This document shows, in pieces, positions 1 through 64,000 of a stretch of DNA of 64,000 nt. The position numbers and the translations under genes were made by a program. The notes below the pieces were generated by a model. It was not told the DNA's origin and made no database searches. It saw only the letters and a list, made by a program, of their open reading frames with translations. The DNA is from Pseudonocardia alni (GTDB lineage: Bacteria; Actinomycetota; Actinomycetes; Mycobacteriales; Pseudonocardiaceae). Every line of letters begins with the position of its first letter. Position 1 is the first letter of the stretch. Location: the NCBI RefSeq assembly GCF_002813375.1, contig NZ_PHUJ01000003.1, forward strand, positions 1,922,001 to 1,986,000, given 5' to 3'.

Positions 1-263
1 TGGACCGAGCCGAACGCGTCGAGCACCGCGGCGAGGAGCTCCTCCGCCGCGGCCGGGGCGGCGATGTCGGCGGTGATGCCGACGGCCGTCGCCCCGGACG
101 GGTCGAGCCGCCCGGCCACCGCCCGGGCGGCGTCGCCGTCGAGGTCGGCGACGGCGACCCGGTGGCCGTCGACGTGCAGCCGTTCCACGACCGCCCGGCC
201 GAGCCCGTTGGCGCCGCCGGTGACAACGGCGACCGGCGCGCTCACGGCGTGCACAGCGCTCAC
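1..263 (-). CDS. iacE: SDR-family oxidoreductase, N-terminal part only (IacE-like)
   Basis: The translation from GTG 263 begins with a Rossmann nucleotide-binding segment containing TGGANGLGRAVV near residues 9-20, then an acidic residue in VADLDGD, the normal opening of a short-chain dehydrogenase/reductase. The gene runs off the left edge, so the catalytic Tyr-Lys part is not visible. Its GTG overlaps the TGA of the dioxygenase beta-subunit gene (GTGA), so it is translated as part of that operon. IacE-type SDRs act with IacA early in indole-3-acetate oxidation; cis-diol dehydrogenases of the benzoate type are the main alternative. The SDR call is firm from the motif; the iacE name rests on gene order. 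Confidence 0.8.
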   Translation of the reverse strand, partial: MSAVHAVSAPVAVVTGGANGLGRAVVERLHVDGHRVAVADLDGDAARAVAGRLDPSGATAVGITADIAAPAAAEELLAAVLDAFGSV

Positions 264-799
264 AGCAGGAACCCCGCGGCCGGGACGGCGCTCTCGCTGT
301 TCACCAGCCGGACCACCTTCTGCACGATCCGGTCGCCCGCGGGCCCGTCGGGGGCGAGCCGGATCCGGTGGCGCAGGTCGGCGGCCCACAGGTCGTGGCG
401 GTCGCGCTTGAACGCGACCAGCACCTGCGCGGAGCGGAGGACGACCTCGGTGCCGCCCGCCGGGCCGGTGACCGACTCGGGCACGAACCGGGACACCGTA
501 CGCACGGTGCGGGCAGCGTCGACGGCGGCGATGGCGTAGCCCTCGGTCATCCGCACGACGCGCATCTGCCGCATCCGGGCGTCGTCGTAGACCATGTTGA
601 GGGTGCCGTCGAAGTCCTCGGTATCGGGGTCGATCGGCACGACGTAGGTGGCGTCGTCGGTGTAGAGGCTCTCCCACCGCAGGTAGGCGGCCCGGTCGAG
701 CAGCTCGGCCTCACGCCAGACGAGCTCGATCGCGCGGACCACGGCGGGGTCGGTCGTCGGGACCGGCGCCGGGACCCTCTCGGGTGCCTCAGTCATCAC
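260..799 (-). CDS. iacD: Aromatic-ring-hydroxylating dioxygenase beta subunit (IacD-like)
   Basis: This 179-aa protein has the usual length and fold signature of the small, NTF2/SnoaL-like subunit of Rieske dioxygenases: an acidic N-terminal helix region (VWREAELLDRAAYLRWESLY), the conserved YTDDATYVVPI stretch, and a C-terminal RIVQKVVRLVNSE-like strand. The subunit is structural and packs with the alpha subunit in an alpha3beta3 or similar complex. Either GTG 799 or ATG 796 could be the start; GGAG lies about 7 nt before GTG 799. It overlaps the end of the alpha-subunit gene and the start of the SDR gene, so the three are translationally coupled. Substrate cannot be read from this subunit; the iacD assignment is from neighbours. 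Confidence 0.85.
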   Translation of the reverse strand: MMTEAPERVPAPVPTTDPAVVRAIELVWREAELLDRAAYLRWESLYTDDATYVVPIDPDTEDFDGTLNMVYDDARMRQMRVVRMTEGYAIAAVDAARTVRTVSRFVPESVTGPAGGTEVVLRSAQVLVAFKRDRHDLWAADLRHRIRLAPDGPAGDRIVQKVVRLVNSESAVPAAGFLL

Positions 800-2081
800 C
801 CATCATCTCCTTCCAGCGCCCGTAGGCGGCGCGCATGCCGGTCTCGTCCGTGACGTGCGCGGTGGGGTGCCCGTCGGCATCGGCCTTCTCCCGGGCCGAG
901 CCGCGGTTGATCAGGATCGGCATGTCGGGGGCGGCGGCCGCGCCGCGCTGCACCCGGTCCCAGCCCTCGGCGTCGTCGGGGGTGCCGAACCCGAACGGGC
1001 CCTGGAAGTGCTCGTGGATGCGCAGCCGGGCGCGGTTGACGGCGTCGAGCTCGGGCGGGCCGTCCGGGCCGATGGCGACGTGCTCGATGACGGTCTCGTC
1101 CACCGCGACCGGGCGCAGCACCCGGAAGAACGCCGCGGACAGCGACACGTTCGGGAACAGGTTCAGGTTGAACCCGGTGCCGTGCATCGCGCGCACGACC
1201 TTGCGGACCGCAGCCGGGTCCAGGGTGGCCGACAGCTCCTCGACCAGGCCGTCGAAGCGGGCCTGCAGGGGCTCGCTGCCGTCGTCGGCGTCGAGGTCGG
1301 AGTGGGCGGGCACCATCTGCATGACGCTGTGCCCGTGGCCGAGGTCGTGGGTGACCGCCGTCGGGTCGGTCATGAACGACATCATGTCGGCGGTCTCGGC
1401 GTCGACCGAGGCCATCCACGACCGGTGCACGATCGGGAAGTGGTAGCCGTCGGTGGTGTTCTCCAGCTGGATCTTCCAGTTCCCGCGGAAGGTGAACCGG
1501 TGCCTGCCCAGCACCTTGACCGGGTAGCCGCCGCCCTGCTTCATGAAGCGGTCGATCCACAGCCGGGCGTCGCCGAGGAAGGTCTCCAGCGGCTCGGCGT
1601 CCGGGTCGAGGGTCGCGAAGACCATGCCGCCGTAGGACTCGGTGCGGAGCCGGCGCAGCGACAGGTCCCGCTTCTCCAGTACGCCCTCGTAGCCGTCGGG
1701 GTAGGGGACGCCGCGCAATGCGCCGTCCAGGCCGTAGGACCAGGCGTGGTACGGGCAGGTGAAGCCGTTGGCGCGGCCCTGCGGCTTCTCACAGACGCTG
1801 GCGCCGCGGTGCCGGCAGCGGTTGAGCAGGGTACGGATCTCGCCCTTGCGGTCCCGGGTGACGATCACCGGCTGGCGGCCGACGTGGGTGGACTTGAAAG
1901 TACCCGGCCCGGGCAGCTCGCTGGTGTGGGCGACCCACACCCAGGCCCGTTCGAAGATGCGGGTCATCTCCAGCTCGAACAGCTCCGGGTCGGTGTAGAG
2001 GCGCCCGGCGACGCGGTCGGCGCGGACGAGGTCGGCGGCGGTGGGACCGGTGACGTCGGCACCGGTGACGTCGGTGCTCAT
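789..2081 (-). CDS. iacC: Rieske non-heme iron dioxygenase alpha subunit (IacC-like)
   Basis: The 430-aa protein has a Rieske [2Fe-2S] domain with C89-x-H91 and C109-x2-H112 (CRHRG and CPYHAW). A later ENTTDGYHFPIVH segment carries the Asp/His mononuclear-iron site. It is the catalytic subunit of a two-component ring-hydroxylating oxygenase needing an electron-transfer partner that is not in the visible part of the operon. The start at ATG 2081 overlaps the stop of the preceding small gene (ATGA); an upstream open extension is only read-through over that gene. Position after IacA and IacB homologues and before the beta subunit matches iac operons, where IacC/IacD act on an oxidised indole-acetate intermediate. 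A benzoate/anthranilate-type dioxygenase is the alternative if gene order is ignored. Confidence 0.87.
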   Translation of the reverse strand: MSTDVTGADVTGPTAADLVRADRVAGRLYTDPELFELEMTRIFERAWVWVAHTSELPGPGTFKSTHVGRQPVIVTRDRKGEIRTLLNRCRHRGASVCEKPQGRANGFTCPYHAWSYGLDGALRGVPYPDGYEGVLEKRDLSLRRLRTESYGGMVFATLDPDAEPLETFLGDARLWIDRFMKQGGGYPVKVLGRHRFTFRGNWKIQLENTTDGYHFPIVHRSWMASVDAETADMMSFMTDPTAVTHDLGHGHSVMQMVPAHSDLDADDGSEPLQARFDGLVEELSATLDPAAVRKVVRAMHGTGFNLNLFPNVSLSAAFFRVLRPVAVDETVIEHVAIGPDGPPELDAVNRARLRIHEHFQGPFGFGTPDDAEGWDRVQRGAAAAPDMPILINRGSAREKADADGHPTAHVTDETGMRAAYGRWKEMMGDD

Positions 2082-2473
2082 CGGGCGTCCCCCCGGGTGG
2101 GCAGCGCGACGTCCTCGCGGACGGTCAGGGCGCGGCCGATCCGGGCCTCGACCTTCGCGAAGCGCCAGAGCTTCGCGTCGCCGTCGCCGACCCCGGTGGT
2201 GCGGAACAGGTTGCAGGCGGCCTTGACGGTGTCGGCGGTGTCGACGTCGGCCAGCAGGTAGCAGGTCCACGGCCAGCCGTCCGACGGGCCGACCATGTGC
2301 GAGTCGTCGTCGATGTCGCCGATGAAGTCGACCCCGGGCAGGGCCTTGATGCCGTCCATCATGGACACGAATGCGGCCCAGACGTCACCGGTGGTGATGC
2401 CGTCGGTGGGCAGGTCGAAGAAGTTCTGGTTGATGCCGATGCAGAACAGCACCCGCAGCGGTGGGGCGGCCAT
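2078..2473 (-). CDS. iacB: IacB-like small protein
   Basis: A 131-aa soluble protein with no signal peptide or membrane segment. Its N-terminus (VLFCIGINQNFFDL) and the central MVGPSDGWPWTCYLLADV stretch fit, from memory, the small IacB proteins of indole-acetate degraders, whose biochemical role is poorly defined. It sits between the IacA-like flavoprotein gene and the Rieske alpha-subunit gene, the position iacB has in proteobacterial clusters, and its TGA overlaps the next start as ATGA. The beta-strand-rich pattern and absence of catalytic motifs would suit a small accessory or ferredoxin-like alpha/beta-barrel protein, but that is a guess. The family call is moderately sure; the function is not known from sequence. 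Confidence 0.7.
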   Translation of the reverse strand: MAAPPLRVLFCIGINQNFFDLPTDGITTGDVWAAFVSMMDGIKALPGVDFIGDIDDDSHMVGPSDGWPWTCYLLADVDTADTVKAACNLFRTTGVGDGDAKLWRFAKVEARIGRALTVREDVALPTRGDAR

Positions 2474-2512
2474 GACGGTCTCCTCGGGGTGTCGGGTCGG
2501 GACGGGTGTCGG

Positions 2513-3715
2513 TCAGCGGAAGCCGGGCGTGGTGGCCGGCAGCCCCATCAGGACGGCGCCGGCGGCGTCGAACACCGCGGGGCCGAGGAAGGCGTGCTGC
2601 TTGGGCACCAGCGCGTCACCGGCCAGGTCCTGCAGCGGGTGGGTGGTGGCGATCGGCGCCGTGCCGGAGACCTCGATGAGGTCCGCGACGACGTCGGAGG
2701 CGGTCCGCGCCAGGTGCGCGGAGGCGAGCCGCAGCTCGGCGTTCTGCCGGTCGGTTGCCGGGTCACCGGCGAGCACGGTGTCCCACACCTGCCCGGTGGC
2801 CTCGTGGAACCAGGCGCGTGCCGACCGCAGCGACGCCTCGGCGCGGGCGACGGCGTCGCGGTAGTACGCCCGGTCCGCCAGCTTGGGCGCACCGGTGACC
2901 CCGGCGTAGCCGCCGCCGACCCGGACCGCGTGGTCCAGCGCGGCCCGCGCGACCCCGGCGCCGACGACGGCGAGCACCTGGGCGGCGTAGGCGATGGTCG
3001 GGTACCGGTAGAGCGGCTCGTCGACGGTCGGGGTGCCGCCGCGCACGAACGTCCACTCCCGTGGCACCTCGACCCCGCGCACGACCAGGTCGAACGACCC
3101 GGTGCCGCGCATCCCGACGACGTCCCACTCGGGGACGATCTCGACCTGGTCCGGGCGCAGGACCGCGGTGCGGGGCTTGCCGCCGGAGTCGTCGTCGCCG
3201 GGCATCCCGACGCCGAGCACGTCGGCGCCGGTGCAGCCGCTGGCGAAGCGCCAGCGGCCGTCGAGCCGGTAGCCGGTGGGGGTCGGCTCACCGGACTGCG
3301 GCGGGAACAGTGCCCCGGCGAACGCGACGTCCGGGCCGTCGGCGTAGAGCCGGGCCTGGGTCTCCAGCGGCAGCGCGGCCAGGTACACCAGCGCGGAGCC
3401 GAAGCTCGCGACCCAGCCGGTCGAGCCGTCGACGGCCGAGATCCGCTCGATGCGGTCCAGGAACTCCGCAGGCGGCTGCGGGGCTCCCCCGAAACGGGCC
3501 GGGGTGGCGCTGCGGTAGATGCCTGCCGCTTTCAGCGTGGTGACGAAGTCCTTCGGGACGAAACGCTGCTCGCGGAACTCCGTGCGGCGCACCGCGAGCT
3601 CGGCGAGCATCGCGTCGAAGGCCGCCTCCGACCCGGTCGCCGGCGTGGCCGCGGGCACCCCGGAACCGATGACGGCCCCGTCCTGAACGGCCCCGACGAA
3701 CTGTGTGCTCACCAT
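2513..3715 (-). CDS. iacA: Acyl-CoA-dehydrogenase-fold flavin monooxygenase (IacA-like)
   Basis: This 400-aa protein has the acyl-CoA dehydrogenase fold as used by flavin-dependent monooxygenases: an N-terminal helical domain with the ARFGG turn near residue 74, a central beta domain with the DVVGMRGTGSFDL segment, and a C-terminal helical bundle ending in PLQDLAGDALVPKQHAFLG. IacA enzymes hydroxylate indole-3-acetate using reduced flavin from a partner reductase, and such a reductase lies at 5510-6016. A strong AAGGAGGT stands just before ATG 3715; the second codon is GTG and may be the actual start. It is the first gene of the minus-strand operon and has a candidate activator box upstream. 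DszC/HpaB-like hydroxylases on other substrates are the alternative. Confidence 0.78.
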   Translation of the reverse strand: MVSTQFVGAVQDGAVIGSGVPAATPATGSEAAFDAMLAELAVRRTEFREQRFVPKDFVTTLKAAGIYRSATPARFGGAPQPPAEFLDRIERISAVDGSTGWVASFGSALVYLAALPLETQARLYADGPDVAFAGALFPPQSGEPTPTGYRLDGRWRFASGCTGADVLGVGMPGDDDSGGKPRTAVLRPDQVEIVPEWDVVGMRGTGSFDLVVRGVEVPREWTFVRGGTPTVDEPLYRYPTIAYAAQVLAVVGAGVARAALDHAVRVGGGYAGVTGAPKLADRAYYRDAVARAEASLRSARAWFHEATGQVWDTVLAGDPATDRQNAELRLASAHLARTASDVVADLIEVSGTAPIATTHPLQDLAGDALVPKQHAFLGPAVFDAAGAVLMGLPATTPGFR

Positions 3716-3821
3716 CGCACCTCCTTCTCGATTCGCTTTCCGACATCGAGAGTAGGAATTCCGGTGACGTGCCAGGAATCGGCAACGGCCCCCGCCCGGA
3801 TAGGGATGCTCCGCAGTGGCG

Positions 3822-3837
3822 CTAGGGGATTCCTTCA
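3822..3837 (-). promoter_or_regulatory. Candidate activator box upstream of the iacA operon
   Basis: Read on the minus strand the sequence is TGAAGGAATCCCCTAG. Nearly the same 16-mer is found at 5403-5418 and, more loosely, at 13718-13733, i.e. at all three promoter regions of this catabolic block. A partial copy (TAGGGAT on the plus strand) lies nearby at 3801-3807. It is about 107 bp upstream of iacA. Inferred target of the FixJ-type response regulator at 7525-8169. Confidence 0.4.
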
Positions 3838-3870
3838 GCGCGGTCCGCGGTCGCCCCCGCCTAGGCTGGG

Positions 3871-5418
3871 GTGGTGGACGAGGTCGAGCAGAAGGTCGAG
3901 CCGCAGGCCCCGGAGCTCGTGACCGGTGACTTCGTCGCGATGATGCGGGCGACCACGATGTGTGTACTGCTGCACGACGCGGCGACGAAGAACATCCTGT
4001 GGGCCAACCCGTCGGCGTGCCGGCTGCTGGGCTGGAGCCTCGCCGAGCTGCGCCCGCTCAAGGCCAACCACATGTCCAGCACCGCCCCGCAGTACCACCG
4101 GGTGCTGGGCCGGGCCTGGCTGCACGAGGCCGTGGAGCGGGGCAGCAACCGCATCGAGTGGCACTACCGCACGCGCACCGGGCGGGTGGTGCCGACCGAC
4201 GCCGTCGCGGTGCGGGTGGAGCTGGCGCAGGGGCCCGCGGTGCTCGTGCAGTTCCGCGACATCGAGCACGAGCTGGGCGTGGAACGCCAGCTGCGGCGCA
4301 CCACGTCCTCGATCGACGCGCTGGCCCGCCACACCTCCACGATCGCGCTCACCCTGGACCCGTCGGGTCTGATCCGGTTCGCCACCGACACCGCGCTGGA
4401 GCTGTTCGGGATGGACCCGGGCGCCCCGCTCGGGCACCTGGACCGGTACGGGCGGCTGCGCCGCGACGGCCGCCCGGCGGCGCTCGCGGAGCTGGTCGGG
4501 TCGGCCGACCCGACCGTGCCCGTACAGCTGGAGGTGCCCGGCAGCACGGGCGGGCCGGTGTGGCTGGAGGGCACCCTCGAGCGGCTGGCCGAGACCCCCG
4601 AGGACGACACCGGCCCCGCGTCCGGGCTGCTCATGATCCTGCACGACGTGTCGGGGCGGGTCCTCGCCGAGGCGGCCCGCGAGCGAGCCGCGCACCGGGA
4701 GAACTATCTGGCCCGCTACACCGCGATGGGCGACATGGCGATGGCGATCGCGCACGAGCTGGGACAGCCGCTGGCCGCCGCCGGGAACTTCCTCGACGGC
4801 ACCCGCCGGCACACCGAGGAGCTGGCCCGGGGCGGCGCACTCCCGGCCACCGACGCCGACCGGCTCGGCTACGGCCTGGGCAGCGCGCTGCGTCAGCTCG
4901 GCCGGGCGAGCGCGATCGTCGCGGCGGTGCGGGCGTTCGTCGGGCACCTGGAGCACACCGAACAGGTCCTCGACCTGCACGACGTGCTCGACGACTGCCT
5001 GTGGTTCGTCGGGCTGCGGGCCGACCCGGCCGGGGTTCGGGTACGGGTGGAGCGCCGTCCGGGGCCGCTGCGGGCGCGCTGCGAGCGGGTGCTGACCGGG
5101 CAGGTCCTGCTGAACCTGTGCTTCAACGCGGTCGAGGAGATGGCCGAGCTCCCACCGGAGCGCCGCGAGCTGGTCGTGACCACCGCCGTCGACGGCGACG
5201 AGGCCGTGGTCACCGTGGCCGACCGCGGGCGCGGGATCGACCGGGACCCGTTCGCGGAGTCGTTCTCCTCCAAGGAGCACGGCAGCGGAATCGGGCTGGC
5301 GCTGAGCTACCGGATCATCACCCGCCAGCACGGCCGGATCTGGGCCGTCCCGCGCGACGGCGGCGGCACCCGTTTCGGATTCGCCCTCCCGTCGGTGCCG
5401 GATGAAGGAAATCCCTAG
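3871..5418 (+). CDS. PAS-domain sensor histidine kinase
   Basis: A 515-aa kinase without membrane segments, so a cytosolic sensor. Residues about 20-135 form a PAS domain (NILWANPSACRLLGWS, RTRTGRVVPTDAVAVRV); a second PAS-like segment follows at about 150-262. The phospho-acceptor is H295 in MAIAHELGQPLAAAGN, the FixL/TodS-like H-box. The ATP-binding domain has the N box (NLCFNAVEEM), G1 (DRGRGID) and G2 (GSGIGLALSYRI). GTG 3871 or GTG 3874 is the start. It reads away from iacA and toward the flavin reductase, and its partner is most likely the response regulator at 7525-8169. Such PAS kinases often sense an aromatic substrate, here possibly an indole or aryl acetate. The last 16 bases of the gene form the box upstream of the next gene. 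Confidence 0.88.
   Translation: MVDEVEQKVEPQAPELVTGDFVAMMRATTMCVLLHDAATKNILWANPSACRLLGWSLAELRPLKANHMSSTAPQYHRVLGRAWLHEAVERGSNRIEWHYRTRTGRVVPTDAVAVRVELAQGPAVLVQFRDIEHELGVERQLRRTTSSIDALARHTSTIALTLDPSGLIRFATDTALELFGMDPGAPLGHLDRYGRLRRDGRPAALAELVGSADPTVPVQLEVPGSTGGPVWLEGTLERLAETPEDDTGPASGLLMILHDVSGRVLAEAARERAAHRENYLARYTAMGDMAMAIAHELGQPLAAAGNFLDGTRRHTEELARGGALPATDADRLGYGLGSALRQLGRASAIVAAVRAFVGHLEHTEQVLDLHDVLDDCLWFVGLRADPAGVRVRVERRPGPLRARCERVLTGQVLLNLCFNAVEEMAELPPERRELVVTTAVDGDEAVVTVADRGRGIDRDPFAESFSSKEHGSGIGLALSYRIITRQHGRIWAVPRDGGGTRFGFALPSVPDEGNP
5403..5418 (+). promoter_or_regulatory. Candidate activator box overlapping the kinase stop codon
   Basis: TGAAGGAAATCCCTAG ends with the kinase's TAG stop and lies 92 bp before the flavin reductase start. 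It matches the minus-strand box before iacA at 14 of 16 positions. A possible -10 element, TAGCGT, lies at 5464-5469, and an almost identical CCTAGCGTCGG occurs upstream of the intradiol dioxygenase at 13778-13788. Confidence 0.4.
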
Positions 5419-5509
5419 TCGGTTCCGGATGACTCTCGATATCGGGGCGACGCGTTCCGCCCGTAGCGTCGGACCGGTCGAGAACCGTCCGAGAACACCG
5501 GAGGACATC

Positions 5510-6016
5510 GTGTCCGAGCCGTCCACATCCGATTTCCGTGCCGCGATGGCGAACCTGTCCGCGGCGGTCAACGTGATCACCACCGACGGGCCGCTCGGGC
5601 GGGCCGGGATGACCGTGAGTGCGGCCTGCTCGGTCACCGACACCCCGCCGACGGTGCTGGTGTGCGTCAACCGCTCCAGCCGCTCGCACGCGGTGCTCGT
5701 CGGCAACGGACGGATCTGTGTGAACGTGCTCGGCGACGACCACGCCGACCTCGCGATGCATTTCGCCGGCGCGACCCGGGTGCCGACCGCCGAGCGGTTC
5801 GCCACCGGCTCCTGGGACCACGACACGCACGGCGTCCCGGTGCTGCGCGACGCGGCCGCGGCGCTCGTCGGCACCGTGCGCAGCGCCCGGGACCAGGGCA
5901 CCCACACCGTGCTGTTCGTCGAGGTCGACCACGTCTCCACCCGCGACGGGGGTGGCGGGCTCGTGTACTTCCAGCGGTCCTTCCACCCCGTCGGCACCTC
6001 CCGCCTGTCCGCCTGA
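5510..6016 (+). CDS. iacG: Flavin reductase (IacG/HpaC family)
   Basis: A 168-aa protein of the flavin-reductase-like, FMN-binding split-barrel family. The signature blocks are MANLSAAVNVITTDG at the N-terminus, GMTVSAACSVTDTPPTVLVCVN, and the C-terminal VLFVEVDHVSTRDGGGGLVYFQRSFHPV. It reduces FMN or FAD with NAD(P)H and passes the reduced flavin to a partner monooxygenase, most simply the IacA-like protein transcribed on the other strand. The start GTG 5510 has GGAGG five bases upstream; an open extension to 5402 lies over the promoter box and is rejected. First gene of a plus-strand unit with the 91-aa protein and amidase. iac clusters normally carry such a reductase as iacG. Confidence 0.84.
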   Translation: MSEPSTSDFRAAMANLSAAVNVITTDGPLGRAGMTVSAACSVTDTPPTVLVCVNRSSRSHAVLVGNGRICVNVLGDDHADLAMHFAGATRVPTAERFATGSWDHDTHGVPVLRDAAAALVGTVRSARDQGTHTVLFVEVDHVSTRDGGGGLVYFQRSFHPVGTSRLSA

Positions 6017-6037
6017 CCCACCACGCGAGGAGCGCCC

Positions 6038-6313
6038 GTGACCACGTCCGCACCGCCGACCCGGCTGACCCTGACCTGCTACGTCGACACCCACGGCTAC
6101 GGCTGGCGCCACGTCGACCTGTTCGAGCACGACGCGGACGGCCGGGAGCTGGGCTGGGTGCACTGGCAGGTCGGCGCGGACGGTCCGGACGCCGCCGACG
6201 CCGCCACCGCCCGGATGGAGCCACACCTGCGCCGCACCGGACCGTGGCGGCACCGGGTCGGGCCGAGCGGTACCGACTTCTGGGAGGCCGACGCCCGGTG
6301 GGTGCGCCCGTGA
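6038..6313 (+). CDS. Conserved-looking hypothetical protein, 91 aa
   Basis: I do not recognise a family. The product is 91 aa, soluble, rich in His, Trp and Asp (TCYVDTHGYGWRHVDLF near residues 13-29 and GWVHWQVGAD near 39-48), with no Cys pair, signal peptide or membrane segment. ATG is absent; GTG 6038 follows GAGGAGCGCCC, a clear ribosome binding site. The TGA overlaps the amidase GTG (GTGA), so it is part of the flavin reductase-amidase operon and probably acts in the same pathway. The regular alternation of polar and aromatic residues suggests a small beta sheet. Real coding is likely because of the tight overlaps on its 3' side and consistent codon use. Confidence 0.68.
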   Translation: MTTSAPPTRLTLTCYVDTHGYGWRHVDLFEHDADGRELGWVHWQVGADGPDAADAATARMEPHLRRTGPWRHRVGPSGTDFWEADARWVRP

Positions 6314-7521
6314 GCCCCTGGTCGCTGCGCGACACCCTCGCCGCCGGGACGCACGGCGCCCTCGGCCGGGCCCGGGACGCGATCACCGCGACCGAGCCCG
6401 ACGTCCGCGCCTGGGTCGAGTTCGCCCCGGAGCCCACCGGGCCGCGCTCCGGCCCGCTCGGCGGCGTCCCGCTCGGGGTGAAGGACATCGTCGACGTCGC
6501 CGGGCTCCCGACGCGCTGCGGTTCGGTGCTGCGCGCCGGAGCCGCCCCGGCCGTCGCGGACGCCGCGATCGTCGCCGCCTGGCGGCGCGCCGGCGCGGTC
6601 CCGGTCGGCAAGACCGTGACCACCGAGTTCGCCTACTTCTCCCCCGGGCCGACCGCCAACCCGGCGGCGCCCGGTCACACCCCGGGCGGCTCGTCCAGCG
6701 GGTCCGCGGCCGCCGTCGCCGCCGGGCACGTGCCGCTGGCGCTCGGCTCGCAGACGGCCGGGTCGGTGACCCGGCCCGCCGCCTACTGCGGGGTGGCCGC
6801 GCTGGTGATGAGCCGCGGCCGGTTCCCGGTCGACGGTGTCACCGGGCTCGCCCCCAGCCTGGACTCCCACGGCGTGCTGGCCGCCCGGGTCGACGACCTC
6901 GCCGCCGCCTGGGCGGCACTGACCGGCGAGCCGGACCCGGCGGGACGGACGCCCCGCACGCCGCGGTTGCTGCTGTGCACGGCCGGACCGCTCGAACCGC
7001 CGATGCGGGCCGCGCTGGCCGGCGCGGCGGAGCGGCTGCGGGCGGCCGGGACGGTCGTCGACCTGCTGGACGCGGCCGACGTGGACGCGCTCACCGCCGC
7101 GCACCCCGTCGTCATGGCCTACGAGGCCGCGCGCGAGCGCGCCGTGGAACTGGCCCACCCCGGGTCGCTGAGCGTGCCGCTGGCGGAGCTGCTGCATCGC
7201 GGCGCGGCGATGCCGGAGACGGAGTACCGCGCCGCACTCGGCCGGGTCGCGCGGCACGGCGAGGCGCTGGCCGCGGCCACCCACGGCTACGACGCGGTGC
7301 TCGCCGCCGCCGCCCCGGGACCCGCGCCACGCGGCCTGGACGCCACCGGGGACCCGGTGTGCAGCCGCGCCTGGCAGGCGCTCGGCCGGCCTGCGGTCAC
7401 CGTGCCCGGCCTGCGCGACGACGCGGGGCTCCCGCTCGGGCTGCAGCTCGTCGGGCACGCCGGACACGACGGGGACCTGCTCGCCACCGGGTGCGGGGTC
7501 GAGCAGGTCCTGCGGGCGTGA
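6310..7521 (+). CDS. iacH: Amidase-signature hydrolase (IacH-like)
   Basis: A 403-aa amidase-signature protein. The Ser-cisSer-Lys triad is visible: K58 in GVPLGVKDIVDVAG, the cis-Ser within GGSSSGSAAAVAAG (residues 126-139), and the nucleophile S152 in GSQTAGSVTRPAAYCG. It hydrolyses an amide bond; in iac loci the IacH amidase is thought to act on a pathway intermediate or conjugate, though its step is not settled. It starts at GTG 6310, overlapping the stop of the 91-aa gene. The length is a little under the 450-500 aa common for the family, with a compact C-terminal part. It converges on the response regulator gene, leaving only three bases between the two stops. Confidence 0.83.
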   Translation: MSPWSLRDTLAAGTHGALGRARDAITATEPDVRAWVEFAPEPTGPRSGPLGGVPLGVKDIVDVAGLPTRCGSVLRAGAAPAVADAAIVAAWRRAGAVPVGKTVTTEFAYFSPGPTANPAAPGHTPGGSSSGSAAAVAAGHVPLALGSQTAGSVTRPAAYCGVAALVMSRGRFPVDGVTGLAPSLDSHGVLAARVDDLAAAWAALTGEPDPAGRTPRTPRLLLCTAGPLEPPMRAALAGAAERLRAAGTVVDLLDAADVDALTAAHPVVMAYEAARERAVELAHPGSLSVPLAELLHRGAAMPETEYRAALGRVARHGEALAAATHGYDAVLAAAAPGPAPRGLDATGDPVCSRAWQALGRPAVTVPGLRDDAGLPLGLQLVGHAGHDGDLLATGCGVEQVLRA

Positions 7522-7524
7522 GGG

Positions 7525-8169
7525 TCAGACCTCGACCTGATGGGTGAGGATGTCGCGCACCAGGGTGCCGAGGCTCTCCGCACCGGTCTTGGCCTTGATC
7601 CGGGCCCGGTGCACGTCGACGGTCTTGACGCTCGTCCCGAGCCGGTGCGCGACGGCCTGGCTGGCCATGCCCTGGATGACCAGGGCCAGCACCTCGCGTT
7701 CGCGCGGGGTCAGGCCCTCCAGCCGCTCCCGGACGGCGGCGCGGGCCGCGTGCGCGGCGAACAGCTCGCGCGCGCGGCCCTGCTGGTGCTGCACGACCTC
7801 CAGGATGCGCTGGGTGTCGTAGGGCTTCTCCAGGAAGTCCACCGCTCCCCCGCGCAGCGCGCGCACCGACATCGGGATGTCGCCGTGCGCGGAGCAGAAC
7901 ACCACCGGCGCCGGGTACTCCCGGGCGAGGAGCTCCTCCTGCAGCTGGAACCCGCTCATCCCCGGCATCCGCACGTCCACGACGACCACGGCGGGCTCGG
8001 CCGGGTCGAACTCGGCGAGGAAGCTCGGCGCGTCGGGGTAGTCCAGGGCCTGGATCCCGACGCTGCCGAACAGGAACCGCAGCGACTGGCGCAGGTCGTC
8101 GTCGTCGTCGACGACGTGCACCACCGGGTCGCCGTCGGGCTCGCCGGGCCGTCCGGGCTGCGGGGTCAC
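7525..8169 (-). CDS. FixJ/TodT-type response regulator
   Basis: A 214-aa two-domain regulator. The receiver has the acidic cluster DDDDD at residues 21-25, the phospho-acceptor D65 in VVVVDVRMPG and the conserved K115 in FLEKPYD. The output is a LuxR-type helix-turn-helix at about residues 150-205 (LTPREREVLALVIQGM, then VAHRLGTSVKTVDVHRARIKAK). It starts at GTG 8169, overlapping the TGA of the IacI-like gene, so it is the last gene of the transporter-amine oxidase-aldehyde dehydrogenase operon. The PAS kinase at 3871-5418 is the obvious partner. It is probably the activator that binds the shared promoter box. Proteobacterial iac loci usually rely on a MarR repressor instead. Confidence 0.9.
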   Translation of the reverse strand: MTPQPGRPGEPDGDPVVHVVDDDDDLRQSLRFLFGSVGIQALDYPDAPSFLAEFDPAEPAVVVVDVRMPGMSGFQLQEELLAREYPAPVVFCSAHGDIPMSVRALRGGAVDFLEKPYDTQRILEVVQHQQGRARELFAAHAARAAVRERLEGLTPREREVLALVIQGMASQAVAHRLGTSVKTVDVHRARIKAKTGAESLGTLVRDILTHQVEV

Positions 8170-8762
8170 GGCCGCATGAGGACCGACGCCGAGGGGTGGT
8201 CGCTCGCGAAGTCCGCCGGCAGCGGGGCCACGAAGACGTTCTCGGTCCGGGTGCGCGAGATCAACCATCGGCCGTCGACCTTCCGGAAGGCGTTGTTGAG
8301 CCGGCTGGACCGCAGCAGCGCGGTGCCGTCGGAGAAGAGCCAGGGCTGCATGTGGATCCACTGGCCGTCGGCGGTGTCGCCGTGCACGTGGATCTGCTCG
8401 GAGGTGAGGTAGTGGGCGTTGAGCAGCAGCGCGGGGTCGCGCCTCTCGCCCCAGAACGACCGGAAGTGCGCGCGCACCGCGTCGGCTCCCTCCGCCCGTC
8501 CGAACTGCCCGTCGTAGTACTCGCCCACACCTTCCCAGACGGCGTCGTCGGTGTAGAGGGCCATGACGAGCTCGATCCGCTCCTCGTCGTCGGCGACGCC
8601 GTACTCGGGGATCGGGGTGTCGCAGAGCCACATGTAGCGGGCCTGCAGGCGGCGGATGTCGGCCTCGGCCTCCAGGACCTCGACCCGGCGGGCCAGCGCC
8701 TCCAACGTGGTGGCGTCCTCGGTGGTGGCGTCCTCGGTGGTGGCGTTCTCGGTGGTGGTCAC
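8166..8762 (-). CDS. iacI: SnoaL-like / ring-hydroxylating beta-like protein (IacI-like)
   Basis: A 198-aa protein with a SnoaL/NTF2-like fold: LEAEADIRRLQARYMWLCD helix, LVMALYTDDAVWEGVG strand-turn, a central HFRSFWGERRDP segment and C-terminal DGRWLISRTRTENVFVAPL strands. It has no catalytic signature that assigns a reaction. Such proteins occur in iac clusters as IacI with no firm function. The N-terminus is a low-complexity stretch with three copies of ATTED-like residues encoded by 15-bp tandem repeats. It begins at GTG 8762, 11 bases after the aldehyde dehydrogenase stop, and its TGA overlaps the response regulator start, so it belongs to the same operon. Confidence 0.7.
   Translation of the reverse strand: MTTTENATTEDATTEDATTLEALARRVEVLEAEADIRRLQARYMWLCDTPIPEYGVADDEERIELVMALYTDDAVWEGVGEYYDGQFGRAEGADAVRAHFRSFWGERRDPALLLNAHYLTSEQIHVHGDTADGQWIHMQPWLFSDGTALLRSSRLNNAFRKVDGRWLISRTRTENVFVAPLPADFASDHPSASVLMRP
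8706..8750. repeat. 15-bp tandem repeat, three copies, inside the iacI-like gene
   Basis: Three consecutive copies of GGTGGTGGCGTCCTC or one-base variants lie at 8706-8720, 8721-8735 and 8736-8750, with a fading fourth copy. In the minus-strand protein they encode repeats rich in Ala, Thr, Glu and Asp just after the start codon. Copy number may vary between strains because the unit keeps frame. Confidence 0.85.
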
Positions 8763-8773
8763 GGGGCTGCTCC

Positions 8774-10225
8774 TCACAGGACGACGGTGACGGTCTTGGA
8801 CTCGGTGTGGGCGAGGATCCCCTCGCGCCCGAGCTCGCGGCCCAGGCCGCTGGCCTTGACCCCGCCCCAGGGCAGCTGCGGGGCGAGCGGCGACCAGCCG
8901 TTGACGGCGACCGCACCCGCCTGCAGCTGCGCGGCGACGGTGTGGGCGCGGCCGATGTCTCGGGTCCAGACCGTGGCGGCCAGCCCGTAGTCGGAGTCGT
9001 TGGCGAGCGCGACGGCCTCGGCGTCGTCGTCGAAGGCGATGACGGTGCCGACCGGCCCGAAGATCTCCTCGCGGGCGATGCGCAGGTCGTTGCCGCCGGT
9101 GAACACCGTCGGCGGGACGAAGAACCCGGGGCCGGACGGGGCGTCGCCGCCGACGACCAGACCGGCGCCCTCGGCGCGGCCGGCGTCGACGTAGCCGAGC
9201 ACCCGGTCGCGCTGTACGGCGCTGACCAGCGGGCCCATCGTCGTCGCCGGGTCCAGCGGGTCGCCGAGGACCTGCGCGCGGGCGGCCTCGGCGAGTCCAC
9301 CCAGCACGTCGTCGAGCACCGAACGGTGCACCAGCACCCGGGTACCCGCCGCGCAGACCTGGCCCTGGTTGGTGAACAGCCCGGCCGCGACGCCGCCGAC
9401 GGCCGCGGCCACGTCGGCGTCGCCGAAGACGATCTGCGGGGACTTGCCGCCCAGCTCCAGGGTGGTGCGGGTCAGGTGGGTCGCGGAGTGGCGCAGGATG
9501 CGGCGTCCGACCTCGGTGGACCCGGTGAAGCTGACCTTCGCCACCCCCGGGTGGCGGACCAGCGCCTCCCCGACGACCGCGCCCGGCCCGGGCAGCACCT
9601 GCACCGTCCCGGGCGGGAACCCGGCCTCGCCGACCAGGCGAGCCAGGTGCAGCACGGCCAGCGATGCGTCCTCGGCGGGCTTGACGATCACTGCGTTTCC
9701 GCAGGCCAGAGCCGGCGCGAGTTTCCAGCCGAGGATCATCAGCGGGGCGTTCCACGGCACGATCGCAGCGACCACGCCGAGCGGCTCGCGCCGGGTGTAG
9801 GACAGCGTCGCGGCGCCGAAGTAGCCGTCGGTGGGCAGCACCTCACCGGTGATCTTGTCGGCCCAGCCGGCGTAGTGGCGCAGGGTCGCGACCAGGTTGG
9901 GCACGAACAGCCCCGCCGCGACGCCCAGCGGTGCGCCCATCTCGCGGGCCTCGAGCCGGGCGAGCTCGTCGAGGTCGCGCTCCACGAGGTCGGCCAGCCG
10001 GGTGAGCAACACACCCTTCGTCGACGGCAGCACGGCGGCCCACTCCCCGCGCATCGCGCCCGCCGCGGCGGTCACCGCGGTGTCGACGTCGGCCGCGTCG
10101 GCGGCCGCGACGTGGGCGAGGACCTCGCCGGTGGCCGGGTTCAGCGTCGGGAAGCTGCCGCCGCCCCCGGGTGCGAAGGCGCCGTCGAGCAGCAGCTCGG
10201 CGGGCGGGATGAGCGTGCCGGTCAT
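8774..10225 (-). CDS. Aldehyde dehydrogenase (NAD(P)+-dependent)
   Basis: A 483-aa aldehyde dehydrogenase with all main landmarks: VPWNAPLM at residues 157-164, the cofactor motif FTGSTEVG at 233-240, general base E257 in LELGGKSPQ, and nucleophile C291 in NQGQVCAAGTRVL. The C-terminal EEIFGPVGTVIAFD and PWGGVKASGLGRELG blocks are present. It oxidises an aldehyde to a carboxylate. Since the next gene upstream in the operon is a copper amine oxidase, the likely substrate is the arylacetaldehyde that enzyme makes, for example indole-3-acetaldehyde to indole-3-acetate. ATG 10225 overlaps the amine oxidase TGA (ATGA), which supports coupled synthesis. The substrate is inferred from context only. 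Confidence 0.9.
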   Translation of the reverse strand: MTGTLIPPAELLLDGAFAPGGGGSFPTLNPATGEVLAHVAAADAADVDTAVTAAAGAMRGEWAAVLPSTKGVLLTRLADLVERDLDELARLEAREMGAPLGVAAGLFVPNLVATLRHYAGWADKITGEVLPTDGYFGAATLSYTRREPLGVVAAIVPWNAPLMILGWKLAPALACGNAVIVKPAEDASLAVLHLARLVGEAGFPPGTVQVLPGPGAVVGEALVRHPGVAKVSFTGSTEVGRRILRHSATHLTRTTLELGGKSPQIVFGDADVAAAVGGVAAGLFTNQGQVCAAGTRVLVHRSVLDDVLGGLAEAARAQVLGDPLDPATTMGPLVSAVQRDRVLGYVDAGRAEGAGLVVGGDAPSGPGFFVPPTVFTGGNDLRIAREEIFGPVGTVIAFDDDAEAVALANDSDYGLAATVWTRDIGRAHTVAAQLQAGAVAVNGWSPLAPQLPWGGVKASGLGRELGREGILAHTESKTVTVVL

Positions 10226-12201
10226 GCAGGGCTCCCAGGGGTCGTGTCGGCGGTGCCGGCGTCGACGGCGCAGCAGGCCTCGGCCGGGCGGCCGTGCGCG
10301 CCCAGATCGGGGACGTCGAGGGTGGGGTTGCGGTCGAAGAAGCCGTCCGGCTTGAGCCGGAACCCGGCGTGGTCGACCGGCATGACCGGCCAGTCCTCGG
10401 GCCGGACGAAGTGGGTCAGGCCGAAGGTGTGCCACAGGACGACGTCCTCGCCGTCGATCGACCGGTCGCCCGCGGTGTAGGCGGGCAGCCCGGCGCCGCC
10501 GGGGTTCTGGTTGACGGTGTAGCCGGCAGGCCAGAGCTGGTCCCGCTCGTAGCGGCTGACCCACAGGTGGTGGCGCGCGAACGCGGCCCGCGCGGCGATC
10601 GAGGAGGCCGGGTCGGCCAGCAGGGTCGGGTACCCCTGGGGGAGCAGCGCGTAGGCGGTGGGGCGGCCGAACCGGTTGGTGTGCTCGGTGCTGCACACCC
10701 GCCAGATCCGGTTGCGGTCGTTCGCGGCGTCGCGGCGGGCCCCGCCCTCGCTGCGCAGCCGGGTCACCGAGCGCGCGATCGCGTTGCCCCAGGGGTTCGC
10801 CTCCCCCGTCGGGACGCCGACGGCCTCCTGCTCCTCCACGGCGTTGGCGACGCCGTCGACGGTCATGTCCAGGCGGGCGGAGAACAGGTGCTGGTGCACC
10901 GGCGCGCCCAGGCCGGGACCGACCGGGTCGAAGTGCGGGTCGGTGCCGTCCCAGCCGCTGGGGAACGGGATCCCGGTGGCCTTGGCCTCCAGCTCGATCG
11001 TCCCGTCGAGGTAGAGGTACCAGTAGAAGCCGTAGTCGTAGTTGCCGACGGTGCCGAAGAACGACACGACCATGCGGCGCTGGCGCCGGGTGTGGGTCTG
11101 CCCGGTGAAGATGTCGTTGTGCTTCCAGAGGATGCCGGTGTCCTCCTCGTGCAGGCAGATCGCGTTGCGGATGGTCCGCGGCCGGCAGTCGTCGTCGACG
11201 ACGACGGTGTCGACGTAGGTGACGTCGCCCAGGCAGTCGCAGCCCAGCTCCAGGGAGTTCGCGAGCCGCCCGAACTGGTACTCGCCGAGGTCGAAGTAGT
11301 TCTGCCAGCCGTGGGTGGGGCCGGGGTCGCCGTAGTTGACGACCATCTCCGCGATCGAGGCCCGGTAGACGACGGGGCGCCCGGCGAAGGCCAGCTGGTG
11401 CAGCGTGAGGCCCTCGCGGCCGTTGAACCCCAGCCGCACGGTCCAGTTCTGCCAGCTCAGCACGCCGTCGTCGGTCAGGGTGAAGGAGACACCCTCGGGC
11501 TGGGTGATCGAGATCGGCTTGAGGTCGGTGCGCTCGGGCCCGCGCACGGCCGGGTCGGCCCAGTCGCCGGACTCGGTGGGCACGTGCTCGACGTGGGTCT
11601 CGACGACCCGCAGGACCGTGCGGGAGTCGACGTCGACGTGGGCGATCACGCCGCCGACCGGGTGTGCCCACGGCGCCGAGGTCGGGCTGGGCTGCACGAA
11701 CGACAGCACCCGGTACACGCGGCGGCCGACCTCGTCGTCGTAGCCGAAGACCCCGGCCGACAGCGGCACCGGGCGGACGGTGGACACGTCGGTGACCCCG
11801 CGCCGGGCGAGCGCGGCGAGCCACTCCGGGTCGGCCTTCACGATCGCGTCGACGAGCGCGTAGTCCTCGTCGAGACAGGGCCCGACGCCGACGGCGGCCG
11901 GGTCCAGCGGCTCGTCGGACACGACCCGTCCCTCGTGCAGCTCGACGACGATCGTGCGCAGCGCGAGCGGGTCGAGCCGGGTGAGCAGCAGGGTGGCCTC
12001 GCGCGGCAGCGGCGCGGCGCCGTCCCAGGCGAGCACGTCGGCCTTGTCCGGCTCGCGCAGCATCACATAGGAGAAGCGGCTGTCCGGGGTGAGCAGCCCG
12101 GCGTCGTCGACGATCTCCCGGGCCCGGTCGACCTCGGCGGCGGTGAGCATCGACAGCGGGTGGACGGCGACGGTGGACTGGGGCGGGGCGTCGACGGACA
12201 T
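10222..12201 (-). CDS. Copper-containing primary amine oxidase
   Basis: A 659-aa copper/topaquinone amine oxidase of normal family length. Y388 in VGNYDYG is the tyrosine converted to topaquinone; D304 in NYFDLGEY is the catalytic base; H436 and H438 (VHQHLF) are copper ligands, with a third His probably in the HHLW segment near residue 594. It oxidises R-CH2-NH2 to the aldehyde with release of ammonia and hydrogen peroxide. No Tat or Sec signal is seen, so it is probably cytosolic. It is followed with an ATGA overlap by an aldehyde dehydrogenase, and the pair makes an arylacetate from an arylethylamine such as tryptamine, phenethylamine or tyramine. Tryptamine is favoured because the rest of the block looks like indole-acetate degradation. 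Confidence 0.92.
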   Translation of the reverse strand: MSVDAPPQSTVAVHPLSMLTAAEVDRAREIVDDAGLLTPDSRFSYVMLREPDKADVLAWDGAAPLPREATLLLTRLDPLALRTIVVELHEGRVVSDEPLDPAAVGVGPCLDEDYALVDAIVKADPEWLAALARRGVTDVSTVRPVPLSAGVFGYDDEVGRRVYRVLSFVQPSPTSAPWAHPVGGVIAHVDVDSRTVLRVVETHVEHVPTESGDWADPAVRGPERTDLKPISITQPEGVSFTLTDDGVLSWQNWTVRLGFNGREGLTLHQLAFAGRPVVYRASIAEMVVNYGDPGPTHGWQNYFDLGEYQFGRLANSLELGCDCLGDVTYVDTVVVDDDCRPRTIRNAICLHEEDTGILWKHNDIFTGQTHTRRQRRMVVSFFGTVGNYDYGFYWYLYLDGTIELEAKATGIPFPSGWDGTDPHFDPVGPGLGAPVHQHLFSARLDMTVDGVANAVEEQEAVGVPTGEANPWGNAIARSVTRLRSEGGARRDAANDRNRIWRVCSTEHTNRFGRPTAYALLPQGYPTLLADPASSIAARAAFARHHLWVSRYERDQLWPAGYTVNQNPGGAGLPAYTAGDRSIDGEDVVLWHTFGLTHFVRPEDWPVMPVDHAGFRLKPDGFFDRNPTLDVPDLGAHGRPAEACCAVDAGTADTTPGSPA

Positions 12202-12229
12202 GGGGGTCCCTTCGCGTCGGTGGGCGGAG

Positions 12230-13576
12230 TCAGACGGAGGCGGGCGCGGGCTGCGCGGCGGCGCGCGCGGCGAGCCGGCGCGGCGCGGTCTCGGGCAGGA
12301 CGGCGAGGCAGACCAGCGACAGCAGCAGCGCGCAGGCCAGGTAGTAGCCGATGTTCACCGCGTCGCCGGTCCAGGCCAGGATCCGGTTGGCGACCAGCGG
12401 CGAGATGCCGCCGCCGAGCACGGCGCCGACGTGGAAGGCGATGCCCATCCCGGTCTGGCGCTGCTCACGGCTGAACAGCTCGCCGAAGTACACGTACATC
12501 GGGCCGAACAGCACGCCGGTGGCGGCGAAGCCGAGGCACATCGCGAGAGTGACCGCGCCGACGGTGCCCTGCGCCGACAGCGGGAAGATCGAGAGCGCGG
12601 CGACGATCGACAGCACCGCGCCGGACATCATCACCGGGCGGCGGCCGAACCGGTCCGAGGCGACGGCGCCGACCACGTTGAACACCCCGTGCAGGACGAG
12701 CGCGAGGATGGCGCCGTTGACGATCGGCTGGCGGGGCAGCCCGAGCCCCTGGGGGGCGGCGGCGGTGGCGTAGGACAGCATGAAGATCGACAGGGCGAAG
12801 GTCGTCGAGTTGAGCCCGATGTTGACCCCGGCGGCGAGCAGCACCCGCCGCCAGCCGGTCCGCAGGACCTCGACGACCGGGGCGCGCCGGGTCTGCAGCG
12901 CCCCGGAGTCGTGCAGGGCCCGGAACTCGGGGCTCTCCCGGACGCCGCGCCGCACCCAGATGCCCAGCACCAGCACGACCCCGCCGAACAGGAACGGCAG
13001 CCGCCAGCCCCAGTCCGACACGTCCTGGGCGGGCAGGAACAGCACGAACATGAACGCGACGTTCGCCAGGATCGTCCCGACCGGGGAGCCGAGCGCGGTG
13101 AACACGCCCCACAGCGCGCGTCGCTCCGGTGGGGCGTGCTCCATCGCCAGCGTCGCGGCGCCCCCGGTCTCGCCGCCGCGGCAGAGCCCGTGCACCAGGC
13201 GCAGGCACACCAGCAGCACGGGCGCGGCGACACCGATCGTCGCGTAGCTCGGCAGCAGTCCCATCACGACGGTCGCCGCGCCCATGCCGAGGAAGGTCAG
13301 CATGAGCGCGGTGCGCCGGCCCCGGCGGTCGCCGACCCAGCCGAACAGGACCGCGCCGAGCGGGGCCATGAGGAACCCGGTGCCGAAGGTCGCCAGCCCC
13401 ATGAACGTGCTGAACCACGGATCGCCGGTGCGGAAGAACGTATCGGTGAACACGAGCGCGGTCGCGGTGCCGTAGATCGCGAAATCGTAGAATTCGAGCG
13501 AGGTGCCGACACCACTGGCGACGGCGACGCGGAGGAGGCTGGAACGGGGCGGCGCAGGGTCCGGTGCGGTGGTCAT
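12230..13576 (-). CDS. MFS transporter, metabolite:proton symporter type
   Basis: A 448-aa, 12-helix major facilitator of the metabolite:H+ symporter (MHS) kind, the group that includes shikimate and aromatic-acid carriers. It shows the N-terminal [18 protein letters not shown] helix, the loop 2-3 motif [26 protein letters not shown] at helix 4-5, and the second repeat motif [10 protein letters not shown]. It is the first gene of the amine oxidase operon, 28 bases ahead of that gene, so uptake of the amine or aryl acid is the likely job. Its promoter must lie in the 248-bp divergent region shared with the intradiol dioxygenase. Substrate unknown from sequence. Confidence 0.87.
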
Positions 13577-13717
13577 CGAGCGGGTCCCCCGGTTCGGGTC
13601 GGCGGTTCGGCGGGGTGGACGCGCAGCTCAGCGGGGTCGCTGTGCGGCACGGCACACGGTCCACCGAGACAACACCGGCATCGGCGGGCGCTCCATCGGA
13701 AGTTGGGCCAACCCGGC

Positions 13718-13733
13718 TGAAGATTTCCCCCAT
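13718..13733 (+). promoter_or_regulatory. Candidate box in the divergent transporter/dioxygenase promoter
   Basis: TGAAGATTTCCCCCAT resembles the two stronger boxes at 3822-3837 and 5403-5418 but with mismatches. Downstream in the same region the octamer GGGAATCG occurs twice, at 13743-13750 and 13764-13771, 21 bp apart, close to two turns of the helix, followed by CCTAGCGTCGG as at 5464. Together these look like a regulated divergent promoter region; the link to the response regulator is inferred. Confidence 0.3.
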
Positions 13734-13824
13734 GCCGCCCGAGGGAATCGACACTGGCCCGCCGGGAATCGCGCGCCCTAGCGTCGGCCTGCGATTCACG
13801 CCGACGGTTCCGGGAGGATTTCCG

Positions 13825-14706
13825 ATGCGTTTCCCGAATGAGACGGCCCCGGTCCCCGCCGACGCGCTCGTCGACCGGGTGACCCGGTCGTTCGACGCCT
13901 GCCCCGACCCGCGGCTGCGCGAGGTGCTGGTGTCGCTGGTGACCCACCTGCACGCCGTTGTACGCGAGGTGCGGCTCACCGAGGACGAGTGGGCGGCCGC
14001 GGTCGCGTTCCTCACCCGCTGCGGGGAGGTCACCGACGAGCACCGCCAGGAGTTCGTGCTGCTCTCCGACGTGCTCGGCCTGTCGATGCAGACGGTCACG
14101 GTGAACGACCGCACCGAGGGCGGTGCCACCGAGGCCACGGTGTCCGGCCCCTTCTTCGTCGAGGGCTCCCCCGAGGTCCCGCTCGGCGGCGACGTCGGCG
14201 GCGGCGCCCGCGGCGAGCCGTGCCTGGTCGAGGGCACCGTCACCGACGACGCGGGCCGTCCCGTCCCGGGCGCCCGGATCGAGGTGTGGGAGGCCGACGA
14301 CGACGGCCGCTACGACGTCCAGTACGACGACGGACGGGTCGCGGGACGCGCGCACCTGTTCAGCGACGCCGCGGGCCGCTACCGGTTCTGGGGCGTCACC
14401 CCGACCCCGTACCCGATCCCGCACGACGGCCCGGTCGGCGCGCTGCTCGCGGCCGCGGGCCGGTCCCCGATGCGAGCGGCCCACCTGCACTTCATGGTCA
14501 CCGCTCCGGGGTTGCGCCGGCTGGTGACCCACATCTTCGTGCGCGGCGACGCGCTGCTGGACCACGACGCCGTGTTCGGGGTGCGGGACTCGCTGGTCAC
14601 GACGTTCGAGCAGCGCCCGGCCGGGACGCCGGCACCGGACGGCCGGGTCCCGGACGGGACGTGGACCCGGGCCCGGTTCGACATCGTGCTCGGGACCGCG
14701 GACTGA
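13825..14706 (+). CDS. Intradiol ring-cleavage dioxygenase (hydroxyquinol/catechol 1,2-dioxygenase)
   Basis: A 293-aa intradiol dioxygenase with the N-terminal helical linker domain at about residues 15-105 and the catalytic beta domain after it. The four ferric-iron ligands are Y163 (DGRYDVQY), Y196 ([13 protein letters not shown]), H220 and H222 ([10 protein letters not shown]). The [11 protein letters not shown] and THIFVRGD blocks look closer to hydroxyquinol 1,2-dioxygenases than to plain catechol enzymes. It opens the aromatic ring between the two hydroxyls to a muconate or maleylacetate. GGGAGG precedes ATG 13825 by seven bases. It is transcribed divergently from the transporter-amine oxidase operon and is the likely ring-opening step for the product of the iac-like enzymes. 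Confidence 0.9.
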
Positions 14707-16257
14707 TCACCGGGCCCGGTCGGTGGCCGCGCGCTCCCCGGCGCCGGTGCCGGCGTCGCCCCCGGCCGTCGCCGGGATGGTCCGCCAGGCGACGACCGCG
14801 GCGGCCAGGGTGACGGCCGCGGCGATCAGCGAGGTCGTCTGCATCGCCGTGGTGAACGCCGCGCGGGCGCCGTCGAGGACCGGCGAGGCCGGGTCGAGGG
14901 CGTGGGTGCCCGCGGCGAGCGAGTCGATCACCGCGGCCCGCGCCGCCGGGTCGAGCCCGTCGGGCAGCGCCAGCCCGGCGCGGTACACCAGCGACACCAC
15001 CGACCCCAGCACCGCGACGCCCATCGCCACCCCCAGCTCGAGCGCCGTCTCGGAGATGGCCGAGGCGGCACCGGCCTTGCGCGGCGGCACCGACGAGACC
15101 ACCGCGTCGGTGGTGAGCGTCTGGGCCAGCCCGACCCCGAGACCGAGCGGCACCAGCGCGAGGGCGAGCCAGATGTAGCCGGTGAGGCCCTCGGTGACCG
15201 CGACGGCGACCAGGCCACCGGTGACCAGCGCCAGGCTGACCGCGATCGCGCGACCCAGCCCGAGCCGGCGGGAGAACCGCCCCACGACAGCCACGACGGC
15301 GATCGCCGACAGCGTGGTGGGGAGCTCGCCGAGCCCGGCCTGCAGGGGTGAGAACCCGCGCACGAGCTGCAGGTACTGGGAGAAGAAGAACAGCGTCCCG
15401 ATCAGGGCGAACACCGCCATGAACCCGGCGAACACCGATCCGGCGAAGGCGGGGCGGGCGAACAGCGACACGTCGATCAGCGGGACCGGCAGGCGTCGCT
15501 GACGGCGGACGAACAGCACACCGGCACCGGCACCGGCGGCGAGCGCGGCAACCCCGGCGACGTCGACCCCGGCGGCGACGGTGTGCTTGACCGCCCACAC
15601 CACCGGCACGATCGCGGCCATCGACAGCAGCGCCGAGACCAGGTCGAACGGGCCCGGCGCGGGGTCGCGGGACTCGGGCAGCAGCCACGCACCGGCCACG
15701 ACCAGCAGGACCATGATCGGCACGTTGATCAGGAACACCGAGCCCCAGGAGAAGTGCTCCAGCAGCGCGCCGCCGACCAGCGGCCCGACCGCGGCGCCGC
15801 CGCTCGCCGCGGCGGCCCAGGCCGCGATGGCCCGGGCCCGCTCGGCCGGGTCGGTGAACACGGTGCGGATCAGCGACAGCGTCGAGGGCATCAGCGTCGC
15901 CCCGGCGACGCCGAGCAGCAGCCGGGCCGCGATCAGCATGGCGGGGCTGGTGGACAGCGCCGCGAACAGCGACGCCGCACCGAACGCCGCGGCACCGACG
16001 AGCAGCAGCCGCTTGCGCCCGACGCGGTCGGCCAGCGAGCCCATCACGACGAGCAGCCCGGCCAGGGCGAGGGAGTAGACGTCGCCGATCCAGAGGACCT
16101 CGTTCGCCGTCGGCGACAGGTCGGCGGTCAGCGAGGGTACCGCCAGGTAGAGCACGGTGTTGTCGATCGCCAGGACCAGGACGGCGATCGACAGCACCGC
16201 GAGGGCCGCCCAGCGGCGGCGGGGCGTGAGCTCCCGGGGAGCGACGACGTCGGACAT
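14707..16257 (-). CDS. DHA2-family MFS efflux transporter
   Basis: A 516-aa, 14-helix drug:H+ antiporter-2 protein of the EmrB/QacA kind. Helix 1 has VLAIDNTVLYLAVPSL, the loop 2-3 motif is GSLADRVGRKRLLLVG, helix 5 has motif C (ASGGAAVGPLVGGALLE), and the family insertion of two central helices is present. It exports hydrophobic or cationic compounds using the proton gradient. It is divergent from a TetR gene with a perfect palindrome between them, the classic regulated-pump layout. It converges on the intradiol dioxygenase with no gap between the stops. Possible cargo includes toxic aromatics from the neighbouring pathway but this is speculative. Confidence 0.9.
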   Translation of the reverse strand: MSDVVAPRELTPRRRWAALAVLSIAVLVLAIDNTVLYLAVPSLTADLSPTANEVLWIGDVYSLALAGLLVVMGSLADRVGRKRLLLVGAAAFGAASLFAALSTSPAMLIAARLLLGVAGATLMPSTLSLIRTVFTDPAERARAIAAWAAAASGGAAVGPLVGGALLEHFSWGSVFLINVPIMVLLVVAGAWLLPESRDPAPGPFDLVSALLSMAAIVPVVWAVKHTVAAGVDVAGVAALAAGAGAGVLFVRRQRRLPVPLIDVSLFARPAFAGSVFAGFMAVFALIGTLFFFSQYLQLVRGFSPLQAGLGELPTTLSAIAVVAVVGRFSRRLGLGRAIAVSLALVTGGLVAVAVTEGLTGYIWLALALVPLGLGVGLAQTLTTDAVVSSVPPRKAGAASAISETALELGVAMGVAVLGSVVSLVYRAGLALPDGLDPAARAAVIDSLAAGTHALDPASPVLDGARAAFTTAMQTTSLIAAAVTLAAAVVAWRTIPATAGGDAGTGAGERAATDRAR

Positions 16258-16269
16258 GCGCAAAACTGT

Positions 16270-16283
16270 ACCGACTGGTCGGT
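16270..16283. promoter_or_regulatory. TetR operator palindrome
   Basis: ACCGACTGGTCGGT is a perfect 6-bp inverted repeat around a TG centre, 13 bp upstream of the exporter start and 52 bp upstream of the TetR start. It is the best candidate operator for the divergent TetR regulator, which would repress both genes. Confidence 0.6.
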
Positions 16284-16335
16284 GAAGTTTCGACGTGGTG
16301 TCCGCCTCGCCGACCCGGGACGGGAGGATGGACCG

Positions 16336-16914
16336 ATGGGTCGCACGTCCGGACGGTCCCCCGAGGACACCCGCAGGCTGGTGCTCGACGCCGCGGGCTC
16401 CGCCATCCGCCGCGGCGGCGTCGGTGCGACCCTCGACCTCGTCGCGCGCGAGGCGGGGGTCTCCAAGGGCGGGCTCGTCTACCACTTCCCCAGCAAGACC
16501 GCGCTGCTCGTCGCACTGGCACAGGTGGAGCTCGACACGTTCCGCGACGCCGTCCACGCCCACCTCGACCGCCCCGAGGGGACACCGGGCCGGCTCGTGC
16601 GCGCCTACGTGCGGGCGAGCCTGGCCCCGGTCGACGAGGGCGAGGCGCTGGAGCGATTCACGCTGATCGCGCAGCTGCTGGCGGTGCCGGAGGTCCTCGA
16701 CCTGGCCCGGGCCGACGACGAGCACTGGCAGGCCGCGCTGGCCGCGGACGGGGTGCCGGAGGCGACGCGCACGCTGGTCCTCGCCGCCGCCGACGGGATC
16801 GGCGGCCGTCCGCTGTGGGCGGCGGACCTGGAACCGGCGGTCCGGGAGCGACTGACGACCGACCTGCTGGACATGGTGGACGCGGCGCTGCGTACGCGGC
16901 CCGCCGACGACTGA
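16336..16914 (+). CDS. TetR-family transcriptional regulator
   Basis: A 192-aa TetR-type repressor. The N-terminal helix-turn-helix spans about residues 10-55, with AREAGVSKGGLVYHFPSKTALLVAL, the recognition helix and following helix typical of the family. The C-terminal half is the all-helical ligand-binding and dimer domain. The start ATG 16336 follows GGGAGG by about nine bases. It is divergent from the DHA2 exporter and probably represses it from the palindrome at 16270-16283, releasing it when a drug-like ligand binds. Confidence 0.9.
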   Translation: MGRTSGRSPEDTRRLVLDAAGSAIRRGGVGATLDLVAREAGVSKGGLVYHFPSKTALLVALAQVELDTFRDAVHAHLDRPEGTPGRLVRAYVRASLAPVDEGEALERFTLIAQLLAVPEVLDLARADDEHWQAALAADGVPEATRTLVLAAADGIGGRPLWAADLEPAVRERLTTDLLDMVDAALRTRPADD

Positions 16915-17058
16915 CCTCCCCGGCACGTTCGGCGGCCCGCGAGCCCCGTTCGCCGAGACGGCGGGTGTCGTCCGTTCGACAGCGCAACGATCACTGCCAG
17001 GGTGGACCCCGCACATCCGTCGGACGCGGCCGACCGGCCGCAGCGGGAAGGAGCAGTC

Positions 17059-17265
17059 GTGGGCGACATCGCCGGCAAGGTCGACAAGGCGTACGAGGAC
17101 AAGGGCGTCGCGGAGCTGGCCGACGCCCCCGTCGACGCACTGAAGGGGGTCTCCGAGGGCGACGCGAAGCTGCTCAAGGAGGCGTTCAACATCACCACCG
17201 TGCGCGACCTGGGCACCAACAAGTTCTTCCTCTGGGCCCAGGCGATCGCGAAGCTCGCGGACTGA
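17059..17265 (+). CDS. Small helical protein with helix-hairpin-helix-like segment
   Basis: A 68-aa acidic/basic-balanced protein without membrane segment. The C-terminal part (SEGDAKLLKEAFNITTVRDL, then KFFLWAQAIAKL) resembles helix-hairpin-helix or DUF4332-like units in which a GxxxxxxLxxAGIxTVxDL pattern is common. The start GTG 17059 has GGGAAGGAG seven to eight bases upstream. A near-perfect terminator follows at once, so it is a single-gene unit. The role is unknown; nucleic-acid or protein binding is the usual guess for such segments. Coding is supported by RBS, codon use and the terminator. Confidence 0.72.
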   Translation: MGDIAGKVDKAYEDKGVAELADAPVDALKGVSEGDAKLLKEAFNITTVRDLGTNKFFLWAQAIAKLAD

Positions 17266-17268
17266 GCG

Positions 17269-17313
17269 ACGGGAGCTGCGGGGCGGCGACCGGCCGCCCC
17301 GCAGCCGTCCCGT
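17269..17313 (+). terminator. Strong hairpin terminator after the 68-aa gene
   Basis: A 13-bp perfect GC-rich stem (17275-17287 with 17293-17305, loop GACCG) is flanked by ACGGGA at 17269-17274 and TCCCGT at 17308-17313, which extend the stem past a two-base bulge. It lies immediately after the TGA at 17265. There is no U tract, as usual for actinobacteria. Confidence 0.75.
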
Positions 17314-17461
17314 GTGACAGCTGTGTGTCCCCCGGACCGGCCGGCGTCACACACTCCTCACACCGGTTACCCCGCGCGGCCCTGTCCGGACCGGCCCGCA
17401 CTCCCTAGCTTGTCCCCACACCGACGGTTCCGTCGGCGAGGACGTGCCCCGGGAGGACGCC

Positions 17462-18856
17462 ATGGCCCACGATCCGTCGGAGTACCTGGAACGACGACAG
17501 CTGCGGACCGGGGCGGCGGGCTGGGTCCTGCTCGCCGGGCTCGGCGTCAGCTACGTCATCTCCGGCGACTACTCCGGCTGGAACTTCGGCCTCGCCCAGG
17601 GCGGGTTCGGCGGGCTGCTGATCGCCGGTGTCGTCATCGCGGGCATGTACTTCGCGATGGTGCTGGGCATGGCCGAGCTGTCCTCGGCGCTGCCCGCCGC
17701 GGGCGGCGGCTACACCTTCGCCCGCCGCGCACTGGGCCCGTGGGGCGGGTTCGCGACCGGCACCGCGATCCTCATCGAGTACGCCATCGCCCCCGCGGCG
17801 ATCGCCACCTTCATCGGCGCCTACGTCGAGTCACTCGGCCTGTTCGGGATCACCGACGGCTGGTGGGTCTACCTCGCCGCCTACCTGGTGTTCATCGGTA
17901 TCCACATCGCCGGGGTCGGCGAGGCCCTCAAGGTCATGTTCGTGATCACCGCGATCGCCGTGCTCGGGCTGCTGATCTTCGCCGTCGCCGCCGTGCCGTT
18001 GTTCGACGCCGCGAACCTCGTCGACATCGCGCCGACCGCGGCCGCCGGGGCGTCACCGTTCCTGCCGTTCGGCTACCTGGGGATCTGGTCGGCGGTGCCG
18101 TTCGCAATCTGGTTCTTCCTCGCGCTGGAGGGCGTCCCGCTGGCCGCGGAGGAGGCACGCGACCCCGAGCGCAACGTGCCCCGTGGGATCGTCGCCGCGA
18201 TGCTGATCCTGCTCGTCACCGGGGCGCTGGTGCTGGTCCTCGCGACCGGCGCGCTCGGCGCGCAGGCGCTGTCGGAGTCGGGCAACCCGCTCGTCGAGGC
18301 GCTCGGCGGGTCGACCGCCGGGGTCGTCGTCAACTACGTCGGTCTGGCCGGGCTCGTCGCGAGCTTCTTCTCCATCATCTACGCCTACTCCCGCCAGACC
18401 TTCGCGCTGTCGCGTGCCGGGTACCTGCCGCGGGTGCTGTCGGTGACCAACAGCCGCAAGGCGCCCACCCTCGCCCTGATCGTCCCCGGCGCGATCGGGT
18501 TCCTGCTCTCGCTGACCGGGCAGGGGGACGTGCTGCTGAACATGGCGGTGTTCGGGGCCGCGCTGTCGTACGTGCTGATGATGGTCAGCCACATCGTGCT
18601 GCGCCGGACCGCGCCGGAGATGCCGCGGCCCTACCGGACCCCCGGCGGCGTCGTCACGACCGGGTTCGCGCTGGTCGTCGCCGTGCTCGCCGTCATCGCG
18701 ACGTTCCTCGTCGACCCGGTCGCGGCGGGCGCGACCCTCGGCGCCTTCGCCCTGTTCATGCTGTACTTCGCGCTCTACTCCCGACACCACCTGGTCGCCG
18801 CGGCCCCCGACGAGGAGTTCGCGGCGCTGGCACAGGCGGAGGCCGAGCTCACGTGA
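17462..18856 (+). CDS. eat: Ethanolamine/amino-acid permease (APC superfamily)
   Basis: A 464-aa, 12-helix APC-superfamily permease. The N-terminal GVSYVISGDYSGWNFGL segment and the ELSSALPAAGGGYTFARRALGPWGGFATG loop are typical of ethanolamine permeases of the Eat type. Helix 6 has FFLALEGVPLAAEEARDPERNVPRG. It brings ethanolamine into the cytosol. GGGAGG stands before ATG 17462. The TGA overlaps the expected GTG start of eutB, so permease and lyase are in one operon. No bacterial-microcompartment genes accompany it, so this is the simple cytosolic pathway. Confidence 0.85.
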   Translation: MAHDPSEYLERRQLRTGAAGWVLLAGLGVSYVISGDYSGWNFGLAQGGFGGLLIAGVVIAGMYFAMVLGMAELSSALPAAGGGYTFARRALGPWGGFATGTAILIEYAIAPAAIATFIGAYVESLGLFGITDGWWVYLAAYLVFIGIHIAGVGEALKVMFVITAIAVLGLLIFAVAAVPLFDAANLVDIAPTAAAGASPFLPFGYLGIWSAVPFAIWFFLALEGVPLAAEEARDPERNVPRGIVAAMLILLVTGALVLVLATGALGAQALSESGNPLVEALGGSTAGVVVNYVGLAGLVASFFSIIYAYSRQTFALSRAGYLPRVLSVTNSRKAPTLALIVPGAIGFLLSLTGQGDVLLNMAVFGAALSYVLMMVSHIVLRRTAPEMPRPYRTPGGVVTTGFALVVAVLAVIATFLVDPVAAGATLGAFALFMLYFALYSRHHLVAAAPDEEFAALAQAEAELT

Positions 18857-20228
18857 CGACCCGCAGGGCCTCCGTCGGGGGCACACCCACGAGTTCGCGG
18901 ACCTGCGGGCGCTGCTGGCCGCCGCCACCCCGGAACGCTCCGGGGACGTGCTGGCCGGTGTCGCCGCCCGCTCGGAGTCCGAGCGCGTGGCCGCCCAGAC
19001 GGTGCTCGCCGACCTGCCGCTCGCGACGTTCCTGACCGAGCAGGTCGTCCCCTACGAGGACGACGAGGTGACCCGGTTGATCGTGGACTCGCACGACCGC
19101 GCGGCGTTCGCCCCGGTCGCGTCGATGACCGTCGGCGGGTTCCGTGAGCATCTGCTCGACCCGTCCACCGACACCACCGCGCTCGCGCCCGGCCTGACCC
19201 CGGAGATGGTCGCGGCGACGGCCAAGCTGATGCGGCTGCAGGACCTGATCGCCGTCGCGCGGCGCACCCCGGTCGTCACCGCGTTCCGCTCGACGGTCGG
19301 GCTGCCCGGCACGATGGCGACCCGGCTGCAGCCCAACCACCCCACCGACGACCCGGCCGGGGTGACCGCGTCCATCGTCGACGGGCTGCTGCTCGGCTGC
19401 GGCGACGCCGTCATCGGCATCAACCCGGCGACCGACTCGCCGCAGCGCACCACCGACCTGCTGCACCTGATCGACGAGGTGCGCACCCGCTACGACATCC
19501 CCACCCAGTCCTGCGTGCTCGCCCACGTCACGACCTCCATCGAGATCATGGAGCGCGGCGCCCCGGTGGACCTGGTGTTCCAGTCCGTCGCCGGCACGGA
19601 GGCGGCGAACACCGGGTTCGGGGTGACCCTGGCGATGCTGCGCGAGGCGCACGACGCGGCGCTGTCGCTGGGCCGGGGCACCGTCGGCACGAACTGCATG
19701 TACTTCGAGACCGGGCAGGGCTCCGCGCTGTCCGCCGACGCCCATCACGGCGTCGACCAGCAGACGCTGGAGGCGCGGGCCTACGCCGTCGCCCGCGCGT
19801 TCGACCCGTTGCTGGTCAACACCGTCGTCGGGTTCATCGGGCCGGAGTACCTCCACGACGGCAAGCAGATCACCCGCGCCGGTCTGGAGGACCACCTGTG
19901 CGGGAAGCTGCTGGGTGTCCCGATGGGCGTCGACGTCTGCTACACCAACCACGCCGAGGCCGACGCCGACGACACCGACGCCCTGCTCACCCTGCTCGGC
20001 GCGGCGGGCTGCTCGTTCGTGATCTGCGTGCCCGGCGGCGACGACGTGATGCTCCACTACCAGTCGCTGTCCTTCCACGACGCGCTCTACGCCCGTCAGG
20101 TGCTGGGCCTGCGTCCCGCCCCCGAGTTCGAGGGGTGGCTGTCCACCATGGACATGCTGGCACCGGACGGACGGCTCAAGGAGCTGGCCCCCGCGGCGGT
20201 CCGTGCGCTGACGGCAGGTGTGGGGTGA
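18853..20228 (+). CDS. eutB: Ethanolamine ammonia-lyase large subunit, apparent 5' frameshift
   Basis: EutB is the adenosylcobalamin-dependent barrel subunit of ethanolamine ammonia-lyase, yielding acetaldehyde and ammonia. Strong family blocks are present: TVGLPGTMATRLQPNHPTDD, GCGDAVIGINPATDS, GTNCMYFETGQGSALSADAH and LLGVPMGVDVCYTNH. The expected start GTG 18853 overlaps the permease stop (GTGA) and gives VTTRRASVGGT in frame 1, but the rest of the protein (HEFADLRALLAAATPERSGD onward) is in the next frame. One missing base near 18884-18885 explains both. The longest uninterrupted frame begins only at about 18948 and would lack some 31 residues. This may be a real mutation or a sequencing error. 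The eutC gene is intact and overlaps the eutB stop. Confidence 0.85.
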
Positions 20229-20962
20229 GCGCGGCGGACCCGCTGGAGCTGCTGCGGGCCTCCACCCGGGCGCGGGTGGCGCTCGGGCGGGCCGGGGACG
20301 CGCTGCCGACCGCGCGGCTGCTGGAGCTGCGCGCCGCGCACGCCGCGGCGCGCGACGCCGTGCACACCCCGCTCGACGTCGACGCGCTCACCAACCGGAT
20401 CGCCGCGCTCGGGGTGGACACGCTGCGCGCCGCCGGGGCCCCGGCCGACCGCACCGAGTACCTGACCCGGCCCGACCTGGGCCGTCGTCTCGCCGACGGC
20501 GCCGACCTGCCGCGCGGGGAGCACGACGTGGTGCTCGTCGTCGCCGACGGGCTCTCGCCCCGCGCGGTCGCCGAGCACGCCCCGGGGATGCTCGCCGAGA
20601 TCCTCGACCGGCTCGACGGGTGGCGGGTGGCGCCGGTCGTCGTCGCCACCCAGGCCCGGGTCGCGCTCGGCGACGAGATCGCGACCGCGGTGGGGGCGCG
20701 GCACGTCGTCGTGCTCGTCGGGGAGCGGCCGGGAATGAGCTCGGTGGACTCGCTCGGGCTGTACTTCACCTACGACGCCCACCGGGGCCGCCGCGACTCC
20801 GAGCGCAACTGCATCTCCAACGTCCGCCCGCCGCACGGCACCGGCTACGCCGCCGCCGCGACCACGCTCGCCCTGCTGATGAGCGAGGCGCGGCGGCTGA
20901 AGCTGTCCGGGGTCGCCCTCAAAGCGGACCCGGCGCTGCCCTCGGGAGACGCCGGGAGCTGA
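20225..20962 (+). CDS. eutC: Ethanolamine ammonia-lyase small subunit
   Basis: A 245-aa EutC. Typical blocks are TRARVALGRAGDALPT near the N-terminus, LTNRIAALGVDTLRAAG, YLTRPDLGRRL, VVVADGLSPRAVAEHA, VGERPGMSSVDSLGLYFTY and DSERNCISNVRPPHGTGY, the cobalamin-contacting surface. It pairs with EutB to form the active lyase. GTG 20225 overlaps the eutB TGA (GTGA). Length is slightly under the enterobacterial EutC, as is common in actinobacteria. No eutA reactivase or acetaldehyde dehydrogenase gene is adjacent. Confidence 0.93.
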   Translation: MSAADPLELLRASTRARVALGRAGDALPTARLLELRAAHAAARDAVHTPLDVDALTNRIAALGVDTLRAAGAPADRTEYLTRPDLGRRLADGADLPRGEHDVVLVVADGLSPRAVAEHAPGMLAEILDRLDGWRVAPVVVATQARVALGDEIATAVGARHVVVLVGERPGMSSVDSLGLYFTYDAHRGRRDSERNCISNVRPPHGTGYAAAATTLALLMSEARRLKLSGVALKADPALPSGDAGS

Positions 20963-21034
20963 GCCTGCACCGGCAGGTCTCCCTGCGCGTCGTCCCGTCG
21001 AAGCGCGCGGCGGGATGGACCAGGACCCCCTCCG

Positions 21035-22102
21035 TCAGCCGCTGACCCGCGGGTGGACGTCGGTGGGCCAGTCGTCGCCCGCTCGCGCCTCCTGCCGGGT
21101 CGTCCCGTCCCGCGACGGGCCGGTGGACGCCGTGTCGGCATCGGCGTACTGCTCCCGGATCGCCTCCTGCGCCGACTCCGGCAACTCGTGCAGCATCGCC
21201 TGCACCCGCTCACGGCGGCGATGCACCGCCTGCCGGTCCGGCATCCCGGTCGACGCCACGAGCTGCGGCTTCATCTCCGGACGCCCCTCCAGCTCACCAC
21301 CCGCCTCCTCCATCTCCCGGGCGGCCTGCGCGGCGTCCTTCTCCTCCGACATCCCGATCGGCCCCTCACGACGCCCGTTCAGGAACTGCGCCACCACCGG
21401 CTCGTCGGAGGTCAGCAACACCTCCCGCGGACCGAACATCGACAGATGCTTGCGATAGAGCAGCCCGATGTTGTCCGGCACCGTCTGCGCCGAGTTGATG
21501 TCGTGGGTGACGATCAGGAACGTCGAGTCCGTCATCGCGTTCAGATCGATGATCAGCTGGTTCAGATACGCCGTGCGCACCGGGTCCAGACCCGAGTCCG
21601 GCTCGTCGAACAGAATGATCTTCGGATCCAGCACCAACGCCCGCGCCAGCCCCGCCCGCTTACGCATACCGCCCGAGATCTCACCCGGCAGCTTGCCCTC
21701 GGCACCGACCAGACCGACCATGTCGATCTTCTCCATGACGATGTCGCGGATCGCCGACTCCGACTTGCGCGTGTGCTCCCGCAACGGGAACGCGATGTTG
21801 TCGAACAGGTTCATCGACCCGAACAACGCACCGTCCTGGAACAACACCCCGAACAGCTTCCGGATCTCGTACAGCTCCGACTCCGAGCACTTGCACAGGT
21901 CGACGCCCTCGATGACGATCGACCCCCGCTCCGGCTTGAGCAGCCCGATCAGGGACTTCAGGAACACCGACTTACCGGTACCCGACGGCCCGAGCAGCAC
22001 CGACACCTCGCCCGCGGGCAGCGTCAGGCTCACGTCCGACCAGATGTTGGCCCGACCGAAGGACTTCGTCAGCCCCTCGACCTTCACCTCGACACCCGTC
22101 AT
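21035..22102 (-). CDS. mceG: MCE-type ABC transporter ATP-binding protein (MceG/Mkl-like), orphan
   Basis: A 355-aa ABC ATPase of the MceG/MlaF class. Walker A is GPSGTGKS at residues 38-45, the signature is ISGGMRKR, Walker B is IILFDEPDSGLDP, and the H-loop is LIVTHD. The C-terminal 100 residues form the acidic, helical tail (PIGMSEEKDAAQAAREMEE) typical of actinobacterial MceG, which powers Mce lipid/steroid importers encoded elsewhere. The start ATG 22102 follows GGAGACGTGACCCC. No yrbE or mce genes adjoin it. Upstream, in the same open frame, lies a relic of an Mce-associated protein, so this copy was once part of, or beside, an mce locus. Confidence 0.92.
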   Translation of the reverse strand: MTGVEVKVEGLTKSFGRANIWSDVSLTLPAGEVSVLLGPSGTGKSVFLKSLIGLLKPERGSIVIEGVDLCKCSESELYEIRKLFGVLFQDGALFGSMNLFDNIAFPLREHTRKSESAIRDIVMEKIDMVGLVGAEGKLPGEISGGMRKRAGLARALVLDPKIILFDEPDSGLDPVRTAYLNQLIIDLNAMTDSTFLIVTHDINSAQTVPDNIGLLYRKHLSMFGPREVLLTSDEPVVAQFLNGRREGPIGMSEEKDAAQAAREMEEAGGELEGRPEMKPQLVASTGMPDRQAVHRRRERVQAMLHELPESAQEAIREQYADADTASTGPSRDGTTRQEARAGDDWPTDVHPRVSG

Positions 22103-22300
22103 GGGGTCACGTCTCCTTCTCGCCTGGAAGTTGCGCAGGTCCGACACGAGCCACCGGCCGTCGACCCGCTCGACCGTGACCTCGGCGCGGCCCGCGGTGG
22201 TGCGCGGCGGCTCGCCGGTGCGGGCGGCCTCCTGCGTGAAGTAGAGCAGGGCAGTGACCCGGTCGTCGTCGGCGGACACCACGCCGGCCCGGGTGACGAC
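22103..22300 (-). pseudogene. C-terminal relic of an Mce-associated membrane protein
   Basis: Sixty-six codons directly upstream of, and in frame with, the MceG start read VVTRAGVVSADDDRVTALLY, then RAEVTVERVDGRWLVSDLRNF. This is the C-terminal domain pattern of mycobacterial and related Mce-associated proteins, which normally carry an N-terminal membrane helix. No N-terminal part, start codon context or membrane helix is found; beyond 22300 the frame runs into sequence belonging to the TetR gene. No stop codon separates the relic from MceG. Confidence 0.6.
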
Positions 22301-22391
22301 GGTCCGTGTCCCCACCCCGCGGTTCAGGGCCGGGCGCCCGGATGCCGATCCTGGAGCGCGCGGGCGCCGGCCGAGCGCCGGCGGCCGCGGT

Positions 22392-22976
22392 TCACCGGGG
22401 CCTGAGCGCGGCGGGCCCGGCCCCGACGAGGCGCAGCGCGAACTCCGCGAGCTGCCAGGCGACCTCGTTCTCCCCCGGGCCCGCATCGTCGCGGAACCAC
22501 ACCGCGACGCCCATCCCCTGGTCGAGGATCGCGTACGACGCGAGCTGCGGCGACGCGACCGAGAACACCCCGGCGTCGGCACCGTCGGCGATCAGCCGCC
22601 GGAAGCGCTGCTCGTAGTCGGCGCGCCTGGCGAGGATCTCCGACCGGTGCGGTTCGGTCAGGCTGCGCAGCTCCCGGTTACCGACGAAGGCCTCCACCCG
22701 GTTCCGGGCGTGGAAGCGCACGTGCGCCTCGACGGCGCGGCGCAGCCGTTCGACCGGGTCGTCGATCCCGGCCACCGCGGCGTCGTGCTCGCGGATCAGC
22801 GCGTCCATGGTGGCGTCGATGACCGAGGCGAGCAGCTCCTGCTTGGAGCGGACGTGCTTGTAGAGGCTCGGCCCGCGGATCCCGACGGCGGCTCCGATGT
22901 CGGCCATCGTCGTCGCCTCGTAGCCGCGGCGGGCGAACTCCGCCAGCGCCGCCGACCGGATCTGATCACTCCGCAC
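22392..22976 (-). CDS. TetR-family transcriptional regulator
   Basis: A 194-aa TetR regulator with the helix-turn-helix at about residues 4-50 (FARRGYEATTMADIGAAVGI, then GPSLYKHVRSKQELL). The helical C-terminal domain has RNRVEAFVGNRELRSL, as in regulators of fatty-acid or acyl-CoA genes. The start is GTG 22976. It is divergent from the acyl-CoA dehydrogenase operon. Two inverted repeats lie between them, one at 22976-22995 touching its own start and one at 23053-23070 before the dehydrogenase, suggesting autoregulation and repression of the operon. Confidence 0.88.
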   Translation of the reverse strand: MRSDQIRSAALAEFARRGYEATTMADIGAAVGIRGPSLYKHVRSKQELLASVIDATMDALIREHDAAVAGIDDPVERLRRAVEAHVRFHARNRVEAFVGNRELRSLTEPHRSEILARRADYEQRFRRLIADGADAGVFSVASPQLASYAILDQGMGVAVWFRDDAGPGENEVAWQLAEFALRLVGAGPAALRPR

Positions 22977-23052
22977 GGCTAGCAGTCTATAGCCGCGATG
23001 TGAGATGTGGCTCCCGACGCTGTCCTCGGCTGCCGCGATGCTGCTACAAGAT

Positions 23053-23070
23053 GGCTAACAATCATTAGCC
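23053..23070. promoter_or_regulatory. TetR operator palindrome before the acyl-CoA dehydrogenase
   Basis: GGCTAACAATCATTAGCC has perfect 6-bp arms and a 6-bp spacer, 12 bp before the acyl-CoA dehydrogenase start and just ahead of its GGAGGAG ribosome site. A related repeat, CGGCTA...TAGCCG, is at 22976-22995 next to the TetR start. Both share the GGCTA/TAGCC arms, so one regulator probably binds both. Confidence 0.6.
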
Positions 23071-23082
23071 GATGGAGGAGAC

Positions 23083-24264
23083 ATGGCGGTCGACCTCGCC
23101 CAGGACGCGCACGTGCAGGACCTCGCGGAGCGGACGGCACGCTTCGTCCGGGAGGTGGTGGTCCCGGTCGAGGAGGCCCACGGCGGCGTCCTGCCGTCGG
23201 ACGGGGAGCGGGTCCGGCTGCAGGACGCCGCCCGCGCCGCGGGCGTGTTCGCCCCGCACGCCGCCCCCGAGTTCGGCGGGCACGGCCTGGACATGTGCGG
23301 CCGCGCCGCGGTGTTCACCGAGGCCGGCTACTCGCTGCTCGGCCCGATCGCGCTGAACATCGCCGCCCCCGACGAGGGCAACATCCACCTGCTCGAGCGG
23401 ATCGCCTCGGAGGACCAGAAGGTCCGCTACCTCGCCCCGCTCGCCGCCGGGGACGTGCGCTCGTGCTTCGCGATGACCGAGCCCTCCCCCGGCGCCGGGT
23501 CCGACCCCGACGCGCTGTCCACCACGGCCACCCGGGTCGACGGCGGCTGGCGGATCGACGGCCGGAAGTGGTTCATCACCGGCGCCGACGGCGCCGCGTT
23601 CGCCATCGTCATGGCCCGCACCAGCGGCGTGCCCGGCGACCGTGGTGGTGCGACGATGTTCCTCGTCGACGCCGACAACCCCGGGATGACGATCGGCCGC
23701 CACATCCCGACGCTGGACGAGTCGCTCTACGGCGGGCACCTGGAGGTCGAGTTCTCCGACTGCCGCGTCACCGACGACGCCGTGCTGGGTGAGGTCGACG
23801 AGGGCTACCGCTACGCCCAGGTCCGTCTCGGCCCGGCCCGGTTGACCCACTGCATGCGCTGGCTGGGCATCGCGCGCCGCGCCCAGGACATCGCCGTGGC
23901 CTGGGCGGCGGAGCGGCAGGTGTTCGGGTCGCGGCTGGCCGACCTCGGGATGGCGCAGGCGATGATCGCCGACAACGAGATCGACATCGCCGCCGCGCGC
24001 GGGCTGATCCTGCACGCCTGCTGGGAGCTCGACCAGGGCCGCCCCGCCGGGATGGAGGTCTCGATCGCCAAGACCTTCACCGCGGAGGCCGTGTGGCGGG
24101 TCGTCGACCGGGCCCTGCAGCTCAACGGCGGCCGCGGCGTCTCCGGGGACGTGCTGCTGGGCCGGTTCCTGCGCGAGGTGCGCCCGTTCCGCATCTACGA
24201 CGGCCCCTCGGAGACCCACCGCTGGTCGATCGCCCGCCGCGCCGTCGCGCGGGCCACCCGATGA
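23083..24264 (+). CDS. Acyl-CoA dehydrogenase
   Basis: A 393-aa acyl-CoA dehydrogenase. FAD and substrate landmarks are present: CFAMTEPSPGAGSDPDAL in the middle domain, WFITGADGAAFAIVMART, and the C-terminal LQLNGGRGVSGDVLLGRFLREVRPFRIYDGPSETHRWSI, including the region that normally holds the catalytic base. It introduces a 2,3-double bond in an acyl-CoA, passing electrons to ETF. GGAGGAG precedes ATG 23083. It overlaps the following APH-like kinase gene by ATGA, a pairing seen in FadE-type loci that handle hydroxylated or branched acyl chains. Confidence 0.92.
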   Translation: MAVDLAQDAHVQDLAERTARFVREVVVPVEEAHGGVLPSDGERVRLQDAARAAGVFAPHAAPEFGGHGLDMCGRAAVFTEAGYSLLGPIALNIAAPDEGNIHLLERIASEDQKVRYLAPLAAGDVRSCFAMTEPSPGAGSDPDALSTTATRVDGGWRIDGRKWFITGADGAAFAIVMARTSGVPGDRGGATMFLVDADNPGMTIGRHIPTLDESLYGGHLEVEFSDCRVTDDAVLGEVDEGYRYAQVRLGPARLTHCMRWLGIARRAQDIAVAWAAERQVFGSRLADLGMAQAMIADNEIDIAAARGLILHACWELDQGRPAGMEVSIAKTFTAEAVWRVVDRALQLNGGRGVSGDVLLGRFLREVRPFRIYDGPSETHRWSIARRAVARATR

Positions 24265-25271
24265 GCCCCGACGGCCTGGACCTGACCGCGCTGGACGCGT
24301 TCCTGCGCCGGCACGTCGACGGCTACCGCGGCGGGGTCACCGCCGAACTCGTCTCGGGCGGGCGGTCCAACCTCACCTACCGGGTCACCGACGGCGAGCA
24401 CGTCTGGATCCTGCGCCGCCCCCCGCTCGGCACGCTGACCCCGTCCGCGCACGACATGGGCCGCGAGTACCGGGTCGTCGCCGCCCTCGCCGGGTCCGGG
24501 GTCCCGGTGGCACCGGCGGTGGCGCTGGCCGACGACGCGGTGCTCGGGGTGCCGTTCGCGCTCACCGGGTTCGTCGACGGGATCGTGGTGCGCAGCGAGG
24601 ACGACCTCGCCGCCCTCGACGACGCAGGCGTGCGGGCGACCGCGTTCTCCCTGGTCGACACCCTCGCCGCGCTGCACGCCGTCGACGTCTCCACCGGTCC
24701 GTTGTCCGAGCTGGGCCGCCCCGCCGGGTACCTGCGCCGCCAGGTCGAGCGCTGGTACGGCCAGTGGCAGCGCGTCGCCACCCGCGAGCTGCCCGACGTG
24801 GACACCCTGCACGGCCTGCTCGAGGCGACCTGCCCGGCCGAGAGCGACCACGCCGTCGTGCACGGGGACTTCCGTATCGACAACGCCATCCTCGACCGCG
24901 ACGACCCCACCGTGGTGCGCGCCCTGGTCGACTGGGAGATGGCCACCCTCGGCGACCCGCTGGCCGACCTGGCCCTGCACGTCGTCTACGGCGACCCCGT
25001 GTTCGCCCCGGTCCTGGCCGGGGCCGCGGCCTCCACCAGCCCCCGGATGCCGGGTGCCGACGAGCTGGTGGAGCGCTACGCCGCGGCGTCCGGGCGCGAG
25101 CCGCGGGACTGGGCGTTCCACCGCGGCCTGGCCTACCTCAAGGTCGCCGTCATCGCCGAGGGCATCCATGCCCGGCACCTGCGCGGCGACACCCGCGGCG
25201 ACGGATTCGCGACGGTCGGCGAGGCCACCGCACCGCTGGCAGCAGCCGGTGTGCTCGCCGCCTGCGGCTGA
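24261..25271 (+). CDS. APH-family phosphotransferase (acyl-substrate kinase-like)
   Basis: A 336-aa aminoglycoside-phosphotransferase-fold kinase. The catalytic loop is AVVHGDFRIDNAILD with the Asp and Asn expected, and the metal-binding motif is ALVDWEMATLGDPLADL. The N-terminal ELVSGGRSNLTYRVTDG is the nucleotide-binding loop. In many bacteria and in mammalian ACAD10/11 this kinase type is joined to an acyl-CoA dehydrogenase and phosphorylates 4-hydroxyacyl substrates. Here the two are separate genes joined by an ATGA overlap, which supports the same job. True antibiotic kinase activity is unlikely. Confidence 0.88.
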   Translation: MSPDGLDLTALDAFLRRHVDGYRGGVTAELVSGGRSNLTYRVTDGEHVWILRRPPLGTLTPSAHDMGREYRVVAALAGSGVPVAPAVALADDAVLGVPFALTGFVDGIVVRSEDDLAALDDAGVRATAFSLVDTLAALHAVDVSTGPLSELGRPAGYLRRQVERWYGQWQRVATRELPDVDTLHGLLEATCPAESDHAVVHGDFRIDNAILDRDDPTVVRALVDWEMATLGDPLADLALHVVYGDPVFAPVLAGAAASTSPRMPGADELVERYAAASGREPRDWAFHRGLAYLKVAVIAEGIHARHLRGDTRGDGFATVGEATAPLAAAGVLAACG

Positions 25272-25695
25272 TCCACGGGCTCGGCGTCGATCCGCTCGTG
25301 CTCGGCGTGCTCGAGCAGGCGGTCGGGCACCTCGGCGGGCGGGCCCTCCGGCAGCGCCCGGGCATGCGGGATCGTCGCCGCAGCCCCGGGACGCGCTCAC
25401 GGTCGGCGTCGTGCAGCGCACCGCTCAGCGGCACCTCGCCGGTCGCGCGCCGCAGGTCGGGCCCCACGTCCGCGCCGCGCACGGCGTGCCCATGAGGCCG
25501 GACACCGCCCGCGCGTCGATGGTGTCGGGGACGACGACCCGGTCGCCGTGGCGGCTGGGCGGCCCGGGCAGACCTCGTCGACGCAGTCACGATCGGGTCC
25601 TCGGACGATTGGGATCCCACCGGCCGGGTAGGGCCTCCACAACGGGTGTGGCGCCGGCACGGCGTCACCCAGCAGTCGACGGTGGAGGTTGCCCC
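25272..25695. other. Noncoding or decayed stretch upstream of the molybdopterin enzyme
   Basis: I see no gene with a start, ribosome site and recognisable product here. Third-position GC bias on the minus strand hints at old coding sequence, but the frames break and no family is recognisable. The promoter of the downstream oxidoreductase must lie near its right end; GGTGGAGG is the only clear site, just before ATG 25696. Confidence 0.5.
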
Positions 25696-28059
25696 ATGGA
25701 TGGACACAGCGACGACTACTCGGAGGCCGACCTGGAGGTCAGGTCGCCCGAGGACCACGCCGTCGGTGCGACGGCCGTCGCGGTGTCGATGAAGCGGTCG
25801 CTGGAGCGGATGGGTCCGTCCCGCACCGCCCGCACGCTGCTGAAGCTGAACCAGGCCGAGGGCTTCGACTGCACCAGCTGCGCCTGGCCGGACCCCGACC
25901 CAGGGCACCGCTCGGTCGCCGAGTTCTGCGAGAACGGGGCGAAGGCGATCGCCGAGGAGGCGACGACGCGGCGGGCGACACCGGAGTTCTTCGCCCGCCA
26001 CAGCGTCGCCGAGCTCGACGACCGGTCGGAGTACTGGCTCGGTCAGCAGGGCCGGATCACCCACCCCATGGTGCGACGCCCCGGCGGCACGCACTACGAG
26101 CCGATCGGCTGGGACGACGCGTTCCGGCTCGTCGCCGACGAGCTGAACGGCCTGGACGACCCCGGCGAGGCCACCTTCTACACCTCCGGGCGTGCGTCCA
26201 ACGAGGCCGCGTTCGTCTACCAGCTCTTCGCCAGGGCGTTCGGGACGAACAACCTGCCGGACTGCTCGAACATGTGCCACGAGTCGACCTCGATCGCCCT
26301 GCAGGAGTCGATCGGGATCGGCAAGGCCAGCGTGACGCTGCCCGACCTGCTCGAGGCGGACGTCATCGTCATCGCCGGGCAGAACCCGGGCACCAACCAC
26401 CCGCGGATGCTGACCCAGCTCGAGCACGCCAAGAAGAACGGCGCCACGATCCTCACGATCAACCCGCTGCGCGAGGCCGGGCTGATGCGGTTCAAGAACC
26501 CGCAGACCCCCCAGGGGGTGCTCGGGCGCGGTACCGACATGTCCGACCTGCACCTGCCGGTCCGGGTCAACGGCGATCTGGCGCTGTTCCAGGCCATCGG
26601 CTCGCTGCTCGTCGAGTGGGACGCCCTCGACCACGAGTTCCTCGACCGCCACACCACCGGCTTCGACGCCTGGCGCGAGCACGTCGCCTCGATCGATCGC
26701 GACGCCGTCACCCGGTCCACCGGGCTGTCCTGGGCCGAGATCACCCGGGCCGCGGCCCTGTTGCGGGACTCGCGCAAGACCGTCTTCTGCTGGGCGATGG
26801 GCCTCACCCAGCACCGCAACGGCGTCGCGACGATCAAGGAGGTCGTCAACGTCGCCCTGGCCCAGGGCAACATCGGTCGTCCGGGCGCCGGGCTGTTCCC
26901 GGTCCGCGGCCACTCCAACGTCCAGGGCGACCGCACCATGGGCATCTGGGAACGCGTCCCGGACTCCTTCCTCGACTCCCTGCAGACCGAGTTCGCGTTC
27001 GACCCGCCCCGCGCACACGGTTTCGACACCGTCGACAGCATCCGGGCCATGCGCGACCGCCGGGTGAAGGTCTTCGTCGGCCTCGGCGGCAACTTCCTGC
27101 AGGCCGCACCGGACACCGACGTCACGACCGCGGCGCTGAGCGGCACCCGGCTGACCGTGCAGATCTCGACGAAGATCAACCGGTCGCACCTGCACGGCGG
27201 CCGGACCGCGCTGATCCTGCCCACCCTGGGCCGGACCGAGCGCGACGTCCAGGAGTCCGGACCGCAGTTCGTCTCGGTCGAGGACTCCACGTGCTCGGTG
27301 CACTCGTCCCGCGGCCCGCTGCCGCCGGCGAGCCCGCACCTGCGTTCCGAGGTCGCGATCATCACCGGGATCGCCGAGGCCACCCTGGGCGACCGGTACG
27401 GCATCGACTGGGCGGCGATGCGCGGGGACTACCGCCGCATCCGCGACCACATCTCCCGCGTCGTGACCGGGTGCGAGAGCTACGAGGTGAACGTCCGCCG
27501 CCCCGGCGGGTTCGTCCTGCCGCACCCGCCGCGGGACTCGCGGACCTTCGAGACCGCGTCCGGCCGCGGCGAGTTCGAGGTGTCCCCGATCGAGGTACTG
27601 GAGGTGCCCGACGGGCACCTGCTGCTCCAGACCCTGCGCAGCCACGACCAGTTCAACACCACCATCTACGGCCTGTCGGACCGCTACCGCGGCATCGAGG
27701 GCGGACGGCGGGTCGTGTTCTGCCACCGCGAGGACATCGCCGCGCTCGGGTACACCGAGGGCGACCACGTCGACCTGATCACGCGCTGGGAGGGCGACGA
27801 GCACGTCCGGTGCGCACCCGGCTTCCGGCTGGTCGCCTACGACGTCCCGCGGGGCACCGCGGCGGCGTACTACCCGGAGACGAACCCGCTGGTCCCGCTC
27901 GACGCCACCGCACTGAAGAGCAACCAGCCGGCGTCGAAGTCGGTCGTGATCAGGCTCGGCGTCGCCGGCAGCACCGAGTGCGACACGCGGGGCGCCCAGG
28001 GTGCGGTCGGCGACGACGAGGGCCACAAGTCCCGGCCGGAGGTGTCACACCTGTCCTGA
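25696..28059 (+). CDS. YdeP/FdhF-type molybdopterin oxidoreductase
   Basis: A 787-aa molybdopterin-dependent oxidoreductase of the YdeP-like alpha-subunit group (formate-dehydrogenase H relatives). An N-terminal FDCTSCAWPDP carries two of the few Cys, in place of the four-Cys iron-sulfur motif of true formate dehydrogenases. The cofactor domains show FYTSGRASNEAAFVYQLFAR, NMCHESTSIAL, VIAGQNPGTNHPRMLTQLE and RGHSNVQGDRTMG. The C-terminal MopB-binding domain has RGTAAAYYPETNPLVPLDA. The residue at the metal-ligand position appears to be Cys in SNMCHES. The natural substrate is unknown; in E. coli YdeP is linked to acid stress. It stands alone, without fdhD or electron-transfer subunits. Confidence 0.85.
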   Translation: MDGHSDDYSEADLEVRSPEDHAVGATAVAVSMKRSLERMGPSRTARTLLKLNQAEGFDCTSCAWPDPDPGHRSVAEFCENGAKAIAEEATTRRATPEFFARHSVAELDDRSEYWLGQQGRITHPMVRRPGGTHYEPIGWDDAFRLVADELNGLDDPGEATFYTSGRASNEAAFVYQLFARAFGTNNLPDCSNMCHESTSIALQESIGIGKASVTLPDLLEADVIVIAGQNPGTNHPRMLTQLEHAKKNGATILTINPLREAGLMRFKNPQTPQGVLGRGTDMSDLHLPVRVNGDLALFQAIGSLLVEWDALDHEFLDRHTTGFDAWREHVASIDRDAVTRSTGLSWAEITRAAALLRDSRKTVFCWAMGLTQHRNGVATIKEVVNVALAQGNIGRPGAGLFPVRGHSNVQGDRTMGIWERVPDSFLDSLQTEFAFDPPRAHGFDTVDSIRAMRDRRVKVFVGLGGNFLQAAPDTDVTTAALSGTRLTVQISTKINRSHLHGGRTALILPTLGRTERDVQESGPQFVSVEDSTCSVHSSRGPLPPASPHLRSEVAIITGIAEATLGDRYGIDWAAMRGDYRRIRDHISRVVTGCESYEVNVRRPGGFVLPHPPRDSRTFETASGRGEFEVSPIEVLEVPDGHLLLQTLRSHDQFNTTIYGLSDRYRGIEGGRRVVFCHREDIAALGYTEGDHVDLITRWEGDEHVRCAPGFRLVAYDVPRGTAAAYYPETNPLVPLDATALKSNQPASKSVVIRLGVAGSTECDTRGAQGAVGDDEGHKSRPEVSHLS

Positions 28060-28078
28060 CCGTGAGGCGTGCCGGGGC

Positions 28079-28765
28079 TCACCAGGGGACGACCGCTCCG
28101 GTGTGGTCGAGGAACTGCAGGCCGCCGTCGTGCGCGTGGCCCACCAGGACCTCGGCCACCCCGCGCGCGCTCTCTGCGACGGTCAGCCGGGCCCCGGGGC
28201 CGCCCAGCTCGGTCTGCACCCACCCCGGGTGCAGGAGCAGCAGGGTGCGCGGGTCCTGCGCCGTCCGGGCGGCGTAGCTGCGCATGAGCTGGTTGAGCGC
28301 GGACTTGCTCGCCCGGTAGACCTCGTGCCCGCCCCGGGTGTTGAACCCGATGCTGCCCTGCCGCGACGACATGACACCGATCGTGCCGGTGGGCGGGACC
28401 AGCGGGGCGAGCCCCTCGACGACCCGCATCGGGCTCAGCGCGTTGGTCACCATGACCTCGACGAACACCTCGGTGGGCACCTGAGCGGCCGGCACGTCGG
28501 CGTCGGTGATGCCGGCGTTGACGAACAACAGGTCGATCCGGCGGCCGCCGAGCCGCTCGCGCAGCGCGTCGATCTGCCCGGTGTCGGTGATGTCGAGGTG
28601 CTCGACGGTCACCCGCCCGGCCCGGTCGGCGAGTGCCGCGAGGGCCTCCGGGGTCTCACCACGCACGGTGGCGACGATGTCGAACCCCCGCTCGGCGAGT
28701 TCGCCCGCCAGGGCGAGCCCGAGTGAGCGCGAGGCCCCGACGACGAGTGCGGTGCGGTCGGTCAT
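28079..28765 (-). CDS. SDR-family oxidoreductase
   Basis: A 228-aa short-chain dehydrogenase/reductase of the compact CsgA-like type. The nucleotide-binding motif is VVGASRSLGLALA at residues 8-20; the NAG strand motif is FVNAGITDAD; catalytic YRASKSALN gives Tyr and Lys, with MSSRQGSIG holding the catalytic Ser. It reduces or oxidises an unknown carbonyl/alcohol with NAD(P). ATG 28765 overlaps the MarR gene stop, so the pair is one operon under MarR control. It converges on the molybdopterin oxidoreductase. Confidence 0.88.
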   Translation of the reverse strand: MTDRTALVVGASRSLGLALAGELAERGFDIVATVRGETPEALAALADRAGRVTVEHLDITDTGQIDALRERLGGRRIDLLFVNAGITDADVPAAQVPTEVFVEVMVTNALSPMRVVEGLAPLVPPTGTIGVMSSRQGSIGFNTRGGHEVYRASKSALNQLMRSYAARTAQDPRTLLLLHPGWVQTELGGPGARLTVAESARGVAEVLVGHAHDGGLQFLDHTGAVVPW

Positions 28766-29223
28766 GTCTGCTCCTGGGTATCGATGCGGGGGTCGCCGGC
28801 GAGCCCGTTCTCGATCCGGCGCAGCAGGACGACGGCCGTGTCGATCCCCGCGGGGTCGTCGGCGACCCCGGCGAGCAGCTCGCTCCAGATGCGACGCAGC
28901 TCGCGCAGGTTCTGCTCGGCGCGGTCGGTCGGGTACAGGCGGACCCGGCGCGCGTCGTCGGGGTCGGACACGCGCCGCACCAGGCCCTTGGCCTCGAGGT
29001 TGCGCAGCGCCCGGCTGGTGTTGCTGGAGATCAGCCGGGTCGCCCGGGCGACGGCACCGGCGGTGATGCCCGGCTCCCGGTCGACCACGCGCATCACCGC
29101 GCTCTCCAGCGGGGTCCAGCTCTCCCCGGCGAACGCGGGCTCCTTCGACGCGTGGATGAGCCTGCCGACCGCGAGGATGCGGTCGGCCAGCTCGAACAGC
29201 CGGGTCTCCTGGTCGTCGTCCAC
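28762..29223 (-). CDS. MarR-family transcriptional regulator
   Basis: A 153-aa MarR regulator. The winged helix spans about residues 35-110: WTPLESAVMRVVDREPGI, then AVARATRLISSNTSRALRNLEAKGLVRR with the wing DPDDARRVRLYPT. Flanking helices form the dimer interface. The start is GTG 29223. It is the first gene of the MarR-SDR operon, and a near-perfect inverted repeat at 29241-29262 just upstream is a likely autoregulatory operator. The ligand is unknown; an effect on the Rieske operon just upstream is possible but not shown. Confidence 0.88.
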   Translation of the reverse strand: MDDDQETRLFELADRILAVGRLIHASKEPAFAGESWTPLESAVMRVVDREPGITAGAVARATRLISSNTSRALRNLEAKGLVRRVSDPDDARRVRLYPTDRAEQNLRELRRIWSELLAGVADDPAGIDTAVVLLRRIENGLAGDPRIDTQEQT

Positions 29224-29240
29224 GCCGTCACGGTACCCGA

Positions 29241-29262
29241 ATAGCTGTCACAAGACAGGTAT
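29241..29262. promoter_or_regulatory. Inverted repeat, probable MarR operator
   Basis: Arms ATAGCTGTC and GACAGGTAT flank ACAA, pairing 8 of 9 bases. The repeat ends at 29262, the last base of the Rieske oxygenase gene, and lies 18 bp before the MarR start. Position and symmetry fit MarR autoregulation. Confidence 0.6.
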
Positions 29263-30593
29263 CAGACGATAGTGTTCGGGTCCGGGAACATCCGCACGGC
29301 GGTGATGTCGTCGCCGGCCGGGACCCGGTCGAGGCCGACCATCCGGTCGACGACCATGTTCTGGAAGCGGTGGACGGGCTCCTCGAAGCGGAAACACATC
29401 CGGCCGCCGCGGAAGGCCGGGTCCACCAGGCCCTGCTGGACCCGCTCGACGATCTCCAGGTCCTGGCGGTTGACCAGGTCCCAGAACGCCTCGAGCTGGT
29501 CGAGCCCCGCGCGGCCGTCCTCGTCGTCGACGAACTCGGGGTGGGTGAGCAGCACCGCGGTCTCCTCCGTCCGGCCGGCCGCCACCGGGCGGTTGAGCAG
29601 CACGAAGGCGTGGTTGGGCAGGACCACCAGCGCGCAGCTGGGGAACAGCCAGACGAAGCGGCCGCTGTCCGCGTCGTCGGGGCCGAGCGTGCTCAGCGGC
29701 GCCGGGCCGTCCCAGCCGCCTGCCTCGGTGTTGCGCGACACCGGGGTGGTGCACATGCCCGTGTACATGCCGGGGCCCTGCCAGCGGTAGTGGTCGGAGA
29801 ACCGCGAGACCCGGTTGAGCTCGGGGTGCACCCAGGGCAGATGGTAGTACTCCATGAAGTTCTCGCCGACGAGCTTGTAGTTGGCCGCGACGTCGTAGCG
29901 GCGGCGACGGCGGGGCGACCAGGTCTCCAGCCGGTGGTCGGCGAACCGGGCGGGCAGGTCACCGAGCTGCTCGCGCAGCGGGCCCGGGTCGCGGCCGAGG
30001 TGGACGAACAGCAGGAACCCCCAGCTGTCGACGGCGACGGGGAGCAGCCCCTGGTCGGCGCGGTCGAAGCCGGTGGCGACCGAGGTGTCGAACACGGGCT
30101 CCTGCCCGGCCGGGACGTCGGAGCCCTCGAACAGCGGGGTGCCCAGGCACGCGCCGTCGGTGTCGTAGGTCCAGCTGTGGTACGGACAGCGGATGCGGCC
30201 GCGCCTGCCGACCTCGCGGGCGTCGGCGGCGAGCAGCCGGGTGGCGCGGTGGCGGCAGACGTTGTGGAAGGCGCGCAGCTCACCGTGCCGGTTGCGGGTG
30301 ACGATCACCGACCGCCCCGCGACCTCGACGACGATGCAGGCGCCGTGCCGGTCGACGTCGGCGGTGAGGCCGACCGCGACCCAGCCGGTCGCGAACACCC
30401 GCTCCCGTTCGAGGGCGAAGAACTCCGGTGAGGTGTAGGCGTCGGGCAGCAGGGTCGACGCCTGGTCCACCGGGAGGCGGGTGTGCCGGTAGGTGGCCTC
30501 GTCGCCGAACGTGGCGGGGTCGACCGGCCGGGCGGGCAGGGCGTCGTGGGGGGCGGGCGCCGGGCCCGGGGTGACCGGGAGGTCGATGCTCAC
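29262..30593 (-). CDS. Rieske non-heme iron oxygenase (glycine-betaine/quaternary-amine type)
   Basis: A 443-aa Rieske oxygenase. The [2Fe-2S] ligands are C113, H115 (VCRHRA) and C136, H139 (RCPYHSW). The mononuclear iron site lies in VGENFMEYYHLPWVHPEL. The N-E-F-M-E-Y-Y-H pattern and the neighbour encoding a sarcosine-oxidase-like enzyme point to the GbcA/stachydrine/carnitine group, which demethylate or cleave quaternary amines. GTG 30593 is the start, after GAGGAGACCCCC. The usual ferredoxin reductase (GbcB) is not adjacent, so electrons must come from elsewhere. Alternatives are oxygenases of other methylamines. Confidence 0.86.
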   Translation of the reverse strand: MSIDLPVTPGPAPAPHDALPARPVDPATFGDEATYRHTRLPVDQASTLLPDAYTSPEFFALERERVFATGWVAVGLTADVDRHGACIVVEVAGRSVIVTRNRHGELRAFHNVCRHRATRLLAADAREVGRRGRIRCPYHSWTYDTDGACLGTPLFEGSDVPAGQEPVFDTSVATGFDRADQGLLPVAVDSWGFLLFVHLGRDPGPLREQLGDLPARFADHRLETWSPRRRRRYDVAANYKLVGENFMEYYHLPWVHPELNRVSRFSDHYRWQGPGMYTGMCTTPVSRNTEAGGWDGPAPLSTLGPDDADSGRFVWLFPSCALVVLPNHAFVLLNRPVAAGRTEETAVLLTHPEFVDDEDGRAGLDQLEAFWDLVNRQDLEIVERVQQGLVDPAFRGGRMCFRFEEPVHRFQNMVVDRMVGLDRVPAGDDITAVRMFPDPNTIV

Positions 30594-30625
30594 GGGGGTC
30601 TCCTCTCGTCGCGGGACGGACGGGC

Positions 30626-31810
30626 TCAGGTGTGGAAGCTGCGCCCGAAGGCGGGGTCGGTCAGCGCGGGCCGGGTGACGGAGAAGGCGTCGACCGGATG
30701 CGCCGGCTCCTTCCCGAGAGCGAGGTCGGTGAGCAGCCCACCGATCAGCGCGGCGAACTTGTACGCGTGCCCCGCCCCGATGGCGACGACGACCTGCGGG
30801 GTGCCGGGCAGGGTGTCGAGGACGAAGTCCTGGTCCGGCGGGACGGTGTAGAGACAGGTCCTCGAATACAGCTCCGGACCGCGGAACCGCGGCAGGTGCC
30901 GGGCGAGGAAGGCGTCGTAGCGCTCGCGGCGGACCGGGTCGGGATCGAACGAGCGGCCGTCGGCGGTGGTCTCCTCGCCGCCCATGTGCTGACCGAGCTT
31001 GGTCGCGACCTCGCCGTACACCGGGAAGCCGTAGAAGTTGTGCTCGCCGTGCCACATGAAGACCGGGAAGCGGCCGGGCGAGAACTCGGCCAGGTGCGGG
31101 GTCGCGTAGTAGGTGACCTGCTCGCGCAGCACGGTCAGCGGCAGCCGCAGTCCGACCCCGGCGAGCAGCTGGTTGGTCCAGGCGTCGGCGGCCAGCACGA
31201 CGCGGTCGGCGCGCAGGGTGCCCCCGTCGGTGACGACCGCGACCCCGCCGCCGTCGGCCCGGATCGACCGGACCGGGGTGTGCGGGCGGACCTCGGCGCC
31301 GTGCGCCCGGGCCAGCGCGACGTGCACCGCGTTCGCCCGCGCGGCGTCGACGATGCCGGAGTCCTCCTGGTAGAGGGCCTGCTCGCCGCCGGAGGTCCGG
31401 AACTGGGGCCAGCGCCCGGTGAGGGCGTCGGCGTCGAGCAGCTCGTAGCCGACGCCGTGGCGGTCGAACAGCGCGGTGTAGCCCTCGATGTTGCGGGTGC
31501 CGGTCGCGGTGCCCGCGCGGGCGACCCGGTCCTCGATCACCAGCCCGCCGGTGCGGGTGACGAGCCGCTGACCGGACTCCTCCTCGACGGCGGCCCAGGC
31601 CCGGTAGGCGGGTGCGGCCAGGGCGGCGTAGGCGTCCTGGTGCTGGGCGAGCCGGATGATCCGCGAGTGGTCCTGGGAGGCGCCCCGGTGGTGGCCGAGC
31701 GCGAACTGCTCCAGGCCCAGTACCCCCGGCCCGAGCTCGGTGGCGAGCCGGTGCAGCGCGGCCGAGCCGAGCCCCCCGAGGCCGATGACGATCGCGCGGT
31801 ACGCACCCAT
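30626..31810 (-). CDS. Monomeric sarcosine oxidase-like flavoprotein (SolA/MSOX family)
   Basis: A 394-aa flavin amine oxidase. The FAD-binding GxGxxG is IGLGGLGSAALHRL at residues 9-22. C319 in TCLYTVPPDQDFVLD is at the place of the Cys that binds FAD covalently in monomeric sarcosine oxidase. GAGHAYKFAALIGGLLTDLA near the C-terminus is the second FAD contact. It oxidises N-methyl amino acids such as sarcosine or N-methyltryptophan, giving formaldehyde and H2O2. AGGAG precedes ATG 31810. It is first in an operon with the Rieske oxygenase, consistent with stepwise N-demethylation. Confidence 0.88.
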   Translation of the reverse strand: MGAYRAIVIGLGGLGSAALHRLATELGPGVLGLEQFALGHHRGASQDHSRIIRLAQHQDAYAALAAPAYRAWAAVEEESGQRLVTRTGGLVIEDRVARAGTATGTRNIEGYTALFDRHGVGYELLDADALTGRWPQFRTSGGEQALYQEDSGIVDAARANAVHVALARAHGAEVRPHTPVRSIRADGGGVAVVTDGGTLRADRVVLAADAWTNQLLAGVGLRLPLTVLREQVTYYATPHLAEFSPGRFPVFMWHGEHNFYGFPVYGEVATKLGQHMGGEETTADGRSFDPDPVRRERYDAFLARHLPRFRGPELYSRTCLYTVPPDQDFVLDTLPGTPQVVVAIGAGHAYKFAALIGGLLTDLALGKEPAHPVDAFSVTRPALTDPAFGRSFHT

Positions 31811-31917
31811 CCGTCGTGCTCCTGTCGTTCCGCGGTGTGCTGACGACGACAGGGTGGGCGCCGGAAACCATTCAGGTCCATCACAGAATCGGACCCGGAA
31901 TCTTGTACGTTCCGCGA

Positions 31918-32844
31918 ATGATCGACCGGAGGCTGGGGGTGCTGGCCGCGATCGCCCGGCACGGGACGGTGACCGCGGCGGCCGAGGTGTGCCGGATGAC
32001 GCCGTCGTCCGCCTCGCACCAGATGCAGGCGCTGGCCCGCGAGCTCGGGGTGACGCTGCTCGAACCCGACGGGCGACGGGTGCGCCTGACCGCCGCGGCG
32101 CGGACCCTGCTGGCGCACGGCGAGACGCTGCGGGCGCAGTGGGAACGGGCGCAGGCCGACCTGGCGGCCCACCGCGACGGCGACACCGGCGGGGCGCTGC
32201 GGTTCTGCGGGTTCTCCACCGCGGCGGCCGCCGTCGTGCCGGAGGTGCTGGGACGGCTGCGCACCGCCCACCCCGGGTGGGAGCTGCAGCTGCGGGAGTG
32301 CGAGCCGGCCCGGGCGTTCGACCTGCTCGCCGCGGGTGACACCGACATCGTGGTGGTCGTCGCGACGTCGAGCCTCCCGCCGGTGACCGACCCGGCGTTC
32401 GACCAGCGGACCCTGTTCGACGAGCCCCTGGACCTGCTGGTCGGCCCGGACCACCCGCTGGTCGGACGCGCGGACGTGGCACTGGCCGACACGGCCGCGG
32501 AGCGGTGGATCTGCAGCAACCCGGGACGCGCCTACCACCAGCTCGTGACGATGGCCTGCGCCGGCGCGGGGTTCACGCCCGACATCGCCCACCACGCCGA
32601 CGAGTGGGACACCGGCGCCGCGCTCGTCTCCCGCGGGTTCGGCGTCGCGCTGGTCCCCCGCCTGGCCGACGTCCCGGCCCGGCACGAGACCCGGCGCATC
32701 CGGATCGGCACGCCGCCGGTGCCGATCCGCCGGGTGGTCGCCGCGGTCCGCGCCGGTGCGCGGCACCGGCCCGCGGTGGCCGCCGGGCTGGCGACCCTGG
32801 ACGAGGTGTGCCGGGAGCTGGCCGACCGGCTCGCCGCGACCTGA
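31918..32844 (+). CDS. LysR-family transcriptional regulator
   Basis: A 308-aa LysR-type regulator. The N-terminal winged helix covers residues 1-60 (LAAIARHGTVTAAAEVCRMT, then SASHQMQALARELGVTLLE). The periplasmic-binding-fold effector domain begins near residue 90 (GALRFCGFSTAAAAVVPEVL). It is divergent from the sarcosine-oxidase/Rieske operon with 107 bp between the starts, the usual layout of a LysR activator and its target. The effector is likely a substrate or product of that pathway. Confidence 0.9.
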   Translation: MIDRRLGVLAAIARHGTVTAAAEVCRMTPSSASHQMQALARELGVTLLEPDGRRVRLTAAARTLLAHGETLRAQWERAQADLAAHRDGDTGGALRFCGFSTAAAAVVPEVLGRLRTAHPGWELQLRECEPARAFDLLAAGDTDIVVVVATSSLPPVTDPAFDQRTLFDEPLDLLVGPDHPLVGRADVALADTAAERWICSNPGRAYHQLVTMACAGAGFTPDIAHHADEWDTGAALVSRGFGVALVPRLADVPARHETRRIRIGTPPVPIRRVVAAVRAGARHRPAVAAGLATLDEVCRELADRLAAT

Positions 32845-33001
32845 CCGCCGGACCCCGGCCTAGGGGCCCGGGCGTTCCGGTGGGACGACGTCCAGTGCGT
32901 GACGACGGCGGGCCCCCTCCGGACCGAGCATCGCGGACCGGGTCCTGGTCGTGCGGAAGGCCGCGGCCAGCGGCAGCACGCGGCGACGGTACCCGCCACG
33001 A

Positions 33002-34366
33002 TCAGGAGTGGCTCGCGCGCCGACCTCCTCGAATCTCTCCTCCGCCCGGTATCGGGGCGGTGCCGCCGCGCAGGCCGGAGGCGAAGCTCCGCACCAGCGC
33101 GGTGACCCGCCCGGGCGCCTCCACGTTGGTGAGGTGCGCGGCCCCGTCGATGACGACGTAGCGCCCGTCCGCCACCCCGTGGGCGACGATCTTCGCCATC
33201 TCCGGCGGCGTGGCCGGGTCGGCGCCACCGGCGATCACGAGTGTCGGGACGGTGATCTCCGCCAGCCGTCGCCGGACGTCGAAGGCGCCGATCGCCTCGC
33301 AGCATCCGGCGTAGCCCTCCGGGTCGGTCGCCCCGAGCATCCGCAGCAGACGGACGGCCTCCTCGTTGCGGGTGCGCACGAAGTCGTGGGTGAACCAGAC
33401 CCCGGCCCGGCTCGTGATCATCGCGGCCGTCCCTTTCGCGCGGACCTCCTGCGCACGCGCCGGCCAGCTGGAGGGTTCGGCGAAACGTGCGGCCGAGGCG
33501 ATCACCGTGAGGGTCTCGAGACGGCCCGGGTGGTCGAGGGCGATCTGCTGGCCGATGGCGCCGCCGATCGAGACCCCCGCGTAGTGGGCGCGGTCGATGT
33601 CGAGCCGGTCGAGCAGCGCGACGACGTCGCGCGCGAGGCCGGCCATCGTGTACGGCCCGGCGGGTGCCGGGCTCGCGCCGTGCCCGGGCAGGTCGTAGCG
33701 CACGATGCGGAAGTCGTCGGCCAGGGCGTCGACCTGCTCGTCGAACAGGTGCAGGTCGGTGCCCAGCGACGGTCCGAGCACGAGGACGGGGGCACCCTCG
33801 CGGCCGTCGATCCGGTGCGCGAGGTCGATCGGGGCGTGGACGAACTCGACCTCCGGTTCGGACGCGCCCGTCCGGAAGGTCGCGGCCGCGTCCTCGACGC
33901 TGAACACGCCCTTCTCCCAGCCGTCGGCGAGCGGGGCGAAGTAGTCGAACGAGACGCGTTTGCGCCGGTAGCGCCACGCACCGTCGAGTCGCACGACGCG
34001 GTCGTCGTAGCGACCGGCGGCCACGTGCGGCACCCCGTCGCGGACGCAGGGCTGCCACAGCAGCGAGTGGACACGCGCCGCCGCGGGCTCGCCGTCGACG
34101 GCGTCGTCGTCGTCCAGTTCGACCTCCAGGTTGGACACGTGGTGCCAGAACGAGGTGAGCCCCTCACGGGCCAGGCCGGCGAAGAAGCGGCGCAGACCGA
34201 CCGGGCCCCGTACGTGGCGGAGGCCGACGAACTCGCCGTCGTCGGTGAACAGCGAGACCAAAGTGTCCCAGTCGCCGTCGTCGAGGGCCCGGCAGTAGCG
34301 CGCGTCGAGGGCCCGGATCTCCTCGATGGCCTCCAGCCGGGCGAGGCGCTGCTCCGCGGTGGTCAT
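33002..34366 (-). CDS. SnoaL-like domain fused to alpha/beta hydrolase (enol-lactonase type)
   Basis: A 454-aa two-domain protein. Residues 1 to about 160 are SnoaL/NTF2-like (LEAIEEIRALDARYCRALDD, LVSLFTDDGEFVG, GAWRYRRKRVSFDYF). Residues about 172-440 are an alpha/beta hydrolase close to 3-oxoadipate enol-lactonases: nucleophile S266 in YAGVSIGGAIGQQIALDHP, acid near GGADPATP and His in IDGAAHLTNVEAP. An uninterrupted frame and no internal ribosome site argue for a real fusion. It starts at ATG 34366, overlapping the stop of the RibF-like gene. In a ring-cleavage cluster the hydrolase could open a muconolactone-derived enol-lactone; the SnoaL domain might act as isomerase/cyclase. That split is inference. 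Confidence 0.82.
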   Translation of the reverse strand: MTTAEQRLARLEAIEEIRALDARYCRALDDGDWDTLVSLFTDDGEFVGLRHVRGPVGLRRFFAGLAREGLTSFWHHVSNLEVELDDDDAVDGEPAAARVHSLLWQPCVRDGVPHVAAGRYDDRVVRLDGAWRYRRKRVSFDYFAPLADGWEKGVFSVEDAAATFRTGASEPEVEFVHAPIDLAHRIDGREGAPVLVLGPSLGTDLHLFDEQVDALADDFRIVRYDLPGHGASPAPAGPYTMAGLARDVVALLDRLDIDRAHYAGVSIGGAIGQQIALDHPGRLETLTVIASAARFAEPSSWPARAQEVRAKGTAAMITSRAGVWFTHDFVRTRNEEAVRLLRMLGATDPEGYAGCCEAIGAFDVRRRLAEITVPTLVIAGGADPATPPEMAKIVAHGVADGRYVVIDGAAHLTNVEAPGRVTALVRSFASGLRGGTAPIPGGGEIRGGRRASHS

Positions 34367-35190
34367 CGGAGCGCGCCGCCGTCCCCGGCGAAGACGACCG
34401 AGACCGGACCGTCCGGTGACGGCCGGTCCCCCGCGGCCGCGACGATCCGCACCTGCCCGTCGGGCAGCACCTCGACGTCGGCCGCCCTGCCGTCGACGAG
34501 GCCGTGGTAGCGGCCGGGCGGTGGGAGCGCCGTCCCGGGCTCGGGACGGACGACGTCACCGCGGCGGGCGCCGTCGACCCGGTGCGGGCGGCCGAGGGAC
34601 CGCGCCGCGGCGTCGAGCCGGCCCGACCGGATGCACCGCCGGGCGTGGGTGGACGAGCACGGGGCGTCGACCACGCGCAGCAGCGGCACCACGTGGGTGG
34701 TGAAGCCGAACCCCGTCCCCAGGGTCGCCAACGTGGTGACGTCGCCGGCGGCGCGGGCGCCGAAGGTGAAGTTCGCGCCGACGACGACCGCCGCGGCCCC
34801 CAGCCCGCGGGCCAGGACGTCGCGGGCGAACTCGTCCGGGGTCCGGGCGGCCAGCCCGGCGGTGAAGCGCAGTACGCAGACCGCGTCGACGCCGGCGGCG
34901 GCCGCGAGCTCGGCGCGGCGGTCCACGGTGGTCAGGACGGCGGTGTCGCGGTCGACCCCGAGCACGCGGGCCGGATGCGGGTCGAAGGTGAGCAGCACGA
35001 CCGGGAGCCCCCGCTCCCGCCCGACGGCCCGGGCGTGGTCGATGAGGCGTCGGTGGCCACGGTGGACGCCGTCGAAGACACCGACGGTCACCACGCAGGG
35101 ACCGAAGGAGTCGGGGACGGCGTCGACGCCCCACCACAGCGGGACGACGGGCCGGCCCGGGGTGCGGCCGGGTGCCTGGACGGCGGTCAT
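34363..35190 (-). CDS. RibF-like FAD synthetase (FMN adenylyltransferase) with shortened C-terminus
   Basis: A 275-aa protein. The N-terminal 180 residues match the FMN adenylyltransferase domain of bacterial RibF: VTVGVFDGVHRGHRRLIDHA with the nucleotidyl-transfer HxGH-like motif, LLTFDPHP, and VVVGANFTFGARAAGDV. The SSTHARRCIRSGRLDAAARSLGRPH turn is present. The following kinase domain should have about 130 residues with a GFPTANL motif; here only about 75 remain and the motif is missing, so riboflavin kinase activity is doubtful. GGAGGT precedes ATG 35190. It would make FAD from FMN, close to a flavin-dependent monooxygenase operon. The genome must also hold a housekeeping RibF. Confidence 0.82.
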   Translation of the reverse strand: MTAVQAPGRTPGRPVVPLWWGVDAVPDSFGPCVVTVGVFDGVHRGHRRLIDHARAVGRERGLPVVLLTFDPHPARVLGVDRDTAVLTTVDRRAELAAAAGVDAVCVLRFTAGLAARTPDEFARDVLARGLGAAAVVVGANFTFGARAAGDVTTLATLGTGFGFTTHVVPLLRVVDAPCSSTHARRCIRSGRLDAAARSLGRPHRVDGARRGDVVRPEPGTALPPPGRYHGLVDGRAADVEVLPDGQVRIVAAAGDRPSPDGPVSVVFAGDGGALR

Positions 35191-35220
35191 GACCGGGACC
35201 TCCACGTCACGGTTGCGCCG

Positions 35221-35259
35221 ACGGGTGGGCGGGCCCCGTGCCGGGGCCCGCCCACCCGT
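35221..35259 (-). terminator. Strong hairpin between the catechol dioxygenase and RibF-like genes
   Basis: A perfect 17-bp GC-rich inverted repeat (35221-35237 with 35243-35259, loop GTGCC) begins five bases after the catechol dioxygenase stop on the minus strand. It probably terminates or attenuates transcription of the monooxygenase operon before the RibF-like gene. Confidence 0.85.
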
Positions 35260-35264
35260 TCGGA

Positions 35265-36137
35265 CTACTCGGGTTCGAGGACGAAGTCGTGGTCCGAGCG
35301 GACCCCGTCGCCGTCGCCGGTGGGCTGCGGGTCGAGTACCAGCTCCGGCTTGGTCGCCGAGGCGACGTCGGAGTCCAGGTAGGGGTCACCGGTGAAGAAC
35401 AGCTGGGTGGTGACCGTGCGATGCCCGGGGGCGGAGACGAGGAGGTGCAGGTGGGCCGGTCTCCACGGGCTCCATCCCGCGATCGTGGTGAGCTTCCCGG
35501 TCGGGCCGTCCAGCGGGATCGTGTACGGCGCCGGCTTGCGGGTGTGGATCTCGAACCGGCCCTGCTCGTCGCAGGCGACGACGCCGCGCAGGTTCCCGGC
35601 CGGGGGCTTGTCGGCGAAGCCGGAGTACCAGCCCTCGTCGTCGGTGTGCCAGATGTCGACCGTCGCCCCGGGCAGCGGCGTGCCGTCGGTGCCGGTCACA
35701 CGGCCGGCGAGGACGAGCGGGGTGCCGGGCTCGTCCTCGCGCATCGGCAGGGTCGCCGGGGACTGCAGCCGGACCTGGCCGTCGAGCCAGAACGGGCCGA
35801 GGATGGTGCCGGTCGAGCCCTGCTGGGACTCGGCGGCCACCCGCTCGACCTCGAACTCGAGGTAGACGTCGAGGAACAGCGGCCACTCGCCGGTGTCGGA
35901 GACCTCGATGAGCCAGCGCTTGAACGCGTCGAACTCGGAGTAGGTCACCTTGTGGTCGCGGATCGCGGCGCGGATGCCCTCCAGCGCGGCGCCCACGACG
36001 GCGGCGACGCGGTCGGCGTCGGCGCCGGTCCCGGGCGTCCCCCGCGTGCTGGACAGACCGAGGCGCGCGGACTCGGTGGCGTTGGCCCCGGCGAGCTCGG
36101 CGCCCGACGGTGCGGTGCCCTGGTCGGTGGTGGTCAT
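35265..36137 (-). CDS. catA: Catechol 1,2-dioxygenase (intradiol)
   Basis: A 290-aa intradiol dioxygenase. The iron ligands are Y171 (GWYSGF), Y205 ([13 protein letters not shown]), H229 and H231 ([10 protein letters not shown]). The N-terminal linker helices and [11 protein letters not shown] boundary are typical of the catechol 1,2-dioxygenase group. It converts catechol, or a substituted catechol, to cis,cis-muconate. ATG 36137 overlaps the monooxygenase stop (ATGA). The immediately upstream phenol-type hydroxylase would supply its catechol. It differs clearly from the intradiol enzyme at 13825-14706, so the window has two routes of ring opening. Confidence 0.9.
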
Positions 36138-37732
36138 GACCCGTCCCCCTCCGCGACCCTGCGGCCGAACAGCCGCACGTCGTCGTTGTTGATCAGGTCG
36201 GGCACGGTCCAGCCGTTGAGGTCGTACTCGTCGAGGCACTGCTCGGCGAAGCCCTTCATCGCCGACGCGGTGCCCGACGCCTCGGCGGCGAACAGGAGCT
36301 CGGCGCGCACGCCCTCGTGGTTGCCGGAGTAGTTGCGCTCGTAGAGCTCGTGGCGCCCGCCGAACTCCGAGCCGATCGAGTCCCAGATCAGCTTCATGAG
36401 CTTGACCCGGTCGACGGCCTCGTAGCCGTTCGAGCCGCGGACGTACTTGTCCAGGTAGGGCCGGACCTCCGGGGAGAGGAAGTCCGCGGAGTGGCTGGGC
36501 AGGTAGATCAGCGAGGCGCCCAGGTCCTGCATGATGATCTCCTTGACCCGCGGGTAGCCCAGGGTCATGAACCAGCGGTAGGCCAGGCCGTAGTCGAGCT
36601 TGGGCAGCTTCGCCCCGCCCACCCACTCGTCGGGGTTGGCGCACATCGCATCCGACAGCGCCCAGAACATGTTGCGCCAGGCGATGACCTCGCCGACCCG
36701 GGTCTGCACGCCGCGGAAGTCCTTCGAGCCGGTGACCTCCAGGCCCTTCATCAGCAGGCCGGCGATGAAGTCGAGCTTGACCGCGAGCCGGGTGACGCCG
36801 TGGAAGGTGAAGCGGTGCAGGAAGCCCGACCCGGGGAAGAACGTCGACGCCTTCTCCGCGTCGCCGTAGATGAACACGTTCTCCCAGGGGATGAGCACCT
36901 TGTCGAGGATGAAGATCGTGTCGTTCTCGTCCATCCGCGAGGAGAGCGGATAGTCGAACGGGGTGCCCATCATCGAGGCCTGCTGGGCGTAGGACGGCCG
37001 GCAGATCAGCTTCATCCCGGGCGCACCCATCGGCACGGTGCAGACCAGCGAGTACTCGCGCTTCTTGATCGGCAGGCCGTAGTGGGCGAGGAAGTTGAAG
37101 TGGGTGATCGCCGAACCGGTGGCGACGACCTTGGCCCCGGAGACGACGACGCCGTTGTCGTTCTCCTCCTCGACGTGCATGAACACGTCGGAGACCTCGT
37201 CCGGCGGGCGGTGCCGGTCGACCGGCGGGTTGATGATCGCGTGGTTCCAGTAGAGGACCTTCTCCTGCGACTCCTCGTACCAGCGCCGGGCATTGGCGGC
37301 GTAGGGGTCGTAGAACTCGGAGTTCGCGCCCAGGGTGCCGAGGAACGCGGCCTTGTAGTCGGGGCTGCGCCCCATGAAGCCGTAGGTCATCCGGGCCCAC
37401 TCGGCGATCGCCTCGCGGTCCTTGCGCAGGTCCTCGACCGAGTGCGGGGTCCGGAAGAACGGGTGGGTGACGCCGGAGCTGCCGGTGTCGGTGGGGACGG
37501 TGAGCTTCTCGGCGCGGGTCGGGTCGTGCAGCGCGTCGTAGAGCCGCGCGGTCATCCGTACCGCGTTGCGGAACGCCGGATGGGTGGTCACGTCGGCGAC
37601 CTTCTCGCCGTAGAGGTAGACCTCACGGTCGTCCTTGAGACTTTCGATGTACTCGTCGCCGGTCATCGGCCGGGTGACGCGGCCGTCGGCGTCGGTGGGG
37701 GTGGCGACCGAATCCTGCTGCAGGGTCATCAT
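36134..37732 (-). CDS. Two-component flavin monooxygenase, HpaB/PheA1 family
   Basis: A 532-aa 4-hydroxyphenylacetate 3-hydroxylase-family oxygenase. It has the N-terminal [20 protein letters not shown], the [12 protein letters not shown] motif, the flavin-domain [19 protein letters not shown], and [13 protein letters not shown] with later helices. It hydroxylates a phenol ortho to its OH using reduced flavin from a partner. The phenol hydroxylases PheA1 of Rhodococcus belong to this family, and the adjacent catechol 1,2-dioxygenase favours phenol (or a simple phenol) over 4-hydroxyphenylacetate, whose product is normally opened by an extradiol enzyme. Starts at ATG 37732 (second codon also ATG). 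The flavin reductase gene is 67 bases upstream. Confidence 0.88.
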
Positions 37733-37799
37733 CGACTCCTTTGTCGTTCGGGCTCGGGGGTCGAGCCGTGCGTGCGCACGGCGTCATGGACGGGGGCGG

Positions 37800-38351
37800 T
37801 CAGCGGGCCGCGGCCGGGGTGATCCAGCTCTGCCCCGCGGGGCCGTCGGCCGAGTCGCCCCACAGGACCGGCTCGTGGTCGTCCCCGAGGTGGTGGAACC
37901 GGCCGGTGTGGAACAGGAGCGGGGCTCCGTCGTGGATCAGGAACTCCTGGACCTCGCCCAGGTAGAGCACGTGGTCACCGCCGTCGTAGGCCTGCCAGGG
38001 GGTGCAGGAGATGTGCGCCAGGGCGCCGTCGAGCCGCGGCGCACCGCACGCGCTGTCGGGCAGCCACGCGACGTCCTGGTTCGGCCGGCCCGCGAAGTGC
38101 AGCGCCAGCTCCTTCTGCCCCGACGCGAGGACGTTCACGGTGAACGGCCGCCGCTCCTGCTCGACCAGGGCGCACAGGCGCGACCGCCGGTCCAGCGACA
38201 CCAGCACCAGCGGCGGGTCGAGCGACACCGCGGTGAAGGCGTTCACCGTCGCGCCGTGCGGCGTGCCGTCGGCCCCCTGGCAGGTGATGACGGTGACGCC
38301 GGTGGCGAAGTGCCCGAGGCACCGGCGCAGCTCTCGCGGGTCGATCGCCAT
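37800..38351 (-). CDS. Flavin reductase, HpaC/PheA2 family
   Basis: A 183-aa flavin-reductase-like protein: LRRCLGHFATGVTVITCQGA, HGATVNAFTAVSLDPPLVLVSLDRRS, and FTVNVLASGQKELALHFAG, then HTGRFHHLGD at the C-terminus. It supplies reduced FAD or FMN to the HpaB/PheA1 monooxygenase encoded next. AGGGAGGAGCG precedes ATG 38351. It is the first gene of the operon, divergent from the IclR regulator, with a palindrome upstream. Confidence 0.9.
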   Translation of the reverse strand: MAIDPRELRRCLGHFATGVTVITCQGADGTPHGATVNAFTAVSLDPPLVLVSLDRRSRLCALVEQERRPFTVNVLASGQKELALHFAGRPNQDVAWLPDSACGAPRLDGALAHISCTPWQAYDGGDHVLYLGEVQEFLIHDGAPLLFHTGRFHHLGDDHEPVLWGDSADGPAGQSWITPAAAR

Positions 38352-38365
38352 CGATCGCTCCTCCC

Positions 38366-38403
38366 TGTACGCTCTGCGTACACACTGCCCGCTTTGCGTT
38401 CAC
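38366..38403. promoter_or_regulatory. IclR operator region: perfect palindrome plus a half copy
   Basis: TGTACGCTCTGCGTACA at 38366-38382 is a perfect inverted repeat with 7-bp arms and a 3-bp centre. The core CGCTCTGCGTACAC at 38370 is repeated as CGCTTTGCGTTCAC at 38390-38403, 20 bp on, about two helical turns. It lies between the divergent flavin reductase and IclR starts, so it is the likely binding site of that IclR protein. Confidence 0.65.
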
Positions 38404-38494
38404 GACCACTGTGTCGAGTGGGTTCGCGCTGGTCAACGCCCCTGCGGCCCCCGCACGGACCGGGTCACGATCAATTGAGAGGAATCCCGTCCCA

Positions 38495-39313
38495 ATGACC
38501 CACGTGGCCGACGGTGCCGGCGACCGGGACCGCATCCAGAGCATCGAGCGGGGTTTCGCCGTGCTGCTCGCCTTCGACGCCGACCGGCCCCGCCCGACCA
38601 GCTCGGACGTGGCGGCGGCGACCGGCCTGTCCCGGCCCGCCGTCCGGCGGATCCTGCTGACCCTGGAGCACCTCGGCTACGTCGAGCAGGCGCACGGCCA
38701 CTGGCGGCTGACGCCGCGCGTGCTGTCGGTCGGACAGCGGTACACCGCGACGCACTCGATCGTCGACGCCGCCCGCCCCCACCTGACGCAGCTGGCAGAA
38801 CAGACCGACGAGTCCGCCTCGCTGACCGTGCTGGACGGCACGGACGCCGTCTACGTCGCCCGGGTGCCGGTACGCCGGATCCTGCAGGTCGACGTCTCCC
38901 CCGGCACCCGGGTCCCGGCCACGGCGACCGCGATGGGGCGGGTCCTGCTGGCCTGGGCCGAGGAACCGACCATCGCCCGGGTGCTCGCCGCGGGTCCCCC
39001 GGCCTGCACCCCGCGGACCGTCACCGATCCGAAGGCGTTGCGCGGGATCCTCCGGGAGGTGCAGACCCGGGGCTGGGCGTTGGCCGTCGGCGAGCTCGAT
39101 CCGGACCTCATGGCCGTGGCGGTCCCGGTGCGGGACCACACGGGGACGGTCGTCGCGGCGCTGGCGTCCGCGACCAGCGTCGGCCGGTGCTCACCGGAGA
39201 GGCTGGTCGAGACCGTCCTGCCGCACGTACTGGCCACGGCCGAACGCCTGAGCCGGAGCCTCGGACGGCCCTCGGGCGCCCGGTTCGGCGCCACCCGCGA
39301 CGGGTTCTACTGA
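38495..39313 (+). CDS. IclR-family transcriptional regulator
   Basis: A 272-aa IclR regulator. The winged helix is at about residues 12-75 (IQSIERGFAVLLAFDADRPR, SSDVAAATGLSRPAVRRILLTLEHLGYV) and the effector domain follows (ASLTVLDGTDAVYVARVPVR, TATAMGRVLLAW, GWALAVGELDPDLMAVAVPV). Close relatives, PcaR/PobR/CatR types, control protocatechuate, phenol or catechol genes. GAGAGGAATC precedes ATG 38495. It is divergent from the phenol-hydroxylase-type operon and probably activates or represses it from the palindrome between. Confidence 0.92.
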   Translation: MTHVADGAGDRDRIQSIERGFAVLLAFDADRPRPTSSDVAAATGLSRPAVRRILLTLEHLGYVEQAHGHWRLTPRVLSVGQRYTATHSIVDAARPHLTQLAEQTDESASLTVLDGTDAVYVARVPVRRILQVDVSPGTRVPATATAMGRVLLAWAEEPTIARVLAAGPPACTPRTVTDPKALRGILREVQTRGWALAVGELDPDLMAVAVPVRDHTGTVVAALASATSVGRCSPERLVETVLPHVLATAERLSRSLGRPSGARFGATRDGFY

Positions 39314-39519
39314 CCGCGGGTCAGTCGTGCGCGACGAACAGAGTGGCTCCGCCGTCGGCGGAGCTCTCCAGGTCGGCGGCCGCCGCCCGGCCCTCCGGTG
39401 ACGCCACCAGGTCGTATGCCATGGCCGGGTCCGCCGTGGTCGCGGTCCAGCGGGTCCGTGTGGTTCGCGCCCTGGCGTGCGACCGGCCGTGGCGCGATGT
39501 GGCGGAGTACGGTGCGCCG

Positions 39520-40488
39520 GTGCGTGGGAACCCGGCGGTGAGAGCCCTCGTCGGACTGGTGCTGGTGGGCGCCGTCGGATGCGCTCCGTCCGTGCCGGTA
39601 CCGCCACCGGCGACCGCTCCGGCGCCGCCGGCGCCGCTCCTGTCCCCGCTGACCGGGCTGCCCTCCGAGCCCGGAGCGAGAGTCTTCGCCGTGAAGATCG
39701 ACAACACCGCGGAGGCGCGCCCGTGGGACGGCGTCGAGTTCGCCGACGTCGTCTACGTCGAGCCGGTCGAGGGCGGCCTCACCCGGCTGCTCGCCGTGTT
39801 CGCCTCGCAGCTACCGGGCTCGGTGGGGCCGGTGCGCAGTGCCCGGGAGACCGACGTGGGCGTGCTCGGCGCCTACGGCCGCCCGGCCCTCGTCTTCTCC
39901 GGCGCCGCACCGCCGGTCATGGACGAGCTCGTCGCCGCGCCGCTCGTCCCGGCCGTGCCCCGCGAGTTCCCGGCGGCGTTCCGGCGTGACGACCGGCGGC
40001 CGGCGCCGGTGAACGTCTACGTGGACCTGGCGGACCTCCGCGGCCGGGTGCCGGAGGCGGGGCCGGTCCAGGACATCGGCCTGCGCTTCGGGCCCGCGCC
40101 GGACGGGGGTGCCCCCGCCCCGGAGCGCACCGTCCGGGTGGGTTCCACCGCCGTCACCGTCACCTGGAGCGCACCCGACGACGCCTGGACGATCGCAACC
40201 GGCGAGGAGATCGCCGTCGCCGGTCCGGACCGGCGACCGGTGCGGGCGGACACGGTGGTCGTGCAACGGGTCGGGGTCGTCGAGTCCTCGGTCCGGGACA
40301 GCGCCGGCTCGGCCTCCCCGATCGCGCTCACCGTGGGCGCGGGCGACGCCGAGGTCCTGCGTGACGGCCGTTCGTTCCCCGCCCGGTGGTCCCGTCCCAC
40401 CGTGGGCGACCCCACCCGTCTGACCGCACCCGACGGTCGCGAGGTGCCCCTGCGTCCGGGACGGACCTGGGTACTGCTCGTCGCGTAG
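39520..40488 (+). CDS. DUF3048-domain lipoprotein (YerB-like)
   Basis: A 322-aa exported protein. The N-terminus has a signal peptide with a lipobox (LVLVGAVGC, Cys at about residue 21) followed by a Pro/Ala-rich linker. The DUF3048 N-terminal region shows PLTGLPSEPGARVFAVKIDN, DVVYVEPVEGGLTRLLAVF and GPVRSARETDVG. The C-terminal DUF3048 domain includes DDAWTIATGEEIAVA and PLRPGRTWVLLV. It should be anchored outside the membrane; the function of the family is not established. GTG 39520 is chosen because it gives the short charged n-region. It is a single gene in an otherwise metabolic region. Confidence 0.85.
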   Translation: MRGNPAVRALVGLVLVGAVGCAPSVPVPPPATAPAPPAPLLSPLTGLPSEPGARVFAVKIDNTAEARPWDGVEFADVVYVEPVEGGLTRLLAVFASQLPGSVGPVRSARETDVGVLGAYGRPALVFSGAAPPVMDELVAAPLVPAVPREFPAAFRRDDRRPAPVNVYVDLADLRGRVPEAGPVQDIGLRFGPAPDGGAPAPERTVRVGSTAVTVTWSAPDDAWTIATGEEIAVAGPDRRPVRADTVVVQRVGVVESSVRDSAGSASPIALTVGAGDAEVLRDGRSFPARWSRPTVGDPTRLTAPDGREVPLRPGRTWVLLVA

Positions 40489-40691
40489 GCGGTCCGCCCG
40501 GGGCGTCGTGCGGCGTCGTTCCACGGTCGGAGGGCGCAGGTGTCACGACGGCATCGTCGATCGCCGGGATTCCCGCCGGACGCCGCCCGGGTGACCCGCG
40601 TCGTGGCCGCCCCGACGTACCACGCCGTCGAGCCCGTTCCGTTCCTCCGGTCGTTCGACTGTGCGTTCGAACGAGCGCTGAGCACAAACAA

Positions 40692-40712
40692 CCCGAATGG
40701 GGATAATTCGGG
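40692..40712. promoter_or_regulatory. Inverted repeat over a -10-like element, before the DASS transporter
   Basis: CCCGAAT and ATTCGGG form perfect 7-bp arms around GGGGATA. The repeat contains GATAAT at 40702-40707, a good -10 element, and lies 48 bp before the transporter start, so a bound protein would block the promoter. Confidence 0.5.
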
Positions 40713-40759
40713 TACGGTCCGCGACGCAGCACAGCGGCCGTACGACGGGGGTTCCGACG

Positions 40760-42403
40760 ATGACGACGAACGACGACAGCGGTCCCGAGCCCGGCACGGC
40801 CACGGCGGCCCCTCCGGCTCCGGGAGCGGCGACCGCGGCCGACGGCAGAACCCCGCGGGCGACGTGGTCGCTGCGTCTGCTCGGCGTGGCGCTCGCCCTG
40901 CTGACATGGCTGCTGCTCGGGGCGGCGCAGGAACTGCCCCCCGAGGCGCGGATGGTCGCGGCGATCGGTGTCCTGATGGCGACGTGGTGGGTCACCGAGG
41001 CCATCCCGCTGTCGGCGACCGCGCTGCTGCCGGTGGTGCTGTTCCCCGCGTTCGGGGTGGTGTCGGTGGCCGACACGACCGCCCGCTACGGCGACCCGAT
41101 CGTCTTCCTGTTCCTGGGCGGGTTCCTCATCGCGATCGCCATGCAGAAGTGGCACCTGCACCGGCGGATCGCGCTGCTGACGCTGCGGGCGGTGGGCACG
41201 ACACCGACCCGGATCGTGCTCGGCATGATGGTGGCGACGGCGTTCCTGTCGATGTGGGTGTCCAACACCGCGACCACACTGATGATGCTGCCGATCGCGC
41301 TGTCGGTCCTGGCGCTGGTCGCCGAGCGTGCCGGGGGCGGCGGCGACGAGGTCCGTCGCGGCGCCCCGCTCAGTGAGACCATCCGCGACCCGGCTGTGCG
41401 CTCGTTCGGCATCGGGCTGATCCTCTCCGTGGCGTGGGCCTCGTCGATCGGCGGACTCGGAACGCTGCTGGGCAGCCCGCCGAACGCCATCGTCGCCGGC
41501 TACGTACAGGACGAGCTCGACCGCGACATCAGCTTCGTCGGCTGGATGCAGCTCGGGGTCCCGATCGTCGTGGTGTTCGTGACCGTCGCGTGGCTGCTGA
41601 TCACCCGGGTGCTGTTCCGGACCACACTGACCGAGATCCCCGGCGGCCGCGAGATGATCGACGACCAGCTCCGGGAGATGGGCCCGGCCAGTACGGCCGA
41701 GAAGCGCGTACTCGCGGTGTTCGCCTCCGCGGCGTTCCTGTGGATCGTGCCGGGCCTGCTCACCGAGTTCGACGCCGTGGACGCCGCGCTGCCGTGGCTG
41801 GGCGGGCTGAACGACACCGCGATCGCGATCGCCGCGGGTGTCGCGCTGTTCTTCCTGCCGTCGGCGACCACCCCGCCCGACGAGGCCGCGACCGGCCGCC
41901 GCGGCGGGTACCGGATGTTGCTGGCCTGGCCCGACGCCCAGGCGGGACTGCCCTGGGGCGTGCTGCTGCTGTTCGGGGGCGGGCTCGCCCTGGCCGGGGC
42001 GGTCGCCTCCAGTGGGCTCGACGAGTTCATCGGCACCAGCGTCGCCGGCCTCGGTGTACTTCCGGTCCTGCTGCTGGTGGCCGCGGTGGTGACGATCGTG
42101 CTGTTCCTGACCGAGGTCACCAGCAACACCGCGACGGCGGCGACGTTCATCCCGGTGCTCGGCGGGGTCGCGATCGGCATCGGCGCCGACTCGATGACGC
42201 TGCTCATCCCGGCGGCGCTGGCCGCGACGTGCGCGTTCATGCTGCCGGTCGGCACCCCGCCCAACGCCATCGTCTTCGGGTCCGGTGTGGTCACCATCGG
42301 TCAGATGGCCCGCGGGGGTCTGCTGCTCAACGTGGTCGGGGTCGTGCTGATCACCGGGTTCGCGTTCCTGCTCGGCGGATGGGCGCTGGGCCTGCAGTTC
42401 TGA
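40760..42403 (+). CDS. DASS-family (SLC13) dicarboxylate/anion:Na+ symporter
   Basis: A 547-aa membrane transporter of the divalent anion:sodium symporter family. The family marks are VTEAIPLSATALLPVVLFP, the SNTATTLMML motif in the first repeat, GTLLGSPPNAIVAGY, and the second-repeat pair TSNTATAATFIPVL and PVGTPPNAIVFGSG. These SNT and PPNAI-type loops bind Na+ and the carboxylate. Substrates are C4-dicarboxylates, citrate or sulfate. The N-terminal 35 residues are Ala/Pro-rich and cytosolic. An inverted repeat with a -10 element lies upstream. Confidence 0.92.
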   Translation: MTTNDDSGPEPGTATAAPPAPGAATAADGRTPRATWSLRLLGVALALLTWLLLGAAQELPPEARMVAAIGVLMATWWVTEAIPLSATALLPVVLFPAFGVVSVADTTARYGDPIVFLFLGGFLIAIAMQKWHLHRRIALLTLRAVGTTPTRIVLGMMVATAFLSMWVSNTATTLMMLPIALSVLALVAERAGGGGDEVRRGAPLSETIRDPAVRSFGIGLILSVAWASSIGGLGTLLGSPPNAIVAGYVQDELDRDISFVGWMQLGVPIVVVFVTVAWLLITRVLFRTTLTEIPGGREMIDDQLREMGPASTAEKRVLAVFASAAFLWIVPGLLTEFDAVDAALPWLGGLNDTAIAIAAGVALFFLPSATTPPDEAATGRRGGYRMLLAWPDAQAGLPWGVLLLFGGGLALAGAVASSGLDEFIGTSVAGLGVLPVLLLVAAVVTIVLFLTEVTSNTATAATFIPVLGGVAIGIGADSMTLLIPAALAATCAFMLPVGTPPNAIVFGSGVVTIGQMARGGLLLNVVGVVLITGFAFLLGGWALGLQF

Positions 42404-42409
42404 GCCGTC

Positions 42410-43267
42410 TCACCCCGCCCCGGGGCCGGCCGGCGCGGTGATCCCGCGACGGACGGCGTCGGGGTGGGAGTGGGCGAGCAGGTGCCCCGCGTCGGCGACG
42501 AACTCGACGCGGGCCCCGAGCAGCATCCGGGCGGGGCGGGTCAGCTCCTCCGCCGGGAAGATCGGGTCGCGACGGCCGGCCAGGACGACGCACGGGGTGT
42601 CGCGCCAGGCGGTGAGGACCGCGTTGGGCAGGGGTGCCGGCGCGAGCGAGCTGCGGGTGTGCTCGGGGACCAGCGTCATCCACTCGACGAGGTGGCGCCG
42701 GTCGGGCAGCGGTGCACCGCCGGAGAGGAAGGACAGCACCCGCTCGGTGCGGGCCTCGGTGGGATGCCACAGCCAGGGCAGGGCCGGGCGCAGACTCGCG
42801 GTGACCCGGGCGGGGACCAGACCGGCCGGGGCGACGAGGACGAGCCCGGCGACCGCCGGGCCGGGCCCGGCGCAGAGCGCGACAGCGGCGCCGAGGGACT
42901 CGCCGACGATCGTCGCCGGCTCGGTCCCGACCGCGGTCAGCACCTCGTCGATCCAGGCGCGATACCGGCCGACGAGATCGTCGGCGGGCCTCTCGCCGTG
43001 GCTGAGTCCGGGCTGTCCGGGGACGTCCACTGCCGTGACCCGGTGGCCGGCGGCCAGAGCCCGTACGACGTACGCCGATGCAGCGGCGCCGAGGGTCGTA
43101 CCGGGCAGGAGCACCACGGCCGGCCCGGAGCCGACGGTCGTGAGGTGGGTCGACCCCAAGGGGGTGTCGATCCACCGGCAGCGCGCGTCGGGCAGAAGGC
43201 GGCTGATCTGCAGGCTGCTCCAGTCGCGCAGCAGGGTACGGCCGGGTTCGGAGCGGTAGATGTCCAT
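42410..43267 (-). CDS. Alpha/beta hydrolase
   Basis: A 285-aa alpha/beta hydrolase. The nucleophile elbow is IVGESLGAAVALCAG; the oxyanion region is VVLLPGTTLGAAA; the acid lies in VVLAGRRDPIFP; the catalytic His is in FVADAGHLLAHSHP. Helical cap residues sit between. It is an esterase, lactonase or related hydrolase with no more specific assignment possible. ATG 43267 is the best start although its ribosome site is weak (GAAGGG). It converges on the DASS transporter. Confidence 0.82.
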   Translation of the reverse strand: MDIYRSEPGRTLLRDWSSLQISRLLPDARCRWIDTPLGSTHLTTVGSGPAVVLLPGTTLGAAASAYVVRALAAGHRVTAVDVPGQPGLSHGERPADDLVGRYRAWIDEVLTAVGTEPATIVGESLGAAVALCAGPGPAVAGLVLVAPAGLVPARVTASLRPALPWLWHPTEARTERVLSFLSGGAPLPDRRHLVEWMTLVPEHTRSSLAPAPLPNAVLTAWRDTPCVVLAGRRDPIFPAEELTRPARMLLGARVEFVADAGHLLAHSHPDAVRRGITAPAGPGAG

Positions 43268-43776
43268 CGCGGGGCTGCCCTTCGTCGAGCGTGCGTGTTC
43301 TGCTCGCCGACCAGGCTTCCCGGCACACCGAGGCCACCGTAGGCACGTCGAGTCGCGTGAGCGAACGAGGGGTCCGTAAAGATCGCGCAAAGACGCTGCG
43401 CACGGATCGTCGTCGCAATTGTTTCGTCATGCGGCGACAACGGTGGCGTGGATCGCATCCGCCCAGCGCGACGACAGCCGCAAGAATCGCGTAGTCTTTG
43501 GGCGTGATTACTCGATGCGCCTACCGAGCCCTGCAGTGGCTCGTGCCGCATCCGGGCACCAATGGTCATCCCTCGTCGTGGGGAGCCATCCTCGCCGGCG
43601 TCGCTCCCGACGCCTGAGCTCGCGACTCCGCACCGACAGGCGGCATGTCGCCGCGACCTGACCGCATGCGCAGCATCGCGGTGCGCGGGTTGCAATGTTT
43701 CGACACGTCGGCGATTCCCATTCCGGGTTTCGCCTGATACTTGTGCCCGAAATTCGCGCGAGGAGCTCTTTCCCCG
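43268..43776. other. Intergenic region upstream of the mrp operon
   Basis: About 509 bp with lower GC than its neighbours and no supported gene. It must contain the promoters of the divergent hydrolase and mrpA genes. TAGTCT near 43493 is a possible -10 element. GAGGAG near 43770 is the mrpA ribosome site. I see no riboswitch fold that I can name. Confidence 0.5.
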
Positions 43777-46602
43777 ATGTCGTTGTTCTGTGTTCTGGCG
43801 GCCCTGTGGCTGCTCGTTCCCGCGGTCGCAGTACTCGCGAACCGGGTCGGGGCGCGCGGCGGATGGCTCGCCGTCGTGGTGCTGACGGCTCTGACCGCCG
43901 TCGTCGCCGCCGGCGGACCCGGCACGCGCACCGAGGCGGTGCCGTGGATCCCCTCGCTGGAGATCGCACTGCGGCTGCGTGTGGACGGGCTCGGCTGGCT
44001 GTTCGCCCTGCTCGTCCTCGGAGTCGGCGCGGTGGTGCTGGCGTACTCGACCTCCTATGTCACCGAGGAGCGGGCGGGCGGCTTCTTCGCGCTGATGACC
44101 GCGTTCGCCGCGGCGATGCTGACCCTGGTCCTCGCCGACGACCTGGTCGTGCTGTTCGTGGCGTGGGAGGTCACCACCCTCTGCTCCTATCTGCTGATCC
44201 TGCGGGTGGGATCTGCGGGGCGAGCACCGGCGGCACGGACGTTGCTGGTGACCGTCGCCGGCGGCCTGGCGCTGCTGGGTGCGGTGTGCGCGATCGTGGT
44301 GCGGACCGGGACCACACAGCTGTCGGCCGCGCTCGCCGACCCGGCCTGGACGCAGGATCCGGTGTTCGCCGGTGTCGTCGCCGTCCTGGTCGCCGTGGCC
44401 GCGATGACCAAGGCGGCGCAGTTCCCGTTCCACTCGTGGCTGCCCGACGCCATGGTCGCCCCGGCCCCGGTCAGCGCCTACCTGCACGCGGCGGCGATGG
44501 TCAAGGCCGGCATCTACCTCCTGATGCGCTTCGCCGGCGCGGCGTCGGCGTCGCCGCTGTGGCCATGGCTGCTGGTCACGGTCGGTGTGGTGACGGCGCT
44601 GCTGGGCGGCGTGTTCGCGTTGCAGCGCAGCGATCTCAAGGAGATGCTCGCCTACTCCACGATCAGCCAGCTCGGTCTGCTCGTGGCCGTCATCGGCGTC
44701 GGGACCACGACCGCGCTGCTGGCCGCGAGCGCCCACGTCGTCGCGCACGCCCTGTTCAAGTCCGCCGGCTTCATGACCGTGGGGCTGGTGGAGCGCCGCG
44801 CCGGGACCCGCGACCTGCGTGAGTTGCGCGGCCTGTTCCGGTCGATGCCCTGGACCGCCACGATGATCGCCCTGATCGCCCTGAGCATGGCCGGCGTACC
44901 GGTGACGCTGGGCTTCGTCTCCAAGGAGTACGTCCTCGACGCCGCCCTGTCCGCAGACGGGGGCCCGGCACTGCTCGCCGCCGTCGGGCTCGGCGCCGCC
45001 GCGGTGCTGACCGTCGCCTACAGCGCACGGATGGTGTTCCCCGTGTTGTTCGGGTCGCCGACCGCGCTCGGTCCTCCCGGCGGTGGACGGACGATGGCCG
45101 GGACGGTCACCGTCACCGCGCTCGCCGGTGCCCTGCTCGGGCCGGCGGTCTGGCTGCTCGACGGCGCGCTGCGGTCCTCGGCGGCCGCGGCTCTCGGGGT
45201 GGCCCCGGCGGCGGTCCCGGCCGTCTCCGTGTGGCACGGCGTCACCCCGGCGCTGGTGGTCTCGGCGATCGCCATCGCCCTGGGGACCGTGGTGGCCGTC
45301 GCTCACCGGTGGGTGGACCGGGCACTGGACCGGGCACTGTTCCCGGTCACCGGCGTCGCGGTCGTGGAGCGGCTGCGCAGCGGTGTCGTCGGCCTGGGCC
45401 GGGCCACCGGCCGCCCCTACCGTGGTGACGCCCCTGCCCGGCACCTGCTCATCCCCCTCCTGCTGGTTGCGGCCGGCGGTGGCGGGGCTGTCGCGGCGCA
45501 GACCGGCGGACTCGCAGCAGCGCCGGACACGTCGCGTCCGTGGGACGTGTTCCTGCTTCTGCTCACCGCGGGTGGGATCGTCGCAGTCCTCGCGGCTCGC
45601 ACCCGCTTCGCCGCCGTCGTCGCGTCCGGGGTGATCGGCTTCGCGGTCGCCCTGTGGTTCTACGAGCTCGGCGCCGCCGACGTCGCGCTGACCCAGCTGC
45701 TGGTCGAGGTACTGACCGTGGCCGTGATCGTGCTGGTCCTGCGTCGCCTGCCCGCGCCCTTCGCCGCCCGCAGCGCACACCGCGGGCGGGCACGGCGGGC
45801 CCTGCGGATCGTGCTGGCGGCAGGGGCGGGGGGCGCCGCGACGCTCGCCACCCTCGCCCTGACCGGGTGGCGAGCCCCGTCGCCGGCCGCGGAGTGGTTC
45901 CTGGCCGAGGCCGAGGACCGGACCGGTGGCACCAACGTGGTCAATACGATCCTGGTCGACTTCCGCGCCCTGGACACCTTCGGCGAACTCGTCGTGCTGG
46001 TGCTGGCCGCACTCGTCGTCGCGGTCCTGCTCGACGCACGCCGTCCGCAGCCGGTCCGCGAGGCGGAGGGTGTCTCCACCGCCGGGCCGGTGCGCGACCC
46101 GGCGGCGAACGCGGTGTTCCTCGCGACCGCGGCGAAAGTGCTGGTGCCGTTGCTGCTCCTGGTCTCCGTCCTTGTCCTTCTGCGCGGGCACAACGCCCCC
46201 GGCGGGGGTTTCATCGGCGCCCTGCTCGGTGCCGCCGCCCTGGTACTGGCCTACCTCGCCGCCCCCTCGGACTCCTCCGGCCGGGTGCGGCTGCCGTTCC
46301 TGCTCGTCGCCGGGGCCGGTGCGGTGGTGGCCGCCGTCGTCGGTCTGCTCGGCCTGGCCGACGGGTCCTTCCTACGGCCCCTGCACGCCGACGTGCTCGG
46401 CGTGCACCTCACGACGGCCCTGGTCTTCGACGTCGGGGTCTACCTCGCCGTGCTCGGCGTCGTCGTCGCAGCCCTCAACCTGCTCGGCACCCCGGGGGCC
46501 GGCCCACAGGGCGTGCACCCACATCCCGGCCGGTCCACACCCGGACAGCACACCGAACCCGATGACCAGCACGACCCGATGCCGGAGGAGGCCCTCCGAT
46601 GA
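43777..46602 (+). CDS. mrpA: Mrp antiporter subunit A fused with subunit B domain
   Basis: A 941-aa polytopic protein. Residues 1 to about 480 are the NuoL-like proton-translocating part: SYVTEERAGGFFALMTAF, FVAWEVTTLCSYLLI, KAAQFPFHSWLPDAM, APAPVSAYLHAAAMVKAGIY and LKEMLAYSTISQLG. The MrpA C-terminal part (FYELGAADVALTQLLVEVLT, NTILVDFRALDTFGE) follows, then an MnhB domain with GHNAPGGGFIGALLGAAALVL. It forms the multi-subunit Na+(K+)/H+ antiporter in the membrane, used for pH and salt balance. GAGGAG precedes ATG 43777. The stop overlaps mrpC. Confidence 0.93.
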   Translation: MSLFCVLAALWLLVPAVAVLANRVGARGGWLAVVVLTALTAVVAAGGPGTRTEAVPWIPSLEIALRLRVDGLGWLFALLVLGVGAVVLAYSTSYVTEERAGGFFALMTAFAAAMLTLVLADDLVVLFVAWEVTTLCSYLLILRVGSAGRAPAARTLLVTVAGGLALLGAVCAIVVRTGTTQLSAALADPAWTQDPVFAGVVAVLVAVAAMTKAAQFPFHSWLPDAMVAPAPVSAYLHAAAMVKAGIYLLMRFAGAASASPLWPWLLVTVGVVTALLGGVFALQRSDLKEMLAYSTISQLGLLVAVIGVGTTTALLAASAHVVAHALFKSAGFMTVGLVERRAGTRDLRELRGLFRSMPWTATMIALIALSMAGVPVTLGFVSKEYVLDAALSADGGPALLAAVGLGAAAVLTVAYSARMVFPVLFGSPTALGPPGGGRTMAGTVTVTALAGALLGPAVWLLDGALRSSAAAALGVAPAAVPAVSVWHGVTPALVVSAIAIALGTVVAVAHRWVDRALDRALFPVTGVAVVERLRSGVVGLGRATGRPYRGDAPARHLLIPLLLVAAGGGGAVAAQTGGLAAAPDTSRPWDVFLLLLTAGGIVAVLAARTRFAAVVASGVIGFAVALWFYELGAADVALTQLLVEVLTVAVIVLVLRRLPAPFAARSAHRGRARRALRIVLAAGAGGAATLATLALTGWRAPSPAAEWFLAEAEDRTGGTNVVNTILVDFRALDTFGELVVLVLAALVVAVLLDARRPQPVREAEGVSTAGPVRDPAANAVFLATAAKVLVPLLLLVSVLVLLRGHNAPGGGFIGALLGAAALVLAYLAAPSDSSGRVRLPFLLVAGAGAVVAAVVGLLGLADGSFLRPLHADVLGVHLTTALVFDVGVYLAVLGVVVAALNLLGTPGAGPQGVHPHPGRSTPGQHTEPDDQHDPMPEEALR

Positions 46603-47030
46603 TGCTCGCCCTGACGATCGGCGCCCTCGTGTCCGGCGCCGCCTACCTGCTTCTCGACCGCAGCTACCTCCGCTCCGTACTGGGGTTCCTCATGCTCGGC
46701 CACGCCGTCAACCTCGTCCTGTTCTCCGCCGGCGGTGTCCGGCGTCGCGGCGAGCCGCTGGAGGGCACCGACGCCGCGTCCGCCGCGGATCCGCTCCCGC
46801 AGGCGTTCGCGCTCACCGCGATCGTGATCGCCTTCGCCGTCACCGTCGTCATGCTCGTCCTCGCCGTGACCGGCCGGCCGGGCGACGACACCACCCTCGA
46901 CGCCGGTGACCCCGCTCACCCGGCCGGCGACGGCGGCACACGGGACCGCGCCGAGGACAGCGACGACTGCGGTGACACCGGCGTATCCCGCAACGGTGCC
47001 GCTCCCGCAGAGACGGAGGTCATGCGATGA
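46599..47030 (+). CDS. mrpC: Mrp antiporter subunit C (NuoK-like)
   Basis: A 143-aa NuoK-like membrane protein with three helices, including RSVLGFLMLGHAVNLVLFSAG and LPQAFALTAIVIAFAVTVVML, the diagnostic MnhC segment. The C-terminal 40 residues are a hydrophilic, Asp/Gly-rich extension not usual in the family. ATG 46599 overlaps the mrpA stop (ATGA), and its own stop overlaps mrpD. Confidence 0.93.
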   Translation: MMLALTIGALVSGAAYLLLDRSYLRSVLGFLMLGHAVNLVLFSAGGVRRRGEPLEGTDAASAADPLPQAFALTAIVIAFAVTVVMLVLAVTGRPGDDTTLDAGDPAHPAGDGGTRDRAEDSDDCGDTGVSRNGAAPAETEVMR

Positions 47031-48538
47031 CCGCGTCCCTGCTGCCGCTGCTCGCCGGCCTGCCGCTGCTGGCCGCCGGCGCCACCGCTCCGGCCCGGAC
47101 CGGGGCCCGCTGGACGTACACCGTCCTGCTCGTCACGCTCACGGCCAACGTGGCCGCCGGCGTCGCGCTGGTCGTCGCCACCTCCGACGGGACCGTGCTG
47201 TCCGAGCAGGTCGGCGGCTGGCCCGGCGGGATCTCGATCCCGTTCGTCGCCGACACCCTGGCGGCGCTGATGCTGACGGTCACGGCGCTGCTCGCTCTGG
47301 TGTGCACCGTGTTCGCACTCATGACCGCCGTCGGCGGCGCCAGGTTGTTCATCCCCCTGGTCCTCGCGCTGGTCGGTGGGGTCAACGGCGCACTGCTCAC
47401 TGCGGACCTGTTCAACCTGTTCGTCTTCATCGAGGTCATGCTGCTGCCCAGCTACGGGCTCCTCGTCCTCGCCCGTACCGGGCGCGGCACCCTGGGGCAG
47501 GTCACCGGCACGCGGCTCTACGTGGCGTTCAACCTGTTCGTGTCCACCCTGTTCCTCGCCGGCGTCGCGCTCGTCTACGGCACGGCCGGAACGGTCAACC
47601 TCGGCGAGCTCGCCGGCGCGGCACGGGAGTCGACCACCGTCGCTGTCGCCGCAGGCCTCTGTCTGGCCGCACTGGCCATGAAGGCGGCGGTCGTGCCCGT
47701 GCACGGCTGGCTCGCCCGTGCGTACCCCGCCACCACACCCGCGGTCACCGCCCTGTTCTCCGGGCTGCACACCAAGGTCGCGGTGTACGCGATCTACCGG
47801 ATCTACGCGGTCGTGTTCGACGGCGACACCCGGTGGCTGTGGTTGGGGGTCGTCGTGTTCAGCGCGACGATGCTCGTGGGGGTGCTCGGCGCGGTCGGGG
47901 AGACCACGATGCGCTCCATCCTGGCGTTCCACATGGTCAGTCAGATCGGCTACATCCTGCTCGGCATCGCCCTGTTCACCCCGCTCGGACTGGCCGCGGG
48001 CATCTTCTACCTGCTGCACCACATGATCGTGAAAGCGGCGCTGTTCCTGTCCGCCGGCGCGGTCGAGGAGCGGCACGGCACCGGTGCGCTGGACCGGATT
48101 GGCGGCGTCGCGCGCCGCGACCCGCTGCTCGTCGCCGTCTTCGGCCTGGCCGCGCTGTCCCTGGCCGGGGTCCCACCGTTCTCCGGGTTCGTCGCCAAGC
48201 TGACCCTCATCCTGGCCGCGCTCGACGCGGATCAGGTCGCCGCGGCCGCTGTCGCGATCGTGGCCAGCCTTCTCACCCTCCTGTCGATGATCAAGATCTG
48301 GACTGCGCTGGTCCGGCGATCCGACGAGGACGATCAGGACGGGAGCGGTGGCGGCACCGGAGTCCTGGCGCCGCCCGTCCCCCGCGTCGGTATCCGGCTC
48401 ACCCTTCCCGCCCTCGTACTGGCCACGGTCACCCTCGGTCTGGGGCTCGGCGCCGAACTGCTCTACGGGCTCTCGGCCACGGCGGCCGCCGGCCTGCTCG
48501 ACACCAACCCCTATGTGGAGGCGGTGCTCACCTCATGA
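47027..48538 (+). CDS. mrpD: Mrp antiporter subunit D (NuoN-like)
   Basis: A 503-aa, about 14-helix NuoN-like subunit. Key segments are FNLFVFIEVMLLPSYGLLVL, AALAMKAAVVPVHGWLARAY, TKVAVYAIYRIYAVVFDGD, TTMRSILAFHMVSQIGYILLG and FYLLHHMIVKAALFLSAGAV. It carries one of the putative proton channels of the complex. Starts at ATG 47027 with an ATGA overlap to mrpC and ends overlapping mrpE. Confidence 0.94.
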   Translation: MTASLLPLLAGLPLLAAGATAPARTGARWTYTVLLVTLTANVAAGVALVVATSDGTVLSEQVGGWPGGISIPFVADTLAALMLTVTALLALVCTVFALMTAVGGARLFIPLVLALVGGVNGALLTADLFNLFVFIEVMLLPSYGLLVLARTGRGTLGQVTGTRLYVAFNLFVSTLFLAGVALVYGTAGTVNLGELAGAARESTTVAVAAGLCLAALAMKAAVVPVHGWLARAYPATTPAVTALFSGLHTKVAVYAIYRIYAVVFDGDTRWLWLGVVVFSATMLVGVLGAVGETTMRSILAFHMVSQIGYILLGIALFTPLGLAAGIFYLLHHMIVKAALFLSAGAVEERHGTGALDRIGGVARRDPLLVAVFGLAALSLAGVPPFSGFVAKLTLILAALDADQVAAAAVAIVASLLTLLSMIKIWTALVRRSDEDDQDGSGGGTGVLAPPVPRVGIRLTLPALVLATVTLGLGLGAELLYGLSATAAAGLLDTNPYVEAVLTS

Positions 48539-48885
48539 CCGACGTCCTCACCCGCCCACTGCGCGTCGTGGCGTTCCTGACCTGGTTCGCCGGGCAGATC
48601 GCCCGCTCCGCGCGCGACGTCCTCGGCGACGTCCTCACTCCAGGCTCCTCGGCCACCCCGCGCCTGGTGCGACTGCCGTTGACCGGCGGCCGGACCACGG
48701 CCGCGACTCTCGGAGCTCTGATCACCATGACACCGGGCACCCTGACCCTCGGCGTCGTCGACGGTCAGGACGCCCTGCTCGTGCATTCCATGCATCACGC
48801 CGACGACAACATGGCACTCGCCGAACTGCACGACCTGCAGTCACGGCTCCTGCACGCCCTGGGCCGCAGCGAGGTGCACTTGTGA
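48535..48885 (+). CDS. mrpE: Mrp antiporter subunit E
   Basis: A 116-aa MnhE protein, shorter than the usual 160 aa. RLVRLPLTGGRTTAATLGALITMTPGTLTLGV is the diagnostic region. The first two membrane helices of typical MrpE are mostly missing, leaving one N-terminal amphipathic stretch. It is held in the operon by ATGA overlap upstream and GTGA overlap downstream. Confidence 0.9.
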   Translation: MTDVLTRPLRVVAFLTWFAGQIARSARDVLGDVLTPGSSATPRLVRLPLTGGRTTAATLGALITMTPGTLTLGVVDGQDALLVHSMHHADDNMALAELHDLQSRLLHALGRSEVHL

Positions 48886-49139
48886 TCGGCATCGACATCG
48901 CCTTGGTCCTGTGCGGTCTGGTCGCCCTGCTCGCCGTGATGCGCATCGTGCGCGGGCCCGACCGCGGATCCCGGGTCGTCGGCGCTGAACTGCTCACCGT
49001 CGCCGTCGTCGCGATGATCGCCCTCGGTGGTGTCCGGACCGCCAGCACGTCGACGTTCGACATCGTCCTGGTCGCCACCATGGTCGCGTTCCTCGCCACT
49101 GTCTCCTTCGCCCGTGCCCTCACCGGAGGTGCCCGATGA
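48882..49139 (+). CDS. mrpF: Mrp antiporter subunit F
   Basis: An 85-aa, three-helix MnhF protein (IALVLCGLVALLAVMRIVRG PDRG region, then VVAMIALGGVRTAST and IVLVATMVAFLATVSFAR). GTG 48882 overlaps the mrpE stop, and ATGA links it to mrpG. Confidence 0.92.
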   Translation: MIGIDIALVLCGLVALLAVMRIVRGPDRGSRVVGAELLTVAVVAMIALGGVRTASTSTFDIVLVATMVAFLATVSFARALTGGAR

Positions 49140-49477
49140 CCGTGTTCGGACAGGTCCTCACCGTGGCGGGCGCACTGGTCCTGCTGCTCGCCGCGGTCGG
49201 GCTGCTGCGCTTCGGCGACGTCTACATGCGGGCATCCGCCGTCGCCACCGCCACCGGCGGCGGCATCACCCTCGTGCTCGTCGGCTCGTTCCTGGTCTCC
49301 CCCGGTGTGGCCGACGGCCTCATGGTCCTGCTCGCCGTCGGCCTGCAGCTGGTGACCTCCGCCGTCGGCGGCGTTCTGCTGGCGCGCTCCGCGGTTCAGA
49401 CCGGGCACCGGTTCCGCCCCGACACCGCGTCGACCGCCTTGGCCGGCCCGGCCCGGAACGGAGATGACCCGTGCTGA
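49136..49477 (+). CDS. mrpG: Mrp antiporter subunit G
   Basis: A 113-aa MnhG/PhaG protein. GQVLTVAGALVLLLAAVGLL, RFGDVYMRASAVATATGGG and the third helix VSPGVADGLMVLLAVGLQLV are typical. It completes the six-gene antiporter operon. A further short membrane protein gene overlaps its end. Confidence 0.93.
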   Translation: MTVFGQVLTVAGALVLLLAAVGLLRFGDVYMRASAVATATGGGITLVLVGSFLVSPGVADGLMVLLAVGLQLVTSAVGGVLLARSAVQTGHRFRPDTASTALAGPARNGDDPC

Positions 49478-49707
49478 TGCGCCGGCCCTCGTGGTGGTCA
49501 CGCAACGGTGGACTGCTCGTTCTCCTCGCCGCGATCCTGCTGATCGCGCTCGTCGCAGCCGTGCTCCGGCTGTGGATCGGTCCGCCGGGGCCCTACGACG
49601 GTGAGCTCCTCGTCAGCCTCGTCAGTGCCGAAGCGGCAGCGCTCATCCTATTCCTCCGGCACATACGTACCGACCGGCGGCACACGATGCCCGGGCGACG
49701 AACGTAG
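49471..49707 (+). CDS. Small membrane protein at the end of the mrp operon
   Basis: A 78-aa protein with one strong hydrophobic segment at about residues 13-34 (GLLVLLAAILLIALVAAVLRLW) and a second weaker one at 47-62. It overlaps mrpG by seven bases and precedes the operon terminator, so it is cotranscribed. The basic ends suggest both termini face the cytosol. I do not recognise a family; it may be an accessory subunit of the antiporter, or a shortened MrpF/MrpB-like remnant. Confidence 0.62.
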   Translation: MLMRRPSWWSRNGGLLVLLAAILLIALVAAVLRLWIGPPGPYDGELLVSLVSAEAAALILFLRHIRTDRRHTMPGRRT

Positions 49708-49708
49708 T

Positions 49709-49736
49709 CGGGGTGCCCGCGCGGGGCCGCACCCCG
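49709..49736 (+). terminator. Hairpin terminator of the mrp operon
   Basis: CGGGGTGC and GCACCCCG form an 8-bp perfect stem around a GC-rich 12-base loop, two bases after the last stop of the operon. Confidence 0.65.
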
Positions 49737-49970
49737 GGAAGCTCCGCGCAGCGATGACGGCGACGAACGAGCCGGTCGGCAGATTCGTGATGGGCACCGT
49801 CCTCCCGAGGTTCTCCGCTCCGGTCATGCCGTGGCGCATTCCCGGGCCTGCCTACGGAGCGGGGCCTCGTCGACCCGGAGACCACAGCGGGTGCCACGGG
49901 CGATGCGGGCTCTGCCGATGAGCAGGCTCTGAGCGGGATCGTCGTCCCTGACAGGTGGCGCGATGGCCGG

Positions 49971-50048
49971 GGCGACGGGAATCGAACCCGCGTAGCCGGT
50001 GTGGAGGCGGAGGGCATCTCCGTCGCCTCTGAGCTGCCCCTCCCCCGA
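49971..50048 (-). other. tRNA-like sequence (intact T arm and 3' acceptor, degenerate 5' half)
   Basis: On the minus strand the segment ends GCGGGTTCGATTCCCGTCGC followed by CCC, a canonical T stem-loop and 3' acceptor strand of a tRNA. Upstream GCTC and GAG could make a D arm, but the acceptor 5' strand pairs only five of seven bases and no 5-bp anticodon stem with U33 can be drawn. A CTCCACA loop with anticodon CCA (Trp) is the nearest reading, with three of five stem pairs. The element stands in a 755-bp gene-free stretch (49708-50462) where the tidy operon region ends and the fragment-rich region begins, so a displaced tRNA 3' end left by an integrated element is likely. Confidence 0.4.
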
Positions 50049-50462
50049 CAGGTGCCTCCGGCTCCAGCAGACCGACGGCAACCGTGAGTCGCCGCGAGTG
50101 TGCGTCTGTTCTGGCACGCATATGGCACACAACCGCCCGTCTGGGTAACCGCCATCGGCGGCGCGGATCCGGCACGGGGATGCACCGGGCCGGACAGCAC
50201 TGAACCGGGTGGCAATGTCCACTGAAGTTGACCCCGGGGTGACGGCCGTCGTTGGCTCCAGCGGCGGAGGTGCTCGTAGTGCCGGGTGACGAGCCCGCCG
50301 TGCCGTGGTGAGGGAGTGGCCTGATCTTGACGGTTGTTGTCCGTCCAGCCACTGGAGTTCGCGGAAGGCGATCGACGATGCTGGGTCGCTCGACGCGCGA
50401 GAGCGTGCGTCGGCTCGCGGCTCGGGTCGCGGGCAAGCGTTGCTGGAAGGAGCGTGTTCTCC

Positions 50463-51323
50463 ATGTCGACGGGCGCCCCGGTCGATGGGTTCACCCTGAG
50501 CTTCGACCGTCGAGGATCGGTGGGTCGGCCGCCGGTGGTCCTGCTTCATGGTTGGCCCGGGGACCGGACGGACATGGCGTCCGTCGCCGAGAGGCTCGGG
50601 GACGAGTTCGACGTCGTCATGCCGGACCTGCGCGGTTTCGGCGCCTCGGACAAGCACCTCCGCGACCCCGGCGACTACTACGGTCTGGTGGCCCAGGCCC
50701 GCAGTGTCACGGGACTGATCGAAGAACTGGGGCTCTCCCGAGTCGTGCTGGGCGGTTACGACATCGGCAGCAGGGTCGGTCAGCAACTCGCGAAGGACAG
50801 GCCCGACCTGCTCAGCGCCATGGTCATCACGCCACCAGCTCCAGGCGTCGGGTCACGGATTCTCAGCGAAGGTCCGTTTCGCGAGTTCTGGTATCAGTCA
50901 TTCCATCATCTCGACCTGGCAGAGAAGCTCCTCGACGGGAAACCGGACGCTGTGCGGGACTATCTGGAGTACTTCTGGAACCACTGGTCCGGCCCTGATT
51001 TCGTCGTGGACGCCGCCCGGCTCGAACACCTGACGTCGGTGTATGGCCCCGCCGGCGCGTTCGTTGCTTCGATCGGGTACTACCGAGCGGCCGGAGACGT
51101 CGTGGCGCGCTACCTGGGCGAGACGGTCCCCGACGGGAAGATCGTGGTCCCCACGACGTTCCTCTGGGCCGAGCACGACCCCCTGTTCCTGGGCGCCTGG
51201 TCCGACCGTGTCGGAGAGTTCTTCGCGCAGGTCACCGTGCAGCACGTGGATGGGGTCGGCCACTTCGTCCCGGTCGAGGCGCCCGACACGTTCGCCGACG
51301 CCATCGTGCAAGCAGGCAAGTGA
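50463..51323 (+). CDS. Epoxide-hydrolase-like alpha/beta hydrolase
   Basis: A 286-aa alpha/beta hydrolase of the soluble epoxide hydrolase/haloacetate dehalogenase group. HGWPGD near residue 29 is the oxyanion motif, DLRGFGASDK follows, and the nucleophile is Asp in GGYDIGSRVGQQLA. The cap region has the FREFWYQSFHHLDLAEKLL run, and HVDGVGHFVPVEAP holds the catalytic His. It hydrolyses an epoxide or C-halogen bond. GGAAGGAG precedes ATG 50463. Some codons end in A or T more than in the left part of the window, consistent with a different history. Confidence 0.85.
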   Translation: MSTGAPVDGFTLSFDRRGSVGRPPVVLLHGWPGDRTDMASVAERLGDEFDVVMPDLRGFGASDKHLRDPGDYYGLVAQARSVTGLIEELGLSRVVLGGYDIGSRVGQQLAKDRPDLLSAMVITPPAPGVGSRILSEGPFREFWYQSFHHLDLAEKLLDGKPDAVRDYLEYFWNHWSGPDFVVDAARLEHLTSVYGPAGAFVASIGYYRAAGDVVARYLGETVPDGKIVVPTTFLWAEHDPLFLGAWSDRVGEFFAQVTVQHVDGVGHFVPVEAPDTFADAIVQAGK

Positions 51324-51409
51324 GCCCCTGAGGGGCAGGTGGTCGGAGCCGTCCGAGACCGCGAACACGGCATGGTCCGAAGGATCAGGAGGCCGCTCCT
51401 CGTCGGGCG

Positions 51410-51513
51410 CGGGCGTGGGCACGTCGGTGGGACCGGGTGCCGGTCGGCGAGCTCCCGGATCGAGAGTTGATCGCGGCGGATGGCCTCGTAGACCTGCACC
51501 CGCGACCCCACAT
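51410..51513 (-). pseudogene. Relic of IS21-family transposase IstA N-terminus
   Basis: The minus strand reads RVQVYEAIRRDQLSIRELAD followed by RH, the start of the helix-turn-helix domain of IS21-type transposases, whose full copies read RRDxRVEGLSIRELADRHGVHRRTVRQAL. Four residues are missing inside and the match stops after ADRH. There is no DDE domain, istB or terminal repeat nearby. It is the only visible insertion-sequence trace and lies in the 381-bp gap between the epoxide hydrolase and the glycosidase-like pseudogene. Confidence 0.6.
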
Positions 51514-51704
51514 CCGGCCCCCCACCCGTGGTCGCCGCCAGCATGGCGCCGACGCGACAGGGGTGGGGCCCAACAGCGCCGTCACGTCGTCCCGGGCGTG
51601 TCGCAGATGGGGCCAACCAACTCCGGCACTCAGATCTTGGCCTGATCATTGCACGAAGGGGACTGCCCAGGGTTCAGCTGACTCCGGCCGTGTAACCGCA
51701 TCGA

Positions 51705-52779
51705 TCAGCAGGTCGGCAGATCAAGCGTCAGGGACGCCACCGACAGGTAGAACGGTGCGGGCACCGGCGGGCGACGCAGCCGGCCGACCCGCCCGAGCAT
51801 CAGGCGGGGCCACCGCGGGGTGTCCCGGACGCCCGTCAGCAGCACCGTGGCGCGAGCGGGGTTGGCAGGATCGAACGCGAGCCCCGGGCCGTAGGTTCCG
51901 CGGGCCGTCCAGATGGGAGTACCCGGCGCGTCGGTGTCGAGGAACCGCCGCGGCTGCGACCAGTCCGCGCGGTCGGCGCTGGGGCGCGCCGCTGTGCTCC
52001 ACCAGAGGCCCTGCGGCGGGAAGCCGCCCGTGTCGTGGAGGTCGGACCCTCGTGCAAGCAGCATCACCCACCCGTCGCCGCGCGGCGCGATCGCGATGTC
52101 GAAGAAGCCCTCGTCCGGCCCGGCGAACACGCGCGGCGGCGTCCAACCGGTCAGGCCGTCCTCGCTCTCGACGCAGTGCAGCTCGTAGTCGGGGTGCTCG
52201 CCGGGACCGATCTCGTGCGGGTTGGCCTGGTACCACATCCGGTAGCGACTCCCGGAGTGAACGACGCGCGGTTCGAGCACGCTCCACCGCGGGGCGCTGC
52301 CCTCCAGCACCGGAGCTCCGCGCCGCCGCCACTGACCGTCGGTGTGCTCCAGCACGCCGATTGCCTACTTGCTCCCGGGCCCGTAGTGCTTGGCGTTCGC
52401 CCGGCCCGAGTAATAGATCCGAGCGCCGTTGCCCGCAGCCGGCGGGACGTAGCTCGGGGTGTGCATGCCGGCAGCGTCCCAACTGCCCTTCGGCGGGTCG
52501 GCGGCCAGCGGTCGGGCCCGGCCCCGGGGGTTGCGGGTCGATCCGCCATGGACCGACAGGGCCGGTCGCCTCGTCGACCAGGTGCGCGCGGAACAGGCGG
52601 TTGCGGAACGTGGTGGTGAAGCCGCCGACGAACAGGGTCCACCGGTCGTCGACGAGGTGGACGTTCGGGTCACCGACACCGAGCAGCCCTCGCGGCATCG
52701 GACCGTCAAGCATGTCCCACAGCACAATCGGCGCGGGGCTGCCCTGCGATCGCCACAGATCGGGCTGGTCGGCGTTCAT
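51705..52779 (-). pseudogene. Broken five-bladed-propeller glycosidase-like gene
   Basis: From ATG 52779 (AGGAGGT upstream) the protein starts MNADQPDLWRSQGSPAPIVL and reaches WRIDPQPPGPG, then must shift frame near 52500-52530 to continue as PPKGSWDAAGMHTPSYVPPA. In that frame a TAG at 52365-52367 interrupts before GVLEHTDGQWRRRGAPVL, and the rest runs to 51705. HLVDDRWTLFVGGF, RIYYSGRANAK, EPRVVHSGSRYRMWYQANPH and HCVESEDGLTGW are strand motifs of GH43/GH32-like beta-propellers. Two lesions make a full product impossible, yet the sequence is otherwise well preserved, so inactivation looks recent. Total length would be about 357 codons. Confidence 0.65.
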
Positions 52780-53059
52780 GGGGGTGACCTCCTGGCTGGA
52801 GACGCGCGGCAGCGCGCTGACTCCCCTGCGGATCAGGTAGGTCGGTTCCCAGAAACTACCGCGGTGTCCGGTTCGGCAGCAACCGGCTCACACGATGCCT
52901 ACGTTCCTGCGGCTACCTGGACCTTTGCCGCCATCTGCCGCCGCAAGTCCGCCGACATCGGGTGACCACTTCCAATGACGACACGGGGTGCAGGCTGAGA
53001 GGAGCTCGCGCGGCACCTCCTCGACTCGTGGGTACGGGCTACGAAAGGTGACTTGTACA

Positions 53060-54421
53060 TCAGCCGACCTCTCCGTCCCGGAAGCGGACGTCGGCACCGA
53101 CTTGAGCGCCGGTGTCGCCGTCGGCGAGCTCGGTCGAGGACACGCCCTCCCCGCGCAGCCGGGCCGCATTGAAGGTGCGCACGTTCGCCAGCGACGCGGC
53201 CAGTCCCAGGGCAGCGGCGATCGGGGCGATGACGAACGCCGGGGTGGCGCCGAGCATGTCGGTGAGCAGCCCAGCACCGAACTGACCCGCGGCAGTGCCG
53301 ATCGGTCCCCCGGCGCACAACACGGCCATGGCGGTGGCCATGAACGGCAACGGTGTCTGGGCTTCGGTCAGCGCGTACAAGGTGACCATGTAAGGGCCGA
53401 CAGCCAGCCCGGCGACCGCGATCGCGACCGGCAGTAGACCGGCCACCGCCCCCCAGAACAGCAGCATCATGCCGAGCACCAGGGCAAGCGGGAACAGCCA
53501 GCGGCGCAGAGCGAGGCTGAACCCCGGAGGCAGCCAGGCGCATGCCGCGCCCGCGATCGCGCTCCCGATTCCGAGCTCGGCGAAGTACAGCCCAGCCAGC
53601 TGTGGTGTGCCCTGTGCAGCGGCGTACGCGGTGACGCCGGTCTGCGCCACCCCGAAGATGACCCCGACGCTGATCATCGCGACGGTCAGCGTCACCAGGG
53701 ACGGCCAGTCCAGTCTGGCCCCCGCCCGGCCTGCGGCCGAGCTCGGGACCGGCCCGGCGGCTGCGGACGACGTACCTGTCGCTGGCCCGCTGGAGCCGGC
53801 CTCGGGGGTGGCATCCTCGCTCGACAGGTCTGCGTAGTGGCGAGCGAGCGGCGCGGCGGCGACCACGAGCAGGACAGCGGCGCCCAGCAGCGGGCCTGCC
53901 TGCGGGAATCCCCACGCGACGGTAGGAATCAGCAGGAGGAGACCAACCAGCGCCGGGCCGAGCACGAAGCTGCCCTCGTCAGCGGCCCCCTCGTACGACA
54001 TCGCAGTCCGGACCAGGTGAGTGTCGCCGCCGCGAAGCTGCCCGGACCAGTGCACTCGGACCAGGGGGCCAACCTGGGGCTGCGTCAGCCCGACCAGGAC
54101 CGCCGCAACAACGATGATGACCGGCCCGGCACCACGGCTGACGAGCACCAGCAGCAGGATGCTGGCTGCGTTGAGCAGCGCAGCCCAGAACCCGATCCGG
54201 CGCGGCGGGACCCAGCGAGCCACCGCGCCTACGCACAGGCCGCCCAGAGCGATCGCGATGCTCTGCGCTCCCGCTGCGAACCCAGCAAAGGCGAAACTGC
54301 CGGAACTGGCCTGCAGCAGCACGATCGTGCCCAGAGGCACGACTGCGTACGGGAGGCGCCCGATGAGAGCAAGGGCAAGGAAACTCGGGCGCGTTGAACG
54401 GAAGAATCGACGGTAGGACAT
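53060..54421 (-). CDS. MFS transporter
   Basis: A 453-aa, 12-helix major facilitator. The first half includes RLPYAVVPLGTIVLLQASSG and VGAVARWVPPRRIGFWAAL; a hydrophilic loop of about 50 residues rich in Ser, Ala and Gly (DLSSEDATPEAGSSGPATG) separates the halves. It resembles the poorly characterised actinobacterial MFS group with weak motif A. AGGAGACGCC precedes ATG 54421. Role and direction of transport unknown. It stands between two gene-poor stretches. Confidence 0.85.
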   Translation of the reverse strand: MSYRRFFRSTRPSFLALALIGRLPYAVVPLGTIVLLQASSGSFAFAGFAAGAQSIAIALGGLCVGAVARWVPPRRIGFWAALLNAASILLLVLVSRGAGPVIIVVAAVLVGLTQPQVGPLVRVHWSGQLRGGDTHLVRTAMSYEGAADEGSFVLGPALVGLLLLIPTVAWGFPQAGPLLGAAVLLVVAAAPLARHYADLSSEDATPEAGSSGPATGTSSAAAGPVPSSAAGRAGARLDWPSLVTLTVAMISVGVIFGVAQTGVTAYAAAQGTPQLAGLYFAELGIGSAIAGAACAWLPPGFSLALRRWLFPLALVLGMMLLFWGAVAGLLPVAIAVAGLAVGPYMVTLYALTEAQTPLPFMATAMAVLCAGGPIGTAAGQFGAGLLTDMLGATPAFVIAPIAAALGLAASLANVRTFNAARLRGEGVSSTELADGDTGAQVGADVRFRDGEVG

Positions 54422-54730
54422 CGGCGTCTCCTGGCCACAGCGAAGAGACGCGCCTACCCAGCCACCGGACGCGTGCCGTTCCCGATTCTGCCTGGAACGC
54501 TACCGTCAGACGGCCGAGTCGGCACCCGGATACGACAGGGTCGTCGCGCCGTGTCGACGATCGATCAGCGCGCCGGCACCACGGCGGCTGGTTGTGGCCA
54601 CGGCCGGCCCCTGCCGATCGTCGACCCCGCCCGCGGCGAGGCTCCCGCCACCTCGGCGAGCTAACCAGCTCATCTCACCTGCTGGGCATAGGACCGAGCG
54701 AGCCCACCCGCCGGGCTGACCGACTTCACT

Positions 54731-54786
54731 ATTCAGTTTGACTCTTGAACCGTCTCGTGACTCTTTGTCCAGTTCATCAACTGAAT
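54731..54786. repeat. Inverted and direct repeats before the 95-aa gene
   Basis: ATTCAGTT (54731-54738) and AACTGAAT (54779-54786) are perfect inverted arms 40 bp apart. Inside, TGACTCTT occurs at 54739-54746 and again at 54758-54765, a 19-bp period. The stretch is noticeably richer in A and T than its surroundings and lies just before the 95-aa gene, so it probably holds that promoter and its control sites. The rest of the gap from 54422 shows no gene. Confidence 0.55.
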
Positions 54787-54798
54787 CTTGGAGTCGTC

Positions 54799-55086
54799 AT
54801 GTCACTGCCCATCACCGCGATGCTCGACCTGCGCCGGCTCGCCACGCCCGAACTGCACAAGCTCCGGGACGCCCTGACCGTCGAGCTGCAGGGACGTGAC
54901 GACCTCGGCGAGAGTTCGCTGCGACCCGAGCAGTTCGAGCGCCTGCCGGCCCAACTCGGTGACTGGGCCCAGGCACAGGTACTGCGCGCCGCAGCGGAGA
55001 CGAAGGACGGTCAGGTGACTCGGGACCAGTTCTTTGCCTTCCTCGGGCGTTCCGGCGAGGGCCGACTCAACGGGTTCCGCAAGTAG
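54799..55086 (+). CDS. Hypothetical protein, 95 aa
   Basis: A 95-aa soluble protein, not recognised. It is helical and charged (LDLRRLATPELHKLRDALTV, then LRPEQFERLPAQLGDWAQAQ). The ending EGRLNGFRK is basic. ATG 54799 follows TTGGAG by nine bases. Codon bias is normal for the genome, and an AT-rich, repeat-bearing promoter-like region lies directly upstream, which supports expression. Function unknown. Confidence 0.62.
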   Translation: MSLPITAMLDLRRLATPELHKLRDALTVELQGRDDLGESSLRPEQFERLPAQLGDWAQAQVLRAAAETKDGQVTRDQFFAFLGRSGEGRLNGFRK

Positions 55087-55225
55087 CTTGGCGCCCGTCT
55101 CCACAGCCCTCTCCCGGCGAGTGGGCTGAACCCGGCGGGTTGCCTGGGTAAAGAGTAGTTCAACAACCTTGATGATCCGCAGGTCCGAGCGCTAATGAGG
55201 GGGTGACGCGGCCGATAAGCGGTAC

Positions 55226-55912
55226 GTGACTACGCCGCAGAGCCCCTACCAGGGCCACCCCCAGCAGCAGCCCTACTACGGCCAGTATCCGCCCCAGCAG
55301 GGCGGCCAGTACCCGCCGCAGGGCTACCCGCCCCCGCAGGGCCAGTACCCGCAGTACAACCAGGCCCCGCAGATCCCGCCGCCCGCGCCGAAGAAGAAGC
55401 GCACCGGGCTCAAGGTGACCCTCGGGATCCTGGTCGCGATCGTCGTCATCGCGATCGCCACCGGCGGTGGCGGCGACGAGCAGGCCCCGGCCGCCGCCTC
55501 GGGTGACGCGAACGCCGCCCCTGCCGCCGCCGGTGCCCCCTCGAGCGGAGACCAGCCGGTGAAGTTCGGGCAGGAGGCCACCTCCGGGGACCTGGTCATC
55601 TCGGCGTCCGCACCCGAGAAGGTCACCGAGTTCGGCATGACGCAGGCGTGCTCGACGGTCACCTACAAGAACAACGGGTCCAGCCCGGCGTCGTTCAACC
55701 CGTTCGACTGGAAGTTCACCACCCCGGCCGGGGTCGAGGCGTCCGCGTCGATCCCGTTCAACGCCGGGGCGAAGGCCCTGAACTCCGGTCAGCTCGCCCC
55801 GGGCGGCACCACCTCGGGGATGATCTGCGGCGACCAGCAGACCACCGACGTCAACGCGGTGAAGTACGCACCCTCGTTCAGCTTCTCCGACCCGATCACC
55901 TGGACGAACTGA
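55226..55912 (+). CDS. Membrane-anchored DUF4352-like protein with Gln/Pro/Tyr-rich N-terminus
   Basis: A 228-aa protein. Residues 1-50 are a low-complexity cytosolic region of Pro, Gln, Gly and Tyr (QQQPYYGQYPPQQGGQYPPQ). A KKKR stop and one membrane helix follow (LKVTLGILVAIVVIAIAT). The outer part, about residues 105-228, is an immunoglobulin-like DUF4352/telomeric-repeat-type beta domain: GDLVISASAPEKV, STVTYKNNGSSPASFNPFDW, LAPGGTTSGMICG. Two Cys may form a disulfide. GTG 55226 is the likely start. Such proteins are cell-surface or envelope factors of unknown role. A terminator follows. Confidence 0.82.
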   Translation: MTTPQSPYQGHPQQQPYYGQYPPQQGGQYPPQGYPPPQGQYPQYNQAPQIPPPAPKKKRTGLKVTLGILVAIVVIAIATGGGGDEQAPAAASGDANAAPAAAGAPSSGDQPVKFGQEATSGDLVISASAPEKVTEFGMTQACSTVTYKNNGSSPASFNPFDWKFTTPAGVEASASIPFNAGAKALNSGQLAPGGTTSGMICGDQQTTDVNAVKYAPSFSFSDPITWTN

Positions 55913-55978
55913 CCACCCTCCCCCCGAGCTGCGCGCCGAAAGCCGGGGTAGTCACGCACAACGACACGGCGCGCAACC

Positions 55979-56015
55979 GAGGCCCCCGCTGCAGCAGCCC
56001 TGCGGCGGGGGCCTC
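55979..56015 (+). terminator. Hairpin terminator after the DUF4352-like gene
   Basis: GAGGCCCCCGC and GCGGGGGCCTC are perfect 11-bp arms (55979-55989 and 56005-56015) with a 15-base loop, 67 bases after the stop. Confidence 0.7.
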
Positions 56016-56124
56016 GTCATCTCCGCGGCAGGCCCCCGCCGCCATCGTCACCGCCGCGAGACCCGATCTCCAGGCGCAGGCGCATCCCGAGGGGCTCGCG
56101 TGGGGCTGCCGTAGCGTCGCGGCG

Positions 56125-56283
56125 ATGCCTCCTTCCTCCTCCGCCCCCTCGACCAGCCAGGGGCGCCGTGAGCTGGGAGACTCGCCGGCCCTGACGCTCA
56201 CCTCGGTCTTCAACTCCGTCGCCGGCCTTCTGGGGTTTCTGATCGCGGCGTGGGTGATGCCCCAGAACCAGGTCGGGCGGGGA
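56125..56283 (+). pseudogene. N-terminal fragment of a polysaccharide flippase
   Basis: From ATG 56125 the frame reads to LTLTSVFNSVAGLLGFLIAA, then WVMPQNQVG, the first membrane helix of Wzx-type oligosaccharide exporters. After about residue 53 it departs into unrelated sequence with no further helices. It is an isolated stub, the only polysaccharide gene trace here, in the 852-bp gap 55913-56764. Confidence 0.5.
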
Positions 56284-56411
56284 ACGGAGTGCCGCTGCGT
56301 CGCCGCGATCCAGCGGCGAGCCACCCCCCTGGTCCGCGACCCATCGGGCCCATCGGACCCATCCCCCGGGTATCGGACAGCCGGGATATCTCGGGCGGTA
56401 GGCGCGCCGGC

Positions 56412-56654
56412 TCAGGTGCCGACCTCGACCTCGAAGAGCAATCGCTCGAGGTCGAGAGGACGCCCGGCAAGGCCATCGAGGCGAAGGTGCTCACGGCGCC
56501 CCGCGGCGGCGTGCACCACAGCGCTACGGGCACGATCGAGGTGCTGGCGATCCAGAACGCGGAACCCGCGCAGGGTGCCGTGGTACGGGCGGCGCCATTG
56601 CATGATCGTCAGGTCGGTTCCTTCGATCGGGTGCAGGTACACGTGGTTGCCCAT
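56412..56654 (-). CDS. Possible small hypothetical protein, 80 aa
   Basis: A minus-strand frame reads MGNHVYLHPIEGTDLTIMQW, then HGTLRGFRVLDRQHLD, with plausible beta-strand/helix pattern. It lies just downstream of the PucR gene on the same strand. No clear ribosome binding site precedes the ATG and I do not recognise a family, so it may equally be a fragment or a chance frame. Confidence 0.3.
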   Translation of the reverse strand: MGNHVYLHPIEGTDLTIMQWRRPYHGTLRGFRVLDRQHLDRARSAVVHAAAGRREHLRLDGLAGRPLDLERLLFEVEVGT

Positions 56655-56764
56655 CCAGTCGGCAGACGTGCTGACGATAGGTCATCACCTCGTTTGGGTG
56701 GCGCGGACGTTCTGCGATGCAATCCGGCCGCCGGGTTCGGGGCCGAGCGCAGCCGCGGGCGCGG

Positions 56765-58213
56765 CTACGCGGGGCCGTTGCGGATCTGCCAGGCGCGGGT
56801 GGCGATGTGCAGGTTGAGGCGGGTGTCGACGGCTCGGAGGTCGTATCCGGTGAATTCGCGGATGCGGCGCAGCCGGTAGCGCAGGGTGCTGCGGTGGATG
56901 AGCAGCTCGTGCGCGGTGGCGTCGTAGTTGCCACCGCATTCGTAGTACTGCCAGAGGGTGGTGACGAGGTCGTAGTGGTGGGTCCTGTCGTAGTCGATCA
57001 AGTGGCCGAGCCATTCGCGGACGAACTCGGCGACTTCGAGTTCGGATTCTGCGGTGCAGACCATGCGGTAGAAGCCGAGCTCGGCGAAGGTGGTGACACC
57101 GTCGCCGTGCGTCTGGCCCCGCTGGACGCGGAGTGCGCGGTGCGCTTCTCTGTGGGAGCGGGGTAGGTCGGAGGGGTGTGCGCAGGGCCGTCCGACACCG
57201 ATGGCGACCTCGATGCGCGGCAGGGCGTCGCTCACCAGGCGGTGCAACTCCCGCCACTCGTACTCGACCGTGTCGCTCCTGGTGGGTGCAACGACAACGA
57301 TCGAGCCCCCGCGGCGGCCGGTCAGCGCCCGGGACCGGGTGATCCTGACGAGAGCCTGGTCGACGGCCCGGGCGACCCGCTCCGGCTTGTCCGAGCCCGT
57401 GCAGCCGATCATCAGGATCTGGTGGGGTGGGTGGAGGTCGTGGTCCAGGGCCGCCGATCGTGCGAGCGCGCTCTGGTCATCGGTGCCGGTGAGCAGGTCG
57501 TCGACGAGGTTGCCGCGCAGCCGCAGCTCGATCTCCGCCAGGCTGCGTTTGTGGGCCATTTCCATGGCCAGCACGACAGCCGCGAACTCCAGCGCGAGTT
57601 TCTCGTAGGGCCCGGCGGTCCGCGACGGGTCGATCAGAGTGAGAACGCCGAGGACCTCGTCGCCCGGTTGGGCCACCGCGAGGACCCGGTCCCGCTCGCG
57701 CAACGGGCAACCGTTGCGCCGGACGCGGTTGAGCAGCTCCGCGCGATCGTGCGCGGCGCCCTGCCGGCCCGAGGCGGGGGCCTGGTCACCCGCCCACGCG
57801 AGCAGGTTGCCGAACTTGTCCTCGACCTCCACCGCCAGTCCGGTCAGCTCGTGCAGCACGGCGGCGATGGCGACCTCCCCACCCCCGGTCACCACCACGT
57901 CGATCAACAGCTCGTGAGCGCGGCTACGTCGTTCGAGATCGGCCAGCGCGGAGATGAGGTTGTCGTTGACCAACGCGAGTTGGTCGTGGCGTGCCTGCAG
58001 CTCGCCGGAACCAGCGGCCTGATCGGCGCGGTACAGAGCAGCACTGTGGAGCGCCGCACCGGCCTGCCGGGCCACCGCGCGGACCGGTTGCGGATCCACG
58101 TAGTTGTTTATGGCGGCAGGCTGGGCGGCGGCGATCTTGTTTGCTGGTCTCGGTTCGGGCGGGTGGAGCCCGGTTCCGGGTCCGCGCGGGTGATCACCGT
58201 CGGGGGTGCTCAT
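56765..58213 (-). CDS. PucR/CdaR-family transcriptional regulator
   Basis: A 482-aa regulator. The C-terminus has the PucR helix-turn-helix: YYECGGNYDATAHELLIHRS, then TLRYRLRRIREFTGYDL. The middle (residues about 110-230) is a GAF-like domain (ELTGLAVEVEDKFGNLLAW, GVLTLIDPSRTAGPYEKLAL), followed by the GGDEF-like CdaR region (QILMIGCTGSDKPERVARAV). The N-terminal 80 residues look like the tail of another GAF module (RQAGAALHSAALYRADQA). ATG 58213 overlaps the stop of the upstream 160-aa gene. Family members sense small metabolites and control nearby catabolic genes; no target is obvious here. Confidence 0.86.
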   Translation of the reverse strand: MSTPDGDHPRGPGTGLHPPEPRPANKIAAAQPAAINNYVDPQPVRAVARQAGAALHSAALYRADQAAGSGELQARHDQLALVNDNLISALADLERRSRAHELLIDVVVTGGGEVAIAAVLHELTGLAVEVEDKFGNLLAWAGDQAPASGRQGAAHDRAELLNRVRRNGCPLRERDRVLAVAQPGDEVLGVLTLIDPSRTAGPYEKLALEFAAVVLAMEMAHKRSLAEIELRLRGNLVDDLLTGTDDQSALARSAALDHDLHPPHQILMIGCTGSDKPERVARAVDQALVRITRSRALTGRRGGSIVVVAPTRSDTVEYEWRELHRLVSDALPRIEVAIGVGRPCAHPSDLPRSHREAHRALRVQRGQTHGDGVTTFAELGFYRMVCTAESELEVAEFVREWLGHLIDYDRTHHYDLVTTLWQYYECGGNYDATAHELLIHRSTLRYRLRRIREFTGYDLRAVDTRLNLHIATRAWQIRNGPA

Positions 58214-58692
58214 GGTGATGTCTGGTCATCGGGGGCCGGAGTGCGCACTCGGTCGGCTGCGCTGCTGAATGATCCGGACGTCACCTGGGCTGACGGGCGC
58301 CAGCCCCTGCCCGACCAGAGCGGTTGACCGGTCCTGCTGCGTGTCGAGCCGGTTGAGAGGGGGGGTTCGGAGAGCAGTTGGTCGCGGGCGACCAGCAGGG
58401 CGAAGTCGGCCCCGGTGAGGTCGCCGGTTGCGAGGTGGGCGCAGGCGATGCGAGCGGCGGTGTCACCGAGCCTGGTCGGTCGGCTGGTGCTCGGTGCGGG
58501 CCGCAGGCGATGTTCGAGGTCGCCGGTCGATGCTGTCTGCTCGGCGGCCGAGAGGGTGCACAGCCACGCACGGCCGGCATCGACGGCCGCGGGCAGCGGG
58601 TCGGCCCCGGGCGGGGGCCGACCACGTGCGGTACCAGTACGGGGCCGAGGGGCGGCGGTGGCGGTCACCCTCGGGTGGGCGGAGGTGGGCAT
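58210..58692 (-). CDS. Hypothetical protein, 160 aa, coupled to the PucR gene
   Basis: A 160-aa Ala/Arg/Pro/Ser-rich soluble protein, not recognised. The central helical part (AARIACAHLATGDLTGADFA, LLVARDQLLSE) looks folded; both ends are low complexity. GAGAGGGACACC precedes ATG 58692. Its TGA overlaps the PucR ATG (ATGA), the main support that it is real and made together with the regulator. Confidence 0.5.
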   Translation of the reverse strand: MPTSAHPRVTATAAPRPRTGTARGRPPPGADPLPAAVDAGRAWLCTLSAAEQTASTGDLEHRLRPAPSTSRPTRLGDTAARIACAHLATGDLTGADFALLVARDQLLSEPPLSTGSTRSRTGQPLWSGRGWRPSAQVTSGSFSSAADRVRTPAPDDQTSP

Positions 58693-59028
58693 CGGTGTCC
58701 CTCTCAGGTCGGCCTGATCGTGAATCTGCAACGGGAGGCTGGGTCGCGCCGCACGTCCCGCAGGGGCGGCGTGTCGCCCGTGTGGCTCTTTCTCGAACAG
58801 CGTTGACGGTAGGCAGCTCGTGAGGTGTTCCCGAGCCGCAACCGACGGTGGAGGCAGTGTGGAATCGGCGCGGGTCCGAGGCAGCTGACCCGGCTCAGGG
58901 TGCGGGCGGTGATGGCTTCGTCCGTGGCGATCGCGCCGGTGGCGCACAGCAGGATCGAGAGCTCACCCGGGGTCTGCCCTGGGCCACACAGCGATCCGTG
59001 ATGGACGGGTGCGCTGACAGCGGCTCGG
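58693..59028. other. Gene-free stretch, presumed promoter region of the PucR unit
   Basis: No supported gene in 336 bp between the membrane-protein gene end and the 160-aa gene start. The promoter of the 160-aa/PucR unit should be here. No clear palindrome was found. Confidence 0.45.
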
Positions 59029-60207
59029 TCAGGACGACGAGGACGGAGCTCCGCTGGCTCGGTCGTCCTGACCGATCCCGTCACGGCGCTGGCGTTCGCG
59101 GTAGCCGTAGGCCGCCCGCCGTACGGCTTCCTCGCTGTCGAGTCCGGATCCCAGCGCACCGGCGACGGTGGCCAGGCCGGTGGCCAGCCAGGCGAGCATC
59201 AGGTGGTCGGCGAGCTCGGGTGGGCGGCCCAGGCTCGAGCCGAGGACCGAGGGCTCGAGCAGGAACAGCGACCCGAGGAAAGTGAGGACGTACACGGCCG
59301 CAGCCATGACCAGCACGCCGATGCTCAACGTCAACACGGTGGAGGCGTTGTACAACAGGGTCTCCTCCCGCTCACCGTCGTCGTCGGCGCGTTCCCACAG
59401 GTGGTGGGCGCAAATGATCCAGGCGACCATCAGCGCGACCGACACCACTGTCGTCAGGACGAGTTTGCCCGTCCCGAGCTGGGTGGAGAGCAGCCAGACC
59501 GTCGTCGAGGTGATGGTCAGGTAAGCGCTGGTGCCCAGCACGGCGGCCAGGGCGGAGCGCATGCCCAGGACGAGGCGCCAGGGCTGGTTGGTGCGCACCA
59601 TGCCGGCGAGCAGGCGGGCCCGACCGCGCCATGGTGTCGTCACGTAGCGTCGGGTGTGCCGGTCGTCCCCGATGTCGACGACGCGGACCGGGTGCAGATA
59701 TCTCGCGCTCACGCGCCCGACGCGGCTCGGGTGGTCCTGCCCACGTTCGAGGCCGGCGTCAGCGGTTCCGGTGAGGTCGGCGACCAGGCGCACGACGGCA
59801 TTGCGGACCTTCTGGTGCTGCAGGAACGGTCCGAATCCGGGTAGCGAGAGGCTGGCGACGCGCCGGTCGTGATCGAGGTCGGCAACGATCGGACGATCCT
59901 CGTACTGCATCGGGAGGTCGGTGATGTAGACGCCGACGTCCCACCCGGTGTCGGCGATCCGGTCAGCCACGGCATCGAGGACTTCCTCGGGGTCCTGTGC
60001 CGAGGCGGTGACCGGGAGGGTCATCGTCCGCAGCTCCCACACGATGTCGCTGCCGATCTGCGCCCCCAGCATGTCCGGGAGGTCGTCGACCAGCTCGGCG
60101 GCGATCTCCGCGGGGGTGTCAGGGTCGGCGAGTAGCCCGACGACGAGAGTCCGTCGACGATCCTCAGTGGTCGAGCCAGAAGCTGCTTGCTGGTCGAGGC
60201 CCGTCAT
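59029..60207 (-). CDS. Conserved-looking membrane protein, four helices
   Basis: A 392-aa protein with a soluble N-terminal half (residues 1-210; GWDVGVYITDLPMQYEDRPI, DHDRRVASLSLPGFGPFLQH) and four membrane helices after it (SALAAVLGTSAYLTI, TTVVSVALMVAWIICAHHLW, IGVLVMAAAVYVLTF, LMLAWLATGLATVAGALG). I do not know a named family; similar proteins occur in actinobacteria. GGAGGAATAC precedes ATG 60207. It is downstream of, and on the same strand as, the STAS gene, possibly co-expressed. Confidence 0.75.
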   Translation of the reverse strand: MTGLDQQAASGSTTEDRRRTLVVGLLADPDTPAEIAAELVDDLPDMLGAQIGSDIVWELRTMTLPVTASAQDPEEVLDAVADRIADTGWDVGVYITDLPMQYEDRPIVADLDHDRRVASLSLPGFGPFLQHQKVRNAVVRLVADLTGTADAGLERGQDHPSRVGRVSARYLHPVRVVDIGDDRHTRRYVTTPWRGRARLLAGMVRTNQPWRLVLGMRSALAAVLGTSAYLTITSTTVWLLSTQLGTGKLVLTTVVSVALMVAWIICAHHLWERADDDGEREETLLYNASTVLTLSIGVLVMAAAVYVLTFLGSLFLLEPSVLGSSLGRPPELADHLMLAWLATGLATVAGALGSGLDSEEAVRRAAYGYRERQRRDGIGQDDRASGAPSSSS

Positions 60208-60239
60208 GTATTCCTCCTCACTGCGTGCCGCCGACTCCC

Positions 60240-60287
60240 GGTGGCGATCCCACTGGCGATCTCGATGGCGATCTCGTTGGCAACGGT
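60240..60287. repeat. 12-bp degenerate tandem repeat
   Basis: Four consecutive 12-mers of the form NNTGGCGATCTC (60240-60251, 60252-60263, 60264-60275, 60276-60287, the last degenerate) stand in the 165-bp gap between the STAS gene and the membrane-protein gene. Confidence 0.6.
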
Positions 60288-60372
60288 GAGCCGGATCCAC
60301 GCCCAGCCGCCGCAGCCCCCGGGTGGCCCCGGCCGGAATCAGCCGCACGATCAGGTAGCCGACGATCAGTGG

Positions 60373-60867
60373 TCATGTCGGTGGCCGGGCCCGAGCGTGG
60401 GGTCGGGTCGGCCGTGGCAGGTCGAGACGCGGCCCCACGAAATCCGGGACGTGTGCGCCTCGTTCGACGGTGCTGGTGGTAGAGGTGCCGGTAATGAGCA
60501 TCTGCAGGGCCACCTCGGCGGTAGGGAAGGTCCGGAACCCGGACAGCAGCCGGCGGGCCCGCAGCGGCAATTGCGCAACCCTGCCCTGGCAGCCGCTCAG
60601 ACACACCCCGATGCCGCGCTGTCCGGCCGTGTACGGGGCATGCCGCAGCGACTCGAGACCACCCGGCTCGAAGCACCGCACCTGCTCGATGTCGAGTACG
60701 AGGTCCGTCACCGCCTGATGCCGTCCCGCGATCAGGTCCAGTTGCGCAGCGACCAGGCGCAGCACACTGGCTGCGGCAGCCTGGTCCAGCCGCCCGGCGA
60801 CCCGGATCAACCGCACCGCCGGGATCGGCGCCTCCACGATGACCTGTAGACCGTTGTGATCGTGCAC
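60373..60867 (-). CDS. STAS-domain protein (anti-sigma-factor antagonist-like)
   Basis: A 164-aa protein whose residues about 10-110 form a STAS domain: RLIRVAGRLDQAAAASVLRL, DLVLDIEQVRCFEPGGLESL. The usual phospho-acceptor Ser in the DSSGL loop is replaced by EPGGL, so it may not be switched by an anti-sigma kinase. The C-terminal 50 residues are Arg/Pro-rich. GGGAGG precedes GTG 60867. Likely partner is a sigma-factor regulatory kinase or the neighbouring membrane protein, but neither is shown. Confidence 0.75.
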   Translation of the reverse strand: MHDHNGLQVIVEAPIPAVRLIRVAGRLDQAAAASVLRLVAAQLDLIAGRHQAVTDLVLDIEQVRCFEPGGLESLRHAPYTAGQRGIGVCLSGCQGRVAQLPLRARRLLSGFRTFPTAEVALQMLITGTSTTSTVERGAHVPDFVGPRLDLPRPTRPHARARPPT

Positions 60868-61036
60868 CGGACTCGCCTCCCCGGCTCGTCGTTGTCGGCC
60901 GCAGCGCCCGCCCCGGGGGGGGGGCGACCTTCCGAGTGCGCTGACGTGAACGGGCGGCGCGGCCCACCGCGCCAGGCGTCGAACCTGCACAGGGCCGGCC
61001 GCTTCCCGCCCTTGCCCGTCGTCACGTGGGTCGTGA

Positions 61037-61312
61037 TCAGAGGGGCAGCGCTTCTGCGTTCACGTCGACCGGCTCGATCGTCGGTGGGGGGAACAGGACC
61101 CCGGTGTTGTTCTTGAGGGCGTGGGCGACCTCGCCGGAGAGGTGGGTCTGACGGCCGGAGTCGTCGGGGAAGGCGTCGTCGATGCCGAAGGACGGAGGTC
61201 CGAAGCGGACAGCGAACCACCGCACGATGTCGGGCTCCTGCTCCACGATGCCGAGCCCTTGCTGCAGGACTCGCACCCTGTGTGGGTCCGCTCGGCCCAC
61301 CGCAGCATCCAC
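61037..61312 (-). pseudogene. N-terminally broken antibiotic-biosynthesis-monooxygenase (ABM) protein
   Basis: The frame ending at 61037 gives GLGIVEQEPDIVRWFAVRFG, then GIDDAFPDDSGRQTHLSGEV and IEPVDVNAEALP, the body and tail of a dimeric ABM-fold protein. The first strand, normally about 18 residues, is missing or in another frame (an alternative frame offers VAEWMLRWAERTH). No good start or ribosome site is seen. It probably is a frameshifted copy. Confidence 0.55.
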
Positions 61313-61344
61313 TCCGCCACGGGTCGTGGCGTCCGACCGGTTGA

Positions 61345-62493
61345 TCAGTTGGGCTGGGTGGGGTTGAGGACGACCTTGGTCCAGCCCTCGTCGCGGGCGT
61401 CGAAGTGCTGGTAGGCCTCCGGCGCCTGGTCGAGGGTCAGGTTGTGGGACACGATCCAGGACGGGGTGATCTTGTCTTCGGCGATGAGGTTGCGCAGGTG
61501 ACGGTTGTAGCGCTTGACCGGCGCCTGCCCGCAGCCCATCTGCTGGCCCTTGAACCAGAAGTCGCCGAAGTCGAAGCGGGCCTTGCCCTGCTGGGCGAGC
61601 TCGTCGGGAGCGCCGGGGTCCTGCGGGACGAACACGCCGACGGTGCCGATTCCACCGGCGAACTTCACCGAGGCGACCAGGTTGTTGAGGGTCAGCGCGT
61701 TGTCCTCGTTGCCCTGGGGGTCGTGGGCCTGGTAGCCGACGCACTCGGCGCCGCGGTCGGCGCCGCGGCCGCCTGTCTGCTCCATGACCTGGTCGACCGG
61801 GGAGCCCTTCGAGTCGTCGATCGGGATCGCGCCGATCTGTTCGGCCAGCTTGAGCCGGTCGGGGTGGCGGTCGACGACCATCACCTTCGCCGCGCCCTTC
61901 ACCGTCGCCGACAGGGCGGCCATCAGCCCGACCGGGCCACCGCCGTAGATCACGATCGTCTCGCCGGGCGTCAGCCCGGCCATCTCCACCGCGTGCCAGC
62001 CGGTGGGCAGGATGTCGGAGAGCATCGTGAAGTCGTTCTGCTTGCTCTTGGCTTCCTCGGGCAGGCGCAGGCACTGGAAGTCGCCCCACGGGACGCGCAG
62101 GTACTCGGCCTGCCCGCCGGCCCAGCCGCCCATGTCTGCGAAGCCGTAGGCGCCCCCTGCGACGCCCGGTTCGTTGGCGGTCAGGCAGTAGTTGGTCAGC
62201 CCGCGCTCACAGTTGTTGCAGTGCCCGCAGCTGACGTTGAACGGGACGGAGACCATGTCCCCTACCCGGATCTTGTCGACGCCACCGCCGACCTCGACGA
62301 CCTCACCGAGGTTCTCGTGGCCGAAGATGCGGCCCTGATCGAAGTCGGTGCGCCCCTCGTACATGTGCAGGTCCGACCCGCAGATGTTGGTCGAGGTGAT
62401 CTTCACCAGCACGTCGGTGGGCTTCTCGATCCGGGCGTCGGGGACCTCGTCGACGCTGACCTGGCGCGGACCGTGATAGACGAGTGCCTTCAT
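61345..62493 (-). CDS. Zinc-dependent alcohol/formaldehyde dehydrogenase (glutathione-independent type)
   Basis: A 382-aa medium-chain zinc dehydrogenase. Catalytic zinc ligands are C38 and H59-E60 (NICGSDLH, FGHENLGEV); structural zinc Cys are 89, 92, 95 and 103. The NAD motif is YGGGPVGLMAALSA. The long insert with GYQAHDPQGNEDNALTLNNL is typical of the glutathione-independent formaldehyde dehydrogenase/dismutase group. AAGGAG precedes ATG 62493 by eight bases. It oxidises formaldehyde or another small aldehyde/alcohol. A broken PfpI gene lies upstream on the same strand. Confidence 0.9.
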   Translation of the reverse strand: MKALVYHGPRQVSVDEVPDARIEKPTDVLVKITSTNICGSDLHMYEGRTDFDQGRIFGHENLGEVVEVGGGVDKIRVGDMVSVPFNVSCGHCNNCERGLTNYCLTANEPGVAGGAYGFADMGGWAGGQAEYLRVPWGDFQCLRLPEEAKSKQNDFTMLSDILPTGWHAVEMAGLTPGETIVIYGGGPVGLMAALSATVKGAAKVMVVDRHPDRLKLAEQIGAIPIDDSKGSPVDQVMEQTGGRGADRGAECVGYQAHDPQGNEDNALTLNNLVASVKFAGGIGTVGVFVPQDPGAPDELAQQGKARFDFGDFWFKGQQMGCGQAPVKRYNRHLRNLIAEDKITPSWIVSHNLTLDQAPEAYQHFDARDEGWTKVVLNPTQPN

Positions 62494-62541
62494 GAGCAAA
62501 CTCCTTGGCTTGTTTCGGGTGCCGTGGCGGTCGGTGGTGGG

Positions 62542-62832
62542 TCAGGCGGCAGCCGGGACGGCCGCGAACTGTTCGACGATCGCCGCGCAGAACGCGGGCA
62601 GGTCGAACGGTGACCGGCTGGTGATGAACTGGCCGTCGACGCAGACCTCGTCGTCGACGACCTCGGCACCGGCGTCGCGCAGGTCGGTGCGGATCGAGGC
62701 CCACGACGTCAGTCGCCGACCGCGGATCACGTCGGCCTCGGCGAGGGTCCAGGGGCCGTGACAGATCGAGGCGACCGGCTTGCCGGTGCCCACGAACGCG
62801 CGCACGAACTCCACCGCGGCGGGGTCGGTGCC
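62542..62832 (-). pseudogene. C-terminal half of a PfpI/DJ-1-family protein
   Basis: The last 96 codons are well preserved: nucleophile Cys in [20 protein letters not shown], then [20 protein letters not shown] and the closing [14 protein letters not shown]. The N-terminal half, with the Glu that pairs with the Cys, is absent; upstream sequence in the same frame is unrelated. PfpI/YhbO-type proteins act as protease-like or deglycase/chaperone stress factors. The truncated form is probably inactive. Confidence 0.65.
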
Positions 62833-63146
62833 GGGTCCGGTCGGTCTGGTCGAGCACGGTGAGCCGATACTGGTCGGGTTCGACGGCCGTTCGGGTCGTG
62901 TCACCTTCCAGATGGGTTTCACCGTCGAGATGGTCGGGGCGTGGTCGACGGCCCCAACGGGGCCGGCCAGCAATGACGACATCGAAAATGCGCTACCTTC
63001 CGGTGCTCGCGAGAAACCTCGTGATGCGCTCAGTCGGCCCGGGGGCCACGGCGGGGCCAGGACGTTAAGGAACCGACAGCGTCAGACCAGAGCCGTTTCC
63101 GGCCGAGGCGGCGGTGCGGAATCGGTGCCACCCGGACCTGCCGCGC

Positions 63147-63210
63147 TCAGCGCGCGGCCAGGATGGCGGCAGGAGCCTCGCCGTAGTGGCGATAGGTAGT
63201 GGCCTGATCG
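63147..63210 (-). pseudogene. C-terminal tip of an AraC-family regulator
   Basis: The minus strand reads ATTYRHYGEAPAAILAAR then TGA, the last turn of the second AraC helix-turn-helix (normally ATTYRRxYGEAP). It parallels the larger fragment at 63478-63664, which suggests remains of two related regulator genes or a duplication. Confidence 0.5.
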
Positions 63211-63477
63211 TCTCCCCTCAGTGGCGGCTCTCAGCCTGTTACACATCTGCGGCGTCGACATGGGTCCACCGGGACGAACGCTCCGGCCGATCCTCGGCCT
63301 GCGAGCGCAGTCCTCCAGCCGCCGGAGGAGAAGAAGGCGAGGCGGCGGCGCCGGGACGCGTCGGCCGTGAGAGTCCACCGAGCTGCTTGTCGCCCTCGTG
63401 CAGTTCGGCCAGCAGCTCCAGGTCGGCCGGCCTGACCGCGCTGCGCGGGGTGCGCCGAAACGGCCGCGTTCAGTGCA

Positions 63478-63664
63478 GCGGACGGGTCAGGGTGGCGGGG
63501 GGCCTCGCCGTACTGGCGTCGGTAGGTGGTGGCGCAGCGGCCCGGGTGGCTGAAGCCCCACAGGTGGCGACGTCGATGACCCGGATCCCGCCGCCGGGGT
63601 CGGCGACGGCCAGGCCGCGTGGGCACGGTCGAGGCGCACGTTCTGCAGGTACTGCTTCGGGGAC
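63478..63664 (-). pseudogene. Frameshifted C-terminal fragment of an AraC-family regulator
   Basis: Across three frames the minus strand reads SPKQYLQNVRLDRAHAA, then LAVADPGGGIRVIDVAT, then WGFSHPGRCATTYRRQYGEA, the second helix-turn-helix of an AraC protein. Two frame changes are needed, near 63610 and 63560. The N-terminal domain is not recognisable upstream. Confidence 0.6.
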
Positions 63665-64000
63665 CGGTCCCTCGTGCTGCCTGGGCCTTACCGGTTCTGG
63701 CGGGGAACGGTAACGGCGCCGAAGACCACGCCTGTGCCCAGCGCCGACCTCGCCCGCGCAGATGCATACGTTGCGGACGGACGCGCGCCCCACCGCCGGG
63801 CGGCTGACGCCGCCGATAACGACAGCGCCGCCACTGGCAGGACGACGCCAGGACTCTGCTTCGTGGGCCGTCGAGCCCCTGTCGGAACCGTCGCCGAGCC
63901 ACAGCCGGCTGCTCCCGGTACATCTGGCCGGCCCACATCACGGTCACGCCGCGGTGGTCTTTGCGCCGGACCTGACCGGAGCAGGGGACGCCGGCCTCGC

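Follow-up and report, generated by a model that had tools for sequence, protein, structure and literature searches.

The window analysed here, a stretch of 64,000 nucleotides from the soil actinobacterium Pseudonocardia alni, opens within a cluster of homologues of all nine iac genes (iacA to iacI), which we compared with the proteins of A. baumannii X4-300 and B. cenocepacia and not with those of the characterised iac strains themselves. A preliminary description had placed seven of these genes and an SDR within positions 1 to 14706; the set is complete, but it begins 1.5 kb ahead of the window, with IacF and most of IacE lying outside. What had been called an SDR is indeed one, namely IacE (-498..254, minus strand; 45% to the A. 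baumannii protein), whose gene runs past the left edge and leaves its N-terminal part in the window (1..254); the IacF-like reductase, next after it, lies wholly outside (-1479..-529; 39% to the A. baumannii protein). On the minus strand there follow the adjacent genes for an IacD-like ring-hydroxylating dioxygenase beta subunit (260..799; PF00866; 53% to B. cenocepacia) and an IacC-like Rieske dioxygenase alpha subunit (789..2081; 61% to B. cenocepacia, 55% to A. baumannii), and then an IacB-like protein (2078..2473; 61% to A. baumannii over 90%) and an IacA-like flavin-dependent monooxygenase of the ACAD fold (2513..3715; 58% to B. cenocepacia, 43% to A. baumannii). A neighbouring pair of iacC and iacD homologues has been described as a marker for iac loci (PMC9613470). 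The top NCBIfam model for the IacC-like protein is the anthranilate 1,2-dioxygenase large subunit, with a score under the cut-off; the IacB-like protein matched no Pfam or NCBIfam family at E 0.001, and some of its relatives carry the annotation 'IacB protein'.

The plus strand carries a PAS sensor histidine kinase (3871..5418), an IacG-like flavin reductase (5402..6016, alternative start 5546; PF01613), a small conserved protein of 91 aa without a family match (orf91, 6038..6313) and an IacH-like amidase (6310..7521; PF01425). The remaining minus-strand genes form a single operon, whose first gene encodes an MHS-type metabolite/H+ symporter (12230..13576), followed by a copper/TPQ amine oxidase of the phenylethylamine oxidase (AGAO) type (CuAO, 10222..12201), an aldehyde dehydrogenase resembling the phenylacetaldehyde dehydrogenase StyD (ALDH, 8774..10225; 700 bits against a cut-off of 800), an IacI-like SnoaL_4 protein (8166..8777; PF13577 and alignment) and a FixJ/LuxR-type response regulator (RR, 7525..8169), with 4-base overlaps at CuAO/ALDH, ALDH/IacI and IacI/RR. 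Divergent from this operon, and outside it, an intradiol dioxygenase of the hydroxyquinol 1,2-dioxygenase (HQD) type lies on the plus strand at 13825..14706. The IacA-, B-, C-, D-, G-, H- and I-like genes, the SDR, the CuAO, the ALDH and the MHS transporter were thus found where the preliminary description had put them, and it had rightly grouped the last three with IacI; it had also counted the dioxygenase into the operon, and it made no mention of the kinase, the FixJ-like regulator or the 91-aa gene. No MarR regulator was found among the locus proteins scanned. Further into the window lie a catechol-type dioxygenase gene (35265..36137) and a 4-hydroxyphenylacetate 3-monooxygenase-like gene (36134..37732; HpaB-2 model, 697 bits, under the cut-off of 885). 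On the other side, an Amidohydro_3 gene (-3067..-1490) recurs next to CuAO or iac; it met no NCBIfam cut-off and its PDB matches were weak and uncharacterised, and a role as N-substituted formamide deformylase or N-acyl-amine hydrolase is our own supposition.

To place the locus within its family, 297 genomes sampled from the Pseudonocardiaceae were searched for an IacB-like gene, which was present in 53, the window's own genome included. All nine iac genes occur at 40% identity or above in 29 of 52 other family loci, some of which are clipped by contig ends; this count took one match per gene, so that the IacE of L085 (43%) was missed, while counts of seven genes or more are unaffected. Of 38 near-complete family loci, 37 retain both the PAS kinase and the RR. 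Among the best 80 of 194 IacI loci, IacI is 68-85% alike, and orf91 occurs in actinobacterial loci and was not seen in the 26 alphaproteobacterial ones.

The closest solved structure to the CuAO is, over its full length, a phenylethylamine oxidase (702 bits), which we take to be AGAO from Arthrobacter globiformis. The protein retains Tyr388, His436/438/597 and Asp304, which correspond to the TPQ tyrosine, the copper ligands and the base. At the position of AGAO Phe105, Tyr stands in all four CuAOs from loci with the order CuAO-ALDH-IacI, this one included, whereas 12 other readable CuAOs have Phe (11) or Leu (1); this residue table left out matches shorter than about 450 residues or with internal stops, and A. 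taiwanensis was read from the alignment. The CuAO-ALDH-IacI order is kept in four species of two genera, being found also in A. taiwanensis (L155/L095), Amycolatopsis MtRt-6 (L172) and A. nivea (L145). For the CuAO and HQD searches we used 47 genomes, that is, the 53 minus six weak matches (G010, G040, G074, G085, G214 and G244), and 9 of them had a CuAO no more than 20 kb from IacB, against a rough expectation of 0.36. Among the best 80 of 194 IacI loci, 10 of the 52 from actinobacteria have a CuAO. In two loci (L166, Pseudonocardia TRM90224; L177, Nocardia nova) ALDH-IacI-iac is present but the 10 kb flank contains no CuAO and no HQD. The operon structure and this recurrence support the earlier proposal that an arylethylamine passes through an arylacetate into iac. 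The further statement that proteobacterial iac loci carry no amine oxidase does not hold: a CuAO lies about 1.3 kb from the iac cluster of the gammaproteobacterium A. baumannii X4-300, and in several alphaproteobacterial loci an amine-oxidation set of a different kind (flavoprotein/RidA-like/"tyramine oxidase subunit B") adjoins iac, HQD and ALDH. Amine oxidases adjoining iac are therefore not peculiar to P. alni.

The dioxygenase at 13825..14706 matches 1TMX, which we take to be the hydroxyquinol 1,2-dioxygenase of Nocardioides simplex, with 437.6 bits over 278 residues, compared to 114 for the best catechol 1,2-dioxygenase, and it groups with hydroxyquinol and not catechol dioxygenases in a tree built after removing rows shorter than about 180 residues or containing internal stops and merging identical ones. 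On bit scores and tree we reject a catechol dioxygenase, and because the enzyme is of the hydroxyquinol type, the preliminary description, which had it cleaving catechol, misread the ring-cleavage step. As judged from its sequence, the local enzyme is of a ring-opening type not expected for the plant hormone auxin, and catechol cleavage would instead use catA (C3:5219563), which adjoins catC away from the iac locus, or the catechol-type gene at 35265..36137. Nor is the locus literally the 'complete amine-to-central-metabolism unit' once claimed, for catC and a candidate maleylacetate reductase (an Fe-ADH at C3:1649834) lie elsewhere in the genome, where a second HQD with Fe-ADH is found at C3:1.65 Mb. 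Overall, the earlier observations were mostly right and their reading is partly supported. Where HQDs have the substrate-pocket pattern L-D-V-(F/L)-G-P-F, the window enzyme reads L-D-V-S-G-P-F; the residue that is Ser here is Phe or Leu in 36 of 36 other HQDs compared, 34 of which fit the whole pattern while two have Ala at the first position. The intradiol enzyme of L094 was left out of this count, as it scores nearer HQD and groups with proteobacterial catechol-type rows. An HQD adjoins iac in only 3 of the 47 family genomes; the closest two HQDs in this set (G209, 73%; G260, 72%) also adjoin iac and ALDH.

We then compared 80 named IacI loci, the best 80 of 194, which are not phylogenetically independent and whose phylum was assigned by hand on the basis of record titles. 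Sixteen of them, 12 alphaproteobacterial (of 26) and four actinobacterial, have an HQD with a maleylacetate-reductase-like partner no more than 10 kb from IacI; HQD occurs in 4 of the 52 actinobacterial loci. Within these best 80 of 194, and uncorrected for relatedness, ALDH is present in 13 of the 16 loci with the pair and in 13 of the 64 that lack HQD; 11 of the 16 and 15 of the 64 have an APC or amine oxidase gene, and 14 of the 16 show most of iacA-F. Exceptions are L198 (pair and IacI, none of iacA-F in the stretch examined), L187 (no IacA, B or E) and L199 (HQD split over two frames), and the alphaproteobacterial L182 and L188 have amine and ALDH genes with no HQD in the stretch examined. 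In the IacI stretches of 18 alphaproteobacterial genomes, partly picked for having the pair, 11 HQDs were seen where roughly 0.12 would be expected; six other genomes stand outside this sum, and 12 of 26 loci is the fairer count. Recurrence of the pair in two phyla is above a rough chance expectation. The iac-linked HQDs of actinobacteria and alphaproteobacteria fall in different HQD clades, so recruitment looks repeated. The A. taiwanensis locus has both the pair and a true catechol 1,2-dioxygenase (434.6 bits, cut-off 404.4), which is what the use of two substrates would require. The identity of the genes, the layout of the operon, and the degree to which the combination is conserved and recurs are all direct observations.

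From these genes we infer every substrate and the direction of flux in what follows. Amine or acid would be imported by the MHS or an APC permease, the AGAO-like CuAO would convert tryptamine-type amines to indole-3-acetaldehydes, and the StyD-like ALDH would oxidise these to indole-3-acetates. IacA/G and IacE, with IacB, would then yield dioxindole-3-acetate, from which IacC/D/F, with IacH, IacI and orf91, would remove side chain and nitrogen to leave a catechol; the two-component system would replace the usual MarR repressor. Unsubstituted IAA would give catechol, cleaved by the cat genes elsewhere. Serotonin would pass through 5-hydroxyindole-acetate to 1,2,4-trihydroxybenzene (hydroxyquinol), which is the kind of substrate expected for the divergent dioxygenase, and maleylacetate would reach 3-oxoadipate via a reductase encoded elsewhere, for which the Fe-ADH at C3:1649834 is the candidate. 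Since a 5-hydroxyindole processed by the Iac reactions should end up as hydroxyquinol, we propose, at somewhat short of even chances, that this is an indole-ethylamine catabolic unit of an iac class that degrades tryptamine-type amines including serotonin and 5-hydroxyindole-acetate. We hold more tentatively that a widespread serotonin (5-hydroxytryptamine) degradation island was assembled separately in Actinomycetota and Alphaproteobacteria, and, equally tentatively, that it comprises amine uptake, either of two unrelated amine oxidases, an arylacetaldehyde dehydrogenase, a full iac set, and HQD with maleylacetate reductase. The case is weaker for the window itself than across phyla, because the window HQD stands without its partner reductase and carries an unusual residue in the pocket. 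Our literature search returned no paper on serotonin through iac, and in C. glutamicum 5-hydroxyindole barely affected the repressor of a hydroxyquinol-type operon (PMC7764795).

The lone HQD and its changed pocket would also suit a unit for tryptamine and IAA only, in which plain IAA enters iac and the cat genes deal with the catechol, while the HQD acts on other aromatics or happens to lie nearby without any relation to the pathway. The catA and catC genes elsewhere, the second HQD with its Fe-ADH, and the catechol-type dioxygenases, not HQD, that adjoin iac in at least 8 of 52 family loci and in 10 of the 80 named loci (best 80 of 194) all agree with this account. Against it, HQD-reductase pairs recur by iac in two phyla, from separate HQD lineages, above a rough chance expectation, and we regard it as unlikely. 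The front end raises a different question, as CuAOs of the AGAO type may prefer phenylethylamine, which is a counterpoint to the serotonin reading. The closest solved CuAO, the StyD match of the ALDH and the HpaB-2-like gene in the same window are consistent with CuAO and ALDH making (hydroxy)phenylacetates from phenylethylamine or tyramine for another pathway, their place in the IacI operon reflecting a general arylethylamine function. The overlapping CuAO-ALDH-IacI-RR genes and an order with IacI kept in four species argue against it, as does the lack of a phenylacetyl-CoA (paa) set among the window proteins scanned, which cover part of the window, and we consider this improbable.

Least probable of all, in our estimate, is that IAA itself becomes hydroxyquinol in this iac class, with IacI, orf91 or some other enzyme carrying out an additional hydroxylation and the HQD serving ordinary IAA. 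HQD-reductase pairs do adjoin IacI, an HpaB-2-like hydroxylase lies at 36134..37732, and the steps from dioxindole-acetate to catechol have been described as unresolved (PMC7225977). However, loci that have a catechol-type dioxygenase but lack HQD carry an IacI of the same type; among the best 80 of 194, the alphaproteobacterial loci with HQD showed no orf91; and proteobacterial iac has been reported to yield catechol (PMC9613470).

The indole-ethylamine reading suggests that gene sets such as that of P. alni may also degrade serotonin-like compounds. If so, iac clusters are not for auxin alone, and one class would remove serotonin and 5-hydroxyindole-acetate, products of plants and animals, via a defined ring-cleavage route; HQD and maleylacetate reductase beside iac would then be a marker predicting serotonin-degrading carriers. 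Cultured strains suited to a test are Ciceribacter naphthalenivorans, Rhizobium oryzicola and Amycolatopsis taiwanensis. The gene set also yields a conserved, so far unnamed protein, orf91, which goes with the second, still unsolved half of the Iac pathway in actinobacteria.

Compared with known iac loci (P. putida 1290, P. phytofirmans PsJN, A. baumannii, C. glathei), the P. alni locus has the same nine iacA-I homologues, IacB included, but its genes are split over divergent operons, two-component regulation stands in place of MarR, orf91 is extra, and an amine oxidase, ALDH and HQD are attached; its IacI is only 32-40% alike to those of A. baumannii and Burkholderia. A two-component iac type has been reported for P. 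phytofirmans PsJN (IacS/LuxR) and some Pseudomonas (PMC11630574). The window shares with it a PAS kinase and response regulator adjoining iac (B. cenocepacia homologues, 39% and 52%) and differs in its actinobacterial layout, orf91 and amine front end. Relative to 1TMX, the window HQD has Ser for Phe and adjoins iac without a maleylacetate reductase alongside. The CuAO has TPQ, copper and base residues in common with AGAO, from which it is set apart by its Tyr and its place in an iac operon. In E. coli, tynA-feaB adjoins paa; the same link of a CuAO and an arylacetaldehyde dehydrogenase to an arylacetate pathway is seen in both, the pathway being phenylacetyl-CoA there and iac here.

The assignment of the locus to indole-3-acetate (IAA) catabolism (iac) is firm because IacB matched no other family. 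In tblastn comparisons the window proteins shared 43% (A), 61% (B), 55% (C), 34% (D), 45% (E), 39% (F), 24% (G), 32% (H) and 32% (I) identity with the A. baumannii iac cluster, taken from a different strain of the same species as ATCC 19606, whose iac locus has been studied (PMC12502551). The corresponding values for B. cenocepacia were 58% (A), 56% (B), 61% (C), 53% (D), 51% (E), 51% (F), 52% (G) and 40% (I). IacB was present in 53 of 297 genomes sampled from the family; at ≥40% identity, 29 of the 52 loci from other family genomes contained all nine iac genes and 38 contained seven or more, with kinase and regulator both found in 37 of these 38. Actinobacterial auxin loci as such have already been published (PMC9613470, accessible portion).

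The window spans 1922001-1986000 of host contig C3 (genome G000). Genes called in its first 22 kb and in the 14 kb upstream, with products named by profile scans, placed IacF, IacE, IacD, IacC, IacB and IacA on the minus strand, a PAS kinase, IacG, a 91-residue protein (orf91) and IacH on the plus strand, and an MHS transporter, a copper amine oxidase (CuAO), an aldehyde dehydrogenase (ALDH), IacI and a response regulator (RR) on the minus strand. The MHS gene and the window dioxygenase gene were called as a divergent pair. The CuAO/ALDH, ALDH/IacI and IacI/RR junctions have 4-base overlaps, resembling those of translationally coupled operons. Elsewhere in the window, an ethanolamine permease and the EutB ammonia-lyase large subunit, followed by a presumed EutC (17444-20962), represent another amine route adjoining the iac locus; a Rieske oxygenase adjoins an N-methyl-L-tryptophan oxidase-like FAD enzyme (29262-31810; 296 bits, above the cut-off of 257); and a second aromatic cluster (33002-38351) contains an HpaB-2-like hydroxylase, an HpaC-like reductase, an actinobacterial catechol 1,2-dioxygenase-like enzyme, a RibF-like protein and a PcaD-like hydrolase with an additional N-terminal part.

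CuAO was searched for in 47 of the 53 iac genomes and at least one copy was found in 37. In nine of the 47 (the host G000, G209, G192, G212, G162, G064, G175, G130 and G151) it lay within 20 kb of IacB, a count from which contig ends may conceal further cases, compared with 0.36 expected from a rough Poisson estimate. Since the nine genomes represent three genera, they amount to closer to 3 independent cases (P ~0.006). Three members of Amycolatopsis (A. taiwanensis, MtRt-6 and A. nivea) share the identical CuAO-ALDH-IacI order, and ALDH-IacI without CuAO was found in Pseudonocardia TRM90224 and Nocardia nova. In A. nivea (L145, L178) the trio and a complete iac locus with its own IacI are on different contigs, and the trio may therefore be mobile as one unit. 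Other CuAO copies accompany an APC permease and an Amidohydro_3 hydrolase, a pair that in the window's own locus adjoins IacF (L003:9355-12510, window -4645..-1490, left of the window edge). G151 and several Amycolatopsis have homologues of both genes together with CuAO near iac, and in G293 such homologues share one short contig with CuAO.

Against PDB, the window dioxygenase scored 437.6 bits to hydroxyquinol 1,2-dioxygenase (HQD) 1TMX and ≤114 to any catechol 1,2-dioxygenase. Its nearest copies in the 47 genomes, those of G209 (73%) and G260 (72%), likewise adjoin iac and ALDH. The window HQD has Ser where 36 of 36 other HQDs have Phe or Leu, lacks an adjoining reductase, and belongs to an arrangement (HQD adjoining iac) seen in only 3 of the 47 family genomes searched; it may therefore be a decaying or shifted copy. 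The host contig also carries a second HQD with an iron-dependent alcohol dehydrogenase (Fe-ADH) alongside at 1.65 Mb, and catA and catC at 5.22 Mb.

Among the loci fetched around the best 80 of 194 IacI relatives, 16 (L155 from A. taiwanensis, L172 from Amycolatopsis MtRt-6, L187, L198 and twelve from alphaproteobacteria) had, within 10 kb of IacI, both HQD and an Fe-ADH that falls below every NCBIfam cut-off and is named maleylacetate reductase (MAR)-like from its pairing with HQD. At least four of iacA-F were present in 14 of the 16; L187 has three (C, D and F), and none was seen in L198. ALDH occurred in 13 of the 16 as against 13 of the other 64 loci (Fisher p 1e-5, kinship ignored). The HQD of L199 is split across two frames, and three Streptomyces loci have the reductase without HQD, together with CuAO and APC. 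The most compact layout is that of L172 (HQD-MAR, APC-CuAO-ALDH-IacI-RR, IacH-orf91-IacG-kinase, IacABCDEF); in A. taiwanensis, which shares this CuAO-ALDH-IacI front end, a true catechol 1,2-dioxygenase accompanies the HQD and the reductase. An Azospirillum copy scored 424 bits to 6-chlorohydroxyquinol dioxygenase versus 141 to catechol dioxygenase. In the tree, most alphaproteobacterial and most actinobacterial iac-linked HQDs formed two distinct supported clades, which also contain HQDs unlinked to iac (1 of 13 and 8 of 13, respectively); that of L198 lay outside both. The pairing has therefore arisen either two or more times or once with replacement.

We hypothesise from these gene contents that iac loci with HQD may serve serotonin-type substrates. 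All four CuAOs arranged as CuAO-ALDH-IacI carry Tyr in place of Phe105 (numbering of the Arthrobacter globiformis phenylethylamine oxidase, AGAO), as does none of the 12 other readable CuAOs. The available portions of PMC9613470 and PMC7225977 give catechol as the end product of Iac. By reasoned chemistry its hydroxyls would lie at the former ring-fusion carbons, so that an indole C5 hydroxyl would become position 4 of catechol, i.e. hydroxyquinol. Between iac and HQD, the only ORFs listed for L200, L209 and L238 are IacI and ALDH, and thus no separate ring hydroxylase was seen there. Tolerance of a 5-substituent by Iac is supported only indirectly: 5-chloro-IAA stops growth of an iac strain on IAA, and its conversion to a chlorocatechol is the authors' proposal (PMC12502551, accessible text). 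In the part of PMC7764795 available, a hydroxyquinol-type reductase/dioxygenase operon of Corynebacterium glutamicum responds to indole and 1,2,4-trihydroxybenzene, and its repressor is hardly affected by 5-hydroxyindole. Our literature search, which reached few subscription papers, returned no report of serotonin catabolism via iac.

All 38 family loci that have at least seven iac genes carry orf91 (window 6038-6313), versus 1 of the 14 with fewer. Among the IacI loci from the best 80 of 194 relatives it was found in 46 of 52 actinobacterial and 0 of 26 alphaproteobacterial ones, and it also occurs in a Rhodococcus locus and a Streptomyces plasmid locus. No NCBIfam or PDB relative was found and no Pfam match was better than E 0.001 (top match E 0.021, in 2 of 19 members); its AlphaFold model (pLDDT 89) gave no clear fold match. 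The partial loci L061, L063, L077 and L078 retain genes from among A, B, E and G, whereas C, D, F, H, I and orf91 are absent from them at the 40% identity level. This distribution suggests that IacB is tied to the first half of the pathway and orf91 to the second; these partial loci possibly end at dioxindole-acetate.

Amine-oxidation genes also accompany iac in alphaproteobacteria, where no CuAO was found in 26 loci among the best 80 of 194 IacI relatives. The genes there encode an APC permease, a 'tyramine oxidase subunit B' match (720 bits against a cut-off of 362), a RidA-like protein that scores 61 bits against a cut-off of 106, and an FAD oxidoreductase below every NCBIfam cut-off. In the same sample, the 10 kb flanks contained the subunit-B protein at 9 of the 26 loci and the FAD protein at 6; when 17 such genomes were searched as a whole, subunit B was found in 15. 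These genes adjoin iac in the overlapping stretches L200/L233, L189/L234, L201/L237 and L199/L238. In the iac cluster of A. baumannii X4-300 (L089:9995-19070) a CuAO ORF lies ~1.3 kb beyond iacG; after the cluster come a 304-aa ORF and this copper amine oxidase ORF of 774 aa. The view in the preliminary description that proteobacterial iac loci carry no amine oxidase is thus contradicted both by A. baumannii and by the alphaproteobacterial genes.
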